The translations under genes were made by a program, and so were the position numbers. This document shows, in pieces, positions 1 through 46,769 of a stretch of DNA of 46,769 bases. The stretch is from a virus. Each line of letters opens with the position of its first letter. The first letter of the stretch is position 1. The DNA lies in IMG/VR virus record IMGVR_UViG_3300045825_000603, positions 1-46,769 of that record. One strand, 5' to 3'. The notes below the pieces were generated by a model. That model did no database searches. It was not told the DNA's origin and saw only the letters and a program-made list of their open reading frames with translations.

Positions 1-1367
1 ATACTCTCTACAGTATCACCAGAATGTTTATCGTCACGTAGTTTTGAAAAACGAGGATGTAATAAACTATAACCATCCTCTGTAACACTCAATCCTGAAC
101 ATGTAACCTCAACATATGTACCTAAAAGTGAGTCACGATTATCCCAGATGTATTTACGCATATCATCCGTGATTCCACCAGGATCAGTTTGAAGCAATCC
201 ACAATCTGATTCAGTTATTAATGAACCAAGTGTATTTTCGATTCGTGTGCCTGGTTTACCTTGGTTGAACCCAATAATTTTCAGATCAACTGAAAACTCA
301 ATCTTCAATTTGATCTGATCATTTGGTTTACCGTCTTTCCATAAGCATGACAATCCTTTGAGAATTGTTCCTTCCTCACCTGCAGCTAATTTTTCTTTGA
401 AATCCATCATTGCTTCTTCATATGAATAAACACGTCTTGATGCAATTAGACGAATCTTATCTGTGGTTAATCCTGCAAGAAAAAATTCTAATTCCTCAAG
501 TCGTTTTTCATATGGACGTACACTTTTTGTTTCCATATACTCATCGATTGTTATCATATCCCAAACAGTTAGTACAATCTTTTTAGTTGCTTCTTCAGCT
601 GTCATATCATGTTCATCAAAGAAATCTGATCTCTCTTTTGAAACATCTCTCCCATCAGCTATTTTTTTATTAATACTAACAACACTTGCAATAATGCCAT
701 TAGATATATATCTAGGAATTCCATCAATTGTTAATTCTCCATTAAGGACAAAATTATCCTCTACATCGTTGAAGATAGAATCAAAATGACCATTCAGATA
801 GGTTATCTCACCTCCACGACTCTCAAGCGTAACCTCACTGGTAACGATTGTATTTGCATAACGACCATCCATTTTAACCTGAGACACGACACCACGTTTA
901 TCTTTGAATAATGCTTGTGCTTTTTTCTTATTGAACGCAATAGCACCCATATATGGTGTAGATTCAATATGTTTTTTCCATACCTTGTTAACGGTTGATT
1001 CGTTCAATCCAACTTTCAAATCTTTTCCTATAATGCGTTCTATAACGATTGCATCATTAGGCATTACATTTTCAAGAATAGATTTCAAGAAATCGATTGC
1101 ATTTTGACCTGTGACCTCACGTGTTGATAAGCGTGATAAATTTGTGACGGCACTTTCCAATGGTGTATATAATGTTTCCGGATTGAATGAGTGCAATGAC
1201 TCATATTGAGGAATTTTCTTGATGTAGAATTTTACACGAGGTGACAATGCAAGATAAATTACTTTTTTGAGTAACTCATCATCTTTGTATTTGTTAAGGG
1301 TTTGTTCCTTAATCTTTGTTGAATTAGTTTCATTTAATTCTTCGAAAATAGATAAAATATCTTTCAT
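1..1367 (-). CDS. 30: ATP-dependent DNA ligase, T4 gp30-like (3' end cut by window edge)
   Basis: Seals nicks in duplex DNA during phage replication and recombination through a ligase-AMP intermediate. About 455 codons are visible; T4 ligase is 487 residues, so roughly the last 30 residues are missing. The adenylation motif KMDG lies at residues 165-168, close to K159 of T4 ligase. Later nucleotidyltransferase motifs are also present (EGTILKG and the IKLKIE segment). The start is the ATG at 1367, just downstream of a strong minus-strand promoter. The N-terminal helical region before motif I has the usual length for this family. Family assignment is secure; the exact type within ATP ligases is inferred. 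Confidence 0.9.
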   Translation of the reverse strand, partial: MKDILSIFEELNETNSTKIKEQTLNKYKDDELLKKVIYLALSPRVKFYIKKIPQYESLHSFNPETLYTPLESAVTNLSRLSTREVTGQNAIDFLKSILENVMPNDAIVIERIIGKDLKVGLNESTVNKVWKKHIESTPYMGAIAFNKKKAQALFKDKRGVVSQVKMDGRYANTIVTSEVTLESRGGEITYLNGHFDSIFNDVEDNFVLNGELTIDGIPRYISNGIIASVVSINKKIADGRDVSKERSDFFDEHDMTAEEATKKIVLTVWDMITIDEYMETKSVRPYEKRLEELEFFLAGLTTDKIRLIASRRVYSYEEAMMDFKEKLAAGEEGTILKGLSCLWKDGKPNDQIKLKIEFSVDLKIIGFNQGKPGTRIENTLGSLITESDCGLLQTDPGGITDDMRKYIWDNRDSLLGTYVEVTCSGLSVTEDGYSLLHPRFSKLRDDKHSGDTVES

Positions 1368-1386
1368 TAATATTCCTTTATTTGTT

Positions 1387-1408
1387 ATTATAACATAAAT
1401 AATCTTAA
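1387..1408 (-). promoter_or_regulatory. early-type promoter for the ligase gene
   Basis: Reads TATAAT at 1392-1387 on the minus strand with TG extension, and TTAA 12 bases upstream at 1408-1405. Same pattern as about 18 other sites in the window. The divergent plus-strand gene at 1429 begins just beyond it. Confidence 0.7.
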
Positions 1409-1428
1409 ATATACATTAGGAGTTATAA

Positions 1429-1818
1429 ATGAGCTCATTTACTAACCCATTATTACTGATTGCACCTGATGATGACACTGAATGGACACTATATCAAGAA
1501 TTTGATTATTATGATGATGATGGTGTTACCTATAAGGTTCCTGCCGGATTTAAAACTGATTTTGCAAGTGTTCCAAGAATTTTGTGGAGTATTTTTCCAC
1601 CATATGGTAGATATGGAAAAGCTTCTGTGTTACATGATTATTTTTATCGAACAAACAGCGTTTCAAAGGATAAAGCGGATCTTGAATTCAAGCGTGCAAT
1701 GAGTATTCTTCATGTTCAGAAATGGAAAATTAATATTCTTTACAAAGCTGTCTGTTGGTTTGGATCAAAAGCATATAAAAAACATTCTATAACCAAAACT
1801 CAGGAAAATCCTTCCTAA
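1429..1818 (+). CDS. DUF1353 family protein
   Basis: 129 residues. The segment VPAGFKTDFASVPR (about residues 37-50) followed by a conserved HDYFYR segment is diagnostic of DUF1353, a family found in many tailed phages and some bacteria with no firm function. The start ATG has an AGGAG site just upstream. It is one of the few plus-strand genes and lies divergent to the ligase. Its 3' end overlaps the 3' end of the next minus gene by 32 bases, so the two converge with no terminator between them. Confidence 0.8.
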   Translation: MSSFTNPLLLIAPDDDTEWTLYQEFDYYDDDGVTYKVPAGFKTDFASVPRILWSIFPPYGRYGKASVLHDYFYRTNSVSKDKADLEFKRAMSILHVQKWKINILYKAVCWFGSKAYKKHSITKTQENPS

Positions 1819-2347
1819 ACTTCTGTACGTCAAATAATTCTAAAATCTGCTGATGTTGTTTAAAAATAGCAGTTGCTTTTACATCAGGTCTATTAGTTAT
1901 AATCCCCAGGTTCTCGCTATTGTTATTTGATAAAAGGAACCATACTACATTATCATTAAATGACACATCAATTATTAGTTCTGTTAACTCATATAACATG
2001 TCTTTATCAAGTGTTGTACATACATTCTGTAATACACCTTGAAGTATAGTCTCCCTATCCCTAAAATCAAGTTCCTCAAGTTTTGAGTATATGTGATAAA
2101 AGATATCTTTATTCTTCGTCTGAGTTAATGATGAGTTAGTTATATTCTTCAAATATTTCATATGATCAGAACTTCTACAAAGAGTATCAATAATCTTGAA
2201 TACAATATTAACGCATTTATCTTTTGATATTAACTGTCTACATACAAATGATATTATCTTCTCATCTGAAGGAAGCACATCAAGTTGTCTTCTAATCTCA
2301 TCTTCTGATAACATACCATAATCAATAGTTTTTAGGTTTGTAGACAT
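1787..2347 (-). CDS. hypothetical protein
   Basis: 186 residues with no family I recognise. The sequence is mainly helical and rich in Leu, Ile and Asp, without membrane segments or signal peptide. An AGGAAA site precedes the ATG. The start overlaps the 3' end of the upstream membrane-protein gene by 16 bases, so it is the last gene of the PhoH operon. Confidence 0.6.
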   Translation of the reverse strand: MSTNLKTIDYGMLSEDEIRRQLDVLPSDEKIISFVCRQLISKDKCVNIVFKIIDTLCRSSDHMKYLKNITNSSLTQTKNKDIFYHIYSKLEELDFRDRETILQGVLQNVCTTLDKDMLYELTELIIDVSFNDNVVWFLLSNNNSENLGIITNRPDVKATAIFKQHQQILELFDVQKFRKDFPEFWL

Positions 2348-2598
2348 TCTTTATCTTTCCTGGAGTGTGACGTGAAGATTTTAAAATCAATATCCCAAAA
2401 TAGATATGTTGTAATCAGTTGTGCAAAGAATATTATAATCCATATGTTATTATCACTTTTAGGAAAATAATGAACCACAACTAATATAAAAGGAATATAA
2501 ATTTGACCTTTTAGGTAATATATGACTCGTGGATACCTACAAAATAGGTATTTAATTGGAGACCAAAGTCTCCATAGAATGTTATGTGTTCTTTTCAT
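2332..2598 (-). CDS. small membrane protein
   Basis: 88 residues with two likely membrane segments (about 32-45 and 51-70) and basic residues near the N-terminus. Function unknown. Its ATG overlaps the PhoH stop codon as TAATG, which suggests translational coupling to that gene. Confidence 0.6.
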   Translation of the reverse strand: MKRTHNILWRLWSPIKYLFCRYPRVIYYLKGQIYIPFILVVVHYFPKSDNNIWIIIFFAQLITTYLFWDIDFKIFTSHSRKDKECLQT

Positions 2599-4037
2599 TA
2601 TCGGTCAAATACTTCATCAGCCCATTCGGCTATCTTGCTTCTGATAACATTTCGTAGATTTACCCCCGCAATTCTTACATCGCTAGGGTTATTTTCTCCA
2701 CATTTTGACATCATAAACGCCAACCCATTATTGTGTTTATTCAAGTACGGGTTATCAATTTGTCTCAATGATCCTGCAACAATTACACGACTGTCCTCGC
2801 CAACACGTGAGATAATTGTTCTGATGTCCGCCGCTGTAAAGTTTTGTGCTTCATCGAGAATAACAATTGAACCTTTGCTAAATGTTGACCCACGCAAGTG
2901 ACCTACATATCCGTATTCAATGTTATAATCTTTTTTGAATTTTTCCATTGCTTCTGCAATTTCATCTTTAGTCAATTTTTTTGATGACTTTGAAGTAACG
3001 ATATTTTCAATCGTGTTTTCCATAGGTGCAAGGTAACCGGCCATCTTGTCCATAAGATCACCTGGTAAGAATCCTAATTCATCAGATTTGTCACCTGAGA
3101 TAATTGTTTTACGGATATAGATAATTTTGTGATATTTTGCTTTGTATTTTTTATACAAGTATGTTGCACCAGATAATGTAATATAATTCTTACCTGTACC
3201 TGCAGGACCTTCGATTACAATGATATCTTGTGATTCATCCATCATTAATGTACTAAGAACCTTTTGTTCAACATTTCGTGGTTTTGCATCTTGTTTCATT
3301 AGTTCTTTTTCGTCAATTGTCTGCCATATTGTGCTTGCTTTTACAAAGAAATATTTTCGTCCTGATGTATCATTACTAATCATCATGCTACATACATGTC
3401 TTTCAAGGTCATTGCCCGTACAATTTTTGTATAAAAGTTTCATCTCTTCATCAAGAAGGCATGTTTCTTCAATATCCACATCACATGTAATATTTGCATC
3501 AAATGATAAACTATATCCGGCAATATCATTTTTTAGGAACGGTTGACATTTTAAGTGATTAAGTAATGCACTTGATCGAAATGCAATATCATTAGATAAA
3601 AGAATTACATCAGGATATTCCGTCTCAAGACGTTTTGCAGTTTCAATAATCAATCTGTCATTATATATAGAACCACTTGTAGTTTCTTTATCGGTCTCAT
3701 ATTTGTTTAAAGATACGAGGTGAATATAAACATCACCTAACTGAATATAAACTCTTTTTGCATAGTTACCGATTTCATCGATTCCTTGATCTGCATCTGC
3801 CTCGCTGAGCATTCTATTGAACGCTCTTGCCTCAAAGTTAATTGTATCAAAACCTGATTTTTTTGAATCCAACTCGTTCATAACGGTCTCAGGGATTACA
3901 ATCAGGTTGTTTCCACCTTGTGCAAGCGTTATCACATTTTGATGATTATCTAATATGATATTTGTGTCTATAAAGTAAACCTTATCAAAAGATGAAATAG
4001 GTTTTTTGATATTTTCTTTTACAGTTTCTTTTTGCAA
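2598..4037 (-). CDS. phoH: PIN domain-PhoH family ATPase
   Basis: 479 residues in the PIN-PhoH arrangement: an N-terminal PIN-type RNase domain (FIDTNIILD at residues 22-30 with acidic site residues, later NDIAFRSS) and a C-terminal PhoH P-loop domain. Walker A is GPAGTGKN at about 277-284 and Walker B is VILDEAQNF at about 390-398. PIN-PhoH proteins are linked to ATP-dependent RNA unwinding and cleavage in bacteria; the phage role is unproven. The last Walker A residue is Asn instead of the usual Thr or Ser, which normally contacts Mg. A TATAAATA late promoter lies 26 bases upstream of the start. Confidence 0.88.
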   Translation of the reverse strand: MQKETVKENIKKPISSFDKVYFIDTNIILDNHQNVITLAQGGNNLIVIPETVMNELDSKKSGFDTINFEARAFNRMLSEADADQGIDEIGNYAKRVYIQLGDVYIHLVSLNKYETDKETTSGSIYNDRLIIETAKRLETEYPDVILLSNDIAFRSSALLNHLKCQPFLKNDIAGYSLSFDANITCDVDIEETCLLDEEMKLLYKNCTGNDLERHVCSMMISNDTSGRKYFFVKASTIWQTIDEKELMKQDAKPRNVEQKVLSTLMMDESQDIIVIEGPAGTGKNYITLSGATYLYKKYKAKYHKIIYIRKTIISGDKSDELGFLPGDLMDKMAGYLAPMENTIENIVTSKSSKKLTKDEIAEAMEKFKKDYNIEYGYVGHLRGSTFSKGSIVILDEAQNFTAADIRTIISRVGEDSRVIVAGSLRQIDNPYLNKHNNGLAFMMSKCGENNPSDVRIAGVNLRNVIRSKIAEWADEVFDR

Positions 4038-4062
4038 AATAAGCCTTTGTTTGAATATATTT

Positions 4063-4070
4063 TATTTATA
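4063..4070 (-). promoter_or_regulatory. T4-type late promoter for PhoH
   Basis: TATAAATA on the minus strand, 26 bases before the PhoH start at 4037. It exactly matches the T4 late promoter element. Confidence 0.6.
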
Positions 4071-4088
4071 TCCGGCTATCCTGAGTGT

Positions 4089-5030
4089 TTACATATCAAT
4101 ATGATCAGTTATAGAACAAACCAATTCACGGGTTTTATCAACTGATAAAAAGATTCGAAATCTATCACCATTGTTGACCTTCATACTTTTGAGAACTGAT
4201 GCACGTATCTCTAGTTCAACTGAATGTAACATTACAATTGTTCCAAGTGCATCTTTTTCAGAAATTCCTTTCGTAAGTTCACGTTCACAGAACAGATTTA
4301 ACATCTCTGTCTTAAACATACTATTTTGCCCATTTAAGAAAGTTTTAACATTACGAGCAATATCTTTTACATCGTTTCCAGCTTGTTTATAGATAAACGC
4401 TTTAATGTCATCATATGTAATCTGCTCGTTAAATCGGGTATAGAACTCATAAAATCGTGAACCAATGCTCTCACCAATCTTACCACGAATAATAGTAAGT
4501 GCGTATGGATTTTCCTTCCCGCCTTTAAGAACCTTCAATAGATCAGAAAGCTTTTCCCATGCACGTGGTGTTGGGAATTTTGAATCTTGAACCTCTTCGC
4601 TAACAAAATTCAATTTATCAGGATTGTTCGATACGAAAGATATTACTGCTTTATGTAATCCTTTATCACCTGCCCATTTTACCCATGATCGTGCATCAGA
4701 TTGTACATCAATTGTCAAGAATCGGTCAAGTAGTGCGGGATCGAGTGCATCTACTTGATAATTACCATCTGCAGGATTCACACATGCCATAACAAGTGCA
4801 GGTTTACCTCTAAAATAAGGTAGTGAATGTTGATGAATTTCCTTCTCAAGAACAAGTTGCAACGCTGATTGTTTAACATCTAGAGGAGCACGATTTAACT
4901 CGTCTAATAACAATGATGTATGCTTACCCTTCGCCCAATATACCTGGGTGTTTAGTTTACTTAATAAACTATGCTCTGTATCGTAAAAATCATTATAGAG
5001 TTTTTGAAGCTCGTCTCTTTTAATATTCAT
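4089..5030 (-). CDS. MoxR-type AAA+ ATPase, C-terminal half (Walker B part)
   Basis: 313 residues from the preferred start. It contains Walker B LLLDELNRA (about 40-48), sensor 1 in ACVNPADG (about 82-89), the arginine-finger segment DPALLDRF (97-104) and the C-terminal lid, all typical of MoxR ATPases. It has no Walker A. The missing N-terminal part with Walker A is a separate gene at 8828-9187, about 3.8 kb upstream in the direction of transcription. An in-frame ATG at 5057 exists but overlaps the promoter -10 box, whereas the ATG at 5030 has an AAGGA site at proper spacing. The two halves probably assemble in trans and work with the VWA protein at 10266-11522. Confidence 0.85.
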   Translation of the reverse strand: MNIKRDELQKLYNDFYDTEHSLLSKLNTQVYWAKGKHTSLLLDELNRAPLDVKQSALQLVLEKEIHQHSLPYFRGKPALVMACVNPADGNYQVDALDPALLDRFLTIDVQSDARSWVKWAGDKGLHKAVISFVSNNPDKLNFVSEEVQDSKFPTPRAWEKLSDLLKVLKGGKENPYALTIIRGKIGESIGSRFYEFYTRFNEQITYDDIKAFIYKQAGNDVKDIARNVKTFLNGQNSMFKTEMLNLFCERELTKGISEKDALGTIVMLHSVELEIRASVLKSMKVNNGDRFRIFLSVDKTRELVCSITDHIDM

Positions 5031-5055
5031 ATCTATCCTTGAATTCATTTTATAC

Positions 5056-5088
5056 ATTATATCATTGTTATGTTTAATTTCTGCTTAA
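5056..5088 (-). promoter_or_regulatory. early-type promoter for the AAA+ C-terminal half
   Basis: TATAAT at 5061-5056, TTAA at 5077-5074 and a second TTAA at 5088-5085, phased 11 bases apart. It places transcription start near 5049 and so supports the start codon at 5030. Confidence 0.7.
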
Positions 5089-5115
5089 ATATTTCATTAA
5101 AAACTTAAGCAGTGA

Positions 5116-5859
5116 TTACTCACTGCTTCCAGGTACATTGCTTGTATCACATACTCGTTTAAAATCACGCGCTTTACGTTCTTTTGCCATTTCTGTAGTT
5201 ACAACTGTAATATCTTTTTCCATTATTGATATTTTTGGTGCCCTTGAAATAACAGGCTCAAGTGCCATCAAATCTTTTAACGCTTGTGTTGCTTTTAATG
5301 GTACATATTCATCTTCCGTAGTAGGTGCATTACGTTTTGGACGTTTTGTACGACCTTCCATCTGTTTCTTGTTGGTTACCAGTGTTGGAGAAATGTAAAA
5401 ATCTACTGGGATTAAATCACGTGCATCTTGAATAAGTTCAAGTGATTGCTCAGATAACTTTTCATCTTCAGGTTTAATCATGATATTTTTAATTGTACCA
5501 TTTACCATAGTATCACGGGAAGTGTCAATACTTAAAATTTCTGCATATGAAATATCACCGTAGACTCTAGCACCTTCGTGAATATATACCTCATTTGCTT
5601 GGATGTTTCCAAGTATAACACCATACACATGTAATGTATCAGTTAAGATATCACTACGAATGTCACCTGTTTTTTCAAGCACAAGTTGTGGGCAGGTAAT
5701 TTTATCTGAATATATGTTACCTGCAACAAATAATAAATCAATTGTTTCCAATTGTCCGGTAATAGTCGTACCCATTGATATGACTGTTGCTTTTGTTGTT
5801 TCTTTTTTCACGAAAAGGTCAACAATTGCGCTGACCATTCCTAATGCGTAATTAAACAT
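5116..5859 (-). CDS. bactofilin-domain protein
   Basis: 247 residues. Residues about 24-125 form a repeated short-strand pattern with regularly spaced Gly, Ile and Val (for example GTTITGQLETIDLLFVAG, YGVILGNIQANEVYI, ARVYGDISYAEIL), as in the right-handed beta-solenoid of bactofilins (CcmA/BacA family). Bactofilins polymerise without nucleotide and position cell-wall enzymes. The first 16 residues are hydrophobic or amphipathic, as in membrane-binding bactofilins. The C-terminal 100 residues are polar and unique. The start overlaps the end of the upstream transglycosylase gene by 8 bases, so the two are likely translated together. A bactofilin in a phage is unusual. Confidence 0.78.
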   Translation of the reverse strand: MFNYALGMVSAIVDLFVKKETTKATVISMGTTITGQLETIDLLFVAGNIYSDKITCPQLVLEKTGDIRSDILTDTLHVYGVILGNIQANEVYIHEGARVYGDISYAEILSIDTSRDTMVNGTIKNIMIKPEDEKLSEQSLELIQDARDLIPVDFYISPTLVTNKKQMEGRTKRPKRNAPTTEDEYVPLKATQALKDLMALEPVISRAPKISIMEKDITVVTTEMAKERKARDFKRVCDTSNVPGSSE

Positions 5860-6559
5860 TCCATTCCTTTGTGCGAATATCGTAAGCCTTTTTTAGGACC
5901 AATGACGCTTGTCGTCTGCCCAACTCGCAGTCGCTTTTATACATTGCAAGCGCTTTAAACGTAGATCTTCCTTCACCATACTTGTTAAGAATATATCCGC
6001 ATGCTTCAATATTCTTTGATGGAATCAATAAGTCATTTCTACAAGTCACAATCCCCTCACGTTTTAATTCATCTAACCATGTAACAACACTGACACCAGT
6101 TACACCAACAACGTCGATATGTTTTGATGATGCTGCTTTATGTTCAACTTTTGTGTTGAATGTACACTCTGAGTCAACTAAACTAGTAAGTACGTTCCAT
6201 TTTACTGTCTCGTATTTACTTGAAGTTTTTATAATTGCCTCAGCTAGGTGATGAGCTTCGTTATCAGATACTTTGCTATTTTGATGATGGATATAATCTG
6301 TGATCTTATCCTCAATAACTGAGACACGCTTTAATTTTGCGTCTTTCTCTTTAAGTTCTTTTTCAACTTGCTCTAATTTTTGTGCCTTTTCTAAAGCACT
6401 ATTTTGAAATTCTTTACTCTGGTTAATAATATCGTTACTCTTATAGTCGAAGTACATTTTAGTACCAAACATAGATCCAATCAAGATCGACACAAGGATG
6501 ATTATTAACAATTTCAAATTCTTGATTGTTTTTGATAGCTTCACAAATGGATTATCCAA
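5852..6559 (-). CDS. membrane-anchored lytic transglycosylase-like protein (SLT fold)
   Basis: 235 residues starting with TTG, supported by an AGGAG site 7 bases upstream. Layout: short cytoplasmic tail, one membrane segment (about 17-35), a charged coiled coil (about 45-82), then an SLT-like domain (about 100-230). In SLT enzymes a catalytic Glu sits in an ESxFN motif; here SECTFN places it at E131. The later GVTGVSVVT and ALAMYKSD segments match the usual G-rich turn and the A-x-Y motif. The catalytic domain would face the periplasm and cleave glycan strands. It is followed directly by the bactofilin gene, which echoes bacterial bactofilin and wall-hydrolase pairs. Confidence 0.7.
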   Translation of the reverse strand: MDNPFVKLSKTIKNLKLLIIILVSILIGSMFGTKMYFDYKSNDIINQSKEFQNSALEKAQKLEQVEKELKEKDAKLKRVSVIEDKITDYIHHQNSKVSDNEAHHLAEAIIKTSSKYETVKWNVLTSLVDSECTFNTKVEHKAASSKHIDVVGVTGVSVVTWLDELKREGIVTCRNDLLIPSKNIEACGYILNKYGEGRSTFKALAMYKSDCELGRRQASLVLKKAYDIRTKEWNV

Positions 6560-6695
6560 TTTGGGCTCCTTTTTTTAATTTCGTTCATGAAGGAATAAAT
6601 TCCATCACTTATCTACTTTCTTTGAAAGTTGCTTCAATCGAGTTAATCTTATGTTATTTTTTCATAAACACAAAATTTTCGTTATACGATTAAAA

Positions 6696-7226
6696 TTAAG
6701 TTCTTTTGATAAGTTCCAATATGTCGCTAGGCAACGTATCTGATACCAGCAAATCGGTATGTTCAATCGAGTATTCGTTTAACAAATCTCTTATTGACAA
6801 ATCAATGAGAACCGCCTCTGCCTCGGATTGGGTTCGTCCGTACTCCTGGTATGGATGATTTTCCAAATCACGAGTGACAAAAATATTTATATTTTCGTAT
6901 GCATTAAAAGTACTTACTACTAAGTCTTTAAATGTTTTCTCGTCGTAAGGTTCGCCTGGAACAAAGTAATGTAAACTCAATGGTAATGGTGAATCTGTTA
7001 TTACATAATCCAATTTATCCCTGAGTTTCCATATCTTGTGGTGTTGAGAACTAAAAACGTGTAACTGATTTTTTAATTGAAAGAACGATTCGGAATATAC
7101 TAAATCTTTTGCATATTCCGTAATCAATTCTACTTTATATCCTTTTGTTTTCATCAGATGAAACAAACCAGCTGCAGTGGTACTTTTACCTGTGCCCGGA
7201 CCACCAAATAAATTTATTACAACCAA
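6696..7226 (-). CDS. P-loop kinase, AAA_28/NadR-kinase-like
   Basis: 176 residues with Walker A GGPGTGKST at about 8-16, a strand ending DYVITDSP (Walker B-like) and a lid-like NHPYQEYGRTQSEAEA segment. This layout fits the AAA_28 group, which includes the ribosylnicotinamide kinase domain of NadR and related small-molecule kinases. The substrate cannot be decided from sequence. An NAD kinase (12572-13348) nearby makes a role in NAD salvage possible. The start follows the DUF3310 gene stop directly. Confidence 0.65.
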   Translation of the reverse strand: MVVINLFGGPGTGKSTTAAGLFHLMKTKGYKVELITEYAKDLVYSESFFQLKNQLHVFSSQHHKIWKLRDKLDYVITDSPLPLSLHYFVPGEPYDEKTFKDLVVSTFNAYENINIFVTRDLENHPYQEYGRTQSEAEAVLIDLSIRDLLNEYSIEHTDLLVSDTLPSDILELIKRT

Positions 7227-7508
7227 TTATCTTGCCTCCAAACTTGCTTTAAATATTTCATCAGGTGTAGGAACACGATTTTTTCGTTCCCGCTCAATTC
7301 GTTTTAATTCACGATCAGCAAAAAAGATTATCTTATGTAAATCACGCTCATAACTTGAGTGATGTTCTTCACCTGCACGAAATATAGCTTTGAAAATATT
7401 TCCTTGCGAGAAATTCATTCCTTTAAGCTCTATTATATCTTGTAGATCCTTCATTCCTTCAGGTATTTTGTAGTAGTCTGTTGAACCACCATTGTTAATT
7501 CCTGACAT
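7227..7508 (-). CDS. DUF3310-like protein (nucleotide kinase-like)
   Basis: 93 residues. The pattern YYKIPEGMKDLQDIIELKG, then FSQGNIFKAIFRAG and the DLHKIIFFADREL helix match the DUF3310 family found in many phages, which includes T7 gp1.7. Phage members have been described as nucleotide kinases or dNTP-related factors. The AAAGGA site before the ATG and an early promoter immediately upstream make this the first gene of its operon. Confidence 0.7.
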   Translation of the reverse strand: MSGINNGGSTDYYKIPEGMKDLQDIIELKGMNFSQGNIFKAIFRAGEEHHSSYERDLHKIIFFADRELKRIERERKNRVPTPDEIFKASLEAR

Positions 7509-7536
7509 TATTATCCTTTATATATGTTGAACAATC

Positions 7537-7569
7537 ATTATAACATACATTAGATTAAATTGAGATTAA
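7537..7569 (-). promoter_or_regulatory. early-type promoter for the DUF3310 gene
   Basis: TATAAT at 7542-7537 with TG extension, TTAA at 7558-7555 and TTAA at 7569-7566. The distal TTAA overlaps the 3' end of the upstream gene. Confidence 0.7.
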
Positions 7570-7868
7570 TCCTTTGTATTAAGAATAAGGAAATCATTAA
7601 ATCTACCTAATCTTTCTCTTTTGTCTGCTTTGGCATATAAAATATCTTGAAGATTCACATTATGAAAATTTGCCATTGCTTCGAGAACCTCAAGGACATC
7701 AGCATATTCATTAGGATCAGCGAAATCAGAATCTTTTATCTCATTAACTTCCTCAAGAAGTTTTAAGTAAAGAAATTTCTCTTTACTATCGTAATCTAAG
7801 GTAGAACTATCAATCAATTCATCCTTGGGAATTATATCCTTATACTTGTCACGAATTAGTTTTAGCAT
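7566..7868 (-). CDS. NTP pyrophosphohydrolase-like protein (COG4997/MazG-related)
   Basis: 100 residues. KLIRDKYKDIIP at the N-terminus, LKLLEEVNEIKDSDF in the middle (the metal-binding EExxE pattern), EYADVLEVLEAMANF (the second ExxD-type helix) and KRERLGRFNDFLIL at the end match COG4997 house-cleaning pyrophosphohydrolases. These all-alpha enzymes hydrolyse NTPs to NMP and PPi. A longer open frame reaches 8024, but it lies inside the upstream gene. The ATG at 7868 has an AAAGG site and starts exactly at the conserved KLIRDK motif. Confidence 0.75.
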   Translation of the reverse strand: MLKLIRDKYKDIIPKDELIDSSTLDYDSKEKFLYLKLLEEVNEIKDSDFADPNEYADVLEVLEAMANFHNVNLQDILYAKADKRERLGRFNDFLILNTKD

Positions 7869-8838
7869 TTTTCGCCTTTGCATCAAGGTAATCTTGTCTG
7901 AAGTTGATTTTAGGAGTACCTTGTTCTTTGTACCAACCATCAAACCCGCCATATCTATTAGGTTGAATAACTTCATTGTATAATCTCTCGATATTATTCC
8001 AATCCTCATCAGAGTAATTCTCAAACATATCTGTATCTGATAATTCTGACAAACTTATTTGTTTTTTATTATTCAGTACAGTGATACGATATGATTTTGT
8101 AAGTGTCCATACCGTAGGAATATCACTTCCGTACCACCAATGTAAAAGAGATGGACACTCACGAGTTTCACCGTATGTTCGTTCGTCTGATTGGAAATCA
8201 TAATTAGAATATTGTACTGATTCAGTAGCAGTTTTAACATCATCAAGATAAACATATTTTGTAGATGTCCCTTTTGAATTTGTTACAGTCATTGAACCTA
8301 AGTACAAGAAATATTTACCATTCTTTGCATCTTTATAGACACGACTAGGAATCTGATCTTTTGTAGATATTTTTGATGCTTTTAACGCAGTTTCTTTCTT
8401 GTTCTTTGCTTTATCTTGTTTATCATGATCTTTGATTAATGCATTGTATTCATCAAGCGATACAATATCACGACTTTTTGTAACAATAAATTCTTGGTCA
8501 AATACACCATTAGTAATTACGCTATACTTCGCAATTTCCATAAAACGACTCATAGATATCTCAAATGATTTTTTGAACGCAGGATGCATGATTAACATGT
8601 TTTCCGAATTTGATGCATTACGTGACCAACGACCATTAACACCCGCAAGTTTAAATCCACTCATAAATTTGTTTTCAACAATCAGTGGTTTCTTTGCATT
8701 AGAAGACCATGATGTCCACGAGTTTTTTGAGTTAAGATCAGTTATTTTGCCTTTGGTTTCATAATATGTCATATAACATAAATCGCCACTGATACCAACA
8801 ACTAATTCCTTAGGAACAATTCTTTCATCAACTTGCAT
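7849..8838 (-). CDS. hypothetical protein between the AAA+ halves
   Basis: 329 residues that I do not recognise. It has no membrane segment. The middle (about 139-150) is a Lys-rich linker, and the C-terminal half has Trp- and Tyr-rich segments (LHWWYGSDIP, GGFDGWYKEQGTP). The start overlaps the 3' end of the Walker A gene (8828-9187) by 11 bases, so it is co-translated with it and may be part of the MoxR-VWA assembly. Confidence 0.6.
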   Translation of the reverse strand: MQVDERIVPKELVVGISGDLCYMTYYETKGKITDLNSKNSWTSWSSNAKKPLIVENKFMSGFKLAGVNGRWSRNASNSENMLIMHPAFKKSFEISMSRFMEIAKYSVITNGVFDQEFIVTKSRDIVSLDEYNALIKDHDKQDKAKNKKETALKASKISTKDQIPSRVYKDAKNGKYFLYLGSMTVTNSKGTSTKYVYLDDVKTATESVQYSNYDFQSDERTYGETRECPSLLHWWYGSDIPTVWTLTKSYRITVLNNKKQISLSELSDTDMFENYSDEDWNNIERLYNEVIQPNRYGGFDGWYKEQGTPKINFRQDYLDAKAKNAKTNS

Positions 8839-9187
8839 TTTTTTCCTTTAAAAATAATTCAACGCACTCACGGAAATCAGGATCGTTAAAAACAAGATCA
8901 TCAAATTTCATCTCATCACGCATTACAGCACGCTCCATACGATGTAACCAGATTGGTTTGGTCCATGTAGTGATGAATTCACCATGCATCTCAACGGTTC
9001 TAGGCATCCCAATAAGGTCACCTACTTCCTGATGTGATAAGAATAATGTTTCGTTATGTACATTTTCATTTCGGGCAAATTCTGCAGCGATCTGAGATTT
9101 ACCAATACCGTGTGAACCTTCCATGAGTAAGGTTTCATTTGCATCAAGACATACTTTTAATATTTCAGGTACTTCTGCAATAAACAT
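8828..9187 (-). CDS. MoxR-type AAA+ ATPase, N-terminal half (Walker A part)
   Basis: 119 residues. It carries Walker A GSHGIGKS at 24-31 and the conserved run FLSHQEVGDLIGMP, then TWTKPIWLHRM, as in the first half of phage and bacterial MoxR-type ATPases. It then ends with a short charged helix; Walker B, sensor and lid are absent. Those parts are at 4089-5030 in the same orientation. The cut falls between the PIWL segment and the strand leading to Walker B, a surface-linker position. Both genes have proper ribosome sites and separate promoters, so this is not a simple recent frameshift. Confidence 0.85.
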   Translation of the reverse strand: MFIAEVPEILKVCLDANETLLMEGSHGIGKSQIAAEFARNENVHNETLFLSHQEVGDLIGMPRTVEMHGEFITTWTKPIWLHRMERAVMRDEMKFDDLVFNDPDFRECVELFLKEKNAS

Positions 9188-9196
9188 ATATTTCCT

Positions 9197-9340
9197 TTAT
9201 TTTCTTTTTGTTAAGATCTGGATATATTTTACACCATCATATGTGGTGATTCCTGCTTTGGTATAACCCTTGGATACCCATCTGTCTATCTTTGTATTGA
9301 GTTTTATCCAATTACGTGCAGTTAAGATTTTTTCTTTCAT
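9197..9340 (-). CDS. small basic protein
   Basis: 47 residues, Lys-rich, beginning MKEKILTARNWIKLN. It is preceded by a CGGAGGAA site and by an early promoter. Residues about 8-40 could form a small DNA- or RNA-binding fold, but I see no known motif. It is the first gene of the operon that continues into the Walker A half. Confidence 0.55.
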   Translation of the reverse strand: MKEKILTARNWIKLNTKIDRWVSKGYTKAGITTYDGVKYIQILTKRK

Positions 9341-9363
9341 CATTCCTCCGTTTAATACAATAA

Positions 9364-9384
9364 TTATATCACATTAATCTTAAA
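9364..9384 (-). promoter_or_regulatory. early-type promoter
   Basis: TATAAT at 9369-9364 and TTAA at 9384-9381, 11 bases apart. Drives the small gene at 9197-9340 and the AAA+ N-terminal half. Confidence 0.65.
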
Positions 9385-9390
9385 GTAATA

Positions 9391-10227
9391 TTATACTTTT
9401 TTACTAAGCACATATGTAACATCAGTATCGTTAAAGTTCCATTGTTTTGAAATCTCCAAGAAATATGAGCGTTTTACCTTAATTGGGTTTTTCGTATAAA
9501 AATCAACAGCATCAACTTCCATTGTACCTTTTTTCCAAAGAACACCGAATTTATACCTATCATTAAGAAGATTCCAATTAAATCCCATTTCCTTACAAAC
9601 TTCAACGAGCTCATTACTTGTTTTATGCATACATTGTTTATGTGTAAGAATACTTTGTGCGAATACGTTTTTAGAGTTACGTTCACAATCTTTAGTGCGC
9701 CATAAGAATGCGTTATATGCTTCAGTATCTGTTGGTACTTGGAATACACGTGCATCAAAAAATGCTTTACCAATTTTAGATTTGATTAACTCTCTACGAG
9801 GACTAATAGTTTCGTTTAGCATATCTCTTTTTAGTTCTACAATAAGGGCTTCTCTAAGTAACTCATTAAAAGTCATACTTGCGAAACTAGCCATTAAGGA
9901 AACAATTTTTTGTACACGACCGGCATAGATAAACCCACTCACTCCTTGAACACCTACCTCATGTGATGGTTGAAAAATTAATGTAATCTCATCTGATTGT
10001 GAGTATGCAGATACTGCATGAAACTCATCCATAAGTAAACGAGATGTTTCTGACATCAATTTAGTTAATAGTTCATCGAATGGTTTTTCGAAACCTTTTG
10101 TCCATTTACTGAAACCATGCCCATCAATTCTCACAACAGTGTAATCTGATGGTGTTAAATATGTCTCAGTTGCTTTCTCATATTCTTTAATACGTGCCCC
10201 GAAAGGGTCTTTATCTACGATACTCAT
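9391..10227 (-). CDS. Thg1-like protein (3'-5' nucleotide polymerase)
   Basis: 278 residues. Thg1 family enzymes add nucleotides to RNA 5' ends in the 3'-5' direction; the Thg1-like branch repairs truncated tRNA 5' ends. The catalytic palm motifs are intact: RIDGHGF at 33-39 (metal-binding Asp35) and YSQSDEITLIF at 75-85 (Asp79, Glu80). The family hallmark LWRTKDCERN follows further on. Length and order agree with the family. The start ATG follows an AAGGAA site. Together with RNA ligase 2, CCA-adding enzyme and KptA elsewhere in the window, it suggests RNA or tRNA repair. Confidence 0.88.
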   Translation of the reverse strand: MSIVDKDPFGARIKEYEKATETYLTPSDYTVVRIDGHGFSKWTKGFEKPFDELLTKLMSETSRLLMDEFHAVSAYSQSDEITLIFQPSHEVGVQGVSGFIYAGRVQKIVSLMASFASMTFNELLREALIVELKRDMLNETISPRRELIKSKIGKAFFDARVFQVPTDTEAYNAFLWRTKDCERNSKNVFAQSILTHKQCMHKTSNELVEVCKEMGFNWNLLNDRYKFGVLWKKGTMEVDAVDFYTKNPIKVKRSYFLEISKQWNFNDTDVTYVLSKKV

Positions 10228-10253
10228 TTCTTTTCCTTCTTTTGACTGTATTG

Positions 10254-10269
10254 ATTATAACAGATTTAA
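10254..10269 (-). promoter_or_regulatory. possible early promoter for the Thg1-like gene
   Basis: TATAAT at 10259-10254 with TG two bases upstream. The TTAA lies only 6 bases further upstream, closer than in the other sites, so this is a weaker match. Confidence 0.45.
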
Positions 10270-11522
10270 CCTTTATTTTTGCTTACATTGAAATGTTTGA
10301 AGTTTTTATGAATAAACCCATCCCAGGTATCAACCCCATGTGTATCAAGAAACATCACCGGAACCTTAGGGATCTTTTTCCATTCTTTAATCGATTCAAT
10401 ACCCATATCAGTAATTACGATCATTGCATTGTATGGAATTTTTTCATCATCAGCATATTTGATTGCTGGGTATATGCATGTGCCACCTGATGCCCTACGA
10501 GTTATTTTTCTCGTTTTAGAATCGAAATCATCTACACCATGTACTTGTGTGTCAACTTGAATTATTTTGAATTTAGAGTTTGTGAGTCTACAAATCTCTT
10601 TAATCTCGGTTAATCCTTTAACTATCTCATCATTAGACATTGACCCCGAAACATCAAGAACAACAACAAGATCAAATGTTGTATCCTTTGTTTTTCCTTT
10701 AAGATCCTCACGTGTAGGAAATCTACGATCAGATCGCATGATTGTCCGACGAACATTACTTTTCTTATTACCAACAATCTTACGTAATTCCTTGCGCCAA
10801 TCGACAACGTTCTTTGTCTTAAAGAGATCAAGCATATTTGATAATCCTGCGGGGGTGTTTCCACGTGATTTTTGTAATGCTTGCTCAAGCATATTTTTAG
10901 TTAACTCTTTTCGGAATTCATCATCACCTACTGATTCTTTCCAATCGTGTGCATCCATAGGAACTGGAAAATCTATATTTAATTCATCGCCGTTTCCTGA
11001 GGTATCACCAGAATCAAGTTCGCCTTTATTCAATGCATCTTGAATTAGCTTCTTAAGTTTTTCTCTATTAGCATTATCCTGTTCTTTTTGCTGTTTGTAT
11101 TTGTCATTCTGTTCTAACAGATGATAATATTGCTCAGATGTTAAGTTTGCAGGTAGATTGTATTGATGGTGATGTAATCCTGAAGCAGGAATATTTTCAA
11201 TCATCTGATTAATTGCTATATCTGTTCCGTAATTCCACCTTTCATGATCATCCTGTTTTCGTATGATGACATGATTATACACAATATGTGATGCCTCATG
11301 AATGAGAATTGCAATCTTTTCTTTCTCAGTGAACTTATTAAACAAAACTGGGTTAATATCAAGATAATAACTATATAGATTGAAATATACACCCGCAGGC
11401 GCAGGTAGTGTTTTATCCATTGTTATTACGCATTGTGCTAATATATGACCGTAGAACATGAAGTCCTTATGGTTAAATATCTTTGCAATAATTTCTTCAA
11501 GGTAGAATCGATTAAATTTCAT
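10266..11522 (-). CDS. VWA-domain protein with N-terminal metallopeptidase-like domain
   Basis: 418 residues. The N-terminal domain carries HEASH (75-79), an HExxH zinc-site pattern, as in the putative metallopeptidase domain of the DUF2201/VWA-like family. The C-terminal VWA domain has the MIDAS motif DVSGSMS at 290-296, with further conserved Thr and Asp residues (GGTCIYP, VITDMG). Such proteins partner with MoxR AAA+ ATPases in metal insertion or protein remodelling; here the partner would be the split ATPase. The middle (about 130-200) is a low-complexity polar linker. The start overlaps the end of the upstream gene by 4 bases. Confidence 0.85.
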   Translation of the reverse strand: MKFNRFYLEEIIAKIFNHKDFMFYGHILAQCVITMDKTLPAPAGVYFNLYSYYLDINPVLFNKFTEKEKIAILIHEASHIVYNHVIIRKQDDHERWNYGTDIAINQMIENIPASGLHHHQYNLPANLTSEQYYHLLEQNDKYKQQKEQDNANREKLKKLIQDALNKGELDSGDTSGNGDELNIDFPVPMDAHDWKESVGDDEFRKELTKNMLEQALQKSRGNTPAGLSNMLDLFKTKNVVDWRKELRKIVGNKKSNVRRTIMRSDRRFPTREDLKGKTKDTTFDLVVVLDVSGSMSNDEIVKGLTEIKEICRLTNSKFKIIQVDTQVHGVDDFDSKTRKITRRASGGTCIYPAIKYADDEKIPYNAMIVITDMGIESIKEWKKIPKVPVMFLDTHGVDTWDGFIHKNFKHFNVSKNKG

Positions 11523-11875
11523 AATAATACCTCCGGATATTTCTTTGAGAATAGTTTTAAAATATCTTTGAATAATGCTTCATTTTTAAATGTAACATTC
11601 TTTTCTATAGTATTAATTGCATCAATGATATTTGTGAATAATTGTTTGTCAGCGGAAACCCATTCGTTGTCTTTTAAATACAATGTCTTTATACAATGGG
11701 TTGTGATGGATTCGTTAAGGCTGAATGTAACACTAATGGCAGTTTTTACCTCTCCTTTTATCTTCAAAGAATCGAAGATAAATGAGGTGGGTTCACATTC
11801 GAATAGCGTTAACTTACCTGCAGATGTGCTATAAAAACATGTATCAATGTTAGGGTATTGATGTATTTCAAGCAT
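11519..11875 (-). CDS. hypothetical protein
   Basis: 118 residues, no recognised family, mixed strand and helix pattern and no membrane segment. It is the first gene after an early promoter, and its end overlaps the start of the VWA gene (ATGA), so it may belong to that complex. Confidence 0.6.
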   Translation of the reverse strand: MLEIHQYPNIDTCFYSTSAGKLTLFECEPTSFIFDSLKIKGEVKTAISVTFSLNESITTHCIKTLYLKDNEWVSADKQLFTNIIDAINTIEKNVTFKNEALFKDILKLFSKKYPEVLL

Positions 11876-11896
11876 TCTATTCCTTCTATTTGTATA

Positions 11897-11928
11897 ATTA
11901 TAACATAATAGAATTAATAGAAGCTTAA
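11897..11928 (-). promoter_or_regulatory. early-type promoter
   Basis: TATAAT at 11902-11897 with TG, TTAA at 11917-11914 and TTAA at 11928-11925 (11-base phasing). Drives 11519-11875 and the VWA gene. Confidence 0.7.
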
Positions 11929-11929
11929 A

Positions 11930-12112
11930 TTATTTTTTTAAGACAAACGCAACTACAATACCTACGAACGCAATAATCCACAAGAGATTCCATGCAAGTT
12001 TTATGAGCATGAAGAAGATCATCATAAAGAACCCGATAATCATCGGTAGATTAAACAAGATAAACATTGACACTAATGCTATCACCAAAAATTTAATTGC
12101 TGTAGAATTCAT
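11930..12112 (-). CDS. small hydrophobic membrane protein
   Basis: 60 residues, almost entirely hydrophobic, with two membrane segments (about 7-30 and 34-57) and a Lys-Lys C-terminus. Function unknown. It shares one base with the stop codon of the upstream gene (TAATG). Its size and topology resemble small phage membrane proteins, including some that affect lysis or superinfection, but nothing in the sequence decides this. Confidence 0.6.
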   Translation of the reverse strand: MNSTAIKFLVIALVSMFILFNLPMIIGFFMMIFFMLIKLAWNLLWIIAFVGIVVAFVLKK

Positions 12113-12294
12113 TATTTTCCTTTTCTTTCAACGTGTTCACGTTTAACAAGTTCATCTTTGATATCTTGTACAAGTTGTCGTGCATCACGAGTCTCATTAC
12201 TATTATAGTCAAGGTTTTCCTCACGAATTGACAATCGTCTTTTTGCTTTTAACAACGCTAATAGACGTTGTGTGGTTAGTTTACTTAATTCCAT
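12112..12294 (-). CDS. small charged helical protein
   Basis: 60 residues, rich in Arg, Lys, Asp and Glu and predicted to be fully helical (LLALLKAKRRLSIREENLD). No family recognised. Overlaps the upstream gene by 10 bases. Confidence 0.55.
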   Translation of the reverse strand: MELSKLTTQRLLALLKAKRRLSIREENLDYNSNETRDARQLVQDIKDELVKREHVERKGK

Positions 12295-12575
12295 AATTCA
12301 CTCCATTCAAATTTTGAACCCTTAACGAATTCTGCTGTACACGTGACTGGTTTACCATCATGTCCCATAACTTGTGTTACGCCACTACCATAAACGAAAT
12401 ATAATCCATTGATACAATCACCCTGGGTTGTTTTTGATGTTCGATTATTATCTGTTATTGTATATACATTTTTATCTGCATGTTCCTTTAAGTGAGGAAA
12501 TGCATGATACACAGCAAATGCTAATAATAACATTAGTAGTGAAGGAAATAAATCATCCTGTATAAATTTTCTCAT
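12285..12575 (-). CDS. membrane-anchored small protein
   Basis: 96 residues with one N-terminal membrane segment (about 11-28) and a polar, probably periplasmic remainder containing CINGLYFVYG and DGKPVTC. The paired Cys could form a disulphide outside the cytoplasm. Similar small anchored proteins are common in large phages; function unknown. The start overlaps the NAD kinase stop as ATGA. Confidence 0.6.
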   Translation of the reverse strand: MRKFIQDDLFPSLLMLLLAFAVYHAFPHLKEHADKNVYTITDNNRTSKTTQGDCINGLYFVYGSGVTQVMGHDGKPVTCTAEFVKGSKFEWSELWN

Positions 12576-13348
12576 CGTCTCTCCTGTTGTAGTTTCATTC
12601 GTTTTGCAAAGAAATCTTTTGGATTAAGAAATGCAATATTGAATTTGTTTGGACATTTTTTCAAAGTAACAATATCACCCTTTTCTAAACCAGTCATGCT
12701 TACACCATCGATAAAGAGTGTTGGTGTACAACGAAGACTTTCAATTTTTATTCTAACCTTTTGAGGTTTCATCAACTCATCGATACGACGATTAGACACT
12801 ATACTTGTCACACTCCAAAGATTTGCATCAATAGGGATGAGTTTCCCACCGTTATTCATATTGAACGCAGATGAGCCTAGAGGTGTGCTAATACAGATCC
12901 CGGTTCCACTAAATTGAAATTTATCGAATGACCCGTTCTTAGATGTCATCTCAAATGAATTCCAATCAGAAATATCAGATCCAATAATAACATCATTAAT
13001 GGCCTCATATGTACATTCCATTCCAGAGATGAACTTTACATTAACTTCTACCTTTGGGGTACTGATTACGGTAGGAACAATCGTATCATTCAATAATCCT
13101 TCAATAATACGGAAATCATTATCGAAGTTATTCATGATAAAATTTAAGGTTCCAAGTCCTTTACCAAAGAAAGGAATCTTAGTATCAATGTGATTTTTAT
13201 GTGCATGGAGCATTGCCCCATCTCCACCAATAACAAAAAACATCTCCGGATCTTGCTCGGTGAACATTTCAGGGAATGATTTCTCTAGGAAACGAATATA
13301 TGTTTCTTGGCGTGGGTCTGTTCGATTTACTACTGCTTTAATTCTCAT
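12572..13348 (-). CDS. nadK: NAD kinase
   Basis: 258 residues. Converts NAD to NADP with ATP. The family signature GGDGAML is at 41-47, the N-D pair of the substrate pocket at 118-119 (AINDVI) and the Gly-rich TPLGSSAF at 155-162, equivalent to TPTGSTAY in bacterial NadK. The length is slightly shorter than most bacterial enzymes. The start overlaps the upstream stop codon as ATGA. A phage NadK could raise NADPH for dNTP synthesis or drain NAD. Confidence 0.87.
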   Translation of the reverse strand: MRIKAVVNRTDPRQETYIRFLEKSFPEMFTEQDPEMFFVIGGDGAMLHAHKNHIDTKIPFFGKGLGTLNFIMNNFDNDFRIIEGLLNDTIVPTVISTPKVEVNVKFISGMECTYEAINDVIIGSDISDWNSFEMTSKNGSFDKFQFSGTGICISTPLGSSAFNMNNGGKLIPIDANLWSVTSIVSNRRIDELMKPQKVRIKIESLRCTPTLFIDGVSMTGLEKGDIVTLKKCPNKFNIAFLNPKDFFAKRMKLQQERR

Positions 13349-13533
13349 GATTTTTCAGGTTCCTTCTCACACCACATTTTAAATGCTACTGCATATTCAG
13401 GATATATACATGCAAGTTTAAACACATTCTCATGATCAGCTTTCATGAATAATTCAAACAAAGCAGTTGAGAAGCTTCCTAATGATTCATTATTGTAATA
13501 TCTTACAATTTCTTCAGGTGTCATCTGTGACAT
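13345..13533 (-). CDS. small hypothetical protein
   Basis: 62 residues beginning MSQMTPEEIVRYY. The start at 13533 is preferred over one two codons upstream because of the AAGGAT site. Helical and acidic, function unknown. It is the leader gene of the NAD kinase operon, with an early promoter directly upstream. Confidence 0.55.
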   Translation of the reverse strand: MSQMTPEEIVRYYNNESLGSFSTALFELFMKADHENVFKLACIYPEYAVAFKMWCEKEPEKS

Positions 13534-13560
13534 AATCAATCCTTCTTTTTTAATAGAATA

Positions 13561-13592
13561 ATTATAACATAATTAACTTAATCTATCTTTAA
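13561..13592 (-). promoter_or_regulatory. early-type promoter for the NAD kinase operon
   Basis: TATAAT at 13566-13561 with TG, TTAA at 13581-13578 and TTAA at 13592-13589. Overlaps the 3' end of the upstream gene. Confidence 0.7.
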
Positions 13593-13803
13593 GATCTTTT
13601 AATGAATCTTTAACCACAGTATAACTTAAGGGCATACCAAAATTGTAAAACTTGTCTATATCATTAATGATAATGAAGAATATGTCTTCTGCAGGAACAT
13701 CCATCTGAACAGGAAACCAATTAAAATAACCTACTGGTTTTATATTGATAATCCGTTTATGGTCTATTGTGTGAGGTGTTAAAATTACATTAAATTTTGG
13801 CAT
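13573..13803 (-). CDS. small hypothetical protein
   Basis: 76 residues beginning MPKFNVILTPHTID. The start at 13803 has a GGAGAT site; an earlier in-frame ATG at 13815 does not. Mostly beta-strand pattern. Function unknown. Confidence 0.55.
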   Translation of the reverse strand: MPKFNVILTPHTIDHKRIINIKPVGYFNWFPVQMDVPAEDIFFIIINDIDKFYNFGMPLSYTVVKDSLKDLKDRLS

Positions 13804-13836
13804 AAGTATCTCCATTAAGGTTTTACTTATTTACAT

Positions 13837-14064
13837 TTATTTTGAACTTGTTGTCTGATTGACAGTTACCTTAACAATATCGCCACATTCTTTGCGCCAC
13901 ACAGTGTGAATTCCTTGACCAGGATTTGGGCATTCCTGTAAACCTTCTTTTGCATAAGCAATAGTGGTATCTTTATTATAGTTCAAAAATCCAGTAACCG
14001 TTACAATTAATGTTAAAAATACCCCTGACCAAAAAATTGACCACATTTTATCTTCTGAGCTCAT
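13837..14064 (-). CDS. single-span membrane protein with GLQEC motif
   Basis: 75 residues beginning MSSEDKMWSIF; the start at 14064 has an AAAGGA site. One membrane segment (about 7-28) is followed by a small external domain with GLQECPN and VWRKECG. The protein at 29312-29497 has the same plan (membrane span, GLQECS, LWKKECK), so the two are paralogues of a family of small phage envelope proteins with two conserved Cys. Function unknown. Confidence 0.6.
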   Translation of the reverse strand: MSSEDKMWSIFWSGVFLTLIVTVTGFLNYNKDTTIAYAKEGLQECPNPGQGIHTVWRKECGDIVKVTVNQTTSSK

Positions 14065-14074
14065 ATTATTCCTT

Positions 14075-14320
14075 TTATTGTTTGATTTTGTAATAGTTTC
14101 TTTTGAGATCATTTATCACTACCCTACATTCAGATGGACTTAGTTTAGAAACATCTATATTATGAATAACTAGTTCTACACATGTGCTCCCATCATAACC
14201 TTCATCCTTTTTATGCCAGTCACAATGAAAATCAAATAACTCTTTTACTTTTTCCGGTTCACATACAATAATCTTACCTATTTTATTTTCACCGTAAAAA
14301 TGTGTTATTCTGTATGTCAT
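14075..14320 (-). CDS. small hypothetical protein
   Basis: 81 residues with mixed alpha/beta pattern, two Cys and no known motif. The start overlaps the upstream stop as ATGA. Confidence 0.55.
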   Translation of the reverse strand: MTYRITHFYGENKIGKIIVCEPEKVKELFDFHCDWHKKDEGYDGSTCVELVIHNIDVSKLSPSECRVVINDLKRNYYKIKQ

Positions 14321-14478
14321 ACAATCACATCCACATATTTAATATTTCCACAATGTAAGCATTGAAGAACATAACGTGTACCTGTAGAACCCGTGACATC
14401 ATTACGTAAAGGTCCCTTCGAAATTACAAACCATTTGTGGACATGTCCCACAAATAACATCTCAAGTATATCATGCAT
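14317..14478 (-). CDS. small CxxC protein
   Basis: 53 residues beginning MHDILEMLFVGHVHK. Contains CLHCGNIKYVDV near the C-terminus, one half of a zinc-ribbon-like knuckle. A longer open frame to 14598 exists but runs antiphase inside the phosphatase gene. The ATG at 14478 overlaps the upstream stop by 8 bases and fits the operon style. Confidence 0.5.
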   Translation of the reverse strand: MHDILEMLFVGHVHKWFVISKGPLRNDVTGSTGTRYVLQCLHCGNIKYVDVIV

Positions 14479-14998
14479 CGTTGAAATCTCGATATTCATC
14501 GTTATTACATATCGCATTGAAAACTGTTGGGTTTGCCTCATAACGTGGAAAATCATCAATTTCTGAATGACTTGTTCTGTATCCATATACATCGCCATTA
14601 AAATTTACAATACATTCAACTGCTTTTCCTACTCCTGCTGATCGAGACATTCCTGCTCTGCAATGAATAATAAAACGTTTATCTTTGTTTTTTTCAATGA
14701 ATTCTTTGATCACTTTACCTTGGAGTTTTGTGAGTGGTTTGTATCCACCAATCTGATATTCGACATCCCAGAATTTTGTTTCAAGTACATCGTGAAAACC
14801 TTCAGTATATGCAGGATTTTCAACACTTAACCACATTGAACTTTCTTCAGGTTCAGTGATAGAAACCAAGACAAGATCTTTTCTCTCATCCATAGTGATA
14901 TGTTGAGAAAAATCCTTGAATTCCTGCCAACCCATAATTCCGTAGAATAAATCATTATTAATTACTGGTCCACGTTTAAAATTAAACGAATTAATCAT
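14471..14998 (-). CDS. Cys-dependent protein phosphatase-like protein (DSP/PTP fold)
   Basis: 175 residues. FIIHCRAGMSRSAGVGKAVE contains the phosphatase P-loop HCx5R (Cys113, Arg119) typical of dual-specificity and tyrosine phosphatases. An upstream Asp around 78 could be the general acid. The segment LVLVSITEPEES before it fits the first strand of such folds. Substrate unknown: protein, RNA cap-like 5' phosphate and nucleotide targets are all known for this fold. The start overlaps the next upstream gene by 8 bases. Confidence 0.75.
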   Translation of the reverse strand: MINSFNFKRGPVINNDLFYGIMGWQEFKDFSQHITMDERKDLVLVSITEPEESSMWLSVENPAYTEGFHDVLETKFWDVEYQIGGYKPLTKLQGKVIKEFIEKNKDKRFIIHCRAGMSRSAGVGKAVECIVNFNGDVYGYRTSHSEIDDFPRYEANPTVFNAICNNDEYRDFNDA

Positions 14999-15467
14999 TT
15001 TGTTCCTTTGTTTTTCCGATTGCTAAGGTGATTGTATGTGCTAGATCACTTGAGAATGGTATTTTTAATTTCTTTGCATAGTACTTGAGGTAGTCCATTT
15101 TTATGGCAGTTGTTGGAGCGCCTAATACTAGTTTATTTGGATCTTTTGCGACCCAATATCCGAACTCAATATTTGTAGTGAATCCAGGTAATGTATTATC
15201 ATTCCGTGGAATCCAAAAAAGAATTACGTCTGCCTTTGATAGACATTCTTCCTCCCACTCAATTTGAGCACTGTACGCAAAACCTTTATCCCAATTACCA
15301 TCTCGCATCTCAGGAACAAATAATGTACCATTGAAACGAAGTAACTGAAATGCGCTTATTGCATCATTACGCCATGATTCCACGTACTTTGAGCGTGGTG
15401 TTGGACCTGCGAGGAAAATAGATTTTCCTTCTATTTCCACGGATTCCTGTGCATAAATTATTTTCAA
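14991..15467 (-). CDS. nucleoside 2-deoxyribosyltransferase-like protein
   Basis: 158 residues starting with TTG (AAAGGA site upstream). The segments IFLAGPTPRS (17-26), SAQIEWEEECL and ILFWIPRND, then LPGFTTNIEFGYW match the nucleoside 2-deoxyribosyltransferase-like family, in which a Glu acts on N-glycosidic bonds. Members exchange or hydrolyse bases of (deoxy)nucleotides. In a phage it may modify dNTP pools; the exact substrate is unknown. Confidence 0.72.
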   Translation of the reverse strand: MKIIYAQESVEIEGKSIFLAGPTPRSKYVESWRNDAISAFQLLRFNGTLFVPEMRDGNWDKGFAYSAQIEWEEECLSKADVILFWIPRNDNTLPGFTTNIEFGYWVAKDPNKLVLGAPTTAIKMDYLKYYAKKLKIPFSSDLAHTITLAIGKTKEQND

Positions 15468-15468
15468 T

Positions 15469-15609
15469 TTAATCCTTTGGTCGTTGAGCCATCAATTTAT
15501 CAAATTTTTTGCGTAACTCTTTTGTATATTCATTTTTTGTGTGGATTGATGAAATTTCATCACTTAATCGCTTTAGTTCGTTAATCCATCTTACTTGTGC
15601 TTCATTCAT
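15469..15609 (-). CDS. small helical protein
   Basis: 46 residues beginning MNEAQVRWINELKRL, strongly helical and basic. A GAAGGA site precedes the ATG and an early promoter lies upstream. Its stop is three bases from the TTG start of the deoxyribosyltransferase-like gene. Confidence 0.5.
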   Translation of the reverse strand: MNEAQVRWINELKRLSDEISSIHTKNEYTKELRKKFDKLMAQRPKD

Positions 15610-15631
15610 ATAAATCCTTCTTCTTTCGTAT

Positions 15632-15652
15632 ATTATATCATAAATACCTTAA
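15632..15652 (-). promoter_or_regulatory. early-type promoter
   Basis: TATAAT at 15637-15632 with TG and TTAA at 15652-15649. Drives the minus operon from 15609; the plus-strand endonuclease VII-like gene starts 26 bases beyond it. Confidence 0.68.
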
Positions 15653-15677
15653 TATAACATGAAAGAAAAGGATTAAC

Positions 15678-16187
15678 TTGATATTCTTAAAAACAACTGA
15701 AATACGTTCTCTAAAGGAAAAATTACTGGATGAGCAAGGTGGTGTATGTCTTATATCGGGTATGCCTATATTTGGTGAGATTGCAGTTCTTGATCATAAA
15801 CACAAATTATTTAAGGATCAACCACTTGGTGAAGATAATGCAGGATTTTGTCGAGGTGTATTGCACAGATCAATCAACTCGTGGGAAGGAAAGGTATTTA
15901 ATGCATATCGTAGATTAGGATTACATAAGATAGATAAAACTCTACCTGAATTGTTACGATCATTGGCAGATTATTTAGAACGAGAACCAACTGAGTATAT
16001 CCATCCACGTGAGGTCCCAAAGGAACCTAAAATCGGTAAACGTGAGTTCGCTAAGTTGAATAAACTCTATAAGGAAAAATATCCAAATAGGAAACAACTC
16101 GAGTATCCATCTTCGGGCAAATGGACCAATGTTCTTAAAGAACTTGCCGAAGAGATCAATCAGATTAATCCCATTTCGTCCATTTGA
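15678..16187 (+). CDS. 49: recombination endonuclease VII-like protein (gp49-like)
   Basis: 169 residues with a TTG start (AAAAGGA site). T4 endonuclease VII resolves Holliday junctions and branched DNA before packaging. The core LDHKHKLF (38-45) carries the His-metal motif, and CRGVLHRSINSWEGK corresponds to the CRGLLCNxCNxxEG segment of T4 gp49. Three of the four zinc-binding Cys of T4 gp49 are replaced here (CLIS instead of CLIC; LHRSI instead of LCNLC), so the zinc site looks lost while the catalytic His and Asn remain. It is one of the few plus-strand genes and converges with the next minus gene (23-base overlap). Confidence 0.8.
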   Translation: MIFLKTTEIRSLKEKLLDEQGGVCLISGMPIFGEIAVLDHKHKLFKDQPLGEDNAGFCRGVLHRSINSWEGKVFNAYRRLGLHKIDKTLPELLRSLADYLEREPTEYIHPREVPKEPKIGKREFAKLNKLYKEKYPNRKQLEYPSSGKWTNVLKELAEEINQINPISSI

Positions 16188-16428
16188 TGTTAACATTTTT
16201 ACCATCCTGATATATCTTGTAAATATGTCTGCCGAACTTCTTCTTGAAGTATTTTACTGGTTTATTTGACATATCATTTAAATAACTCGTTGCTTCTTTT
16301 GCATCATCATCACTATCTGTGACAATAATTATTAACTCTTTATCTTCTTCAAATTTGAAGGTTCCTTTTACTAAAGGTTTCAATTCTTTAGTAATATCAT
16401 CCTTCATCTCTGCAATATGTGCCTTCAT
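16165..16428 (-). CDS. small hypothetical protein
   Basis: 87 residues, Lys-rich, alpha/beta pattern with LIIIVTDSDDDAKEA. No family recognised. The ATG at 16428 lacks a clear ribosome site; an ATT four codons downstream has a GAAGG at good spacing, so the start is uncertain. Confidence 0.5.
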   Translation of the reverse strand: MKAHIAEMKDDITKELKPLVKGTFKFEEDKELIIIVTDSDDDAKEATSYLNDMSNKPVKYFKKKFGRHIYKIYQDGKNVNIKWTKWD

Positions 16429-16449
16429 GTAAAAATGATGTAAACTTCA

Positions 16450-16746
16450 TTAAGATTTCCATGTGAATACCAACGTCTTACCTTTTGGAGTCATAGAATC
16501 AATATGAGATTTATATGTCTTATTAAACTCTTCGGCATTTTTTGATTTGTTGTACATAAACCAAGCCATTAAAGATCTTGCGTCCTCGGGTCTGATAGTT
16601 GAACAATTAGCGTTTTTTTTATCTGGTGCAAGAACCGTTCCATCATAATCTACTTCAGTATCTTTTGTAACCTTATCGATAAGATCACCAACTTCCTTTT
16701 GAACATCAACCAATTTGCTTGACGAGAATAGTTTCTTAAATGTCAT
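16450..16746 (-). CDS. small hypothetical protein
   Basis: 98 residues beginning MTFKKLFSSSK. Start at 16746 chosen for its GAGAG site over the ATG at 16761. The N-terminus resembles that of many small T4-like phage proteins (MxFKxF). No function can be assigned. Confidence 0.5.
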   Translation of the reverse strand: MTFKKLFSSSKLVDVQKEVGDLIDKVTKDTEVDYDGTVLAPDKKNANCSTIRPEDARSLMAWFMYNKSKNAEEFNKTYKSHIDSMTPKGKTLVFTWKS

Positions 16747-16765
16747 ATACTCTCTTTTCAATTAT

Positions 16766-19441
16766 TTATCGAAAATATCTAACAAACTTAATATGCTCTG
16801 ATGACAATTCCATTCTTCCATTTCGTGATTTATATCCGATACTACGTAAGAATGATTTGAACTTTTTATAATTCATTTTTACATCAATCTCATTAATCTG
16901 TTTATCGCTATACCACTTCTCCAGACGATCTAATCGTAATGAACTAAGATAATTATAAAAGGCAATTATATCTTTGTTCTGAGTTGAATTTACGCTAAAT
17001 GCAACGATACTAGATAATTTCTTTTCTAGTTCCTCGTGTGTACACATTGCATCACTCAATAACTCAACTTCCTTAATAAACTTCCCACCATTCTTAATGT
17101 CATGTTCCGCAAGCAATATAAGATTATCCCGTGATATTCCTTTCTTTAATCTTGATTTAACTTTATCAAGAATCAACGCTGTTCTCTCATCATCTGTTAG
17201 ATCAATAGTTTTTGACCGTAACTCATTAATATGCTCGTCTGAATAATCACAATTTTTGTGGCGTTCAATCATAGTGATTGTATCATCTTTTACAGATTCT
17301 TTGTGTTCTTTGATCATTGTATAGAAACTAAAACTAGGATCATTTGTTGTTACTTCATGTGTATCGAAACTAAACTGTTCCGTTAACAATATCTTAAATG
17401 CGTTGCTGTGATTGTTCTCAAATATGTTAAATAATGTTTCAATTTTATTTGAAAACTTACCTAATGAGCTGAGTTTAAAATCACCATCCTCATCAGTTTC
17501 AATTAACAATGTACTCTGTTTTCCGTTAAAATATGTTACAATATCATTATTAGACATAATATCGAGATCATCACTATTCGTTGGATTATATTTTTGCGTT
17601 TCTTTTAAAAATGTATGTAACACATTTGCTTTACGAGAGCGTTTAACCATCTGTAACGAACTAATAACATCAGCAGCGTTCCCCGTGTCAAAATGAAAAT
17701 GATGTTTTACGTTGTTCATATTTGATACACCAACCGTTAGTGTTGGGCTATAAAGCAAAATATCCCACCCAAAACCGGAGTTATTTTCAAATATCTCATA
17801 TATCTTTCTTTTACGCAGTTCAGGTGTTGATGCTGTAAGGGTTGCAACATTAAACCCCATCTCAGTGAGTTTTTGTTCCATTGCATTTAATGAGTTATTT
17901 GACATTACTGACATAGTGACAGATTCACCTGGTTCACGATTTTTTAGTATATTTACCACGGAACTGAAGAACATTTCTCGGTGTTTATAATTGAAATGAG
18001 ATATAGTATCTCTATAATCATTTCTAATATAGAAAATATATTTCTTATCAAACAATATGTTCTCATATCCATTAAGGAACGCATCAGCAATAACTACTTT
18101 ACGTGTTCCTCGAAGGATGCTTTGAAATTTACTAAGATTGAAATTCTTATTATCCTTACTCAACTCACTACGTGATTGAAACAATAATGATACGAACTCA
18201 TCTAGTATAACAATATCAAAATCTTTTAGTTTATACTTGTGTAATGAGTCGTATTGAACAATTAAATTTTCACCTTTGTTCCATTGCTCACTGCCAGAAT
18301 CAAGATATGTTTTAATACCATATTTCTTACTGTAATCCATAGCAACAGATATACGGTTTGATATAATTAGAATTCTCTCATCTGAACGCTCAATGATTTT
18401 ATCAATAATGAGTGATTTACCTGTACCCATTGCTGATTTGATCTTTAGTAAAGAATTACTTGTTCCTAGGAAATTATCAATCATATCGCTACATGTATCA
18501 ACATCTATAAACCGATCATTTATAACATTTATATTATCATACATTGTAGCATCAAGAATATTGTCTTCTTGTTGTTTTTTGAACAATAATTTTAAATATT
18601 CACGACCTTCCTCAGTTTTCTTAAACTGATTCCATATACTGAAATTGCGTGACTCATTATTATGATACATTACGAATGGACGATCAATGTACATAAAGAA
18701 TCCGCCCTTAGATTTTACCTCAGAATGATGTGACCAATTTATGCTACCATTTTGATTGATTGCATTAGATACAATCTGGTATCCCAATCCTATGTATATG
18801 CTCATACATTTCTGAATAACATTTGAGTTTACTATTACTTGTGTTTGATGATTTTTTGGTTCTTGTCGTGAAGGAATATCAATGATTGATATAAATGCAG
18901 ATCCTTCTTCTTGTACATGAATAATCTCGTGGTTACGAGTTGGTGCATGATAGGCAACATCATTCTTGACTGTCTCATCTACTTTACAATAGTCACCTAT
19001 ATGATATTTCAAAAAATCATTATGTCTGCGAATATTATCCTCTGAACTATCCACATCCATCTTTAAGAAACCTTTAATGTTGAAATTATCAACACCATTG
19101 AATGACTTTGATTGGGATAATATACATGTGTAATCACGTTCCTTGAAGAACTCAACTACTCTGTAATAATCATCACTTGATGTAATCTCATCGAGATCGA
19201 GAACCATTAATCTATTATTGACATCACGTAATTTACTTAAATCTTGTTTGTTTCTGATTGCTATAATGTCAACATCGATATCTAATGAGTTTGAAAGACA
19301 CCAATGATTACTTAATGTATCTGCACATTCTTCGAGTGATAGACAAAGTTTTTTGGTGAATTTGAAGGCTTTATTACCGTAAGGGGATATGCATAATTTT
19401 GATTTTGAATCTTTTGCGTTAAAATGTGTTATAAAATACAA
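16766..19441 (-). CDS. large SF2-type helicase, origin-binding-protein-like
   Basis: 891 residues with a TTG start (AAAGGA site). The N-terminal 250 residues resemble a primase/polymerase-like or accessory domain (LMVLDLDEI near 79-87), but the assignment is weak. The helicase core has Walker A SAMGTGKS (about 335-342), motif Ia ILIISNRISVAMDYSKK, Walker B VILDEF (about 409-414) and later motifs SVMSNNS and LLYSPTLTVGVS. Such helicases related to herpes origin-binding proteins occur in large phages and are thought to act in replication start. The C-terminal 250 residues are helical and unassigned. Confidence 0.75.
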   Translation of the reverse strand: MYFITHFNAKDSKSKLCISPYGNKAFKFTKKLCLSLEECADTLSNHWCLSNSLDIDVDIIAIRNKQDLSKLRDVNNRLMVLDLDEITSSDDYYRVVEFFKERDYTCILSQSKSFNGVDNFNIKGFLKMDVDSSEDNIRRHNDFLKYHIGDYCKVDETVKNDVAYHAPTRNHEIIHVQEEGSAFISIIDIPSRQEPKNHQTQVIVNSNVIQKCMSIYIGLGYQIVSNAINQNGSINWSHHSEVKSKGGFFMYIDRPFVMYHNNESRNFSIWNQFKKTEEGREYLKLLFKKQQEDNILDATMYDNINVINDRFIDVDTCSDMIDNFLGTSNSLLKIKSAMGTGKSLIIDKIIERSDERILIISNRISVAMDYSKKYGIKTYLDSGSEQWNKGENLIVQYDSLHKYKLKDFDIVILDEFVSLLFQSRSELSKDNKNFNLSKFQSILRGTRKVVIADAFLNGYENILFDKKYIFYIRNDYRDTISHFNYKHREMFFSSVVNILKNREPGESVTMSVMSNNSLNAMEQKLTEMGFNVATLTASTPELRKRKIYEIFENNSGFGWDILLYSPTLTVGVSNMNNVKHHFHFDTGNAADVISSLQMVKRSRKANVLHTFLKETQKYNPTNSDDLDIMSNNDIVTYFNGKQSTLLIETDEDGDFKLSSLGKFSNKIETLFNIFENNHSNAFKILLTEQFSFDTHEVTTNDPSFSFYTMIKEHKESVKDDTITMIERHKNCDYSDEHINELRSKTIDLTDDERTALILDKVKSRLKKGISRDNLILLAEHDIKNGGKFIKEVELLSDAMCTHEELEKKLSSIVAFSVNSTQNKDIIAFYNYLSSLRLDRLEKWYSDKQINEIDVKMNYKKFKSFLRSIGYKSRNGRMELSSEHIKFVRYFR

Positions 19442-19464
19442 ATCTATCCTTTTTATTATACTCT

Positions 19465-19485
19465 ATTATAACATACTTTACCTAA
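19465..19485 (-). promoter_or_regulatory. early-type promoter for the large helicase
   Basis: TATAAT at 19470-19465 with TG; the upstream element is TTAG at 19485-19482, one base off TTAA. Confidence 0.6.
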
Positions 19486-19492
19486 AAAAACA

Positions 19493-20029
19493 TTAATGTT
19501 TTCTTTTTAGTTTTGTCTTATTAACTGCACGTTTATATAACTGTTCCGCTGATTGCCCATTACTAAAATTCTCTGCAGGAAGATATATTGCTTTCATGAA
19601 ATATTCATGAGGAATTATCATTGCCTTCTTAGAGATTCGTGCCTTAATGTATAATCGGATTACTGCTTTGAGTTTCAATTTAACGATCATAGGAACAAGA
19701 ATCTTATAGTCAATAATAAGTGGTAATCCTTTGCTTATATTTTTCTTGTTAATTTTGAATATGTAATCAATGAGAATTTTTCTTGCAGGACGTGGAACCC
19801 AGTGAAAGTTTAACCCTAACACATAACCATTGCTTTGGCGTAATGTAAAGATTAATGGAGATTTGTCATATACAACTTCTTCATTCTTTGCAATATAACC
19901 AAATGCGACCATATTTCCAGACTTAAATGTATCTTTATTACGGGAAGCCAGATTAGTTTTTAACATTTTTTTGAAATGTTCAAGTGAGACTTTTGCTCTT
20001 GCTTTGTCTTGAAGTATTGTTGAAGCCAA
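19493..20029 (-). CDS. conserved phage protein, probable late/virion-associated
   Basis: 178 residues with a TTG start and an AAGGAG site. The segment NMVAFGYIAKNEEVVYDKSP, followed by GLNFHWVPRPARKILIDYI, resembles a protein common in T4-like phages (pattern PLxxxL..GxxLGLNxHxxP) without a firm function. The C-terminal half is Lys-rich. A TATAAATA late promoter precedes it, which supports a role in the particle or packaging. Confidence 0.6.
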   Translation of the reverse strand: MASTILQDKARAKVSLEHFKKMLKTNLASRNKDTFKSGNMVAFGYIAKNEEVVYDKSPLIFTLRQSNGYVLGLNFHWVPRPARKILIDYIFKINKKNISKGLPLIIDYKILVPMIVKLKLKAVIRLYIKARISKKAMIIPHEYFMKAIYLPAENFSNGQSAEQLYKRAVNKTKLKRKH

Positions 20030-20046
20030 GTGAACTCCTTTTTAAA

Positions 20047-20054
20047 TATTTATA
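20047..20054 (-). promoter_or_regulatory. T4-type late promoter
   Basis: TATAAATA on the minus strand, 18 bases before the start at 20029. Confidence 0.55.
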
Positions 20055-20553
20055 GAAAATACTCAGGTTCCTCAACCTTTATCATACTGACAATATTTTT
20101 TAACACTGGAATAGGATTGGCTTGCACCCCATGAAGAAAGAATCCTTTATTGTCATCAATGCAATATTGCTTTATTTTCTCATATGAGTATTTAAGATTT
20201 TCAATATAAGATCCAACTGCATAAGATCCCATATTGAAATCTATTGCTTGGTATCGAATTCCTGTGGGATTGTCCTTAACATGATATACAATAGGATTTG
20301 AAACAAAACTTGTATCATATGTTAACATACAACAAATTCTTTCTGTTCTAGGAATATCATCGGGAAATGATACCTTATCAATATCAATTACACGAATATC
20401 AAGAATCTCTTCCATCATATATATTTCAAACATTTTTTCACAATCAGGGCGAGAACCGTATGATGATGTTGTTATATAGACAGGTTTACCACATCTAACA
20501 TCAGATGTTATTCTATCAATGTGTTCTTTAGTTGGTATTTTTGTTGTTTCCAT
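20050..20553 (-). CDS. hypothetical protein
   Basis: 167 residues, alpha/beta pattern, several Cys (CGKPVYITTSSYGSRPDCEKM, RICCMLTYD). No family recognised. An early promoter lies directly upstream of the start, so transcription start is very close to the ATG. Confidence 0.55.
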   Translation of the reverse strand: METTKIPTKEHIDRITSDVRCGKPVYITTSSYGSRPDCEKMFEIYMMEEILDIRVIDIDKVSFPDDIPRTERICCMLTYDTSFVSNPIVYHVKDNPTGIRYQAIDFNMGSYAVGSYIENLKYSYEKIKQYCIDDNKGFFLHGVQANPIPVLKNIVSMIKVEEPEYFL

Positions 20554-20558
20554 AAATA

Positions 20559-20580
20559 ATTATAACATAAAGTATCTTAA
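20559..20580 (-). promoter_or_regulatory. early-type promoter
   Basis: TATAAT at 20564-20559 with TG and TTAA at 20580-20577. The -10 lies only 6 bases from the ATG at 20553, so the transcript would be almost leaderless. Confidence 0.6.
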
Positions 20581-20598
20581 TTATAGATAAGGAAAGAA

Positions 20599-21255
20599 AT
20601 GTACATTACAGTTGATGCATATTACAATGTAAGCGAATATAACAGAATGCTTCAGGCACTTGAAAACAATGGAATAGAATATTCACAATGGGTTGACACA
20701 AAAGTTCCTCACCAATGGTATATAAAAGTAGCAGATGAGAATCAACCAAAATTTATTGATTTTGATGTCAAACCTAAGGCTGAAGAACGATACTTAGTTA
20801 GCGCAATTGTTCCACAACGATCACAAGATAGTTATTTACTTATGAGACGTGATACAGACCCTGCAACCAACTATTCGAAATTTGTTATGAATGATTACTG
20901 GAATGAAGCATTTAATTCAGATTATATGATCATCTTCAAATTCAAGAGTCCTGAAGATATTAGAAAAATGTCACAAGATTTGGGATGCAAGATTTATCAG
21001 ATGGGTACGCATAGATGGAAATTATCAATGGCGTTTAATAAGTATGTGAAGGGGTATTTAACTGCAGATCAGATTATTTTTGAGAAAACTAAACAACAGA
21101 TGTTGGAGTTTAGAAATCCTGGTGAGTTAGAGGCTGAATTCAATTATAGAATTCTACGTACTACCAAGATTGAAGGAAAGACTATGAAAACGACATACTG
21201 GAATAAAGGAATATTATTTCCTGCAATTAAAGTTTCAAATATTATAAATATATAA
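20599..21255 (+). CDS. hypothetical protein
   Basis: 218 residues of mixed alpha/beta pattern, no membrane segment. An AAGGAAAG site precedes the ATG. It is divergent to an early promoter and ends near the late promoter of the homing endonuclease. Residues about 60-180 resemble two repeats of an alpha/beta unit, but I recognise no domain. Confidence 0.55.
   Translation: MYITVDAYYNVSEYNRMLQALENNGIEYSQWVDTKVPHQWYIKVADENQPKFIDFDVKPKAEERYLVSAIVPQRSQDSYLLMRRDTDPATNYSKFVMNDYWNEAFNSDYMIIFKFKSPEDIRKMSQDLGCKIYQMGTHRWKLSMAFNKYVKGYLTADQIIFEKTKQQMLEFRNPGELEAEFNYRILRTTKIEGKTMKTTYWNKGILFPAIKVSNIINI
21243..21250 (+). promoter_or_regulatory. T4-type late promoter for the GIY-YIG endonuclease
   Basis: TATAAATA inside the last codons of the upstream gene, 67 bases before the endonuclease start. 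Confidence 0.5.
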
Positions 21256-21258
21256 AAT

Positions 21259-21288
21259 GAATGTCACGGGTTCCGACACCCTACATTC
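21259..21288 (+). other. RNA hairpin in the leader of the endonuclease gene
   Basis: A 6-bp stem (GAATGT at 21259-21264 with ACATTC at 21283-21288) encloses a 4-bp inner stem (GGGT with ACCC). It falls in the 5' leader downstream of the late promoter. It may stabilise the late transcript or end the transcript of the upstream gene; there is no clear U-tract. Confidence 0.45.
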
Positions 21289-21316
21289 CTTATATCTATA
21301 ACGGAGATACAACTAC

Positions 21317-21961
21317 ATGTATTTATACCACTATACCTATCGAATTACAAACACAAAGCTTAATAAACATTATTACGGAACACGTACCTCTAAAATTCTT
21401 CCCAGATCAGATTTAGGTATTAAGTACTTTTCTTCTTCTACAGATGAAGAATTCAAACAAGACCAAAAACTTAATCCATCAAACTACAGATATAAAGTAA
21501 TTCGAACATTTGAGACACGTGAAGAAGCTATAGGTTTAGAAGTATATCTTCATGAAAAATTTGATGTTGGTGTTAATCCTAATTTTTATAATAAAGTAAA
21601 ACAATCATCTTCAAGATTTGATAATACAGGAATAAAATGTACTGATGAAACACGTAAAAAGATGTCTATAGCATCTAAAGGTAAAAAGAAGAGTAAAGAA
21701 CATATTGATAATTTAAAGAAATCTAAGAAAAATATGTCACAAGAACAGAAAGATAAAATTTCTAATTCTTTAAAAGGGAAGGTTAAATTATCAGATAGTC
21801 ATATTATTAAACTATCCAAGAAGATATATGTTGAGGGTATATTGTATAATTCTATTAGGGAATTTTCTAATATATCAGGAATTAAACACAATACAGTATC
21901 ATATAGATTATATAGTGATAATTTTCCAGAATATTATGTATCAGATACTATTAAGGTTTAG
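21317..21961 (+). mobile_element. GIY-YIG homing endonuclease (Seg-like) with NUMOD3 repeats
   Basis: 214 residues. The N-terminal GIY-YIG nuclease (YTYRITNTKLNKHYYGTRTS, about 7-26) is followed by NUMOD3-type DNA-binding repeats (TDETRKKMSIASKGKKKS, MSQEQKDKISNSLKGK) and a C-terminal HTH-like segment (NSIREFSNISGIKHNTVSYR). This is the plan of T4 Seg endonucleases, which are free-standing genes that spread by cutting alleles lacking them. The gene has its own late promoter and an RNA hairpin in its leader. The region is more AT-rich than its neighbours, consistent with later insertion. Confidence 0.85.
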
Positions 21962-22277
21962 GTGTAATAACCAATTTACCTTCAACTGGTTTAACCTTTG
22001 CAGGTAGTTTGTCTAAAGTATCGAGGTATTTCATTGCTTCAGGTACGTCTGCTTTAAATGCTAACTCCACGTGGGCATTACCTTTATCATCATAAACTGA
22101 ATTTTTGATTTTATAACCACCAACACGGAGTAATCTTTGAATTTCAAATACAGGATCCGTTTTAGGTTTTTCATTCAATGATAATGACACTTTTTTAATT
22201 CTTTCTTTTACAGATTCAATTGAAGGAGATATTCCTTCAACAACAGAATCTTTCAATGCAAATTCAGTAAAATTCAT
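21951..22277 (-). CDS. hypothetical protein downstream of the capsid gene
   Basis: 108 residues, acidic-basic mixed, likely one small alpha/beta domain (FEIQRLLRVGGYKIKNSVYDD). An AAGGAA site precedes the ATG. It shares the late operon of the capsid protein, so a virion or assembly role is likely but unproven. It converges with the homing endonuclease gene (11-base overlap). Confidence 0.6.
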   Translation of the reverse strand: MNFTEFALKDSVVEGISPSIESVKERIKKVSLSLNEKPKTDPVFEIQRLLRVGGYKIKNSVYDDKGNAHVELAFKADVPEAMKYLDTLDKLPAKVKPVEGKLVITPKP

Positions 22278-22287
22278 TTATTATTCC

Positions 22288-23244
22288 TTAGTACGCTGAA
22301 AGATCAACTGTGAATTTCGCAAAGAAATCACTATTTGTTCCTGTCTCATCACGGTCAGATGGGTTTTTCGTAAGAACGTATCTGTTGTTAACGAAAATTT
22401 TCATTGAACCATCGTGTGCGGATGTTGACTCATATACTTGAGTTACGTAAGGTGAGAAAATATATCCTGCATCACCTGGGTCTTTACCTTGATGCCCTAC
22501 GATTACATAATCATCAGTTGCATTGTTATCGATATAAATCTGAAAGTTTGCGACTGTTCCAAGGTAGTTTTTGTGTTCTGTTTTCTCAACTGAGTCTGAA
22601 CCCAATGTAAGCATCATACCAATTGATGGTGTACAAATTACAAATGGGTTAAAGAAACGATTTGTTTTAGACAAGATTTCACCATACAATTTTTGTGCTT
22701 TGTATATGATTGAGTGTGTTCCGCCATCAAAGTCTGAATCTATTTTAGGAACAAGATGTCCTGCATTTACGGCACATGCACGAATATCAGCAATTAGTAC
22801 ATCATTCATATCTTCGATCAACGTATTTTTTAACCAAGCAGTCAAGAAATCATAACCACTTTCGCCAAATTGATTAATCAAATCTTGAATAAATTCAAGG
22901 GTAAAGTCTGTTTCGATTTTATGGTCTTCAGCAGATACAAATGTTCTACGTGTTTCTATACCAGAACCATTACCCTTAATTACGTTATTATTCACATCAC
23001 GCTTACGGCCAATAGCTATGATATGTCCCTCAGGACCTGTTAAGGGTTGGATACTACATACTTGACCTGCAAGTGAAGATGGAAATACCTCTTTAATAAG
23101 GTTACCGATAATTCTATCTGTTGGTGAGATGTCTGATGATGCAGTACCACTCTCATCGATATTATCTTTAGCGACTTCGATCAACTCAGCCATTTTTGCT
23201 TTGATAGAATTTTCAATCACTAAGTCTAAAAGTTTGTCATTCAT
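22288..23244 (-). CDS. capsid protein of the gp23/gp24 type
   Basis: 318 residues. Conserved HK97-fold features of T4-type capsid proteins are visible: IIGNLIKEVFPSSLAGQVCS followed by IQPLTGPEG (compare the VQPMTGPxG motif), a long helix with SAEDHKIETDF, and the C-terminal GYIFSPYVTQVYES. T4 gp23 (521) and gp24 (427) are longer, so the insertion domain is probably absent and this may be a minor or vertex protein or a compact major capsid. The ATG at 23244 has an AAAGGA site; an ATG eight codons upstream does not. A late promoter lies 31 bases upstream. Confidence 0.75.
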   Translation of the reverse strand: MNDKLLDLVIENSIKAKMAELIEVAKDNIDESGTASSDISPTDRIIGNLIKEVFPSSLAGQVCSIQPLTGPEGHIIAIGRKRDVNNNVIKGNGSGIETRRTFVSAEDHKIETDFTLEFIQDLINQFGESGYDFLTAWLKNTLIEDMNDVLIADIRACAVNAGHLVPKIDSDFDGGTHSIIYKAQKLYGEILSKTNRFFNPFVICTPSIGMMLTLGSDSVEKTEHKNYLGTVANFQIYIDNNATDDYVIVGHQGKDPGDAGYIFSPYVTQVYESTSAHDGSMKIFVNNRYVLTKNPSDRDETGTNSDFFAKFTVDLSAY

Positions 23245-23274
23245 ATAATGTTCCTTTAGTTGTTTCATTTTGAT

Positions 23275-23286
23275 TATTTATAAATA
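23275..23286. promoter_or_regulatory. overlapping divergent T4-type late promoters
   Basis: A 12-base palindrome gives TATAAATA on the plus strand (23279-23286) for the gene at 23303 and TATAAATA on the minus strand (23282-23275) for the capsid gene at 23244. The two elements share four bases, so both directions compete for one site. Confidence 0.6.
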
Positions 23287-23302
23287 TTCAAAAAGAGATA
23301 TT

Positions 23303-23608
23303 ATGGCACAAACAATGACACAAACAATACTGGCTTCCGCAACACTTATTGGAACTGATATAGATGACAATGTAGGTATCATTCAAGTAAATGGCTGTAC
23401 TACTATTCAAACGCCATCTGTAGGCGATAACTCTACAAGGCTTGCAACTCAAGAATTTATCTCGGGATTAGGTTCTGGTGTAACGTTCAGCACAACTGCA
23501 CCTATAAATCCTGACATAAACCCCGTCAATAAGAAATGGGTTCAATTAAATCCAGATAGAACAATTGCATCAGTTTATGAATGGACAAATAATAGTTGGA
23601 ATGTATAA
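23303..23608 (+). CDS. small virion-type protein with a tail-fibre-like C-terminal motif
   Basis: 101 residues beginning MAQTMTQTIL. The C-terminal part PDINPVNKKWVQLNPDRTI then YEWTNNSWNV follows the pattern NPxxGxxWxxPxTGxxYxWNGxxWV that is frequent in phage fibres and decoration proteins. The start at 23303 has an AAAGAGAT site; an earlier ATG in frame lies inside the promoter. The divergent late promoter is shared with the capsid gene. Likely a particle surface protein; role inferred. Confidence 0.6.
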   Translation: MAQTMTQTILASATLIGTDIDDNVGIIQVNGCTTIQTPSVGDNSTRLATQEFISGLGSGVTFSTTAPINPDINPVNKKWVQLNPDRTIASVYEWTNNSWNV

Positions 23609-23635
23609 TTATAAAATAAACATATAAGGATCAAT

Positions 23636-23731
23636 ATGGCACCGAAACAAGGATGGTACAGATTAAAAAATGCAAGTAAATATATCGTATCAAAACAATC
23701 AATAACAGAAGGTAACGGTATTATCAAATAA
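23636..23731 (+). pseudogene. 4: 5' fragment of gene 4 (head-completion nuclease), interrupted by the HNH gene
   Basis: 31 codons beginning MAPKQGWYRLKNASKYIV with a good AAGGAT site. They match the first part of the complete gene at 24884 (GWYRLKNASKYIVSKQSITE against GWYKLKVPEKYITSKQSITE). Similarity stops right after the codons for GNGI, at the 3' end of the HNH gene. The remaining 130 residues are missing. This looks like the original copy of gene 4, cut by insertion of the HNH gene, while a diverged full copy sits on the other side. Confidence 0.75.
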
Positions 23732-24839
23732 GTATTTGATTTAATCGTTTTCTTATAATTGTCCTATCCAATTTTTCTATATAATAATACTCACCTTTTT
23801 TCTCTACATTAACTACATCTTTATCTTCCATTATACTTTTTATAGTTCTATCTATTTTATTGACCCATTTTTTTAATTGTGTTTCGCTTTTTGAACATGT
23901 ATAGCATTTATTTGATTTTCTTTGTCGTGCTTGATGATATGATAATACGTCTGTACACCCACATTCACATATAACCGTTTGTTTAATCTTATATGGTTCA
24001 ATACCATGTATTATTATATCATCAAATATATAATTTTTATTATTAAACAATAAATAGATTTTTGATTTTATCCTATCATCTTTAGTATCTGATATCTTCT
24101 TAAGGAAATTATAATAATTCATACTCCTATATGTATTTTTTTCTTTAAATATTACAATCTTATTTTCTAAATCATAGAATAAAAAAGTCAAGTTATCTCT
24201 TATAGATTTTTCCATGATTTTTTGAATATGTTCTTCAAGAATATTTTTTGTTTTTATATAATTATTTTTGTTATTTGATATATAATTGGAACCATTGGAT
24301 TTATATGTTCTATTTAATAATATACAAGTATGACAAGAATGACCATCCTTAAAATCTTTATTTTGTCTAGCAAATTCGCCATGTATTTTACATTCGAATA
24401 TAGATTTAGAATACCATTTTTTATCATAATTAAATGTTTTTAATATTATATCTCTATCCATAGCTATTTTTTTAATTAATTTATATTGCTTTTCTTCCGC
24501 TCTTCTTCCTATATAATCATACCATATAGATTTAGACTCTTCATATAACCTTGAATTTTTCCATGATGATTTAGAAAATTCACACATCTTAGTAAACGCA
24601 AAATTTAGTTTTTGATTTTTAGTTCCTTTAGCTAAAAATAGATGTGCTAAGAAATGTGCTCGGTATGGTAATTTAACAATATTCCATGAAGAATATTCAT
24701 ATTCTGGAAATATAGATTTTGGTAGTATATGATGTTTTTCCGAATATTCTTCATTATCAAAATTTGCTTGTATCAATTTAATATATCTATTTAACCATAT
24801 ATCATTAATAAAAATATCTCTAAGATGATTGACGTACAT
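23724..24839 (-). mobile_element. HNH homing endonuclease (Hef-like)
   Basis: 371 residues. The N-terminal HNH-type core EKHHILPKS, then WNIVKLPYRAHFLAHLFLAK, is typical of free-standing phage HNH homing endonucleases. The rest is basic with several CxxC or CxC pairs (HSCHTCILL; CECGCTDV; NKCYTCSKS) that probably bind zinc and DNA. It is inserted on the minus strand between a broken copy and a complete copy of gene 4. It has its own late promoter at 24867-24874 and is clearly more AT-rich than the surrounding genes. Confidence 0.85.
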
Positions 24840-24848
24840 AAATTTCCT

Positions 24849-24856
24849 TATAAATA
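24849..24856 (+). promoter_or_regulatory. T4-type late promoter for gene 4
   Basis: TATAAATA, 28 bases before the gene 4 start at 24884. Confidence 0.6.
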
Positions 24857-24866
24857 ATTCTAAATA

Positions 24867-24874
24867 TATTTATA
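24867..24874 (-). promoter_or_regulatory. T4-type late promoter for the HNH endonuclease
   Basis: TATAAATA on the minus strand, 28 bases before the HNH start at 24839. Back to back with the gene 4 late promoter. Confidence 0.6.
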
Positions 24875-24883
24875 AGGATTATA

Positions 24884-25366
24884 ATGTCAAAGTATCATCA
24901 AGGATGGTACAAATTAAAAGTACCAGAAAAATATATAACTTCAAAACAATCTATTACTGAAGGTAATGGAATAAGGTTCATGAGCTCATGGGAGGAAAGA
25001 AAAAAAAAAAAAAAAATGTTCTTGTTTTGTGATTTGAATCCTGCAGTTAAAAAGTGGAGTTCTGAGCCTTTTCCTATTCCATATTTCAATGAATTAGATC
25101 AAAAGGTTCATCATTATTATGTTGATTTGTATATGGAATATGAGGATGGGAGTGGTAAGACACGAAGAGTACTTGTAGAAATTAAACCATTAAAAGAGAC
25201 AATGCCACCGAAAATGCCTGTTAAAAAAACGAGTAGAAGTATGGGGAATTATGAGAAGGCTGTTGCAACGTTCATTATCAATCAAGCTAAGTGGAACGCT
25301 GCGAGGGAATTTTGTTTAAAAAATAATATTGAATTTAAAGTTATAACGGAGAAGGAACTGTTTTAA
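24884..25366 (+). CDS. 4: head-completion nuclease, T4 gp4-like (TnsA/PD-(D/E)XK fold)
   Basis: 160 residues. T4 gp4 is needed to finish the head before tail joining. Conserved features: FMSSWEER near 32-39, CDLNPAVKKWSSEPFPIPY (about 49-67), then the nuclease core with D in YYVDLYMEY and ExK in LVEIKPLKE. An AAGGAT site and late promoter precede it. The gene contains a run of 17 A (25000-25016) coding five Lys, which looks like an expansion relative to the usual SWExxxxxxxD spacing and is a slippage-prone site. The frame is correct across the run. Confidence 0.85.
   Translation: MSKYHQGWYKLKVPEKYITSKQSITEGNGIRFMSSWEERKKKKKMFLFCDLNPAVKKWSSEPFPIPYFNELDQKVHHYYVDLYMEYEDGSGKTRRVLVEIKPLKETMPPKMPVKKTSRSMGNYEKAVATFIINQAKWNAAREFCLKNNIEFKVITEKELF
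25000..25016 (+). repeat. A17 homopolymer inside gene 4
   Basis: Seventeen consecutive A in the codons just after SSWEER. A run this long in a coding region favours polymerase slippage and also assembly or sequencing errors. Confidence 0.85.
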
Positions 25367-25578
25367 TCGCAGTCCCCATTATCGTCAAGTTCATCTGAAC
25401 ATTCACCTTTTACAAGGACACCTTCCCCACATTCAGGGCAAATATCACCTTCAACAAACTCTTCGGTTGTTGTTTCAAAATCACAAGTATCACATTCAAG
25501 TTCACAAATTACTGCGGTTGATTTTTCTTCTCTACTTGGTGCATCTTCATCTTCGAGCACAAATTTTCTAAATTTCAT
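25363..25578 (-). CDS. small zinc-ribbon-like protein
   Basis: 71 residues beginning MKFRKFVLEDEDAPS. Two CxxC pairs (CDTCDF and CPECGEG) 19 residues apart form a likely zinc ribbon. The C-terminus is acidic. The start at 25578 has an AAAGG site; the longer frame to 25632 does not and would overlap the neck gene. Confidence 0.6.
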   Translation of the reverse strand: MKFRKFVLEDEDAPSREEKSTAVICELECDTCDFETTTEEFVEGDICPECGEGVLVKGECSDELDDNGDCD

Positions 25579-25598
25579 ATTTAACCTTTTATGCAGGA

Positions 25599-26327
25599 TT
25601 AACCTGCAGTAATACCAAGAGGTGCAGACCATCTATCTAACAATTCTTGATTTAATCGATCAACATCTGTTTGACCTTGTGACATAATATCACTATAGTT
25701 AAGCGTTGCGCCACCTAATAATGGTGCATTGAATTTACCGATATTATTTGCCCATTGAATACGTGCCTCTGCGACACACATATCTTTAATCCATGGGTGA
25801 TTAAAGATTCCATCTACATCTTCAGGTTTATATAAAGTCCAGCAGTATAGTAATATTTGTTTATTTCTGATATAACAATCATCCATAAAAACTAACTTAT
25901 TATTGTTAGGATTATACGTATATCTGACTGGAATATTAAAATAATCTTGAATCATCTGAAACTGTGCAGATAGCATCTGAATATCACCTAATGACATTGC
26001 ACCACCAGCGGCTTGAAATCCAACAAAATTATAACTATTTGTTAATACATAACCACCGGGAATAGAGAACGGCGAATAACTTGATGCTGTTCTGATGTCA
26101 ATAACTGATGAGATTGACTCATCTAATCGATATTGAGAAATGCCTGGGTCCATAGGAATAATGAATAATCGTTCTTCCATACCATCAATCGCATATTCTG
26201 AATATTTTCTGATTGTTGCATAGATAATATCTTCAATCTGCTCAGGTGTTAATTCAATATCATTTACTGGACTACCAAGACGACGTAGGATATAATCCGA
26301 TAACTTCGTTTTTGTATTGGTAGTCAT
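25599..26327 (-). CDS. neck/head-tail connector protein (gp13-like)
   Basis: 242 residues. The opening SDYILRRLGSPVNDIELTPE followed by QIEDIIYATIRKYSEYAIDG matches the conserved N-terminus of neck proteins in T4-type phages (pattern LxDYxLRxLGxPVxxIxVxxxQxxDxxxDA). The second half contains repeated short strand segments. In T4 the neck closes the filled head together with gp14. Location beside gene 4 and behind a late promoter supports this. gp13 and gp14 types cannot be told apart securely without an alignment. Confidence 0.65.
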   Translation of the reverse strand: MTTNTKTKLSDYILRRLGSPVNDIELTPEQIEDIIYATIRKYSEYAIDGMEERLFIIPMDPGISQYRLDESISSVIDIRTASSYSPFSIPGGYVLTNSYNFVGFQAAGGAMSLGDIQMLSAQFQMIQDYFNIPVRYTYNPNNNKLVFMDDCYIRNKQILLYCWTLYKPEDVDGIFNHPWIKDMCVAEARIQWANNIGKFNAPLLGGATLNYSDIMSQGQTDVDRLNQELLDRWSAPLGITAG

Positions 26328-26332
26328 AATAA

Positions 26333-26623
26333 TTATTTACCTTTTCTTGAAGGTTTAACTTCTTCAACAACTGGTGCTTCAATAGTAACTTCAACTGCAG
26401 ATGAATTATCAAGTAACAATTCTTCTTTTGGTGCCTCAACTTTAGTTTCAGGTTTTACTTCAATTTTTGTTGCTTTTTCTTCAACAATCTCTTTGAAATA
26501 TTTAGGGAATCTCGCTGTAAGTTCTGATTCCATATATTCAGTACCATTTTTTACAACAACAATTTTAAATCCAATGTCGAGACTGATGCTTTCACGATCA
26601 AGATTAGCAGTATATTTTTTCAT
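26333..26623 (-). CDS. small protein with acidic Pro/Val/Glu-rich tail
   Basis: 96 residues. The first 50 residues form a small folded domain; residues 50-96 are low complexity (Glu, Val, Pro, Lys), ending in RKGK. A late promoter (26649-26656) precedes it, so it is likely made with the particle proteins. Function unknown. Confidence 0.6.
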   Translation of the reverse strand: MKKYTANLDRESISLDIGFKIVVVKNGTEYMESELTARFPKYFKEIVEEKATKIEVKPETKVEAPKEELLLDNSSAVEVTIEAPVVEEVKPSRKGK

Positions 26624-26648
26624 TAAGTTTCCTTAGTATGTTTATTTT

Positions 26649-26656
26649 TATTTATA
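26649..26656 (-). promoter_or_regulatory. T4-type late promoter
   Basis: TATAAATA on the minus strand, 26 bases before the start at 26623; serves this gene and the neck gene. Confidence 0.6.
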
Positions 26657-26659
26657 TGT

Positions 26660-27379
26660 TTAGATAATACAATGACCAGCTTTGCCGTAATCACAATATT
26701 CACAAAGCTTCGTTATATTTTTAACATAATCTTCACATTTTTCAATCTTAGTGATTTTGTTTGAATACGTTGTTGCATAGTTTTGAAGATATTTTCGCTT
26801 GAATGTGTACTTATGTTCTTTGTTATGTTCAACAAATACGTAAGTCATCTCAATCTCATCTACGTCTTTATACTCACGAAAAAACCAAAGTGCATACATT
26901 ATTCCCTGACCAGTTTCATGATATTGTTGCTCTGGAAATTTACCTGATTTCCAGTCAACAATAATATACTTATTATCTTTTCTTATAATCTTATCAATTT
27001 TACCACGCATGATTGCATGTTTAGCGTAATATGAAACAGGTTGTAATTTTATATCTAAACCAAATTCAACCTCTTCCCCAATGAGTTCAATATCTTCAAG
27101 ATAATACTTTCCAATATCAGATTCTATGAAGTCATTTACAATTTTTTTTGCTTCGATTTGCTGGGTTTCATCAAGGACAGAAAAATTAAAAGAAGGAAAA
27201 TCTCGAAAAGAAGATTGCTTAAACGTTTCATAATGCTCCAAAACTAAGTGTATGAATGTGCCTTTCTCAAGTGCAGGACTTGTATTAGGCACACGGATTT
27301 TATCAATGTAAGAAAGTTTGAATTTTTGGGGACAGTTAAATGATGAGATTTTACTGTATGAGTAAGGTGCGAATTTGAT
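26660..27379 (-). CDS. PD-(D/E)XK nuclease with four-Cys (Cas4/AddB-like) site, non-ATG start
   Basis: 239 residues from the proposed ATC start. The RecB-type nuclease core has the H of GTFIHLVLEHYE, RGKIDKI, IIVDWKSGK (D and ExK-equivalent) and GQGIMYALW. The C-terminus has CEYCDYGKAGHC, which with one N-terminal Cys would hold an Fe-S cluster as in Cas4 and AddB. That N-terminal Cys (SFNCPQKF) and the typical YSYSKISSF opening lie upstream of the first canonical start (GTG at 27292). In this upstream part there is no ATG, GTG or TTG before the in-frame stop at 27392-27394. The ATC at 27379 sits 5 bases from an AAAGGA site, so it is the best start. Confidence 0.75.
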   Translation of the reverse strand: MKFAPYSYSKISSFNCPQKFKLSYIDKIRVPNTSPALEKGTFIHLVLEHYETFKQSSFRDFPSFNFSVLDETQQIEAKKIVNDFIESDIGKYYLEDIELIGEEVEFGLDIKLQPVSYYAKHAIMRGKIDKIIRKDNKYIIVDWKSGKFPEQQYHETGQGIMYALWFFREYKDVDEIEMTYVFVEHNKEHKYTFKRKYLQNYATTYSNKITKIEKCEDYVKNITKLCEYCDYGKAGHCII

Positions 27380-27380
27380 A

Positions 27381-27530
27381 CTAATCCTTTGTTATTGCAT
27401 CGAGTTCATCTTCTAACCCGATTATTTCTGCTAGCATTTTTGTACGATCATCGTCTGATAATCCATCATAAATTTCAATAAGATCATCTAGTTTTTCACG
27501 AAGTTTTAAGAGTCTGTTATCAGCTTCCAT
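27381..27530 (-). CDS. small acidic coiled-coil protein
   Basis: 49 residues beginning MEADNRLLKLREKLDDLIEI, one long heptad-rich helix with many Asp and Glu. An AAGG site precedes the ATG and a late promoter lies 17 bases upstream. The stop overlaps the ribosome site of the nuclease gene. Confidence 0.55.
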   Translation of the reverse strand: MEADNRLLKLREKLDDLIEIYDGLSDDDRTKMLAEIIGLEDELDAITKD

Positions 27531-27546
27531 AATATACCTTTTTTAA

Positions 27547-27554
27547 TATTTATA
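27547..27554 (-). promoter_or_regulatory. T4-type late promoter
   Basis: TATAAATA on the minus strand; it overlaps the stop codon of the upstream small gene and precedes the gene at 27381-27530. Confidence 0.55.
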
Positions 27555-27714
27555 GGTCAATATCTGGAAACTCAAACCCATCAAACATTCCTGATAGATC
27601 CACATCAGGAATAAAAGATAATATGTCATCAAACATATCAGTGAACTGAAAAGACGATTCTTGTTTTCTATTACCACTATAGTCGGGAATAATTATATAT
27701 TCGCCAGAAAGCAT
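27550..27714 (-). CDS. small acidic hypothetical protein
   Basis: 54 residues beginning MLSGEYIIIPDYS, very rich in Asp and Phe towards the C-terminus (VDLSGMFDGFEFPDIDL). A TTG five codons upstream (27729) has a better-placed AAAGGA site and would overlap the HD-PPAT stop, so the true protein may be 59 residues. Confidence 0.5.
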   Translation of the reverse strand: MLSGEYIIIPDYSGNRKQESSFQFTDMFDDILSFIPDVDLSGMFDGFEFPDIDL

Positions 27715-27721
27715 TTCTTTA

Positions 27722-28750
27722 TCAGACAAGGTATGATCCTTTCAGATCATCAGGAAGGGACCTTACCAACGATGATGAAATATGTGAGAATCCTGCATCG
27801 GCAAGATAATACGTAAATCTTACACCCGTATCAAAATCAAGAACAGTTTGTTTAAGATTTTGTTCATGTTGAAGATCATCACCGTTTCTCAATGCACGAA
27901 TGATTGTTGCATTGGTATGACCTTCTTTAAGTTCGTTGAAAACTTTTACAAGTGTTTTATCTGTCTTGATTACAAGTGCATCAAGTTCAGGCATAACATA
28001 TGTACTTTGTGGTTTAGCAAAATCCTGCATCTGTACAACAATGATTTTATCAAAGTCCTTACGTGCTTGGTCAAGAACGTTTTTATGTCCTTTATGAAAA
28101 GGATTGAAGGATCCTGCAAAGATACCTACAGTACCATACGGACGGGTTTTTACGTAATCAATCAGGCGTTCCAACCCAGTAGTATTCACATTTTGAATCT
28201 TATCTATACATGATTGAAGGAACTCAGTTCGACCTTTAATATACTCGTCAACTTTAACGTAGTTTTTGTATTCATTATAGATTCTGTGTTCATACTTGAT
28301 AAGGGTATAGAAATCCTCACGCAATACATAAGTATCGAGAAGATAAAAATAATGCTCAAGTTCATCACCCATACGCTTATCATATGTGTCTTTGGTATTG
28401 AGAATTATAGTTTTTACCTTATGATACTCATCAGAATTCATTTCTTGAATAAGTTTACGAATTGTAAGAAGTCCAACAGATTTAAGGATAATGCTTCTAT
28501 TCATGTACTCACGATCTTTTTTCAAAACCATTTTATGACTAGTTACTTCATTTACCATCAACTCAAACAATGCAACACTATCTTCTTCATTTGTTTTTGA
28601 CATAGGAACATACACACAGTCATGAAAAATCGCAGATAATTTTAGAATACGTTTCTTTGATGGTCCTTGAAGACCATTAAGGGGCATTTCTTCAATTGCA
28701 TCAATCATATGTTTAATATGATTATCATAAGTGTGGTATTTAGTGTTCAT
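27722..28750 (-). CDS. HD-domain and PPAT-like nucleotidyltransferase fusion
   Basis: 342 residues. The N-terminal half resembles small HD hydrolases (YHTYDNHIKHM at 5-15; AIFHDCVYVP with the HD pair at 43-44; NEEDS). The C-terminal half is a nucleotidyltransferase of the CoaD type: GSFNPFHKGH near 211-222 (the HxGH motif), ATIIRALRNGDDLQHEQ and FSHISSSLVR, which match the RGLR..D..yE and SSS segments of phosphopantetheine adenylyltransferase. CoaD makes dephospho-CoA; NMN adenylyltransferase activity is a less likely alternative. The fusion of an HD phosphohydrolase with PPAT is unusual. The start overlaps the upstream stop as TAATG. Confidence 0.78.
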   Translation of the reverse strand: MNTKYHTYDNHIKHMIDAIEEMPLNGLQGPSKKRILKLSAIFHDCVYVPMSKTNEEDSVALFELMVNEVTSHKMVLKKDREYMNRSIILKSVGLLTIRKLIQEMNSDEYHKVKTIILNTKDTYDKRMGDELEHYFYLLDTYVLREDFYTLIKYEHRIYNEYKNYVKVDEYIKGRTEFLQSCIDKIQNVNTTGLERLIDYVKTRPYGTVGIFAGSFNPFHKGHKNVLDQARKDFDKIIVVQMQDFAKPQSTYVMPELDALVIKTDKTLVKVFNELKEGHTNATIIRALRNGDDLQHEQNLKQTVLDFDTGVRFTYYLADAGFSHISSSLVRSLPDDLKGSYLV

Positions 28751-28989
28751 TAGATATCCTTATTGATTATAATTATATAACAATATTTTATGACATCGTA
28801 GATTGTTAGATTTGATGAATCATTAAATCTATCCCAAGATGAATATGGTTCATTTTCATCATTATGCCAAAATCCCAGTTTCTTCAATTGAGTTGTTGCA
28901 TAATCGACATCAGATTTATTGTTATATGTTCTATTTCTGTAGATTGTTGCTGAATCATTAACAATCTCATTGAATGTTTTCCAGTCCAT
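28750..28989 (-). CDS. small hypothetical protein
   Basis: 79 residues beginning MDWKTFNEIVNDSA, helical then beta. The start at 28989 overlaps the upstream stop (TAATG). No family recognised. Confidence 0.55.
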   Translation of the reverse strand: MDWKTFNEIVNDSATIYRNRTYNNKSDVDYATTQLKKLGFWHNDENEPYSSWDRFNDSSNLTIYDVIKYCYIIIINKDI

Positions 28990-29312
28990 TATTCCCATCC
29001 ATGGATAGGACATGTTTGTACTCTAACGTAACGTCCATGAGGGTAGTTATCGTTATTATCCATCTTAGGACAAGTACACGCTGGGAAGTTCCAGAATTTG
29101 ATATAATCTTCGTTATCATCAAACTTCCATAGTTTTTGCAGTAACTTCTCGTTACTAAACCATAGATCATACAATTCTTTTTGAGTTAAATCCGTATTAT
29201 GAAAATTAACCTCATTCTCAAGTAAACTACGATAATTATGAAGATTATCGATTATATCACGTGAAAGTTGATCAAGACCCTGTTGATCTGCTAATCGTGG
29301 GTTATGTGCCAT
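28989..29312 (-). CDS. conserved phage protein with C-terminal Cys-His zinc motif
   Basis: 107 residues beginning MAHNPRLADQQG. The C-terminus ACTCPKMDNNDNYP followed by VQTCPIHGW is a Cys/His metal-binding arrangement (CxCPxMDN...CPxHG) that recurs in large phages. The rest is helical. Start at 29312 chosen for the AAGGAG site and the TAATG overlap with the upstream gene. Function unknown. Confidence 0.6.
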   Translation of the reverse strand: MAHNPRLADQQGLDQLSRDIIDNLHNYRSLLENEVNFHNTDLTQKELYDLWFSNEKLLQKLWKFDDNEDYIKFWNFPACTCPKMDNNDNYPHGRYVRVQTCPIHGWE

Positions 29313-29497
29313 TATTTGCACTCCTTTTTCCATAATTTGATAGTGTCACCACCTGTTGTTTCATATGAACATTCTTGAAGTCCTGCATTAATCGCAGAGA
29401 TGTGTTCCTGAGTTTTATTATAATCCTCAACACCAATTGCAACAAACGCAGAGGAAAAACTAAGTGTTAACATAATCATTAACCATTTAAATTCCAT
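29312..29497 (-). CDS. single-span membrane protein with GLQEC motif (paralogue)
   Basis: 61 residues. A membrane span or signal-like segment (about 5-23) is followed by a short external domain with INAGLQECS and LWKKECK. Same plan as the protein at 13837-14064. An AGGAAA site precedes the ATG. Confidence 0.6.
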   Translation of the reverse strand: MEFKWLMIMLTLSFSSAFVAIGVEDYNKTQEHISAINAGLQECSYETTGGDTIKLWKKECK

Positions 29498-29499
29498 TT

Positions 29500-29640
29500 T
29501 TATTTTCCTACCTGAAAAATTAAATCACCAGTCTCGTCGATGATTGGTTTAATCAACTCTTGAAAATTACCCGGAGTTTGCTCCACATAACATCTGTCAA
29601 GTATCATATCTGGATCTAAGTTTTTTAAAAACTCGATCAA
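29500..29640 (-). CDS. possible small protein
   Basis: 46 residues from a TTG (MIEFLKNLDPDMILDRCYVE). The open frame continues upstream (VRKE), where the sequence looks like the common KELIxxLKxLDPD opening of small phage proteins, but no ATG or GTG is available there. The promoter -10 is 17 bases upstream, so only the TTG lies inside the predicted transcript from it. Start uncertain. Confidence 0.4.
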   Translation of the reverse strand: MIEFLKNLDPDMILDRCYVEQTPGNFQELIKPIIDETGDLIFQVGK

Positions 29641-29656
29641 CTCTTTTCTTACAATA

Positions 29657-29688
29657 ATTATATCATAATAAGATTAAAGTAAGATTAA
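29657..29688 (-). promoter_or_regulatory. early-type promoter
   Basis: TATAAT at 29662-29657 with TG, TTAA at 29677-29674 and TTAA at 29688-29685. Confidence 0.7.
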
Positions 29689-29689
29689 T

Positions 29690-30628
29690 CTACGCTTCTA
29701 ACCATTTTGCATCGTGGGTAATTCGTGTGTCATAGATACTAAATTCAATTATTTCTTTTTCCAAAGGAAAACCTGATGTGTTCAGATAATGTTTGATTAT
29801 ATCTAGATGTTCATTGAAATCTTCAAACATCTGTGTATAGCTTCTGTATGTCATCATGATAGTAAATGTGTCATCTGCATTAATCTTGAACGCATTTTGT
29901 GATAGATGACATTGAGTGTCTTTTGCAATCAAAGTCAGTTCTACCAGTTTTTTATCTGTACATTCAACGTTAAAATGACATTCAAAATAACATCCTTCGG
30001 GCATGGTTATATCTCCTGCCTCACGAAACGGTGCTTTAGTATGCCAGTAGCTTGCTTCGATCTTGTTGCGAATAACCTTGTATCCTTTGTTTGACAAAGC
30101 CTTTGATATACGCATCATCTCATTGAACGCCTCCCCATTGTTACCAACAAGTTTACTGGAAGTCATTACATCATCCATTACCTTAGTAGCGGTCTGATCT
30201 TGTAGTGCAAGTACGATTGGTTTAACACCAATCTCAACACAATCCTCTTTGTATTTTTGAATATCAATACCATCTTCTGTATTTACTGTGATATGGATTT
30301 CATATGGCATTAACTCACTTTTTGATAAGGAGAAATCCTCTTTAACTTGAAGTTGATTCCATTTTTGTGATTTACGAATAAGCATATCATTAAATTCAGA
30401 TTCTGTGAATCCCATTGAATACATTATTGATTGATTTACAAGATGAATATCAACAAGTTCCTCAAGAATTTTTTGGGTATCCACAATTCTATGGTTTGTT
30501 GCATATGCACCTTCGAAAGGAAGGATTATCTTTGATAACTCACCAAGTTCCTCGGCAAGTTTAAGTGTTTTTTGAGTGATTGATTTCTTATCATTCAATG
30601 ATAATTGTTTGATGTATTCATTAATCAT
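29690..30628 (-). CDS. MazG-like NTP pyrophosphohydrolase fused to a second domain
   Basis: 312 residues. The N-terminal domain has the MazG pattern LKLAEELGELSK (23-34) and ILEELVDIHLVNQSI, whose acidic residues bind Mg and hydrolyse NTPs. From about residue 108 a second, unrelated domain begins (YEIHITVNTEDGIDIQKYKE), with MMRISKALSNKGYKVIRNKI and WHTKAPFREAGDI; I cannot name it. Its strand and helix pattern with repeated EIHITV, YFECHFNVEC and similar strands suggests a ferredoxin-like fold. The first gene product after the GRDP-like gene in one operon. Confidence 0.7.
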   Translation of the reverse strand: MINEYIKQLSLNDKKSITQKTLKLAEELGELSKIILPFEGAYATNHRIVDTQKILEELVDIHLVNQSIMYSMGFTESEFNDMLIRKSQKWNQLQVKEDFSLSKSELMPYEIHITVNTEDGIDIQKYKEDCVEIGVKPIVLALQDQTATKVMDDVMTSSKLVGNNGEAFNEMMRISKALSNKGYKVIRNKIEASYWHTKAPFREAGDITMPEGCYFECHFNVECTDKKLVELTLIAKDTQCHLSQNAFKINADDTFTIMMTYRSYTQMFEDFNEHLDIIKHYLNTSGFPLEKEIIEFSIYDTRITHDAKWLEA

Positions 30629-31300
30629 TTAACTACCACCGCCACATGAGCTTGATGAACACGATGAGTGTGACGAACTACTTGAACTACTTGAACTTGT
30701 TGAACATGAAGAATGACTGGAACCTGCTATATATGATGCAAGATTATCAGTCGAGTCAGGAGTATATCTCGATTGACTTGATTCTGATACACCTCTAGCA
30801 TACGGATCTTTATAGGAATCATTTCTTATGATGGTAATTTTTTGTTTAGGTTCCACATAAAATTTACCATCAACCTTAATACATTCTTTGAAATAAGGGT
30901 ATGAGATACGAGTAAGACGAAGTTTTCGGTCAATATCATCTATTACCTTACGTGCAACATCAAAATATCTATCTAACGGTTTAACGGACTCATAAGGAAT
31001 ATGATGAATAAAATGACCAAAAATTTCATCACAAAAATCTGCGTAACCTTTTGTATCAAGAAGAAAGATATGCCACAACTCGTCTGCAGTCTTATTATAC
31101 ATCTCAACTGTAGGATAAAAATGACGTTCCTCATTCCATAACACTAATAGAAAGAAGAGTTTTAAACCTCTTTCTGCATCTTCAAACTCACCTGGGAACA
31201 TCTCATTAAATCGTGAGATTATAATTTTTGGGAATGTATATCCTGCTAACAGATAAGCCTTATCTTCAAAACTTTTTTTATATTTAAACCATCCAAACAT
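30629..31300 (-). CDS. GRDP-like protein with Ser/Cys-rich tail
   Basis: 223 residues beginning MFGWFKYKKS; start at 31300 chosen for its AAGGAT site. ADELWHIFLLDTKGYADFC then FGHFIHHIP matches the glycine-rich-domain protein (GRDP/DUF1399-like) signature, known in plants, bacteria and some phages, of unknown biochemistry. The last 35 residues are low complexity (SSCSTSSSSSSSSSHSSC, then GGGS). Ser, Cys and His in the tail could bind metal. It sits directly before the MazG fusion. Confidence 0.7.
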   Translation of the reverse strand: MFGWFKYKKSFEDKAYLLAGYTFPKIIISRFNEMFPGEFEDAERGLKLFFLLVLWNEERHFYPTVEMYNKTADELWHIFLLDTKGYADFCDEIFGHFIHHIPYESVKPLDRYFDVARKVIDDIDRKLRLTRISYPYFKECIKVDGKFYVEPKQKITIIRNDSYKDPYARGVSESSQSRYTPDSTDNLASYIAGSSHSSCSTSSSSSSSSSHSSCSSSSCGGGS

Positions 31301-31301
31301 T

Positions 31302-31478
31302 TTAATCCTTCTTCCAATGTGTAGGTCTGTGTCTCCAGAACATTCCATCTATTCCTTGAACCATCAATGCAGTTCGTTGCCAGTTTTCGTCAATATACGC
31401 ATTAGCCTCCCGACCATCTGCATGTTTAACTTTGAACTGACCATCTTTTTTCGTAGGCCTCTTATCTTCAAACGAAAT
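31302..31478 (-). CDS. small protein with a proposed ATT start
   Basis: 58 residues. The frame is closed by an in-frame TAG directly before the ATT at 31478 and has no ATG, GTG or TTG until codon 38. A GGAATAG sequence precedes the ATT. The encoded peptide (RPTKKDGQFKVKHADGREA, WQRTALMVQGIDGMFWRH) is charged and Trp-bearing like a real protein and fills the gap between RNA ligase and the GRDP-like gene exactly. Function unknown. Confidence 0.5.
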   Translation of the reverse strand: MSFEDKRPTKKDGQFKVKHADGREANAYIDENWQRTALMVQGIDGMFWRHRPTHWKKD

Positions 31479-31486
31479 CTATTCCG

Positions 31487-32554
31487 TTATTGAAGATCCT
31501 TAACCAACTCATCATTAAACCATCGACGTGCAACATTATTAATCAGGCTACTTACATCTTTAGGTTCAAGTCCTTTTTCTGCAAGAATATCCATTTCTTC
31601 TTTAACTACATCATTCATAACCGCTTTAAGGAAGTTACCCAATGAGTTAATTGATGGTTCTAATTTTTCATTATTGATACCGAATATGTTCTGCCACGCT
31701 TGTTCAAGTCTCAGAGAATTAGCAGCGTAGTTTGCAAATGCAATTTTAACTTGTTCTTTTTCGTTATCAACAGGTTTAAGAGTCTTTACTTTAGAATTAG
31801 CGTGCTTTTCGCCTTTTACTTTAAATCGTTGCAATGTCCCATTGAGCAAGAAGACGAATACAATACCTTCACCTACGTTTGATTCTTGACCAAATGCTTT
31901 ACCAACGGGTGATGCAGGTTCTACTACTTCCTCGACGAGTTTAATCATCTCATTCTGTGAAAGTAATGGAGTATTAAAATCAATCTCAATCTCATATGTA
32001 GGGAATTTGGAAATGTTATAGATATTGAAATCTAAATTATCCGGATGAATTCCCATAGTGTCATACCATACAGATGATTCTTCCTCATCAGTATCGATAG
32101 GTGATACTTTAAAATGTTGGAAGATAATTGATGTTTTTCCGATTCCAGTCAATGCTGACTTGTCCTGGATATTTCCACCACACCATTCATAGAACACGGA
32201 AACGTTATGTGTATCTGTATTGATGTTATAAATTTTAACCAATCGTGAGATTACATCCAACCAGCCATCTTTATCACGATTAACAGCGAATGCACAACCA
32301 GCATTGTCATTTTCAAGTGTAATGATATTATTACGTGATTGAACCCATAAACCGTCAATGTTGTTATAACAAACTGCAGCGTTTGTACCATGAATCTTTT
32401 CTGTACCAGTTACAATAATTTTAGGCATTAATGCACTACGATTATAGATTGGATTGCCTTCGGCGTCTAATCCTTCGTATTGGGCAACATGTTGTACGTT
32501 TTTAATGGTTTCACGGAATTGTCCGATTGAACCAAAGTTGATGAATTTTTGCAT
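31487..32554 (-). CDS. rnl2: RNA ligase, T4 Rnl2 family
   Basis: 355 residues. Seals RNA nicks with ATP. The adenylation motif KIHGTN is at 53-58. Further motifs: VSVFYEWCGG (motif III-like), NVGEGIVFVF (motif IV) and LQRFKVKGEKHANSK (motif V with two Lys). The C-terminal 90 residues are helical, like the Rnl2 specificity domain. Rnl2 ligases repair nicked RNA such as tRNA cut by host defence nucleases. It is the first gene behind its own early promoter. Confidence 0.88.
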   Translation of the reverse strand: MQKFINFGSIGQFRETIKNVQHVAQYEGLDAEGNPIYNRSALMPKIIVTGTEKIHGTNAAVCYNNIDGLWVQSRNNIITLENDNAGCAFAVNRDKDGWLDVISRLVKIYNINTDTHNVSVFYEWCGGNIQDKSALTGIGKTSIIFQHFKVSPIDTDEEESSVWYDTMGIHPDNLDFNIYNISKFPTYEIEIDFNTPLLSQNEMIKLVEEVVEPASPVGKAFGQESNVGEGIVFVFLLNGTLQRFKVKGEKHANSKVKTLKPVDNEKEQVKIAFANYAANSLRLEQAWQNIFGINNEKLEPSINSLGNFLKAVMNDVVKEEMDILAEKGLEPKDVSSLINNVARRWFNDELVKDLQ

Positions 32555-32582
32555 ATTTTTCCTTCTTTCTTCTGATACATAT

Positions 32583-32614
32583 ATTATATCATAATAAACT
32601 TAATGTATGTTTAA
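32583..32614 (-). promoter_or_regulatory. early-type promoter for RNA ligase
   Basis: TATAAT at 32588-32583 with TG, TTAA at 32603-32600 and TTAA at 32614-32611. Confidence 0.72.
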
Positions 32615-33142
32615 ATTGATAGTCCCTAACATATTTTTTTCAATAGTAGTTCCACCTATAACACGGTCGTATGTGTACTCATCAATTTTCTTAACTTCAT
32701 CTGGATCTAATAATCCTTTTGCAATCGCATCATCGAACTTGATTAGATATTTCTTGTATAAATCAGGCATATTCCTCATTATAAAAGTTCTTAACCCGTG
32801 AGATATTTCAAAATATGAACGTGAGAATTCTTCTTTCATTGTACTTACAATGAGTTGTTTTGCATCAGAGGATTGATCTGTTGCGAGGGCAACTAATTTT
32901 CGCCCTTTTTTATCCTTGTACATAATAACAGCTTTAACTTCATTGTTATGTTTAATCACTTTCCAAAAAGGTATGGATTTTATCATGTCTTGTTTTGATG
33001 AGAATCCTGAGCCTTTCAATCCACCGATTTCTTTGTATGATTCTAATAACATTTTCCATACAACATCAACATATTTTTGTTTGTCTTCTGTAGTGAAAAC
33101 GTTGATATAAGATTCATTTAAGAAATTTTTGAATTTAGACAT
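32600..33142 (-). CDS. conserved phage acetyltransferase-like protein
   Basis: 180 residues beginning MSKFKNFLNESY; start at 33142 chosen for the GAGGT site. Segments DVVWKMLLESYKEIGGLKGS, MIKSIPFWKVIKHNNEVKAV and KGRKLVALATDQSSDAKQ resemble a group of T4-like phage proteins with a GNAT-like layout (helices, then a central sheet with a V-shaped gap). No catalytic evidence is visible. The gene follows the esterase gene without a gap for a promoter. Confidence 0.55.
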   Translation of the reverse strand: MSKFKNFLNESYINVFTTEDKQKYVDVVWKMLLESYKEIGGLKGSGFSSKQDMIKSIPFWKVIKHNNEVKAVIMYKDKKGRKLVALATDQSSDAKQLIVSTMKEEFSRSYFEISHGLRTFIMRNMPDLYKKYLIKFDDAIAKGLLDPDEVKKIDEYTYDRVIGGTTIEKNMLGTINLNIH

Positions 33143-33154
33143 AGGTGACCTCAA

Positions 33155-33715
33155 TTATATATTAATCGTATTTATGATCTTATTCAGAAGATCTTCATGA
33201 TCTAACATATTAACTCGATGACCTGTTTCGATAAAAGTAACATTTTGAAACTGTTTTGCAACTGTGTCAACATCACCAATTATATCATCAAATCGTCCAA
33301 TGATTGTTGCAGTTGCGTTACGTGATTTTTCATAACTAATTGATGTTACGAATTGAAAGAACTCGTTGGTTACTGTTTCATATTTAAATGTCGCATAATT
33401 TTTTTGTTCAGTTCCTATCCATCGATATAATATATCTTTGATATTTGGAACAGGATTAATTAAAATAGTCTTTACTGGGATTGTTTGTGAAAGATAATTT
33501 GCAATCAACGAACCTAAAGACGTACCAATCAATATGGTTTCAGGATCTCGTTCAATTGCATCAATCAAATCTATACGCATACGACCTAAATCTTCATCCA
33601 GTGTTTCACATGTATAGTTGAATCCTAACACTGTTGCATTAGGAAACATGTATGAAAGGTCTTCTACTTTTTTATCACTATTCGATAAAAATCCATGTAT
33701 GTAAATTAATGTCAT
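33155..33715 (-). CDS. alpha/beta-hydrolase, YqiA-like esterase
   Basis: 186 residues beginning MTLIYIHGFLSNSDKK. The nucleophile elbow GTSLGSLIA, the IYIHGF oxyanion segment, the Asp in GRFDDIIGD and the His in TGHRVN form a full Ser-His-Asp triad. The layout matches the small YqiA/YcfP esterase group. Substrate unknown. Start at 33715 has an AGGAAG site and lies under an early promoter. Confidence 0.78.
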   Translation of the reverse strand: MTLIYIHGFLSNSDKKVEDLSYMFPNATVLGFNYTCETLDEDLGRMRIDLIDAIERDPETILIGTSLGSLIANYLSQTIPVKTILINPVPNIKDILYRWIGTEQKNYATFKYETVTNEFFQFVTSISYEKSRNATATIIGRFDDIIGDVDTVAKQFQNVTFIETGHRVNMLDHEDLLNKIINTINI

Positions 33716-33741
33716 CTTTTCTTCCTTTCTTTTATACAATA

Positions 33742-33773
33742 ATTATATCATAAAGAACTTAAAGAAAGATTAA
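33742..33773 (-). promoter_or_regulatory. early-type promoter for the esterase
   Basis: TATAAT at 33747-33742 with TG, TTAA at 33762-33759 and TTAA at 33773-33770. Confidence 0.7.
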
Positions 33774-34027
33774 TAATTTTCGTTAAATTGATATAATTCG
33801 TCTAATGTGATAAAAAAATATGTATTTAGATAAGCTATTTCAAGATAATTAACATTATGGAAGATTTTTGAGAATGGGGAATTTGCAGGTTGGCATACAA
33901 ATGTCATAGAAGATATTCTGTTTTCGACACCTACAACAACTAGAAGTTTATCTTCTTTTTCAATAACAGAATATCCCGCTAGCGGGATATTCGTTTCGAA
34001 ATCTGAATTTTTAGATCGAATAATCAT
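33770..34027 (-). CDS. small hypothetical protein
   Basis: 85 residues, mostly beta pattern, no family recognised. Codons about 12-20 lie in a 24-base perfect DNA palindrome (33969-33992). The start overlaps the nuclease stop (ATGA). Confidence 0.55.
   Translation of the reverse strand: MIIRSKNSDFETNIPLAGYSVIEKEDKLLVVVGVENRISSMTFVCQPANSPFSKIFHNVNYLEIAYLNTYFFITLDELYQFNENY
33969..33992. repeat. 24-base perfect palindrome inside a coding region
   Basis: The two halves (GAATATCCCGCT at 33969-33980 and its exact reverse complement at 33981-33992) meet at a CTAG centre. It is GC-richer than its surroundings and near the 5' end of the gene, with no U-tract after it. It could be an RNA hairpin, a protein-binding dyad or chance. 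Confidence 0.6.
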
Positions 34028-34545
34028 TTATGATATGCAGTTAGACAATCCATCTCATTAGGATATGACTGCCACAATCCGGTATGTGCTTGAATCGCAC
34101 TTGATTGGTAATGAAGTAATTGTTCACGATATCTTACGTCTTTCATATCACGACCTGTATGCCACACATATGCATAACCTGCTTGAATCATTTCCTCATT
34201 AAGATTAATGTCTTTGAAGAAGATAATCGCTACATCACGATCATGAGAAGTGCTTCCTGTTGGTTTAACCTCAACTGTATCCCCAATCTTGATGATTGAT
34301 GCAAGATATTTTGAAGACAGTTTTGCTGCATCAACAGTTGTATGACCACATGTTTTAATATCACCTTTTGTTTTATAAGAAATCACAAACTTTTCAGGTG
34401 AGTCAATATCTGCGAAACGCAACTTGGTTACATTACCATCATTTGATTTTATTGTGATTGTATCACCGTCAATTAACTTTACAACAGTTGCAGGATACGC
34501 AAACAATGTAGCGCTGAATAGCAATGATAATAGAATTTTTTTCAT
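34024..34545 (-). CDS. secreted thermonuclease (staphylococcal-nuclease-like)
   Basis: 173 residues. An N-terminal signal peptide (MKKILLSLLFSATLFA) is followed by the SNase fold: VVKLIDGDTITI, LRFADIDSPE (metal and catalytic Asp, Glu and Arg) and HDRDVAIIFF (second catalytic Arg), then LNEEMIQAGYAYVW. Cleaves DNA and RNA, with Ca, outside the cytoplasm. In a phage it may destroy competing or released nucleic acid, or act at entry. The start overlaps the upstream gene by 4 bases. Confidence 0.88.
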   Translation of the reverse strand: MKKILLSLLFSATLFAYPATVVKLIDGDTITIKSNDGNVTKLRFADIDSPEKFVISYKTKGDIKTCGHTTVDAAKLSSKYLASIIKIGDTVEVKPTGSTSHDRDVAIIFFKDINLNEEMIQAGYAYVWHTGRDMKDVRYREQLLHYQSSAIQAHTGLWQSYPNEMDCLTAYHK

Positions 34546-35033
34546 TCATTCCCTTTTTTAAATTCTGTTACAGAATTTTCTGAGTTAATATCATATACAC
34601 ACCCATCAGGAGTTTTTATGACAACATAACCTTTATCAATTGCATACTTGAGATCTGCTGAAAATCTTGTGTTATTCCAGTTAGGCGTCTCAGGTAAATT
34701 ATCAGTCATCTCATATACACCATTTCTTCGTACAAACGAGATCATGTATGAATCATTCTCGAGCGAACCATCTACTTGTAGTAAATAATCATACACAAAA
34801 AATGATGTCTGATATTTCAATCGCTTAAATAATCCAAATCCATCAACGTCAATGAGCTTACCAGAATCATCAAATTTTGCACCATAACCGGCGCTAAATG
34901 CACGATTAAAATCAGGATATATGAACTCACATGCTTTAATTATATCTGCAATCGACCCATCACCAATAGATGGGGTCTTAGTGTTGATTACATCAAGAAT
35001 ATCGAATACAATATCTTTGTTTATCGGGTTCAT
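34542..35033 (-). CDS. hypothetical protein
   Basis: 163 residues, alpha/beta pattern, no membrane span and no recognised family. Two small strand-rich segments (YMISFVRRNG, YVVIKTPDGCVYDI). One base shared with the next upstream gene. Confidence 0.55.
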   Translation of the reverse strand: MNPINKDIVFDILDVINTKTPSIGDGSIADIIKACEFIYPDFNRAFSAGYGAKFDDSGKLIDVDGFGLFKRLKYQTSFFVYDYLLQVDGSLENDSYMISFVRRNGVYEMTDNLPETPNWNNTRFSADLKYAIDKGYVVIKTPDGCVYDINSENSVTEFKKGNE

Positions 35034-35362
35034 TAATCTTTCTCTACTAATCTTGCGATTTGATTTTTAATACCAAAATCAGACTCTAGCAATGCAAGAA
35101 CAAGTTCTTCCTCACCTTTTTCCAATTCTGTAACGGTCATCTCTTTTTTGAGAACCTTAATTGCGTTCATTACTTGACCAACAAGAATTCCATTTGCTTT
35201 AGCATCTTTTTTGATGTCTTTGATGAACCCATTGATTTCTTTCTTTTGCAACTCATGACTAAGGATCTCAGATGCAAATTGCAATGTGAGATTTTGTTCC
35301 TCATTTTTCTTTGTCTCGATAAACGTTTCTACCAACGCTTCTTCATCTGGTGTTAAACCCAT
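35033..35362 (-). CDS. helical hypothetical protein
   Basis: 109 residues, almost entirely helical and Glu/Lys-rich (ETFIETKKNEEQNLTLQFAS; KVLKKEMTVTELEKGEEELV). Could act as an adaptor or coiled-coil partner. Unknown. Confidence 0.55.
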   Translation of the reverse strand: MGLTPDEEALVETFIETKKNEEQNLTLQFASEILSHELQKKEINGFIKDIKKDAKANGILVGQVMNAIKVLKKEMTVTELEKGEEELVLALLESDFGIKNQIARLVEKD

Positions 35363-35832
35363 TAGTTCCCCTCAATTGAAATATAGTTTGATGCACCTTC
35401 AAGCGCTTTTACATTATCAAGATATGCATCGTTGCTTGGGAAATCCCAGTAACAGAAATCTGATGACATTGTATAAACACCTCCTTGCAATTGAATCTCT
35501 TTCGAGTAATCCAAGTTGAAGATGATACGATTTTTACCACTGTCGAATACAATATTTGCTACATGATCACCATTGATTACATAATGATGTGAATCAGTAC
35601 TTACAAATACATTATCACCCATCGATTTGATAACGCCATTCATAACGTTCTGTAATGAACCATCATAAAATGCATAGGTGTAATCTGCAACCATATTTCC
35701 ATTACGTAATGTAATGCTGTGTGAGTAATTAAAAATTACCTTTGTCTCACCTTCAGCTGTCGTTTTGAAACCTACGCTTGATACTGCATCAAGATTAATG
35801 ATTTTTTGTCCAGGGACTCGAATATTTTTCAT
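35362..35832 (-). CDS. beta-rich hypothetical protein
   Basis: 156 residues with repeated strand and turn patterns (SITLRNGNMVADYTYAFYDG, NRIIFNLDYSKEIQLQGG). No family recognised. An AAGGAA site precedes the ATG. Confidence 0.55.
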   Translation of the reverse strand: MKNIRVPGQKIINLDAVSSVGFKTTAEGETKVIFNYSHSITLRNGNMVADYTYAFYDGSLQNVMNGVIKSMGDNVFVSTDSHHYVINGDHVANIVFDSGKNRIIFNLDYSKEIQLQGGVYTMSSDFCYWDFPSNDAYLDNVKALEGASNYISIEGN

Positions 35833-35846
35833 GTTTTTCCTTCAAA

Positions 35847-36086
35847 TTATAGTTTTTCTTTTATTTCTTTTAATAGATTTTGTAATGTGGTATCTTCGCT
35901 AAATACCACAAAATACATTATATTATTGTTATTGTTAATATATAGAGTCCGTGACTCACTATGTCGTATAAAGACATCTTTATTCTGTATGTCAATAAAA
36001 ATCTCAGATATTGAATCATTAGATTTTCCATCGGATATTCCTATTCCTACGACATTATCAGATCCTACCTTAAAATGTAACTTCAT
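35847..36086 (-). CDS. small hypothetical protein
   Basis: 79 residues of mixed pattern with an Asn run (YINNNNN). Unknown. A GAAAGGA site precedes the ATG. Confidence 0.5.
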   Translation of the reverse strand: MKLHFKVGSDNVVGIGISDGKSNDSISEIFIDIQNKDVFIRHSESRTLYINNNNNIMYFVVFSEDTTLQNLLKEIKEKL

Positions 36087-36087
36087 A

Positions 36088-36984
36088 TTATCCTTTCATC
36101 GTAATGCGCTCCAGTTCTACTCGGATACGTTCAGGTGCAGTTTTTGTACAGGCTTCGCTAAAGAATTCTCTCACTGCACTCAACGAGTTACTTTCAGGGG
36201 TGAATCCTTTATCAAGGAATCTATAGAAACGAAAAACTCGCAAGAAATCTTGTTCGATTCTGTCTTTTGGTTTTCCTACGAATCTCAATGTTTTCTCTTT
36301 GATGTCATCGATACCTTGACCTGTTGGGTCAATCAATTGTATGTCTGTAAGATTGAGGTACAATGCATTTACAGTAAAGTCACGACGTTCAGCATCATCG
36401 TAGATTGTTCCAATTTCAACACTTTCAGGTCTGCGACCGTCAACATATGTGCCATCTTTTCTGAAGTTTGCAATCTCGTAATCAACTCCATCCTTAGTTA
36501 CAATTAATACAAGAAATTGTTTTCCTGCTTCTTTTACAGTAAATCCTGCATCAACAAACAATCTTTCAAGATCATCATAAGCGATGTCTGTAACGAAATC
36601 GAAATCTTTTGGCTCTTTATTGATTAATGTATCACGAACACACCCACCCACGAGGCATGAATTTTTTGATGCACGAAGAACTTCAACAACATCCATTGGC
36701 AAAAATCTATGGATTCCCACGAATTTTCTATCGTAATGATCAAGATCGTTGATTACACCGATTAGTGTTTTTGACAAAGGAGTAAATCCTTTGTTATCTA
36801 CACAAATTTCGAAAAGATCATGTACAGTATAAAACAATTCAATATCTGTTTTGTCAGCAAGTTCAAGTAAATTAAAAACCTGCTCAGCAGTACAATCATT
36901 TTTTAATGCTTTATACCCAGGTATTTTTGCACGAAAAAAACCTTCATTGATTTTTTTGATCAGTAATTTTTTGTATTGTTTCAT
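36088..36984 (-). CDS. cca: CCA-adding enzyme / tRNA nucleotidyltransferase
   Basis: 298 residues. Adds or repairs the 3' CCA end of tRNAs. The class II nucleotidyltransferase head is clear: VGGCVRD at 112-118, the metal-binding DFDF at 127-130 and RRDFTVNAL at 200-208, then the neck helix RIEQDFLRVFRFYRF. About 105 extra residues precede the head domain, an uncommon N-terminal extension. The tail domain is shorter than in bacterial enzymes. It is the first gene behind an early promoter. Confidence 0.9.
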   Translation of the reverse strand: MKQYKKLLIKKINEGFFRAKIPGYKALKNDCTAEQVFNLLELADKTDIELFYTVHDLFEICVDNKGFTPLSKTLIGVINDLDHYDRKFVGIHRFLPMDVVEVLRASKNSCLVGGCVRDTLINKEPKDFDFVTDIAYDDLERLFVDAGFTVKEAGKQFLVLIVTKDGVDYEIANFRKDGTYVDGRRPESVEIGTIYDDAERRDFTVNALYLNLTDIQLIDPTGQGIDDIKEKTLRFVGKPKDRIEQDFLRVFRFYRFLDKGFTPESNSLSAVREFFSEACTKTAPERIRVELERITMKG

Positions 36985-37011
36985 GTGTTCCTCATTTCCT
37001 TCTTATTGTAC

Positions 37012-37044
37012 ATTATAGCACAATGAGCCTTAATTGTTGTTTAA
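37012..37044 (-). promoter_or_regulatory. early-type promoter for the CCA-adding enzyme
   Basis: CTATAAT with TG at 37017-37012, TTAA at 37033-37030 and TTAA at 37044-37041. Confidence 0.68.
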
Positions 37045-37096
37045 ATAATAACTATTATCATCTTTAATAGTCATCATCTTCATCATTTTCATCAAA

Positions 37097-37408
37097 TTAC
37101 TCATTATCCATTGCACGTGATACGATATTAATCCCGAGTGAAAGAATATTGAATTTTGTAAGAACTTCCAATTCCATATCCGTAATAGGTTTTGCATTAT
37201 CTACCATCTCTATAATCTCATTGTATGACAATTCAAGGGACTCGTTTGTACCGAAGTAATACTCACGTTGATCTGAAAAACTAACACCGAATTTTTTCAA
37301 TTCTTCCATACGTTCACGAAATTTTACCTTAATCTCATCGGTGATTAATGATACAATTGGATAACCAAATTCACCGGCGTAATCTCTTTTTGTACATATT
37401 AACTTCAT
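37097..37408 (-). CDS. hypothetical protein
   Basis: 103 residues, mainly helical, no recognised family. After the TAA stop the same frame continues for ten acidic codons (FDENDEDDDY) to a second TAA, which looks like a lost C-terminal acidic tail or a readthrough extension. Confidence 0.55.
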   Translation of the reverse strand: MKLICTKRDYAGEFGYPIVSLITDEIKVKFRERMEELKKFGVSFSDQREYYFGTNESLELSYNEIIEMVDNAKPITDMELEVLTKFNILSLGINIVSRAMDNE

Positions 37409-37593
37409 AGTTTTCCTTTTTTTGTTTTTAACTCATCGATTTTTTCTTTTTGTTTAGGAGTTTGTTTTCTCCATGTAGTGTCACGATTTTTTCTAAAATA
37501 TTCACGTATCTTTAAAATAGATATATGAGCAATCATATAAGATACAAACACAATAGGTAAGGTCATAAAACCTATTAAAATTTTACATAACAT
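37405..37593 (-). CDS. small membrane protein
   Basis: 62 residues with one membrane span (about 4-24) and a strongly basic cytoplasmic tail (REYFRKNRDTTWRKQTPKQK). Unknown function. The start shares one base with the next upstream gene. Confidence 0.55.
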   Translation of the reverse strand: MLCKILIGFMTLPIVFVSYMIAHISILKIREYFRKNRDTTWRKQTPKQKEKIDELKTKKGKL

Positions 37594-37997
37594 TATACAT
37601 CCTTAAATTTTGATTTTTCTTCTGTCCAGTCAATATCACGACCACTCAGACGTCCTTCATAATTGATACATGTTACAAGATCAAGAAGCCATCTTACACG
37701 GAATTGACACATATATCTATCTGATACATATGAAAGGTCACCCGCAATATTTGTATAACCGTATGTTTCAAATCCTGTTCTACGATCACGATATTCAGAA
37801 CGATCAAAGTGTTTATAGAGAACAATTAAAGACTTATATTCTTTTTGAAGAAGATCAATTGTTTCTACGATATTATCGTTAGTTAATTCATCAAAGATTC
37901 GATTAATCTTATATCTAGCTTTATCAACATTTACAGTTGATTTACCTAGATGATGTTTTTTGAAATAAGTTTTTAACCCATTAGAACGTTTATTCAC
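37593..37997 (-). CDS. hypothetical basic protein
   Basis: 134 residues with a GTG start (GAGGAA site). Basic N-terminus (KRSNGLKTYFKKHHLGK), then a helical core with a Tyr/Arg-rich segment. No family recognised. Confidence 0.55.
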   Translation of the reverse strand: MNKRSNGLKTYFKKHHLGKSTVNVDKARYKINRIFDELTNDNIVETIDLLQKEYKSLIVLYKHFDRSEYRDRRTGFETYGYTNIAGDLSYVSDRYMCQFRVRWLLDLVTCINYEGRLSGRDIDWTEEKSKFKDV

Positions 37998-38142
37998 AAC
38001 ATTCCTCCGAGTATACTAAATCTTCATCACGTGCAATCATTGCTTCGATATAAAAATCTAAAGCAGCATAATATTGCATTAGACCCATATCATCGGTACG
38101 ATTCTCATTGTTATAAAGTATATTGTACAGTTTTTCAGGCAT
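37990..38142 (-). CDS. small acidic protein
   Basis: 50 residues beginning MPEKLYNILYNNEN, ending CCE. Overlaps the genes on both sides by 8 bases, as is common here. Unknown. Confidence 0.5.
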   Translation of the reverse strand: MPEKLYNILYNNENRTDDMGLMQYYAALDFYIEAMIARDEDLVYSEECCE

Positions 38143-38332
38143 CAGATAATCCTTCAATGAGGTGTTTACGGAACAGATTTACAATATCTTCTGCATTGAA
38201 ATTTCCTGCATTGATTGCTTCTTCAATTGCACCTTTTGGTAGGTCCTCATCCTCTTTTCTGTCATAGAACAGAAAGTTTGATATTAAATCTTCAACATAT
38301 CCATCAAGTTTTTCAATGTTTAAATCAGTCAT
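38135..38332 (-). CDS. small acidic helical protein
   Basis: 65 residues, two or three helices, very acidic (YDRKEDEDLPKGAIEEAI). The start shares one base with the upstream stop codon. Function unknown. Confidence 0.5.
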   Translation of the reverse strand: MTDLNIEKLDGYVEDLISNFLFYDRKEDEDLPKGAIEEAINAGNFNAEDIVNLFRKHLIEGLSDA

Positions 38333-38550
38333 TATATTTCCTTCGGTTTTTTTATGAGTGTATTATCAACTTTCCATTTCTTGTAACCCGATTTATTAAG
38401 AACGTAACATTCTACACGGATTATCTCGCCGTTTGTTCGACGAGTAAATACTTTAATTTTTTCAATTACACCACTCATCATGTCACCTTGTGCAGGAAAC
38501 GCAACTGAATCACCTTCTATCAATTCTTGTCCAAAATAATCTTTTGCCAT
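38332..38550 (-). CDS. small beta-barrel-like protein
   Basis: 72 residues beginning MAKDYFGQELIEGDSVAF. The pattern of short strands with IEGDSVAFPAQG and YVLNKSGYKKWKVDN suggests an SH3-like barrel, common among small phage proteins that bind nucleic acid or ribosome-associated partners. Function unknown. An early promoter lies directly upstream. Confidence 0.55.
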   Translation of the reverse strand: MAKDYFGQELIEGDSVAFPAQGDMMSGVIEKIKVFTRRTNGEIIRVECYVLNKSGYKKWKVDNTLIKKPKEI

Positions 38551-38574
38551 GTAAATCCTTCTTCTAATAAATAC

Positions 38575-38606
38575 ATTATAACATAATAAACTTAAGGTGA
38601 GCTTAA
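38575..38606 (-). promoter_or_regulatory. early-type promoter
   Basis: TATAAT at 38580-38575 with TG, TTAA at 38595-38592 and TTAA at 38606-38603. The start codon of the divergent plus gene overlaps the distal TTAA. Confidence 0.72.
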
Positions 38607-39187
38607 TGACTTTTCAAAAACTAATAGAAAAATTTACAGACATGGGAAAACTATCTGATACTGATCTCAAAAAAGGCCAATCATTGACTGATGAAGAATT
38701 TAATGAAGTAGAAGGAACGGCGTTTTTCGATGCTATATCAAAAATTCGGGATAACGATATTTCCAAATTAAACAAAGGACTTCCTTATAAAGGATTAGAT
38801 ACATTAACTGTATATAAACGACCTGAGTATAAAAATATGCGTTGCTTCCTAGGACCTAATAACTCATCTGGATATGCCCTTCATGATAAACATGAACTTG
38901 TATCTGTATTTAGTTCACAAGGCTCATCAGGAAACGCAATCATGACATCAGCAGTTAAAAATGGTGCAACCCATTTAGATTGTTTTGCATTTCGTGATAA
39001 ATCTGATAATATATCAGGACCATTGTACTCATTGTACTCAAAACATGGTTTCAAAATTGATAAATCAATGAATTCTGGAACACCTGGCGAAGCATATGCA
39101 ATCGTAAAAGGAGTCTCAGATTTCGTTGATGATAATGAGGTTGCACATCCTGAGGACGAACGTGTTGTTATCTTTATGAAGAGATAA
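38606..39187 (+). CDS. phage GNAT-like protein
   Basis: 193 residues; the start at 38606 has an AAGGTGAG site (a GTG at 38597 does not). HELVSVFSSQGSSGNAIMTS, then KNGATHLDCFAFRD and LYSLYSKHGFKI, resembles phage proteins with an acetyltransferase-like core (pattern VSVFNxxGxxGxA...GAxxLDCF...LxxLYxxxGF). No catalytic residue can be named with certainty. Plus strand, converging with the amidohydrolase gene (14-base overlap). Confidence 0.55.
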   Translation: MTFQKLIEKFTDMGKLSDTDLKKGQSLTDEEFNEVEGTAFFDAISKIRDNDISKLNKGLPYKGLDTLTVYKRPEYKNMRCFLGPNNSSGYALHDKHELVSVFSSQGSSGNAIMTSAVKNGATHLDCFAFRDKSDNISGPLYSLYSKHGFKIDKSMNSGTPGEAYAIVKGVSDFVDDNEVAHPEDERVVIFMKR

Positions 39188-39914
39188 CACCTGCCTCATA
39201 ATCACATATTAGATTAAGAATATTTCTAATATCATCTTTCAACCTATCGAAATTCTCTGTCTTAACTGCAATGAAATCTTCATTCTTCATGTACAACTTT
39301 CTGTTCACTTCGATCATAATACTTTGAACCTTATCACTTCTTGATGTGAATCTATCAGGACAAATACTACCACTAAATGGGTAATTGTGTTTAATCGTAT
39401 ATCCACGTGATACAAAAAACTTTCCGATTGCTTCAATCAAAGATATATCAACACTATTGTATCGTGAAAACCCAATACATATATCAGGTGCCTTCATATT
39501 TTTTTCGCTGTATCCAATACCTTCCTGAAATGAATGACAGTCCACGATTACTGCTATAGGATATAATGTAGTATATTGGTCAATGAAACTTTCTAGTTTT
39601 TTATGATATTCAAAATACTCTGATATATCATAGCTCTCCACAGATTTTAATCGATTACCATCAAGGGTTTTAGTATAGATAATTCCACGGCCAATCTTAT
39701 CATTTTCAATCTCACGTGAATCATTGAATCTTTCCATATCAATGTATAATCTGCTTTTTTCTGCAATCAGACGTGTTGATGCATCATGAACAAATAACTC
39801 ATCTGTAAACCAGTCAGTAGCATAAAACAATTCCCGTTTAAGTGTTTCATCATTTATAATGAATAACCCACGCTCAGGTATTTTAGCGCTTGCATGTGGT
39901 ATATTTAATATCAT
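39174..39914 (-). CDS. N-formylglutamate amidohydrolase-like protein
   Basis: 246 residues. The family pattern is clear: NIPHASAKIPE (4-14), TDWFTDELF, AVIVDCHSFQEG, then YPFSGSICPD and IMIEVNRKLYM. Metal-binding His, Asp and Glu residues are in place. Family enzymes hydrolyse N-formylglutamate or related amides and are related to zinc carboxypeptidase and amidase folds. In phages the substrate is unknown; a cell-wall or amino-acid role is possible. Confidence 0.85.
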   Translation of the reverse strand: MILNIPHASAKIPERGLFIINDETLKRELFYATDWFTDELFVHDASTRLIAEKSRLYIDMERFNDSREIENDKIGRGIIYTKTLDGNRLKSVESYDISEYFEYHKKLESFIDQYTTLYPIAVIVDCHSFQEGIGYSEKNMKAPDICIGFSRYNSVDISLIEAIGKFFVSRGYTIKHNYPFSGSICPDRFTSRSDKVQSIMIEVNRKLYMKNEDFIAVKTENFDRLKDDIRNILNLICDYEAGVISS

Positions 39915-39967
39915 TTTTCTTTCCTTTCGTCGCTGTTGCGCCTTTTATTTTTTCTTAAGGTTAAATC

Positions 39968-40993
39968 TTAGGTCATCTTTAAACGAACTTGTGCAGATAA
40001 ACCTTGAAACACATTGTTGTCTAGGAACTTCTGAAGTTTTTCCCGAGTTCCGCCTTTAGTAAGTATAGCATTAAAATCCTTAAAAGCAACTGAAGGCCAT
40101 ACCATAACTTTATATCCACGTTTTGAATAATTAATCGATTTTTTCAATCCAGTTGCATCTATCTCTGTGTTGTCATAAACGAGTATAGGATCTTTCGCTT
40201 TCTTCAAAAATTCATCAGGAAAATCTGCACCTAGACATGCCACCACATTTTTACTCTCAATACTCATTGCATCAAATGTTCCTTCAAAAATATATAATGG
40301 TTGATCGAAATCTACATTGAATATATTCCATACTTTCCATCCAATATTTTCCTCAGGAATCCTGGTATAGAAATCTTTATTCGTGGTACTTCTTGACGTA
40401 AACCCATATAATCTTTTACCAAAGTATAATGGAATCACAATGTAGTTTGTGAGGTTTTTTTCTTTATCATCATCTTTGAATATACCTGTACCTTTTACCT
40501 CAAGGAAGTATTTGTAATCCTCCTTGAGCATCCCACGAGTTCTGAGATACATATCTGCATATGAGTCATCTTGGATGGGTGAAAAAATATCAGGTATATC
40601 AAATACAAATGGTGGTCTAAATGTATTATCAATTTCAAATGCCTCAATATCAGGGACAAGATCTTCTTTTTCTTGACGCAGAAATTCCTGAATATGATTG
40701 ATTTTTTTACCATTTATTTCTTGTGTATATGCATGTAATAATGAGGGATAATAATCACGTAGGAATCCATACATATTACTTGAATATTCACAATCTCCAT
40801 TGAAACATTTTACAACGTCATAATCAAATGATGATTTTGTATATAGGTGAAATCGCTTAGAGCGTTTACTTTTCCCGTCACCACATATTGGGCATCGTGC
40901 TGTATAATCTTGCCGTGATCTTCGACCTAATGAACTAGATGGTAGCGCTAACTCAAAAAATTTGACATTAATATCATTTAGCGCTGAACCCAT
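39968..40993 (-). CDS. 61: DNA primase, T4 gp61-like
   Basis: 341 residues. Makes RNA primers for lagging-strand synthesis with the replicative helicase. The N-terminal zinc finger has CPICGDG (34-40) and CFNGDCEYSS (63-72). The TOPRIM-type core includes YIFEGTFDAMS and ILVYDNTEIDATG. Length equals T4 gp61 (342). The 53 bases between this gene and the amidohydrolase gene hold no gene or promoter I can recognise. Confidence 0.88.
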   Translation of the reverse strand: MGSALNDINVKFFELALPSSSLGRRSRQDYTARCPICGDGKSKRSKRFHLYTKSSFDYDVVKCFNGDCEYSSNMYGFLRDYYPSLLHAYTQEINGKKINHIQEFLRQEKEDLVPDIEAFEIDNTFRPPFVFDIPDIFSPIQDDSYADMYLRTRGMLKEDYKYFLEVKGTGIFKDDDKEKNLTNYIVIPLYFGKRLYGFTSRSTTNKDFYTRIPEENIGWKVWNIFNVDFDQPLYIFEGTFDAMSIESKNVVACLGADFPDEFLKKAKDPILVYDNTEIDATGLKKSINYSKRGYKVMVWPSVAFKDFNAILTKGGTREKLQKFLDNNVFQGLSAQVRLKMT

Positions 40994-41344
40994 TTATTCC
41001 CCTTTATCTAAAATCCATTCACATACATCAAAAACCACTTTGAATTCATTTGATGCAGAACATCGATACGAATCCTGTCGCTTACCATCACCTGTTGCAC
41101 GTGCATTCCAGTGACTAATTTCCTTCCCATCCAAATCTTTAACATAAATGAATGATGTCTCAATGGTATAATGATGATACTTTTTTGCATATACTTTACA
41201 CATACTCGAAAGCTCAAAAACATTTAACCATACTATATCGGTGGGTTCGAGATGAATCATAAGACTTGTACCTTGCATCTCAAATGAGGTTGCTTCTTTT
41301 CCTGCAAAATCAAGTATTTTATTTAAAAGTTTTAAACTAATCAT
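40994..41344 (-). CDS. hypothetical protein
   Basis: 116 residues, alpha/beta pattern with Trp-rich conserved-looking segments (ISHWNARATGDG). No family recognised. ATGA overlap with the upstream gene. Confidence 0.55.
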   Translation of the reverse strand: MISLKLLNKILDFAGKEATSFEMQGTSLMIHLEPTDIVWLNVFELSSMCKVYAKKYHHYTIETSFIYVKDLDGKEISHWNARATGDGKRQDSYRCSASNEFKVVFDVCEWILDKGE

Positions 41345-41868
41345 ACTGATGCCAGTCTATATGAATTCATCTGAAGCGCCAATAACTGTTCATATTCTGA
41401 ATATTCATCATACTCTTTAACAGTGGTTGTATATTCCAACCCTGAGATAGTTTCGTTGTAATACAACCATCCTTCTGTCGTAAAAAATGAGCCTCGAGAT
41501 GTTCTAAGTATCTCAGATGCTTTATAGATTTTTTCAGGTAATACAACGCTGATAGCAGTCATCAACCCACCCAATGAATCATCCTCATGAAATTCTGCCC
41601 AAGGATATGGGTTCTCTGGGTTATCGAGAAAATCACGTAATACATGAAGATCTGGTGATGTTCCTGCATTTAATGAGATACATGTTTTATGATTTCTCGA
41701 CCAATTAAATAAGATATCTTCTTTGTTAATTGCATCCTCATCATAATCCAATCCAGTAGGAATTTCTGGAAGTGCATATCTGTTGAATAACTCAACTGTC
41801 GAATGTAGGGCTTGAATTCCTTTTGCCATTGGTGATAGCATAAAATGCGTAAATGTGTATAATCTCAT
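41341..41868 (-). CDS. conserved phage protein (possibly peptidyl-tRNA hydrolase 2-like)
   Basis: 175 residues. The opening MLSPMAKGIQALHSTVELF, then FNWSRNHKTCISLNAG, follows a pattern conserved in many T4-like phages (SPxxKGIQxxHxxxE, WxxNHKTxIxLNxG). The arrangement weakly recalls peptidyl-tRNA hydrolase 2, whose GKxAAQxxHA helix precedes a W..G...I strand. This link is speculative. Confidence 0.5.
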   Translation of the reverse strand: MRLYTFTHFMLSPMAKGIQALHSTVELFNRYALPEIPTGLDYDEDAINKEDILFNWSRNHKTCISLNAGTSPDLHVLRDFLDNPENPYPWAEFHEDDSLGGLMTAISVVLPEKIYKASEILRTSRGSFFTTEGWLYYNETISGLEYTTTVKEYDEYSEYEQLLALQMNSYRLASV

Positions 41869-42107
41869 TTAACTCCAATCATATCTGTTTCTTTTACCAT
41901 AACATGTGCAAGGCGATTATCGTTAAACACCTTCACCTGTGCGAGATCTGTTAGGATATTGTAATATACATATCCTCTTACTATTTTACAACCACAAACT
42001 CTACCTTCGAGTACATTATCACCGCTTCTGTATTGAACCATCTTATTGTAAAATTGATCCATTACATGTTCTAAACGTGATTTAATTGCTTTTTCCATTG
42101 CTGTCAT
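41865..42107 (-). CDS. small hypothetical protein
   Basis: 80 residues beginning MTAMEKAIKSRLEHVM; start at 42107 has an AAAGGA site and overlaps the upstream stop (TAATG). The C-terminal half has beta pattern (GRVCGCKIVRGYVYYNIL). Unknown. Confidence 0.55.
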   Translation of the reverse strand: MTAMEKAIKSRLEHVMDQFYNKMVQYRSGDNVLEGRVCGCKIVRGYVYYNILTDLAQVKVFNDNRLAHVMVKETDMIGVK

Positions 42108-42415
42108 TATGCATCCTTTCTTGTAATGAGTTCCCAAAATGCATCCTTGGACGGTATTCCTACAGGAATTGTCGCTGTTGCAAGAAACTTGATGAATTGT
42201 TTTTTAACTTCATTATAACTCGATGAAGGTACACAAGATTTGTAATAACCTACATTCTTATCTTTTGCTTCTATGAAATAACGGAATCTATCAGTATCAA
42301 ATGATATTGTAGCTACAATATCATCACTAATAAAACCTGCAGTTGTTCCGTTTACAACCCATTGTTGTTTATTGAACTTATTATCTTTTTCCCAATCTTT
42401 CTCAACTAATGATAT
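42107..42415 (-). CDS. protein with a proposed ATA start
   Basis: 102 residues (ISLVEKDWEKDNKFNKQQW onward), ending ELITRKDA. There is no ATG, GTG or TTG in the frame from above the promoter to the stop. An own early-type promoter lies 34 bases upstream, and a GAAGGA site is 6 bases before the ATA at 42415 (an ATT at 42421 is the alternative). Its stop overlaps the next start as TAATG. Codon use and composition look like a real gene. Function unknown. Confidence 0.55.
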   Translation of the reverse strand: MSLVEKDWEKDNKFNKQQWVVNGTTAGFISDDIVATISFDTDRFRYFIEAKDKNVGYYKSCVPSSSYNEVKKQFIKFLATATIPVGIPSKDAFWELITRKDA

Positions 42416-43002
42416 CTTAATTCCTTCAATCTTTCTTTTCTTTCAATAATTATATCATAATAAACTTCAAGATATTTTGGGTCAATATGATCAACTAACC
42501 AGACATCATTTTCAGAACGATAAAATTTAATACCATCAAGTTCCATTGATCGTGTATCAATATAAAATATAATTGTACTTGAATTTTTGGTTTTACGTCT
42601 TGCACCTACAACTTTTGCCGTTTCAAAACTTGCAGTCAGATGAACATGATGTCTTTGCATCTTACTTAAACCGTTTTTCTTGATTGCATCAAAAAATTTA
42701 CTATCTGTTCCATGATATAGATTAAAAGGAGGTTCTTCGGGTACAAGGTCAAGATCGATCTTTACTGAATGTCCTTGTGTTGCACGAATCTTACTTTTGT
42801 CATTATTAAACGTATATCGACCTTTCGTATCTTTCAAGACAATATCAACAAGCATTAACTGATTGATAGTATATTTACCGGAATCATTTATCCCTTTTAA
42901 TAAATCAGATACGCTGGCCCACCCGTGGGAATCAAGTTTAATTCCTATTACCTCAGGTTTGTGACGAAGTATGAGGCTTATAAAAACGCTTAATTTATTC
43001 AT
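42406..43002 (-). CDS. kptA: RNA 2'-phosphotransferase Tpt1/KptA
   Basis: 198 residues. Transfers an RNA 2'-phosphate to NAD+, yielding ADP-ribose cyclic phosphate and nicotinamide. Family features are complete: SLILRHKPEVIGIKLDSHGW (9-28), IRATQGHSVKIDLDL, PFNLYHGT, MQRHHVHLT and ENDVWLVDHI. Tpt1 removes the junction 2'-phosphate left by plant/fungal-type tRNA ligation; in bacteria and phages its natural RNA is unclear. Its presence with RNA ligase, Thg1-like protein and CCA-adding enzyme suggests RNA repair. It contains the promoter for the next gene near its 3' end. Confidence 0.9.
   Translation of the reverse strand: MNKLSVFISLILRHKPEVIGIKLDSHGWASVSDLLKGINDSGKYTINQLMLVDIVLKDTKGRYTFNNDKSKIRATQGHSVKIDLDLVPEEPPFNLYHGTDSKFFDAIKKNGLSKMQRHHVHLTASFETAKVVGARRKTKNSSTIIFYIDTRSMELDGIKFYRSENDVWLVDHIDPKYLEVYYDIIIERKERLKELRYH
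42449..42470 (-). promoter_or_regulatory. early-type promoter inside the kptA 3' end
   Basis: TATAAT at 42454-42449 with TG; the upstream element reads TTGA at 42470-42467. Positioned to drive the ATA-start gene at 42415. Confidence 0.6.
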
Positions 43003-43232
43003 TATACCGTTTCCATAGATTGAATGTCGGTGAATGAGAAAGTGTATTCATCACATTCTTTATCGATACAGACAAAAGATTCTTCATCATTTAAATCAAT
43101 ATCGGTAATACAGAACAATCTGTCACCTACGGTTACCATTACATTAGAACCCACATTCTGTGCTTCGAGAACATCGTCTAATGTAAAATTTGGTTTTGAT
43201 GCAATGTACTCATCATAAGTAATAGTTTTCAT
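43002..43232 (-). CDS. small acidic hypothetical protein
   Basis: 76 residues beginning MKTITYDEYIASKPNF, acidic and beta-rich (RLFCITDIDLNDEESFVCID). The stop overlaps the kptA start (TAATG), so the two are coupled. An early promoter lies upstream. Confidence 0.55.
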   Translation of the reverse strand: MKTITYDEYIASKPNFTLDDVLEAQNVGSNVMVTVGDRLFCITDIDLNDEESFVCIDKECDEYTFSFTDIQSMETV

Positions 43233-43259
43233 ATCATTCCTTCTTTTTATTGTAGTATA

Positions 43260-43292
43260 ATTATATCACATATAACCTTCAAAGAAGATTAA
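43260..43292 (-). promoter_or_regulatory. early-type promoter of the kptA operon
   Basis: TATAAT at 43265-43260 with TG, TTGA-type element at 43282-43279 and TTAA at 43292-43289. Confidence 0.65.
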
Positions 43293-43597
43293 TAATGTGA
43301 ATTATACTTAGGTTTTGATGAGTTAAATGTTGCAAGATCCTCTGAACAAAGATAGATATTGCTCATGATCTCATTGAGTTTCATTGGGTCTGATGTACGA
43401 TTGATATTTTCAATGATACGTGCGATATTTTTCTTAGCACGGAATGCACCTGCAATTGCAAGCAATGTTTCTTTTTTCCAAACAACATTATTTTCATTCC
43501 AAAATTCTTTAACAAATTCAGGTGTAAGTTTGTTGAGGTTTCCCTTATTGTCGTAGTTCCACTGTGCATCATTGATAATTACTGTGTTATCAGTCAT
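43289..43597 (-). CDS. hypothetical protein
   Basis: 102 residues, helical, charged, no recognised family. A GAAGGAA site precedes the ATG; early promoter upstream. Confidence 0.55.
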   Translation of the reverse strand: MTDNTVIINDAQWNYDNKGNLNKLTPEFVKEFWNENNVVWKKETLLAIAGAFRAKKNIARIIENINRTSDPMKLNEIMSNIYLCSEDLATFNSSKPKYNSHY

Positions 43598-43631
43598 TGT
43601 AAATTCCTTCTTTCATTCTTTTGATATAACA

Positions 43632-43652
43632 ATTATAACATATTAAAATTAA
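43632..43652 (-). promoter_or_regulatory. early-type promoter
   Basis: TATAAT at 43637-43632 with TG and TTAA at 43652-43649. Confidence 0.65.
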
Positions 43653-43672
43653 ATTATTATAAAGAAAATCCT

Positions 43673-43882
43673 CTAAGTATAACGTAATCGATCAATTTGT
43701 TTCTTAGAAACTTCCGGAAACGCATCACGATTTTGTTCAATCTCATCTGCGAGTCTTCTGCTAATTTCTTTCAGTTTATCAACCTGTGACTTTACATTTT
43801 GTCTTTCCTTATGTATCATACATGAACCTTTATACCGCTCTTTCATAATATGATCTAAAATTCTTTCATGTGTGCTCATCAT
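43673..43882 (-). CDS. small helical protein
   Basis: 69 residues, long basic coiled-coil-like helix (KSQVDKLKEISRRLADEIEQ). Two adjacent ATG codons at the start; AAAGGA site upstream. Unknown. Confidence 0.5.
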   Translation of the reverse strand: MMSTHERILDHIMKERYKGSCMIHKERQNVKSQVDKLKEISRRLADEIEQNRDAFPEVSKKQIDRLRYT

Positions 43883-43908
43883 GAATCCTTTATGTACAAG
43901 TTACATAA

Positions 43909-43940
43909 ATTATAACACATTATGATTAAATAAAATTTAA
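43909..43940 (-). promoter_or_regulatory. early-type promoter
   Basis: TATAAT at 43914-43909 with TG, TTAA at 43929-43926 and TTAA at 43940-43937. It sits between the small gene and the inverted repeat downstream of the receptor gene. Confidence 0.68.
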
Positions 43941-43977
43941 ATAAGTATATTAGCTGGAAACGATTTATCTCATATAT

Positions 43978-44035
43978 TCAATGTATAAAATAAAATAACA
44001 GTTACATATTATAGTTATTTTATTTTATACATTGA
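43978..44035. repeat. 22-bp perfect inverted repeat with 14-base loop
   Basis: The left arm (43978-43999) and right arm (44014-44035) are exact reverse complements and almost purely A/T. The loop is 44000-44013. In the 167-base gap after the receptor gene. Could be a strong transcript-end hairpin, a processing site, an origin-like element or the scar of an insertion. Confidence 0.8.
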
Positions 44036-44053
44036 TTGGGGTACCCCAATCAA
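44032..44053. terminator. 22-base GC-centred palindrome at the end of the receptor gene
   Basis: A perfect palindrome with centre GGGGTACCCC that covers the receptor stop codon (44050-44052) and shares four bases with the adjacent inverted repeat. An 11-bp stem fits a terminator hairpin for the minus-strand receptor gene, though the following U-tract is weak. Confidence 0.55.
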
Positions 44054-45756
44054 AAATTATATCCAAGTCTTGCAGTAAAACTTCGTTCCGGTACATTAAC
44101 TGCCGACCCCATTGCTCTACCATCATTATTGAATACATTGTTTAATGTTATTCCGTATAACCAGTTATTGAAGTTATTTGAATAACCAACATCAAATGTA
44201 TTGTATCCTTTATTGTTATACTCATTATATGCGGGATTTATAACTCTTACATCATTTATATCTGATTGAGATAAGTTAATTCCTTTATGTGCATAATTCC
44301 AAGTAACAAAATAATGATTGTATTCATTTTTCCAATAGATTTTCCATGGTGTCAATTTACTCATATAATCTGAATCATCTTGCCCATATACATATTGAAA
44401 ATTAAACACCGAACCGAATAAATCTTTATCGTATGTTAATGTTACATCAGCACCTTTAACAATACCGTTTCCGACATTTTGAGCTTGATACTGATCTACA
44501 CCAGATATGCGCCCAACTTTAACACTTGATATTGCATTATTAAGATACATATAATAACTACTGATATTGTAGGTAAAATCATTAATTTCATCTTTAATAC
44601 CTAAAGAATATGTTTTTGATGTTTCTGGAACTAATGAATCATTCGGTACATCGTTTCCCTTACCTGTGGTTCTTGAGTAATAAAGATTATTCGCCGTAGG
44701 AAGTTTATAACCGCCTCTTACACTACCATATACAATATTTTTTTGTAATTCTATATTGTAACTGTATGTGTCGAAATTCTTGGTAACATCACTATGTTTG
44801 TCTGTGGTTTGAGCCCATACACCATCAATGTTTGATTTCAACTTAATACCATATATCTCGTTTTTGTAGCTAATACCTGCAGTTGTAGTATTGTATGTGA
44901 AATCTTTTTGGTTATACATAAGATCTTCATATGAATCCATCAATTTAACATTAAATCCGGATACGAATTTATGAATATATTTAGCACCATAAACATTATT
45001 AGTTGAATCAACCTCCCTACCGTTATCGTTTACATTTTCTACGAATCGTTGATAACTTGCGGTAACTGTATCATTACTAGTAGGTTTATATGAATCTTTG
45101 ATGAACACATAATCTTGATCAAGATATGTATATGCTTTTCCTTGAATATATTTGTCTAATCGATCAACATCCGACGATGTACTATATAACGCAATAAGTG
45201 TATTGTTTCCTGTGATATTCTTAACAAAGAATGCATCCTGATTGTATGCAGTATGTTCGATATTATTATAATCACCAGTCTTGTATAACTTCAACCCTAC
45301 AGTTGTATTATCATACTTTTTAGTTGCAATTAATTTTCTACCTTGATCATATGAACTATATTCTGTGTAGATTTGGGAAACATCTGTAATATGTGAGTCT
45401 ACACTTAAACCAATTGCATTTCCTGATTCCAATTTGTAATCTACAAACTCACTTGGAATCCATGAGAAATATTGATTTGGTCCGCTTCGAAAATTTGAGT
45501 TATTCATAACAACATCTTCAAATTTTACACCAACTAATTCACCTTGGAGTCCTTGAATTACTGGACTATTCATTCCAGGTGCAGTTTGTTGAATATTCAT
45601 TTTAGTTTGTATTGCACTAAAATCAACCTTGTTATCTCTGTATTCAGGAATAGATGTATATGTTGTTGTGTTGGATTCGACTGTTATTGGCGACAATGTA
45701 ATAGGCTCAGATGCAGATAGAATCACACCTATTAATAGTGATAAAAATAATTTCAT
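44050..45756 (-). CDS. TonB-dependent receptor-like outer-membrane protein
   Basis: 568 residues. A signal peptide (MKLFLSLLIGVILSA) is followed by a TonB-box-like segment (ITLSPITVES), then a plug-like region (MNIQQTAPGMNSPVIQGLQG, EDVVMNNSNFRSGPNQYFSW, EFVDYKLESG) and a long Tyr/Asn-rich beta-strand region ending in RLGYNF, the C-terminal Phe of outer-membrane barrels. At 568 residues it is shorter than typical receptors (600-800). In bacteria these take up siderophores, vitamin B12 or sugars with TonB energy, and many phages use them as receptors. A phage-encoded one may alter host uptake or block superinfection. Confidence 0.82.
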   Translation of the reverse strand: MKLFLSLLIGVILSASEPITLSPITVESNTTTYTSIPEYRDNKVDFSAIQTKMNIQQTAPGMNSPVIQGLQGELVGVKFEDVVMNNSNFRSGPNQYFSWIPSEFVDYKLESGNAIGLSVDSHITDVSQIYTEYSSYDQGRKLIATKKYDNTTVGLKLYKTGDYNNIEHTAYNQDAFFVKNITGNNTLIALYSTSSDVDRLDKYIQGKAYTYLDQDYVFIKDSYKPTSNDTVTASYQRFVENVNDNGREVDSTNNVYGAKYIHKFVSGFNVKLMDSYEDLMYNQKDFTYNTTTAGISYKNEIYGIKLKSNIDGVWAQTTDKHSDVTKNFDTYSYNIELQKNIVYGSVRGGYKLPTANNLYYSRTTGKGNDVPNDSLVPETSKTYSLGIKDEINDFTYNISSYYMYLNNAISSVKVGRISGVDQYQAQNVGNGIVKGADVTLTYDKDLFGSVFNFQYVYGQDDSDYMSKLTPWKIYWKNEYNHYFVTWNYAHKGINLSQSDINDVRVINPAYNEYNNKGYNTFDVGYSNNFNNWLYGITLNNVFNNDGRAMGSAVNVPERSFTARLGYNF

Positions 45757-45767
45757 ATATTTCCTTT

Positions 45768-45775
45768 TATAAATA
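45768..45775 (+). promoter_or_regulatory. T4-type late promoter
   Basis: TATAAATA, 25 bases before the TTG start of the plus-strand gene at 45800. Confidence 0.55.
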
Positions 45776-45799
45776 TTGTAATTAACCTAAAGGCCAATT

Positions 45800-46237
45800 T
45801 TGAAAAGATTTGATTTGATGTATCTTGAGTTGTTAAATTCAGACTTACTTACAGATGAAGTGAGAAAAAATCTCAATATTAATGATGTTCGTGAGGAATT
45901 CTACGAAAAAACAAGGTTCAACGAGATAAACAGTTATGAAATTGCTTATGCATGTTTTGAAATTGCCATCACACAGAATATCGAATTCAGTATCAATAAT
46001 CTCATCAACGCCTTTAATGTGGTAAGTCCTAAAAATCGTGTACAAGTTAAAGATTATCTTGACGACAAAATTATTAAACTAATAAACGAATATAAGGATC
46101 AGACTGAGATTTATATTCTTATTGAATTAACGCAGGCACATCATTATTTTGATTACTCCGCTAGTTTCAACCCTAATAAAAAAATATGGTTGAAACATAA
46201 AGTAGTATCTCATATTATAACGAAGTTTAAGAATTAA
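45800..46237 (+). CDS. hypothetical protein
   Basis: 145 residues with a TTG start (AAAGG site). All-helical and charged; no recognised family. Divergent to the receptor gene and converging with the next minus gene by 4 bases. A late promoter precedes it. Confidence 0.55.
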   Translation: MKRFDLMYLELLNSDLLTDEVRKNLNINDVREEFYEKTRFNEINSYEIAYACFEIAITQNIEFSINNLINAFNVVSPKNRVQVKDYLDDKIIKLINEYKDQTEIYILIELTQAHHYFDYSASFNPNKKIWLKHKVVSHIITKFKN

Positions 46238-46452
46238 CCTTCAGAAACAACTTCATCTTCGATAACAGTAAACTGCTCTCTCAAAGAACTAAGTTCAACT
46301 GTAAGGGCTTGAACTGCAGCGTTATGAATAATTTGTTCCAATTGAAACTTTTCTTGAATTTGCACGATACGAGCAAAAATCATTTTAGCTTGTTCTGGCA
46401 AAGATGCCATGTCATATGTTACTCCGTCTAGTACGAATACTTTTTCTTCCAT
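46234..46452 (-). CDS. small helical protein (DUF6447-like)
   Basis: 72 residues beginning MEEKVFVLDGVTYDMASLPE, then a long helix. This pattern (VxDGxxYDxxSLxxxAK) is common in small phage and bacterial proteins that I associate with DUF6447. Start at 46452 chosen for its GGAGAA site. Function unknown. Confidence 0.55.
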   Translation of the reverse strand: MEEKVFVLDGVTYDMASLPEQAKMIFARIVQIQEKFQLEQIIHNAAVQALTVELSSLREQFTVIEDEVVSEG

Positions 46453-46453
46453 T

Positions 46454-46633
46454 TTATTCTCCATCTTGTTTTGTTAATTTTAATGTATATTTGCTAACTG
46501 CAATTATTTCAGGATGACCAGTTTGTGTCATATAGATAACATCAACCTGGTTTCCTTGAATTGCATTAACCACCATCTGTGGTGACCCTGAAAGTTTTAA
46601 TCTTACATTGTCTCCTGCCCTGATATCTGCCAT
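46454..46633 (-). CDS. small DUF2158-like protein
   Basis: 59 residues beginning MADIRAGDNVRLKLSGSPQM. The pattern GDxVRLKSGGPxM matches small DUF2158/YodC-like proteins, a tiny beta-barrel. Start at 46633 has an AAAAGGA site. Function unknown. Confidence 0.6.
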   Translation of the reverse strand: MADIRAGDNVRLKLSGSPQMVVNAIQGNQVDVIYMTQTGHPEIIAVSKYTLKLTKQDGE

Positions 46634-46643
46634 CTTATTCCTT

Positions 46644-46769
46644 TTACAACCAATCATCTAATGATGAGGTTTCTTTAACAACGAATTGTTTTTCGTCAAG
46701 ATAAAAATCTTGCACATTTTTTGCTAACTCGATAAGGTTGTTCTCCCCTAAAAATGTTAATATTCGATT
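46644..46769 (-). CDS. 3' end of a gene cut by the right window edge
   Basis: The last 41 codons of a minus-strand frame are visible (ENNLIELAKNVQDFYLDEKQ, ending LDDWL). Helical, no motif. Its stop lies 10 bases before the next start codon. Confidence 0.55.
   Translation of the reverse strand, partial: NRILTFLGENNLIELAKNVQDFYLDEKQFVVKETSSLDDWL

Follow-up and report, generated by a model that had tools for sequence, protein, structure and literature searches.

RNA-end repair toolkits are already known from giant phages. For jumbo phages, Rnl1/Rnl2 ligases, the CCA-adding enzyme, Thg1 and KptA have been named as tRNA-repairing or end-restoring enzymes that occur in varying combinations (Iyer et al. 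2021, PMC7824862, section 3.4.9), and it has been proposed that these phages use RNA repair enzymes to counter tRNA-cutting immunity (Iyer et al. 2021, PMC7824862); KptA was reported there from no more than a few phages, of groups 1 and 3 (PMC7824862). The 46,769-nucleotide stretch of viral DNA analyzed here (the window) encodes members of four of these families, a combination that the original prediction called striking. It has precedents: all four are listed in the survey, and two giant phage contigs, G025 and G062, carry all of them. The survey also stresses kinase, phosphatase, 2H and RlaP partners (PMC7824862), whereas none of these was recognized in the window phage.

The window is part of a T4-like tailed phage genome, probably of 100 kb or more. 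A 96-kb relative, G020, is collinear with the entire window, and T4-like core genes (DNA polymerase, clamp, ssDNA-binding protein, topoisomerase and helicase) are present in a collinear relative; no near-identical GenBank phage was found for window positions 9000–33000. As in the Pnkp–Rnl1 repair system of T4, RNA ligation is encoded by a T4-like phage, but no Pnkp was recognized and the ligase belongs to the Rnl2 family, not to Rnl1. T4 also has Rnl2, and an Rnl2 enzyme is therefore expected in a T4-like phage.

Four open reading frames, all on the minus strand, fall into the predicted families, with Pfam and PHROG in agreement:

9391–10227, minus strand: Thg1-like protein (TLP), predicted template-dependent 3'-5' RNA polymerase (Pfam, PHROG, PDB relative)
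31487–32554, minus strand: Rnl2-family RNA ligase, P0002 (Pfam, PHROG, T4 Rnl2 profile match)
36088–36984, minus strand: short CCA-type nucleotidyltransferase with a ~105-residue N-terminal extension, catalytic head and start of the neck, lacking body and tail (Pfam, 6ibp alignment, tree, AF2)
42406–43002, minus strand: KptA/Tpt1-family RNA 2'-phosphotransferase (Pfam, PHROG, catalytic residues)

The Thg1-like protein matches Pfam Thg1 (1.3e-32, over the cut-off) and phrog_4717 (1.2e-58, PHROG search), and its palm domain carries both metal-site motifs of the Thg1/TLP family (RIDG and QSDE), here RIDGHGF and SQSDE, together with the EKPFD lysine (alignment with 4kgk). In sequence, which may bear on whether it repairs truncated tRNA as TLPs do or adds G-1 to tRNA-His, it is nearer to BtTLP than to eukaryotic Thg1: the nearest solved structure is BtTLP (4kgk, 1.5e-22), with eukaryotic Thg1 a weaker match (4e-7). 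It retains the metal-site motifs and activation lysine of BtTLP (4kgk; PMC3701042), but is 278 residues long with insertions, and its activity is a prediction. TLPs mend 5'-truncated tRNAs in vitro (PMC3701042), and the window protein would likewise rebuild missing 5' nucleotides with the acceptor strand as template.

The ligase matches Pfam RNA_ligase (7.9e-8), and phrog_548 covers its residues 3–346, the full length (4.4e-41); T4 Rnl2 (2hvq) is its best and only solved-family profile match (4.7e-6, positions 51–317). Motif I (KxHGTN), motifs IV and V and an Rnl2-type C-terminal region are all present, the motifs reading EKIHGTN, EGIVF and KVKGEK. Such an enzyme would rejoin RNA whose ends are 3'-OH and 5'-phosphate.

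The nucleotidyltransferase, predicted as a CCA-adding enzyme, is not a full-length one. Residues 111–234 form the PolyA_pol head domain (Pfam, 3.1e-31), and the head and neck pair with residues 49–242 of the 420-aa CCA-adding enzyme 6ibp; the tRNA-binding remainder of the class II neck, body and tail is missing. From the GG motif to the C-terminus there are ~185 residues, versus ~340 in typical phage CCA enzymes. The head motifs A–D of class II enzymes (6ibp, 1miv; GGxVRD, DxD, RRDxxxN and EDxxR) are shared (GGCVRD..KDFDFV, RRDFTVNAL, QDFLRVFR), but the N-terminal extension stands in place of body and tail, and in motif D the near-invariant Glu is Gln (QDxxR for EDxxR), where relatives have ED. 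The core motifs predicted for the four proteins are all present, with this one residue changed. In the AF2 model the head and neck have pLDDT values mostly of 82–97 and the first 70 residues mostly below 50. The protein belongs to a five-phage clade of short forms (support 99/100). Because body and tail are missing, we file it as a CCA-type nucleotidyltransferase and not as a CCA-adding enzyme; it would add nucleotides at RNA 3' ends, and tRNA is possibly not its substrate, since the parts that bind tRNA are absent.

Similar promoters precede all four genes, at 10262, 32591, 37020 and 43268, the first three within these features:

10230–10292, minus strand: extended -10 promoter copy, TGTTATAAT at 10262, ~35 nt before the Thg1-like gene (pattern scan)
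32555–32614, minus strand: promoter copy preceding the ligase gene (repeat family D1; pattern scan)
36990–37052, minus strand: promoter copy, TGCTATAAT at 37020, ~36 nt before the nucleotidyltransferase gene (pattern scan)

The predicted similarity is therefore real, but these are four of ~20 copies, which also stand ahead of many other genes (pattern scan, repeat family). Shared promoters were rejected as a mark of joint function, being generic.

KptA enzymes remove 2'-phosphates with NAD+, clearing ends left by the opening of cyclic phosphates. The window protein matches Pfam PTS_2-RNA (1.3e-44) and phrog_5470 (1.2e-64) and keeps the full domain with catalytic R13, H14, R73 and R117 (alignment; Pfam, PDB). 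It resembles Tpt1/KptA of known structure (7kw8, 6e3a) in this R-H-R-R set and in whole-fold coverage, but differs in an additional C-terminal tail of phage-promoter origin. Three features describe the site:

42406–42465, minus strand: 3' end of kptA, which is also a copy of a phage promoter and ribosome-binding region and encodes the C-terminal tail (alignment, promoter scan)
41021–43045, minus strand: 2-kb block holding kptA (blastn; gene-by-gene tblastn)
43002–43232, minus strand: 76-aa gene immediately upstream of kptA, with overlapping stop and start, bearing the promoter at 43268 (sequence)

The tail is missing from the other KptAs in the alignment, bacterial matches stopping near residue 178–183; its residues 180–196 match several promoter sites of the relative G004, and a -10 element lies inside the 3' end of kptA at 42457 (pattern scan). 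The last ~19 codons are a phage promoter read as protein, in what looks like an insertion scar. The 2-kb block is absent from G003/G004, with ~40 bp in its place (blastn), and G020 retains P0008 and the 76-aa gene without kptA (tblastn); the 76-aa gene is 59–60% conserved in G004 and G020 (tblastn). KptA has the base composition of the window. No donor could be named: phage KptAs fall at scattered points of the tree, where that of the window is a long unplaced branch nearest to Bacillota rows. The open reading frames adjacent to kptA gave no informative family matches, and the idea that they are ADP-ribose phosphate processing enzymes (macro, 2H) was rejected on that ground.

Co-occurrence in relatives, the check named with the original prediction, separated KptA from the other three genes. 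The Thg1-like gene is retained in unchanged position in G018 (72% identity) and G020 (54%), and the Rnl2 and CCA-type genes are in place in G003/G004 and G020, ~2–4 kb apart there as in the window, with ligase identities of 91% in G003/G004 and 39–41% in G020. By comparison, kptA was not found in G003/G004, G018 or G020, nor in the GenBank Thg1-bearing phages tested, where all phage records compared may be fragments. The four families vary largely independently, with no clear association, across 46 large phage contigs; KptA paired with each other family gave p = 0.28–0.61, none significant, and RNA ligase with the CCA-type enzyme was the sole nominally associated pair (p = 0.03, uncorrected). 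By co-occurrence and synteny, then, the trio is conserved and KptA is not.

Based on these observations, we propose as the probable explanation that the window carries an RNA-end maintenance trio standard in its lineage of T4-like phages, together with a later, independently acquired and replaceable KptA. The likeliest common job of the trio would be to keep tRNA ends intact in infection, also when host RNases have attacked them. KptA would be an exchangeable arrival in a variable site, removing 2'-phosphates outside any fixed four-step pathway. Since the trio is standard in relatives and KptA a separate addition, one pathway of all four enzymes lacks support. Gene identities, motifs, synteny and the patchiness and scar of KptA are observed here; the activities, tRNA as the substrate and a counter-defense role are inferred. 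The four genes had been read as one set; the patchy distribution of KptA, its promoter-derived tail and the generic nature of the shared promoter all speak against this. What survives of the suggested common purpose is that these are RNA-end enzymes, with tRNA the likeliest substrate, and that counter-defense is a published proposal (PMC7824862, PMC9503650).

One dedicated pathway against tRNA-cutting host defenses, in which KptA clears a 2'-phosphate left by ligation or end-opening, appears unlikely. It would account for the presence of all four genes with their motifs and similar promoters, and of all four families in the two giant contigs, and a route from cyclic phosphate via 2'-phosphate and KptA to ligase has been published (PMC9503650). 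However, collinear relatives keep the other three genes without KptA, KptA is not significantly associated with any other family, and the promoters are generic. Partners of such a pathway also went unrecognized: no polynucleotide kinase/phosphatase was identified among the scanned genes of the window and relatives (incomplete genomes, with small ORFs partly scanned), nor any 2H phosphoesterase or 2'-phosphate-leaving ligase. The closest kinase/phosphatase candidate is an uncharacterized zeta-toxin-like P-loop protein encoded by G004 and G020. Without end-healing enzymes, breaks with 5'-OH and cyclic phosphate ends are not fully mendable by what is seen. The lack of a recognized kinase/phosphatase weighs on the favored explanation as well, as does the absence of tRNA genes from the window. 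A PADLOC run on the four enzymes gave no matches. The sole 2H-domain candidate is a neighbor of the ligase gene:

29690–30628, minus strand: P0006, a fusion of MazG with a tandem ferredoxin-like domain, encoded two genes downstream of the ligase (phrog_1247, AF2)

An HITV motif had suggested P0006 as a 2H phosphoesterase, and thus as a source of 2'-phosphate for KptA. This was rejected on the high-confidence tandem ferredoxin-like model (pLDDT 93): there was no LigT-like 2H match among the listed PDB matches, and only one HxT motif is present where two are required.

Equally doubtful is that the enzymes have separate roles, the nucleotidyltransferase for example tailing non-tRNA RNAs, KptA removing or adding a mark (ADP-ribose or phosphate) at the ends of RNAs and Rnl2 sealing nicks in phage or host RNA, and that they share a genome only as large phages accumulate such genes. 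The near-independent distribution over the 46 contigs and the lost tRNA-binding part of the CCA-type enzyme are consistent with this, and ADP-ribosylation of RNA ends by the Tpt1/KptA family has been reported (PMC11833690); the close spacing of the CCA-type and Rnl2 genes in the window, G003/G004 and G020, and the nominal association of their families, argue against it. That the four genes were joined from different phages during assembly is highly improbable even for a linear metagenome contig, as a separate contig record is 100% identical over window positions 1–16485, relatives span both halves with G020 collinear throughout, and KptA does not stand out from the window in base composition and overlaps a native promoter.

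Beside the trio, P0006 is a candidate for an associated RNA-repair component. It is 80% identical in G020, at the equivalent place, and absent from G003/G004. Its C-terminal domain matches PADLOC 'AbiEi' models (1.8e-33) and, on a Deinococcus plasmid, is flanked by genes for an RNA ligase and an AbiEii nucleotidyltransferase; a peptide-pattern search for this domain in one-per-species bacterial genomes confirmed nothing. Across phages, an Rnl2-like ligase lies within 5 kb at only 5 of 75 P0006 loci, and the linkage to RNA ligase in viruses is therefore weak. We tentatively raise the further idea, which we hold to be possible at best, that the short CCA-type enzymes of the five phages (extension, head and neck) have dropped tRNA-elbow recognition and act as a novel kind of RNA 3'-end nucleotidyltransferase, serving the adjacent Rnl2 by putting back 3' nucleotides lost from a break so that it can then be sealed, with P0006 a further member of the repair cluster.

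The RNA-repair toolkit described for jumbo phages thus extends to a T4-like phage with relatives on contigs of only ~100 kb, and divides there into a stable part (Thg1-like, Rnl2 and short CCA-type) and KptA, which is exchangeable. That four enzymes lie in one window is no evidence of one pathway, even when their promoters match. Possibly weightier leads are the clade of truncated CCA-type enzymes, which adjoin the RNA ligase in close relatives, and the MazG-fused P0006, a domain of which is also found beside a bacterial RNA ligase and AbiEii nucleotidyltransferase.

The four genes of the original prediction are present, all on the minus strand:

9391–10227, minus strand: Thg1-like protein
31487–32554, minus strand: Rnl2-type RNA ligase
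36088–36984, minus strand: CCA-type nucleotidyltransferase
42406–43002, minus strand: KptA

Searches of Pfam and PHROG place the proteins in the Thg1, RNA ligase, CCA/poly(A) polymerase head domain and KptA families, and every Pfam match exceeds the curated cut-off. The best solved relative of the Thg1-like protein is the bacterial TLP 4kgk (E = 1.5e-22; human Thg1, 4e-7), and TLPs repair 5′-truncated tRNAs in vitro (PMC3701042). The ligase belongs to the Rnl2 family, and a profile of its relatives searched against the PDB returned T4 Rnl2 as the sole match; KptA keeps the catalytic Arg-His-Arg-Arg set. No tRNA genes were found in the window, which at 46,769 bases is the entire virus record and probably a fragment. 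The observation is thus confirmed with one correction, which concerns the CCA enzyme, and its interpretation is partly supported.

The head motifs of the proposed CCA-adding enzyme are intact except for motif D, where a near-invariant Glu is replaced by Gln in the window protein alone, but the tRNA-binding body and tail domains are missing. Only residues 98–295 align, to residues 49–242 of a 420-residue enzyme; no family or solved structure covers the N-terminal ~95 residues, and the structure model is confident for the head and neck, not for most of this extension. The same short layout occurs in the phage contigs G003/G004, G020, L180 and L181, and the window protein belongs with them to one clade of five short forms (support 99/100). 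The other phage CCA enzymes found are mostly full length or longer fusions.

We compared the window with related phage contigs. G016 is identical to positions 1–16485, G018 and G017 span 1–12886, G003/G004 span 14487–46757 at ~80% DNA identity, and G020 (96,400 bases) is collinear with the entire window. T4-like genes for replication are present in G004 (DNA polymerase, clamp, single-strand binding protein, helicase and topoisomerase), and the long ORFs of G018 and G020 outside the window are, by inspection only, tail/baseplate-like; this is therefore probably a T4-like myovirus genome of at least 100 kb. Three of the four enzymes are conserved in position: the Thg1-like protein (72% identity in G018, 54% in G020), Rnl2 (91% in G003/G004, 39–41% in G020, where it is less conserved than most of its neighbors) and the CCA-type protein (67% in G003/G004, 51% in G020). 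Elsewhere in the window (all minus strand), a PIN–PhoH ATPase fusion (2598–4037) is ~37% identical in G018 and G020, with most neighbors better conserved, and a 568-residue protein (44050–45756), which probably has a signal peptide and matches a TonB-dependent-receptor-type barrel (1.2e-10), is among the most conserved (86–87% in G004 and G020). An N-formylglutamate amidohydrolase family protein (39174–39914; Pfam 6.9e-36) is conserved in G004 and G020, and 33155–33739 encodes a UPF0227-type alpha/beta hydrolase (2.1e-12).

The similar promoters proposed for the Rnl2, CCA and kptA genes do exist, but they are not specific. The pattern TTAA...TTAAG...TGnTATAAT precedes all four enzyme genes or the operon holding them, and has ~20 minus-strand copies, mostly 30–43 bases before genes (for example at 43268, 37020, 32591, 19473 and 10262). 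It is the phage's general promoter, and the four enzymes are therefore not singled out by it. In place of the -35 box it has a pair of TTAA boxes spaced by roughly one helical turn, followed by an extended -10 (TGnTATAAT); a phage activator could bind there.

KptA is absent from all the relatives in which members of this trio are conserved (G003/G004, G018 and G020). In G003/G004, ~40 bases stand in for block 41021–43045; in G020 the genes flanking kptA are kept and kptA itself is missing. KptA homologues from other phages and bacteria stop ~20 residues short of the window protein, whose last ~20 codons overlap a copy of the phage promoter and ribosome-binding region (-10 at 42457), and a translated search aligns residues 180–196 with several of the promoter sites of G004. 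This is most simply explained by insertion of kptA immediately upstream of a native promoter, into which the gene now reads. Directly after kptA lies an open frame of ~100 codons (42110–42415, minus strand) with a promoter, a ribosome-binding site and ATA at the expected start codon; no relative of it was found in G003, G004, G018 or G020.

Co-occurrence was also analyzed more widely. In GenBank phage sets picked by one or another of the families, neither Thg1 nor the CCA family is present in the tested KptA-bearing phages (Clostridioides LIBA6276, Erwinia SNUABM_32, Dickeya AD1 and LR756500), and the Thg1-bearing phages tested lack KptA. A further sample, picked by a different gene, comprised 46 contigs, each 90 kb or longer, that carry relatives of P0006, a MazG-fused protein encoded near Rnl2. 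Here KptA was found in 4, Thg1 in 25, the CCA family in 18 and RNA ligase in 29 (PF09414, which may include some DNA ligases). Within the limits set by fragments and relatedness, KptA shows no association with any other family (p = 0.28–0.61), and CCA with RNA ligase is the only pair at p = 0.03, uncorrected. Two of the contigs, the giants G025 (578 kb) and G062 (517 kb), have the full set of four families. Co-occurrence in relatives holds for three of the families but not for KptA, and a conserved trio with an exchangeable KptA fits better than one four-enzyme pathway.

Breaks made by anticodon nucleases mostly need a 5′ kinase and 3′ cleaning ahead of Rnl2, as is also described in the literature (PMC7824862). 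Neither a 5′ kinase nor a 3′ end-cleaning enzyme was recognized among the scanned genes; the candidates are:

G004 35344–36174 and G020 13747–14574: zeta-toxin-like P-loop protein
window 6696–7226: AAA_28 protein
window 27722–28750, minus strand: protein with an HD-type phosphohydrolase-like N-terminal half and a HIGH/CoaD-like nucleotidyltransferase C-terminal half, found in G020 and not in G003/G004

P0006 (29690–30628, minus strand), encoded by the second gene after Rnl2, joins MazG to a predicted tandem ferredoxin-like domain and carries the invariant motifs ExHxT, RxKxE...W and YFExH; its C-terminal domain matches PADLOC "AbiEi" models. On a Deinococcus plasmid a relative is flanked by genes for an RNA ligase and an AbiEii-type nucleotidyltransferase. 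Of 75 phage loci with P0006 relatives, only 5 have an Rnl2-like ligase no more than 5 kb away. Mainly from the one bacterial locus, P0006 may be an RNA-repair partner. The gene directly after Rnl2 (30629–31348, minus strand) encodes 239 residues ending in a long Ser/Cys/His-rich tail.

In jumbo phages, Rnl2, the CCA-adding enzyme, Thg1 and KptA were listed by Iyer et al. (2021) as enzymes of RNA repair directed against tRNA-cutting immunity (PMC7824862), and a route from cyclic phosphate through 2′-phosphate and KptA to ligase has also been described (PMC9503650). The idea of phage RNA repair is therefore already in the literature, and this phage is another instance of it.
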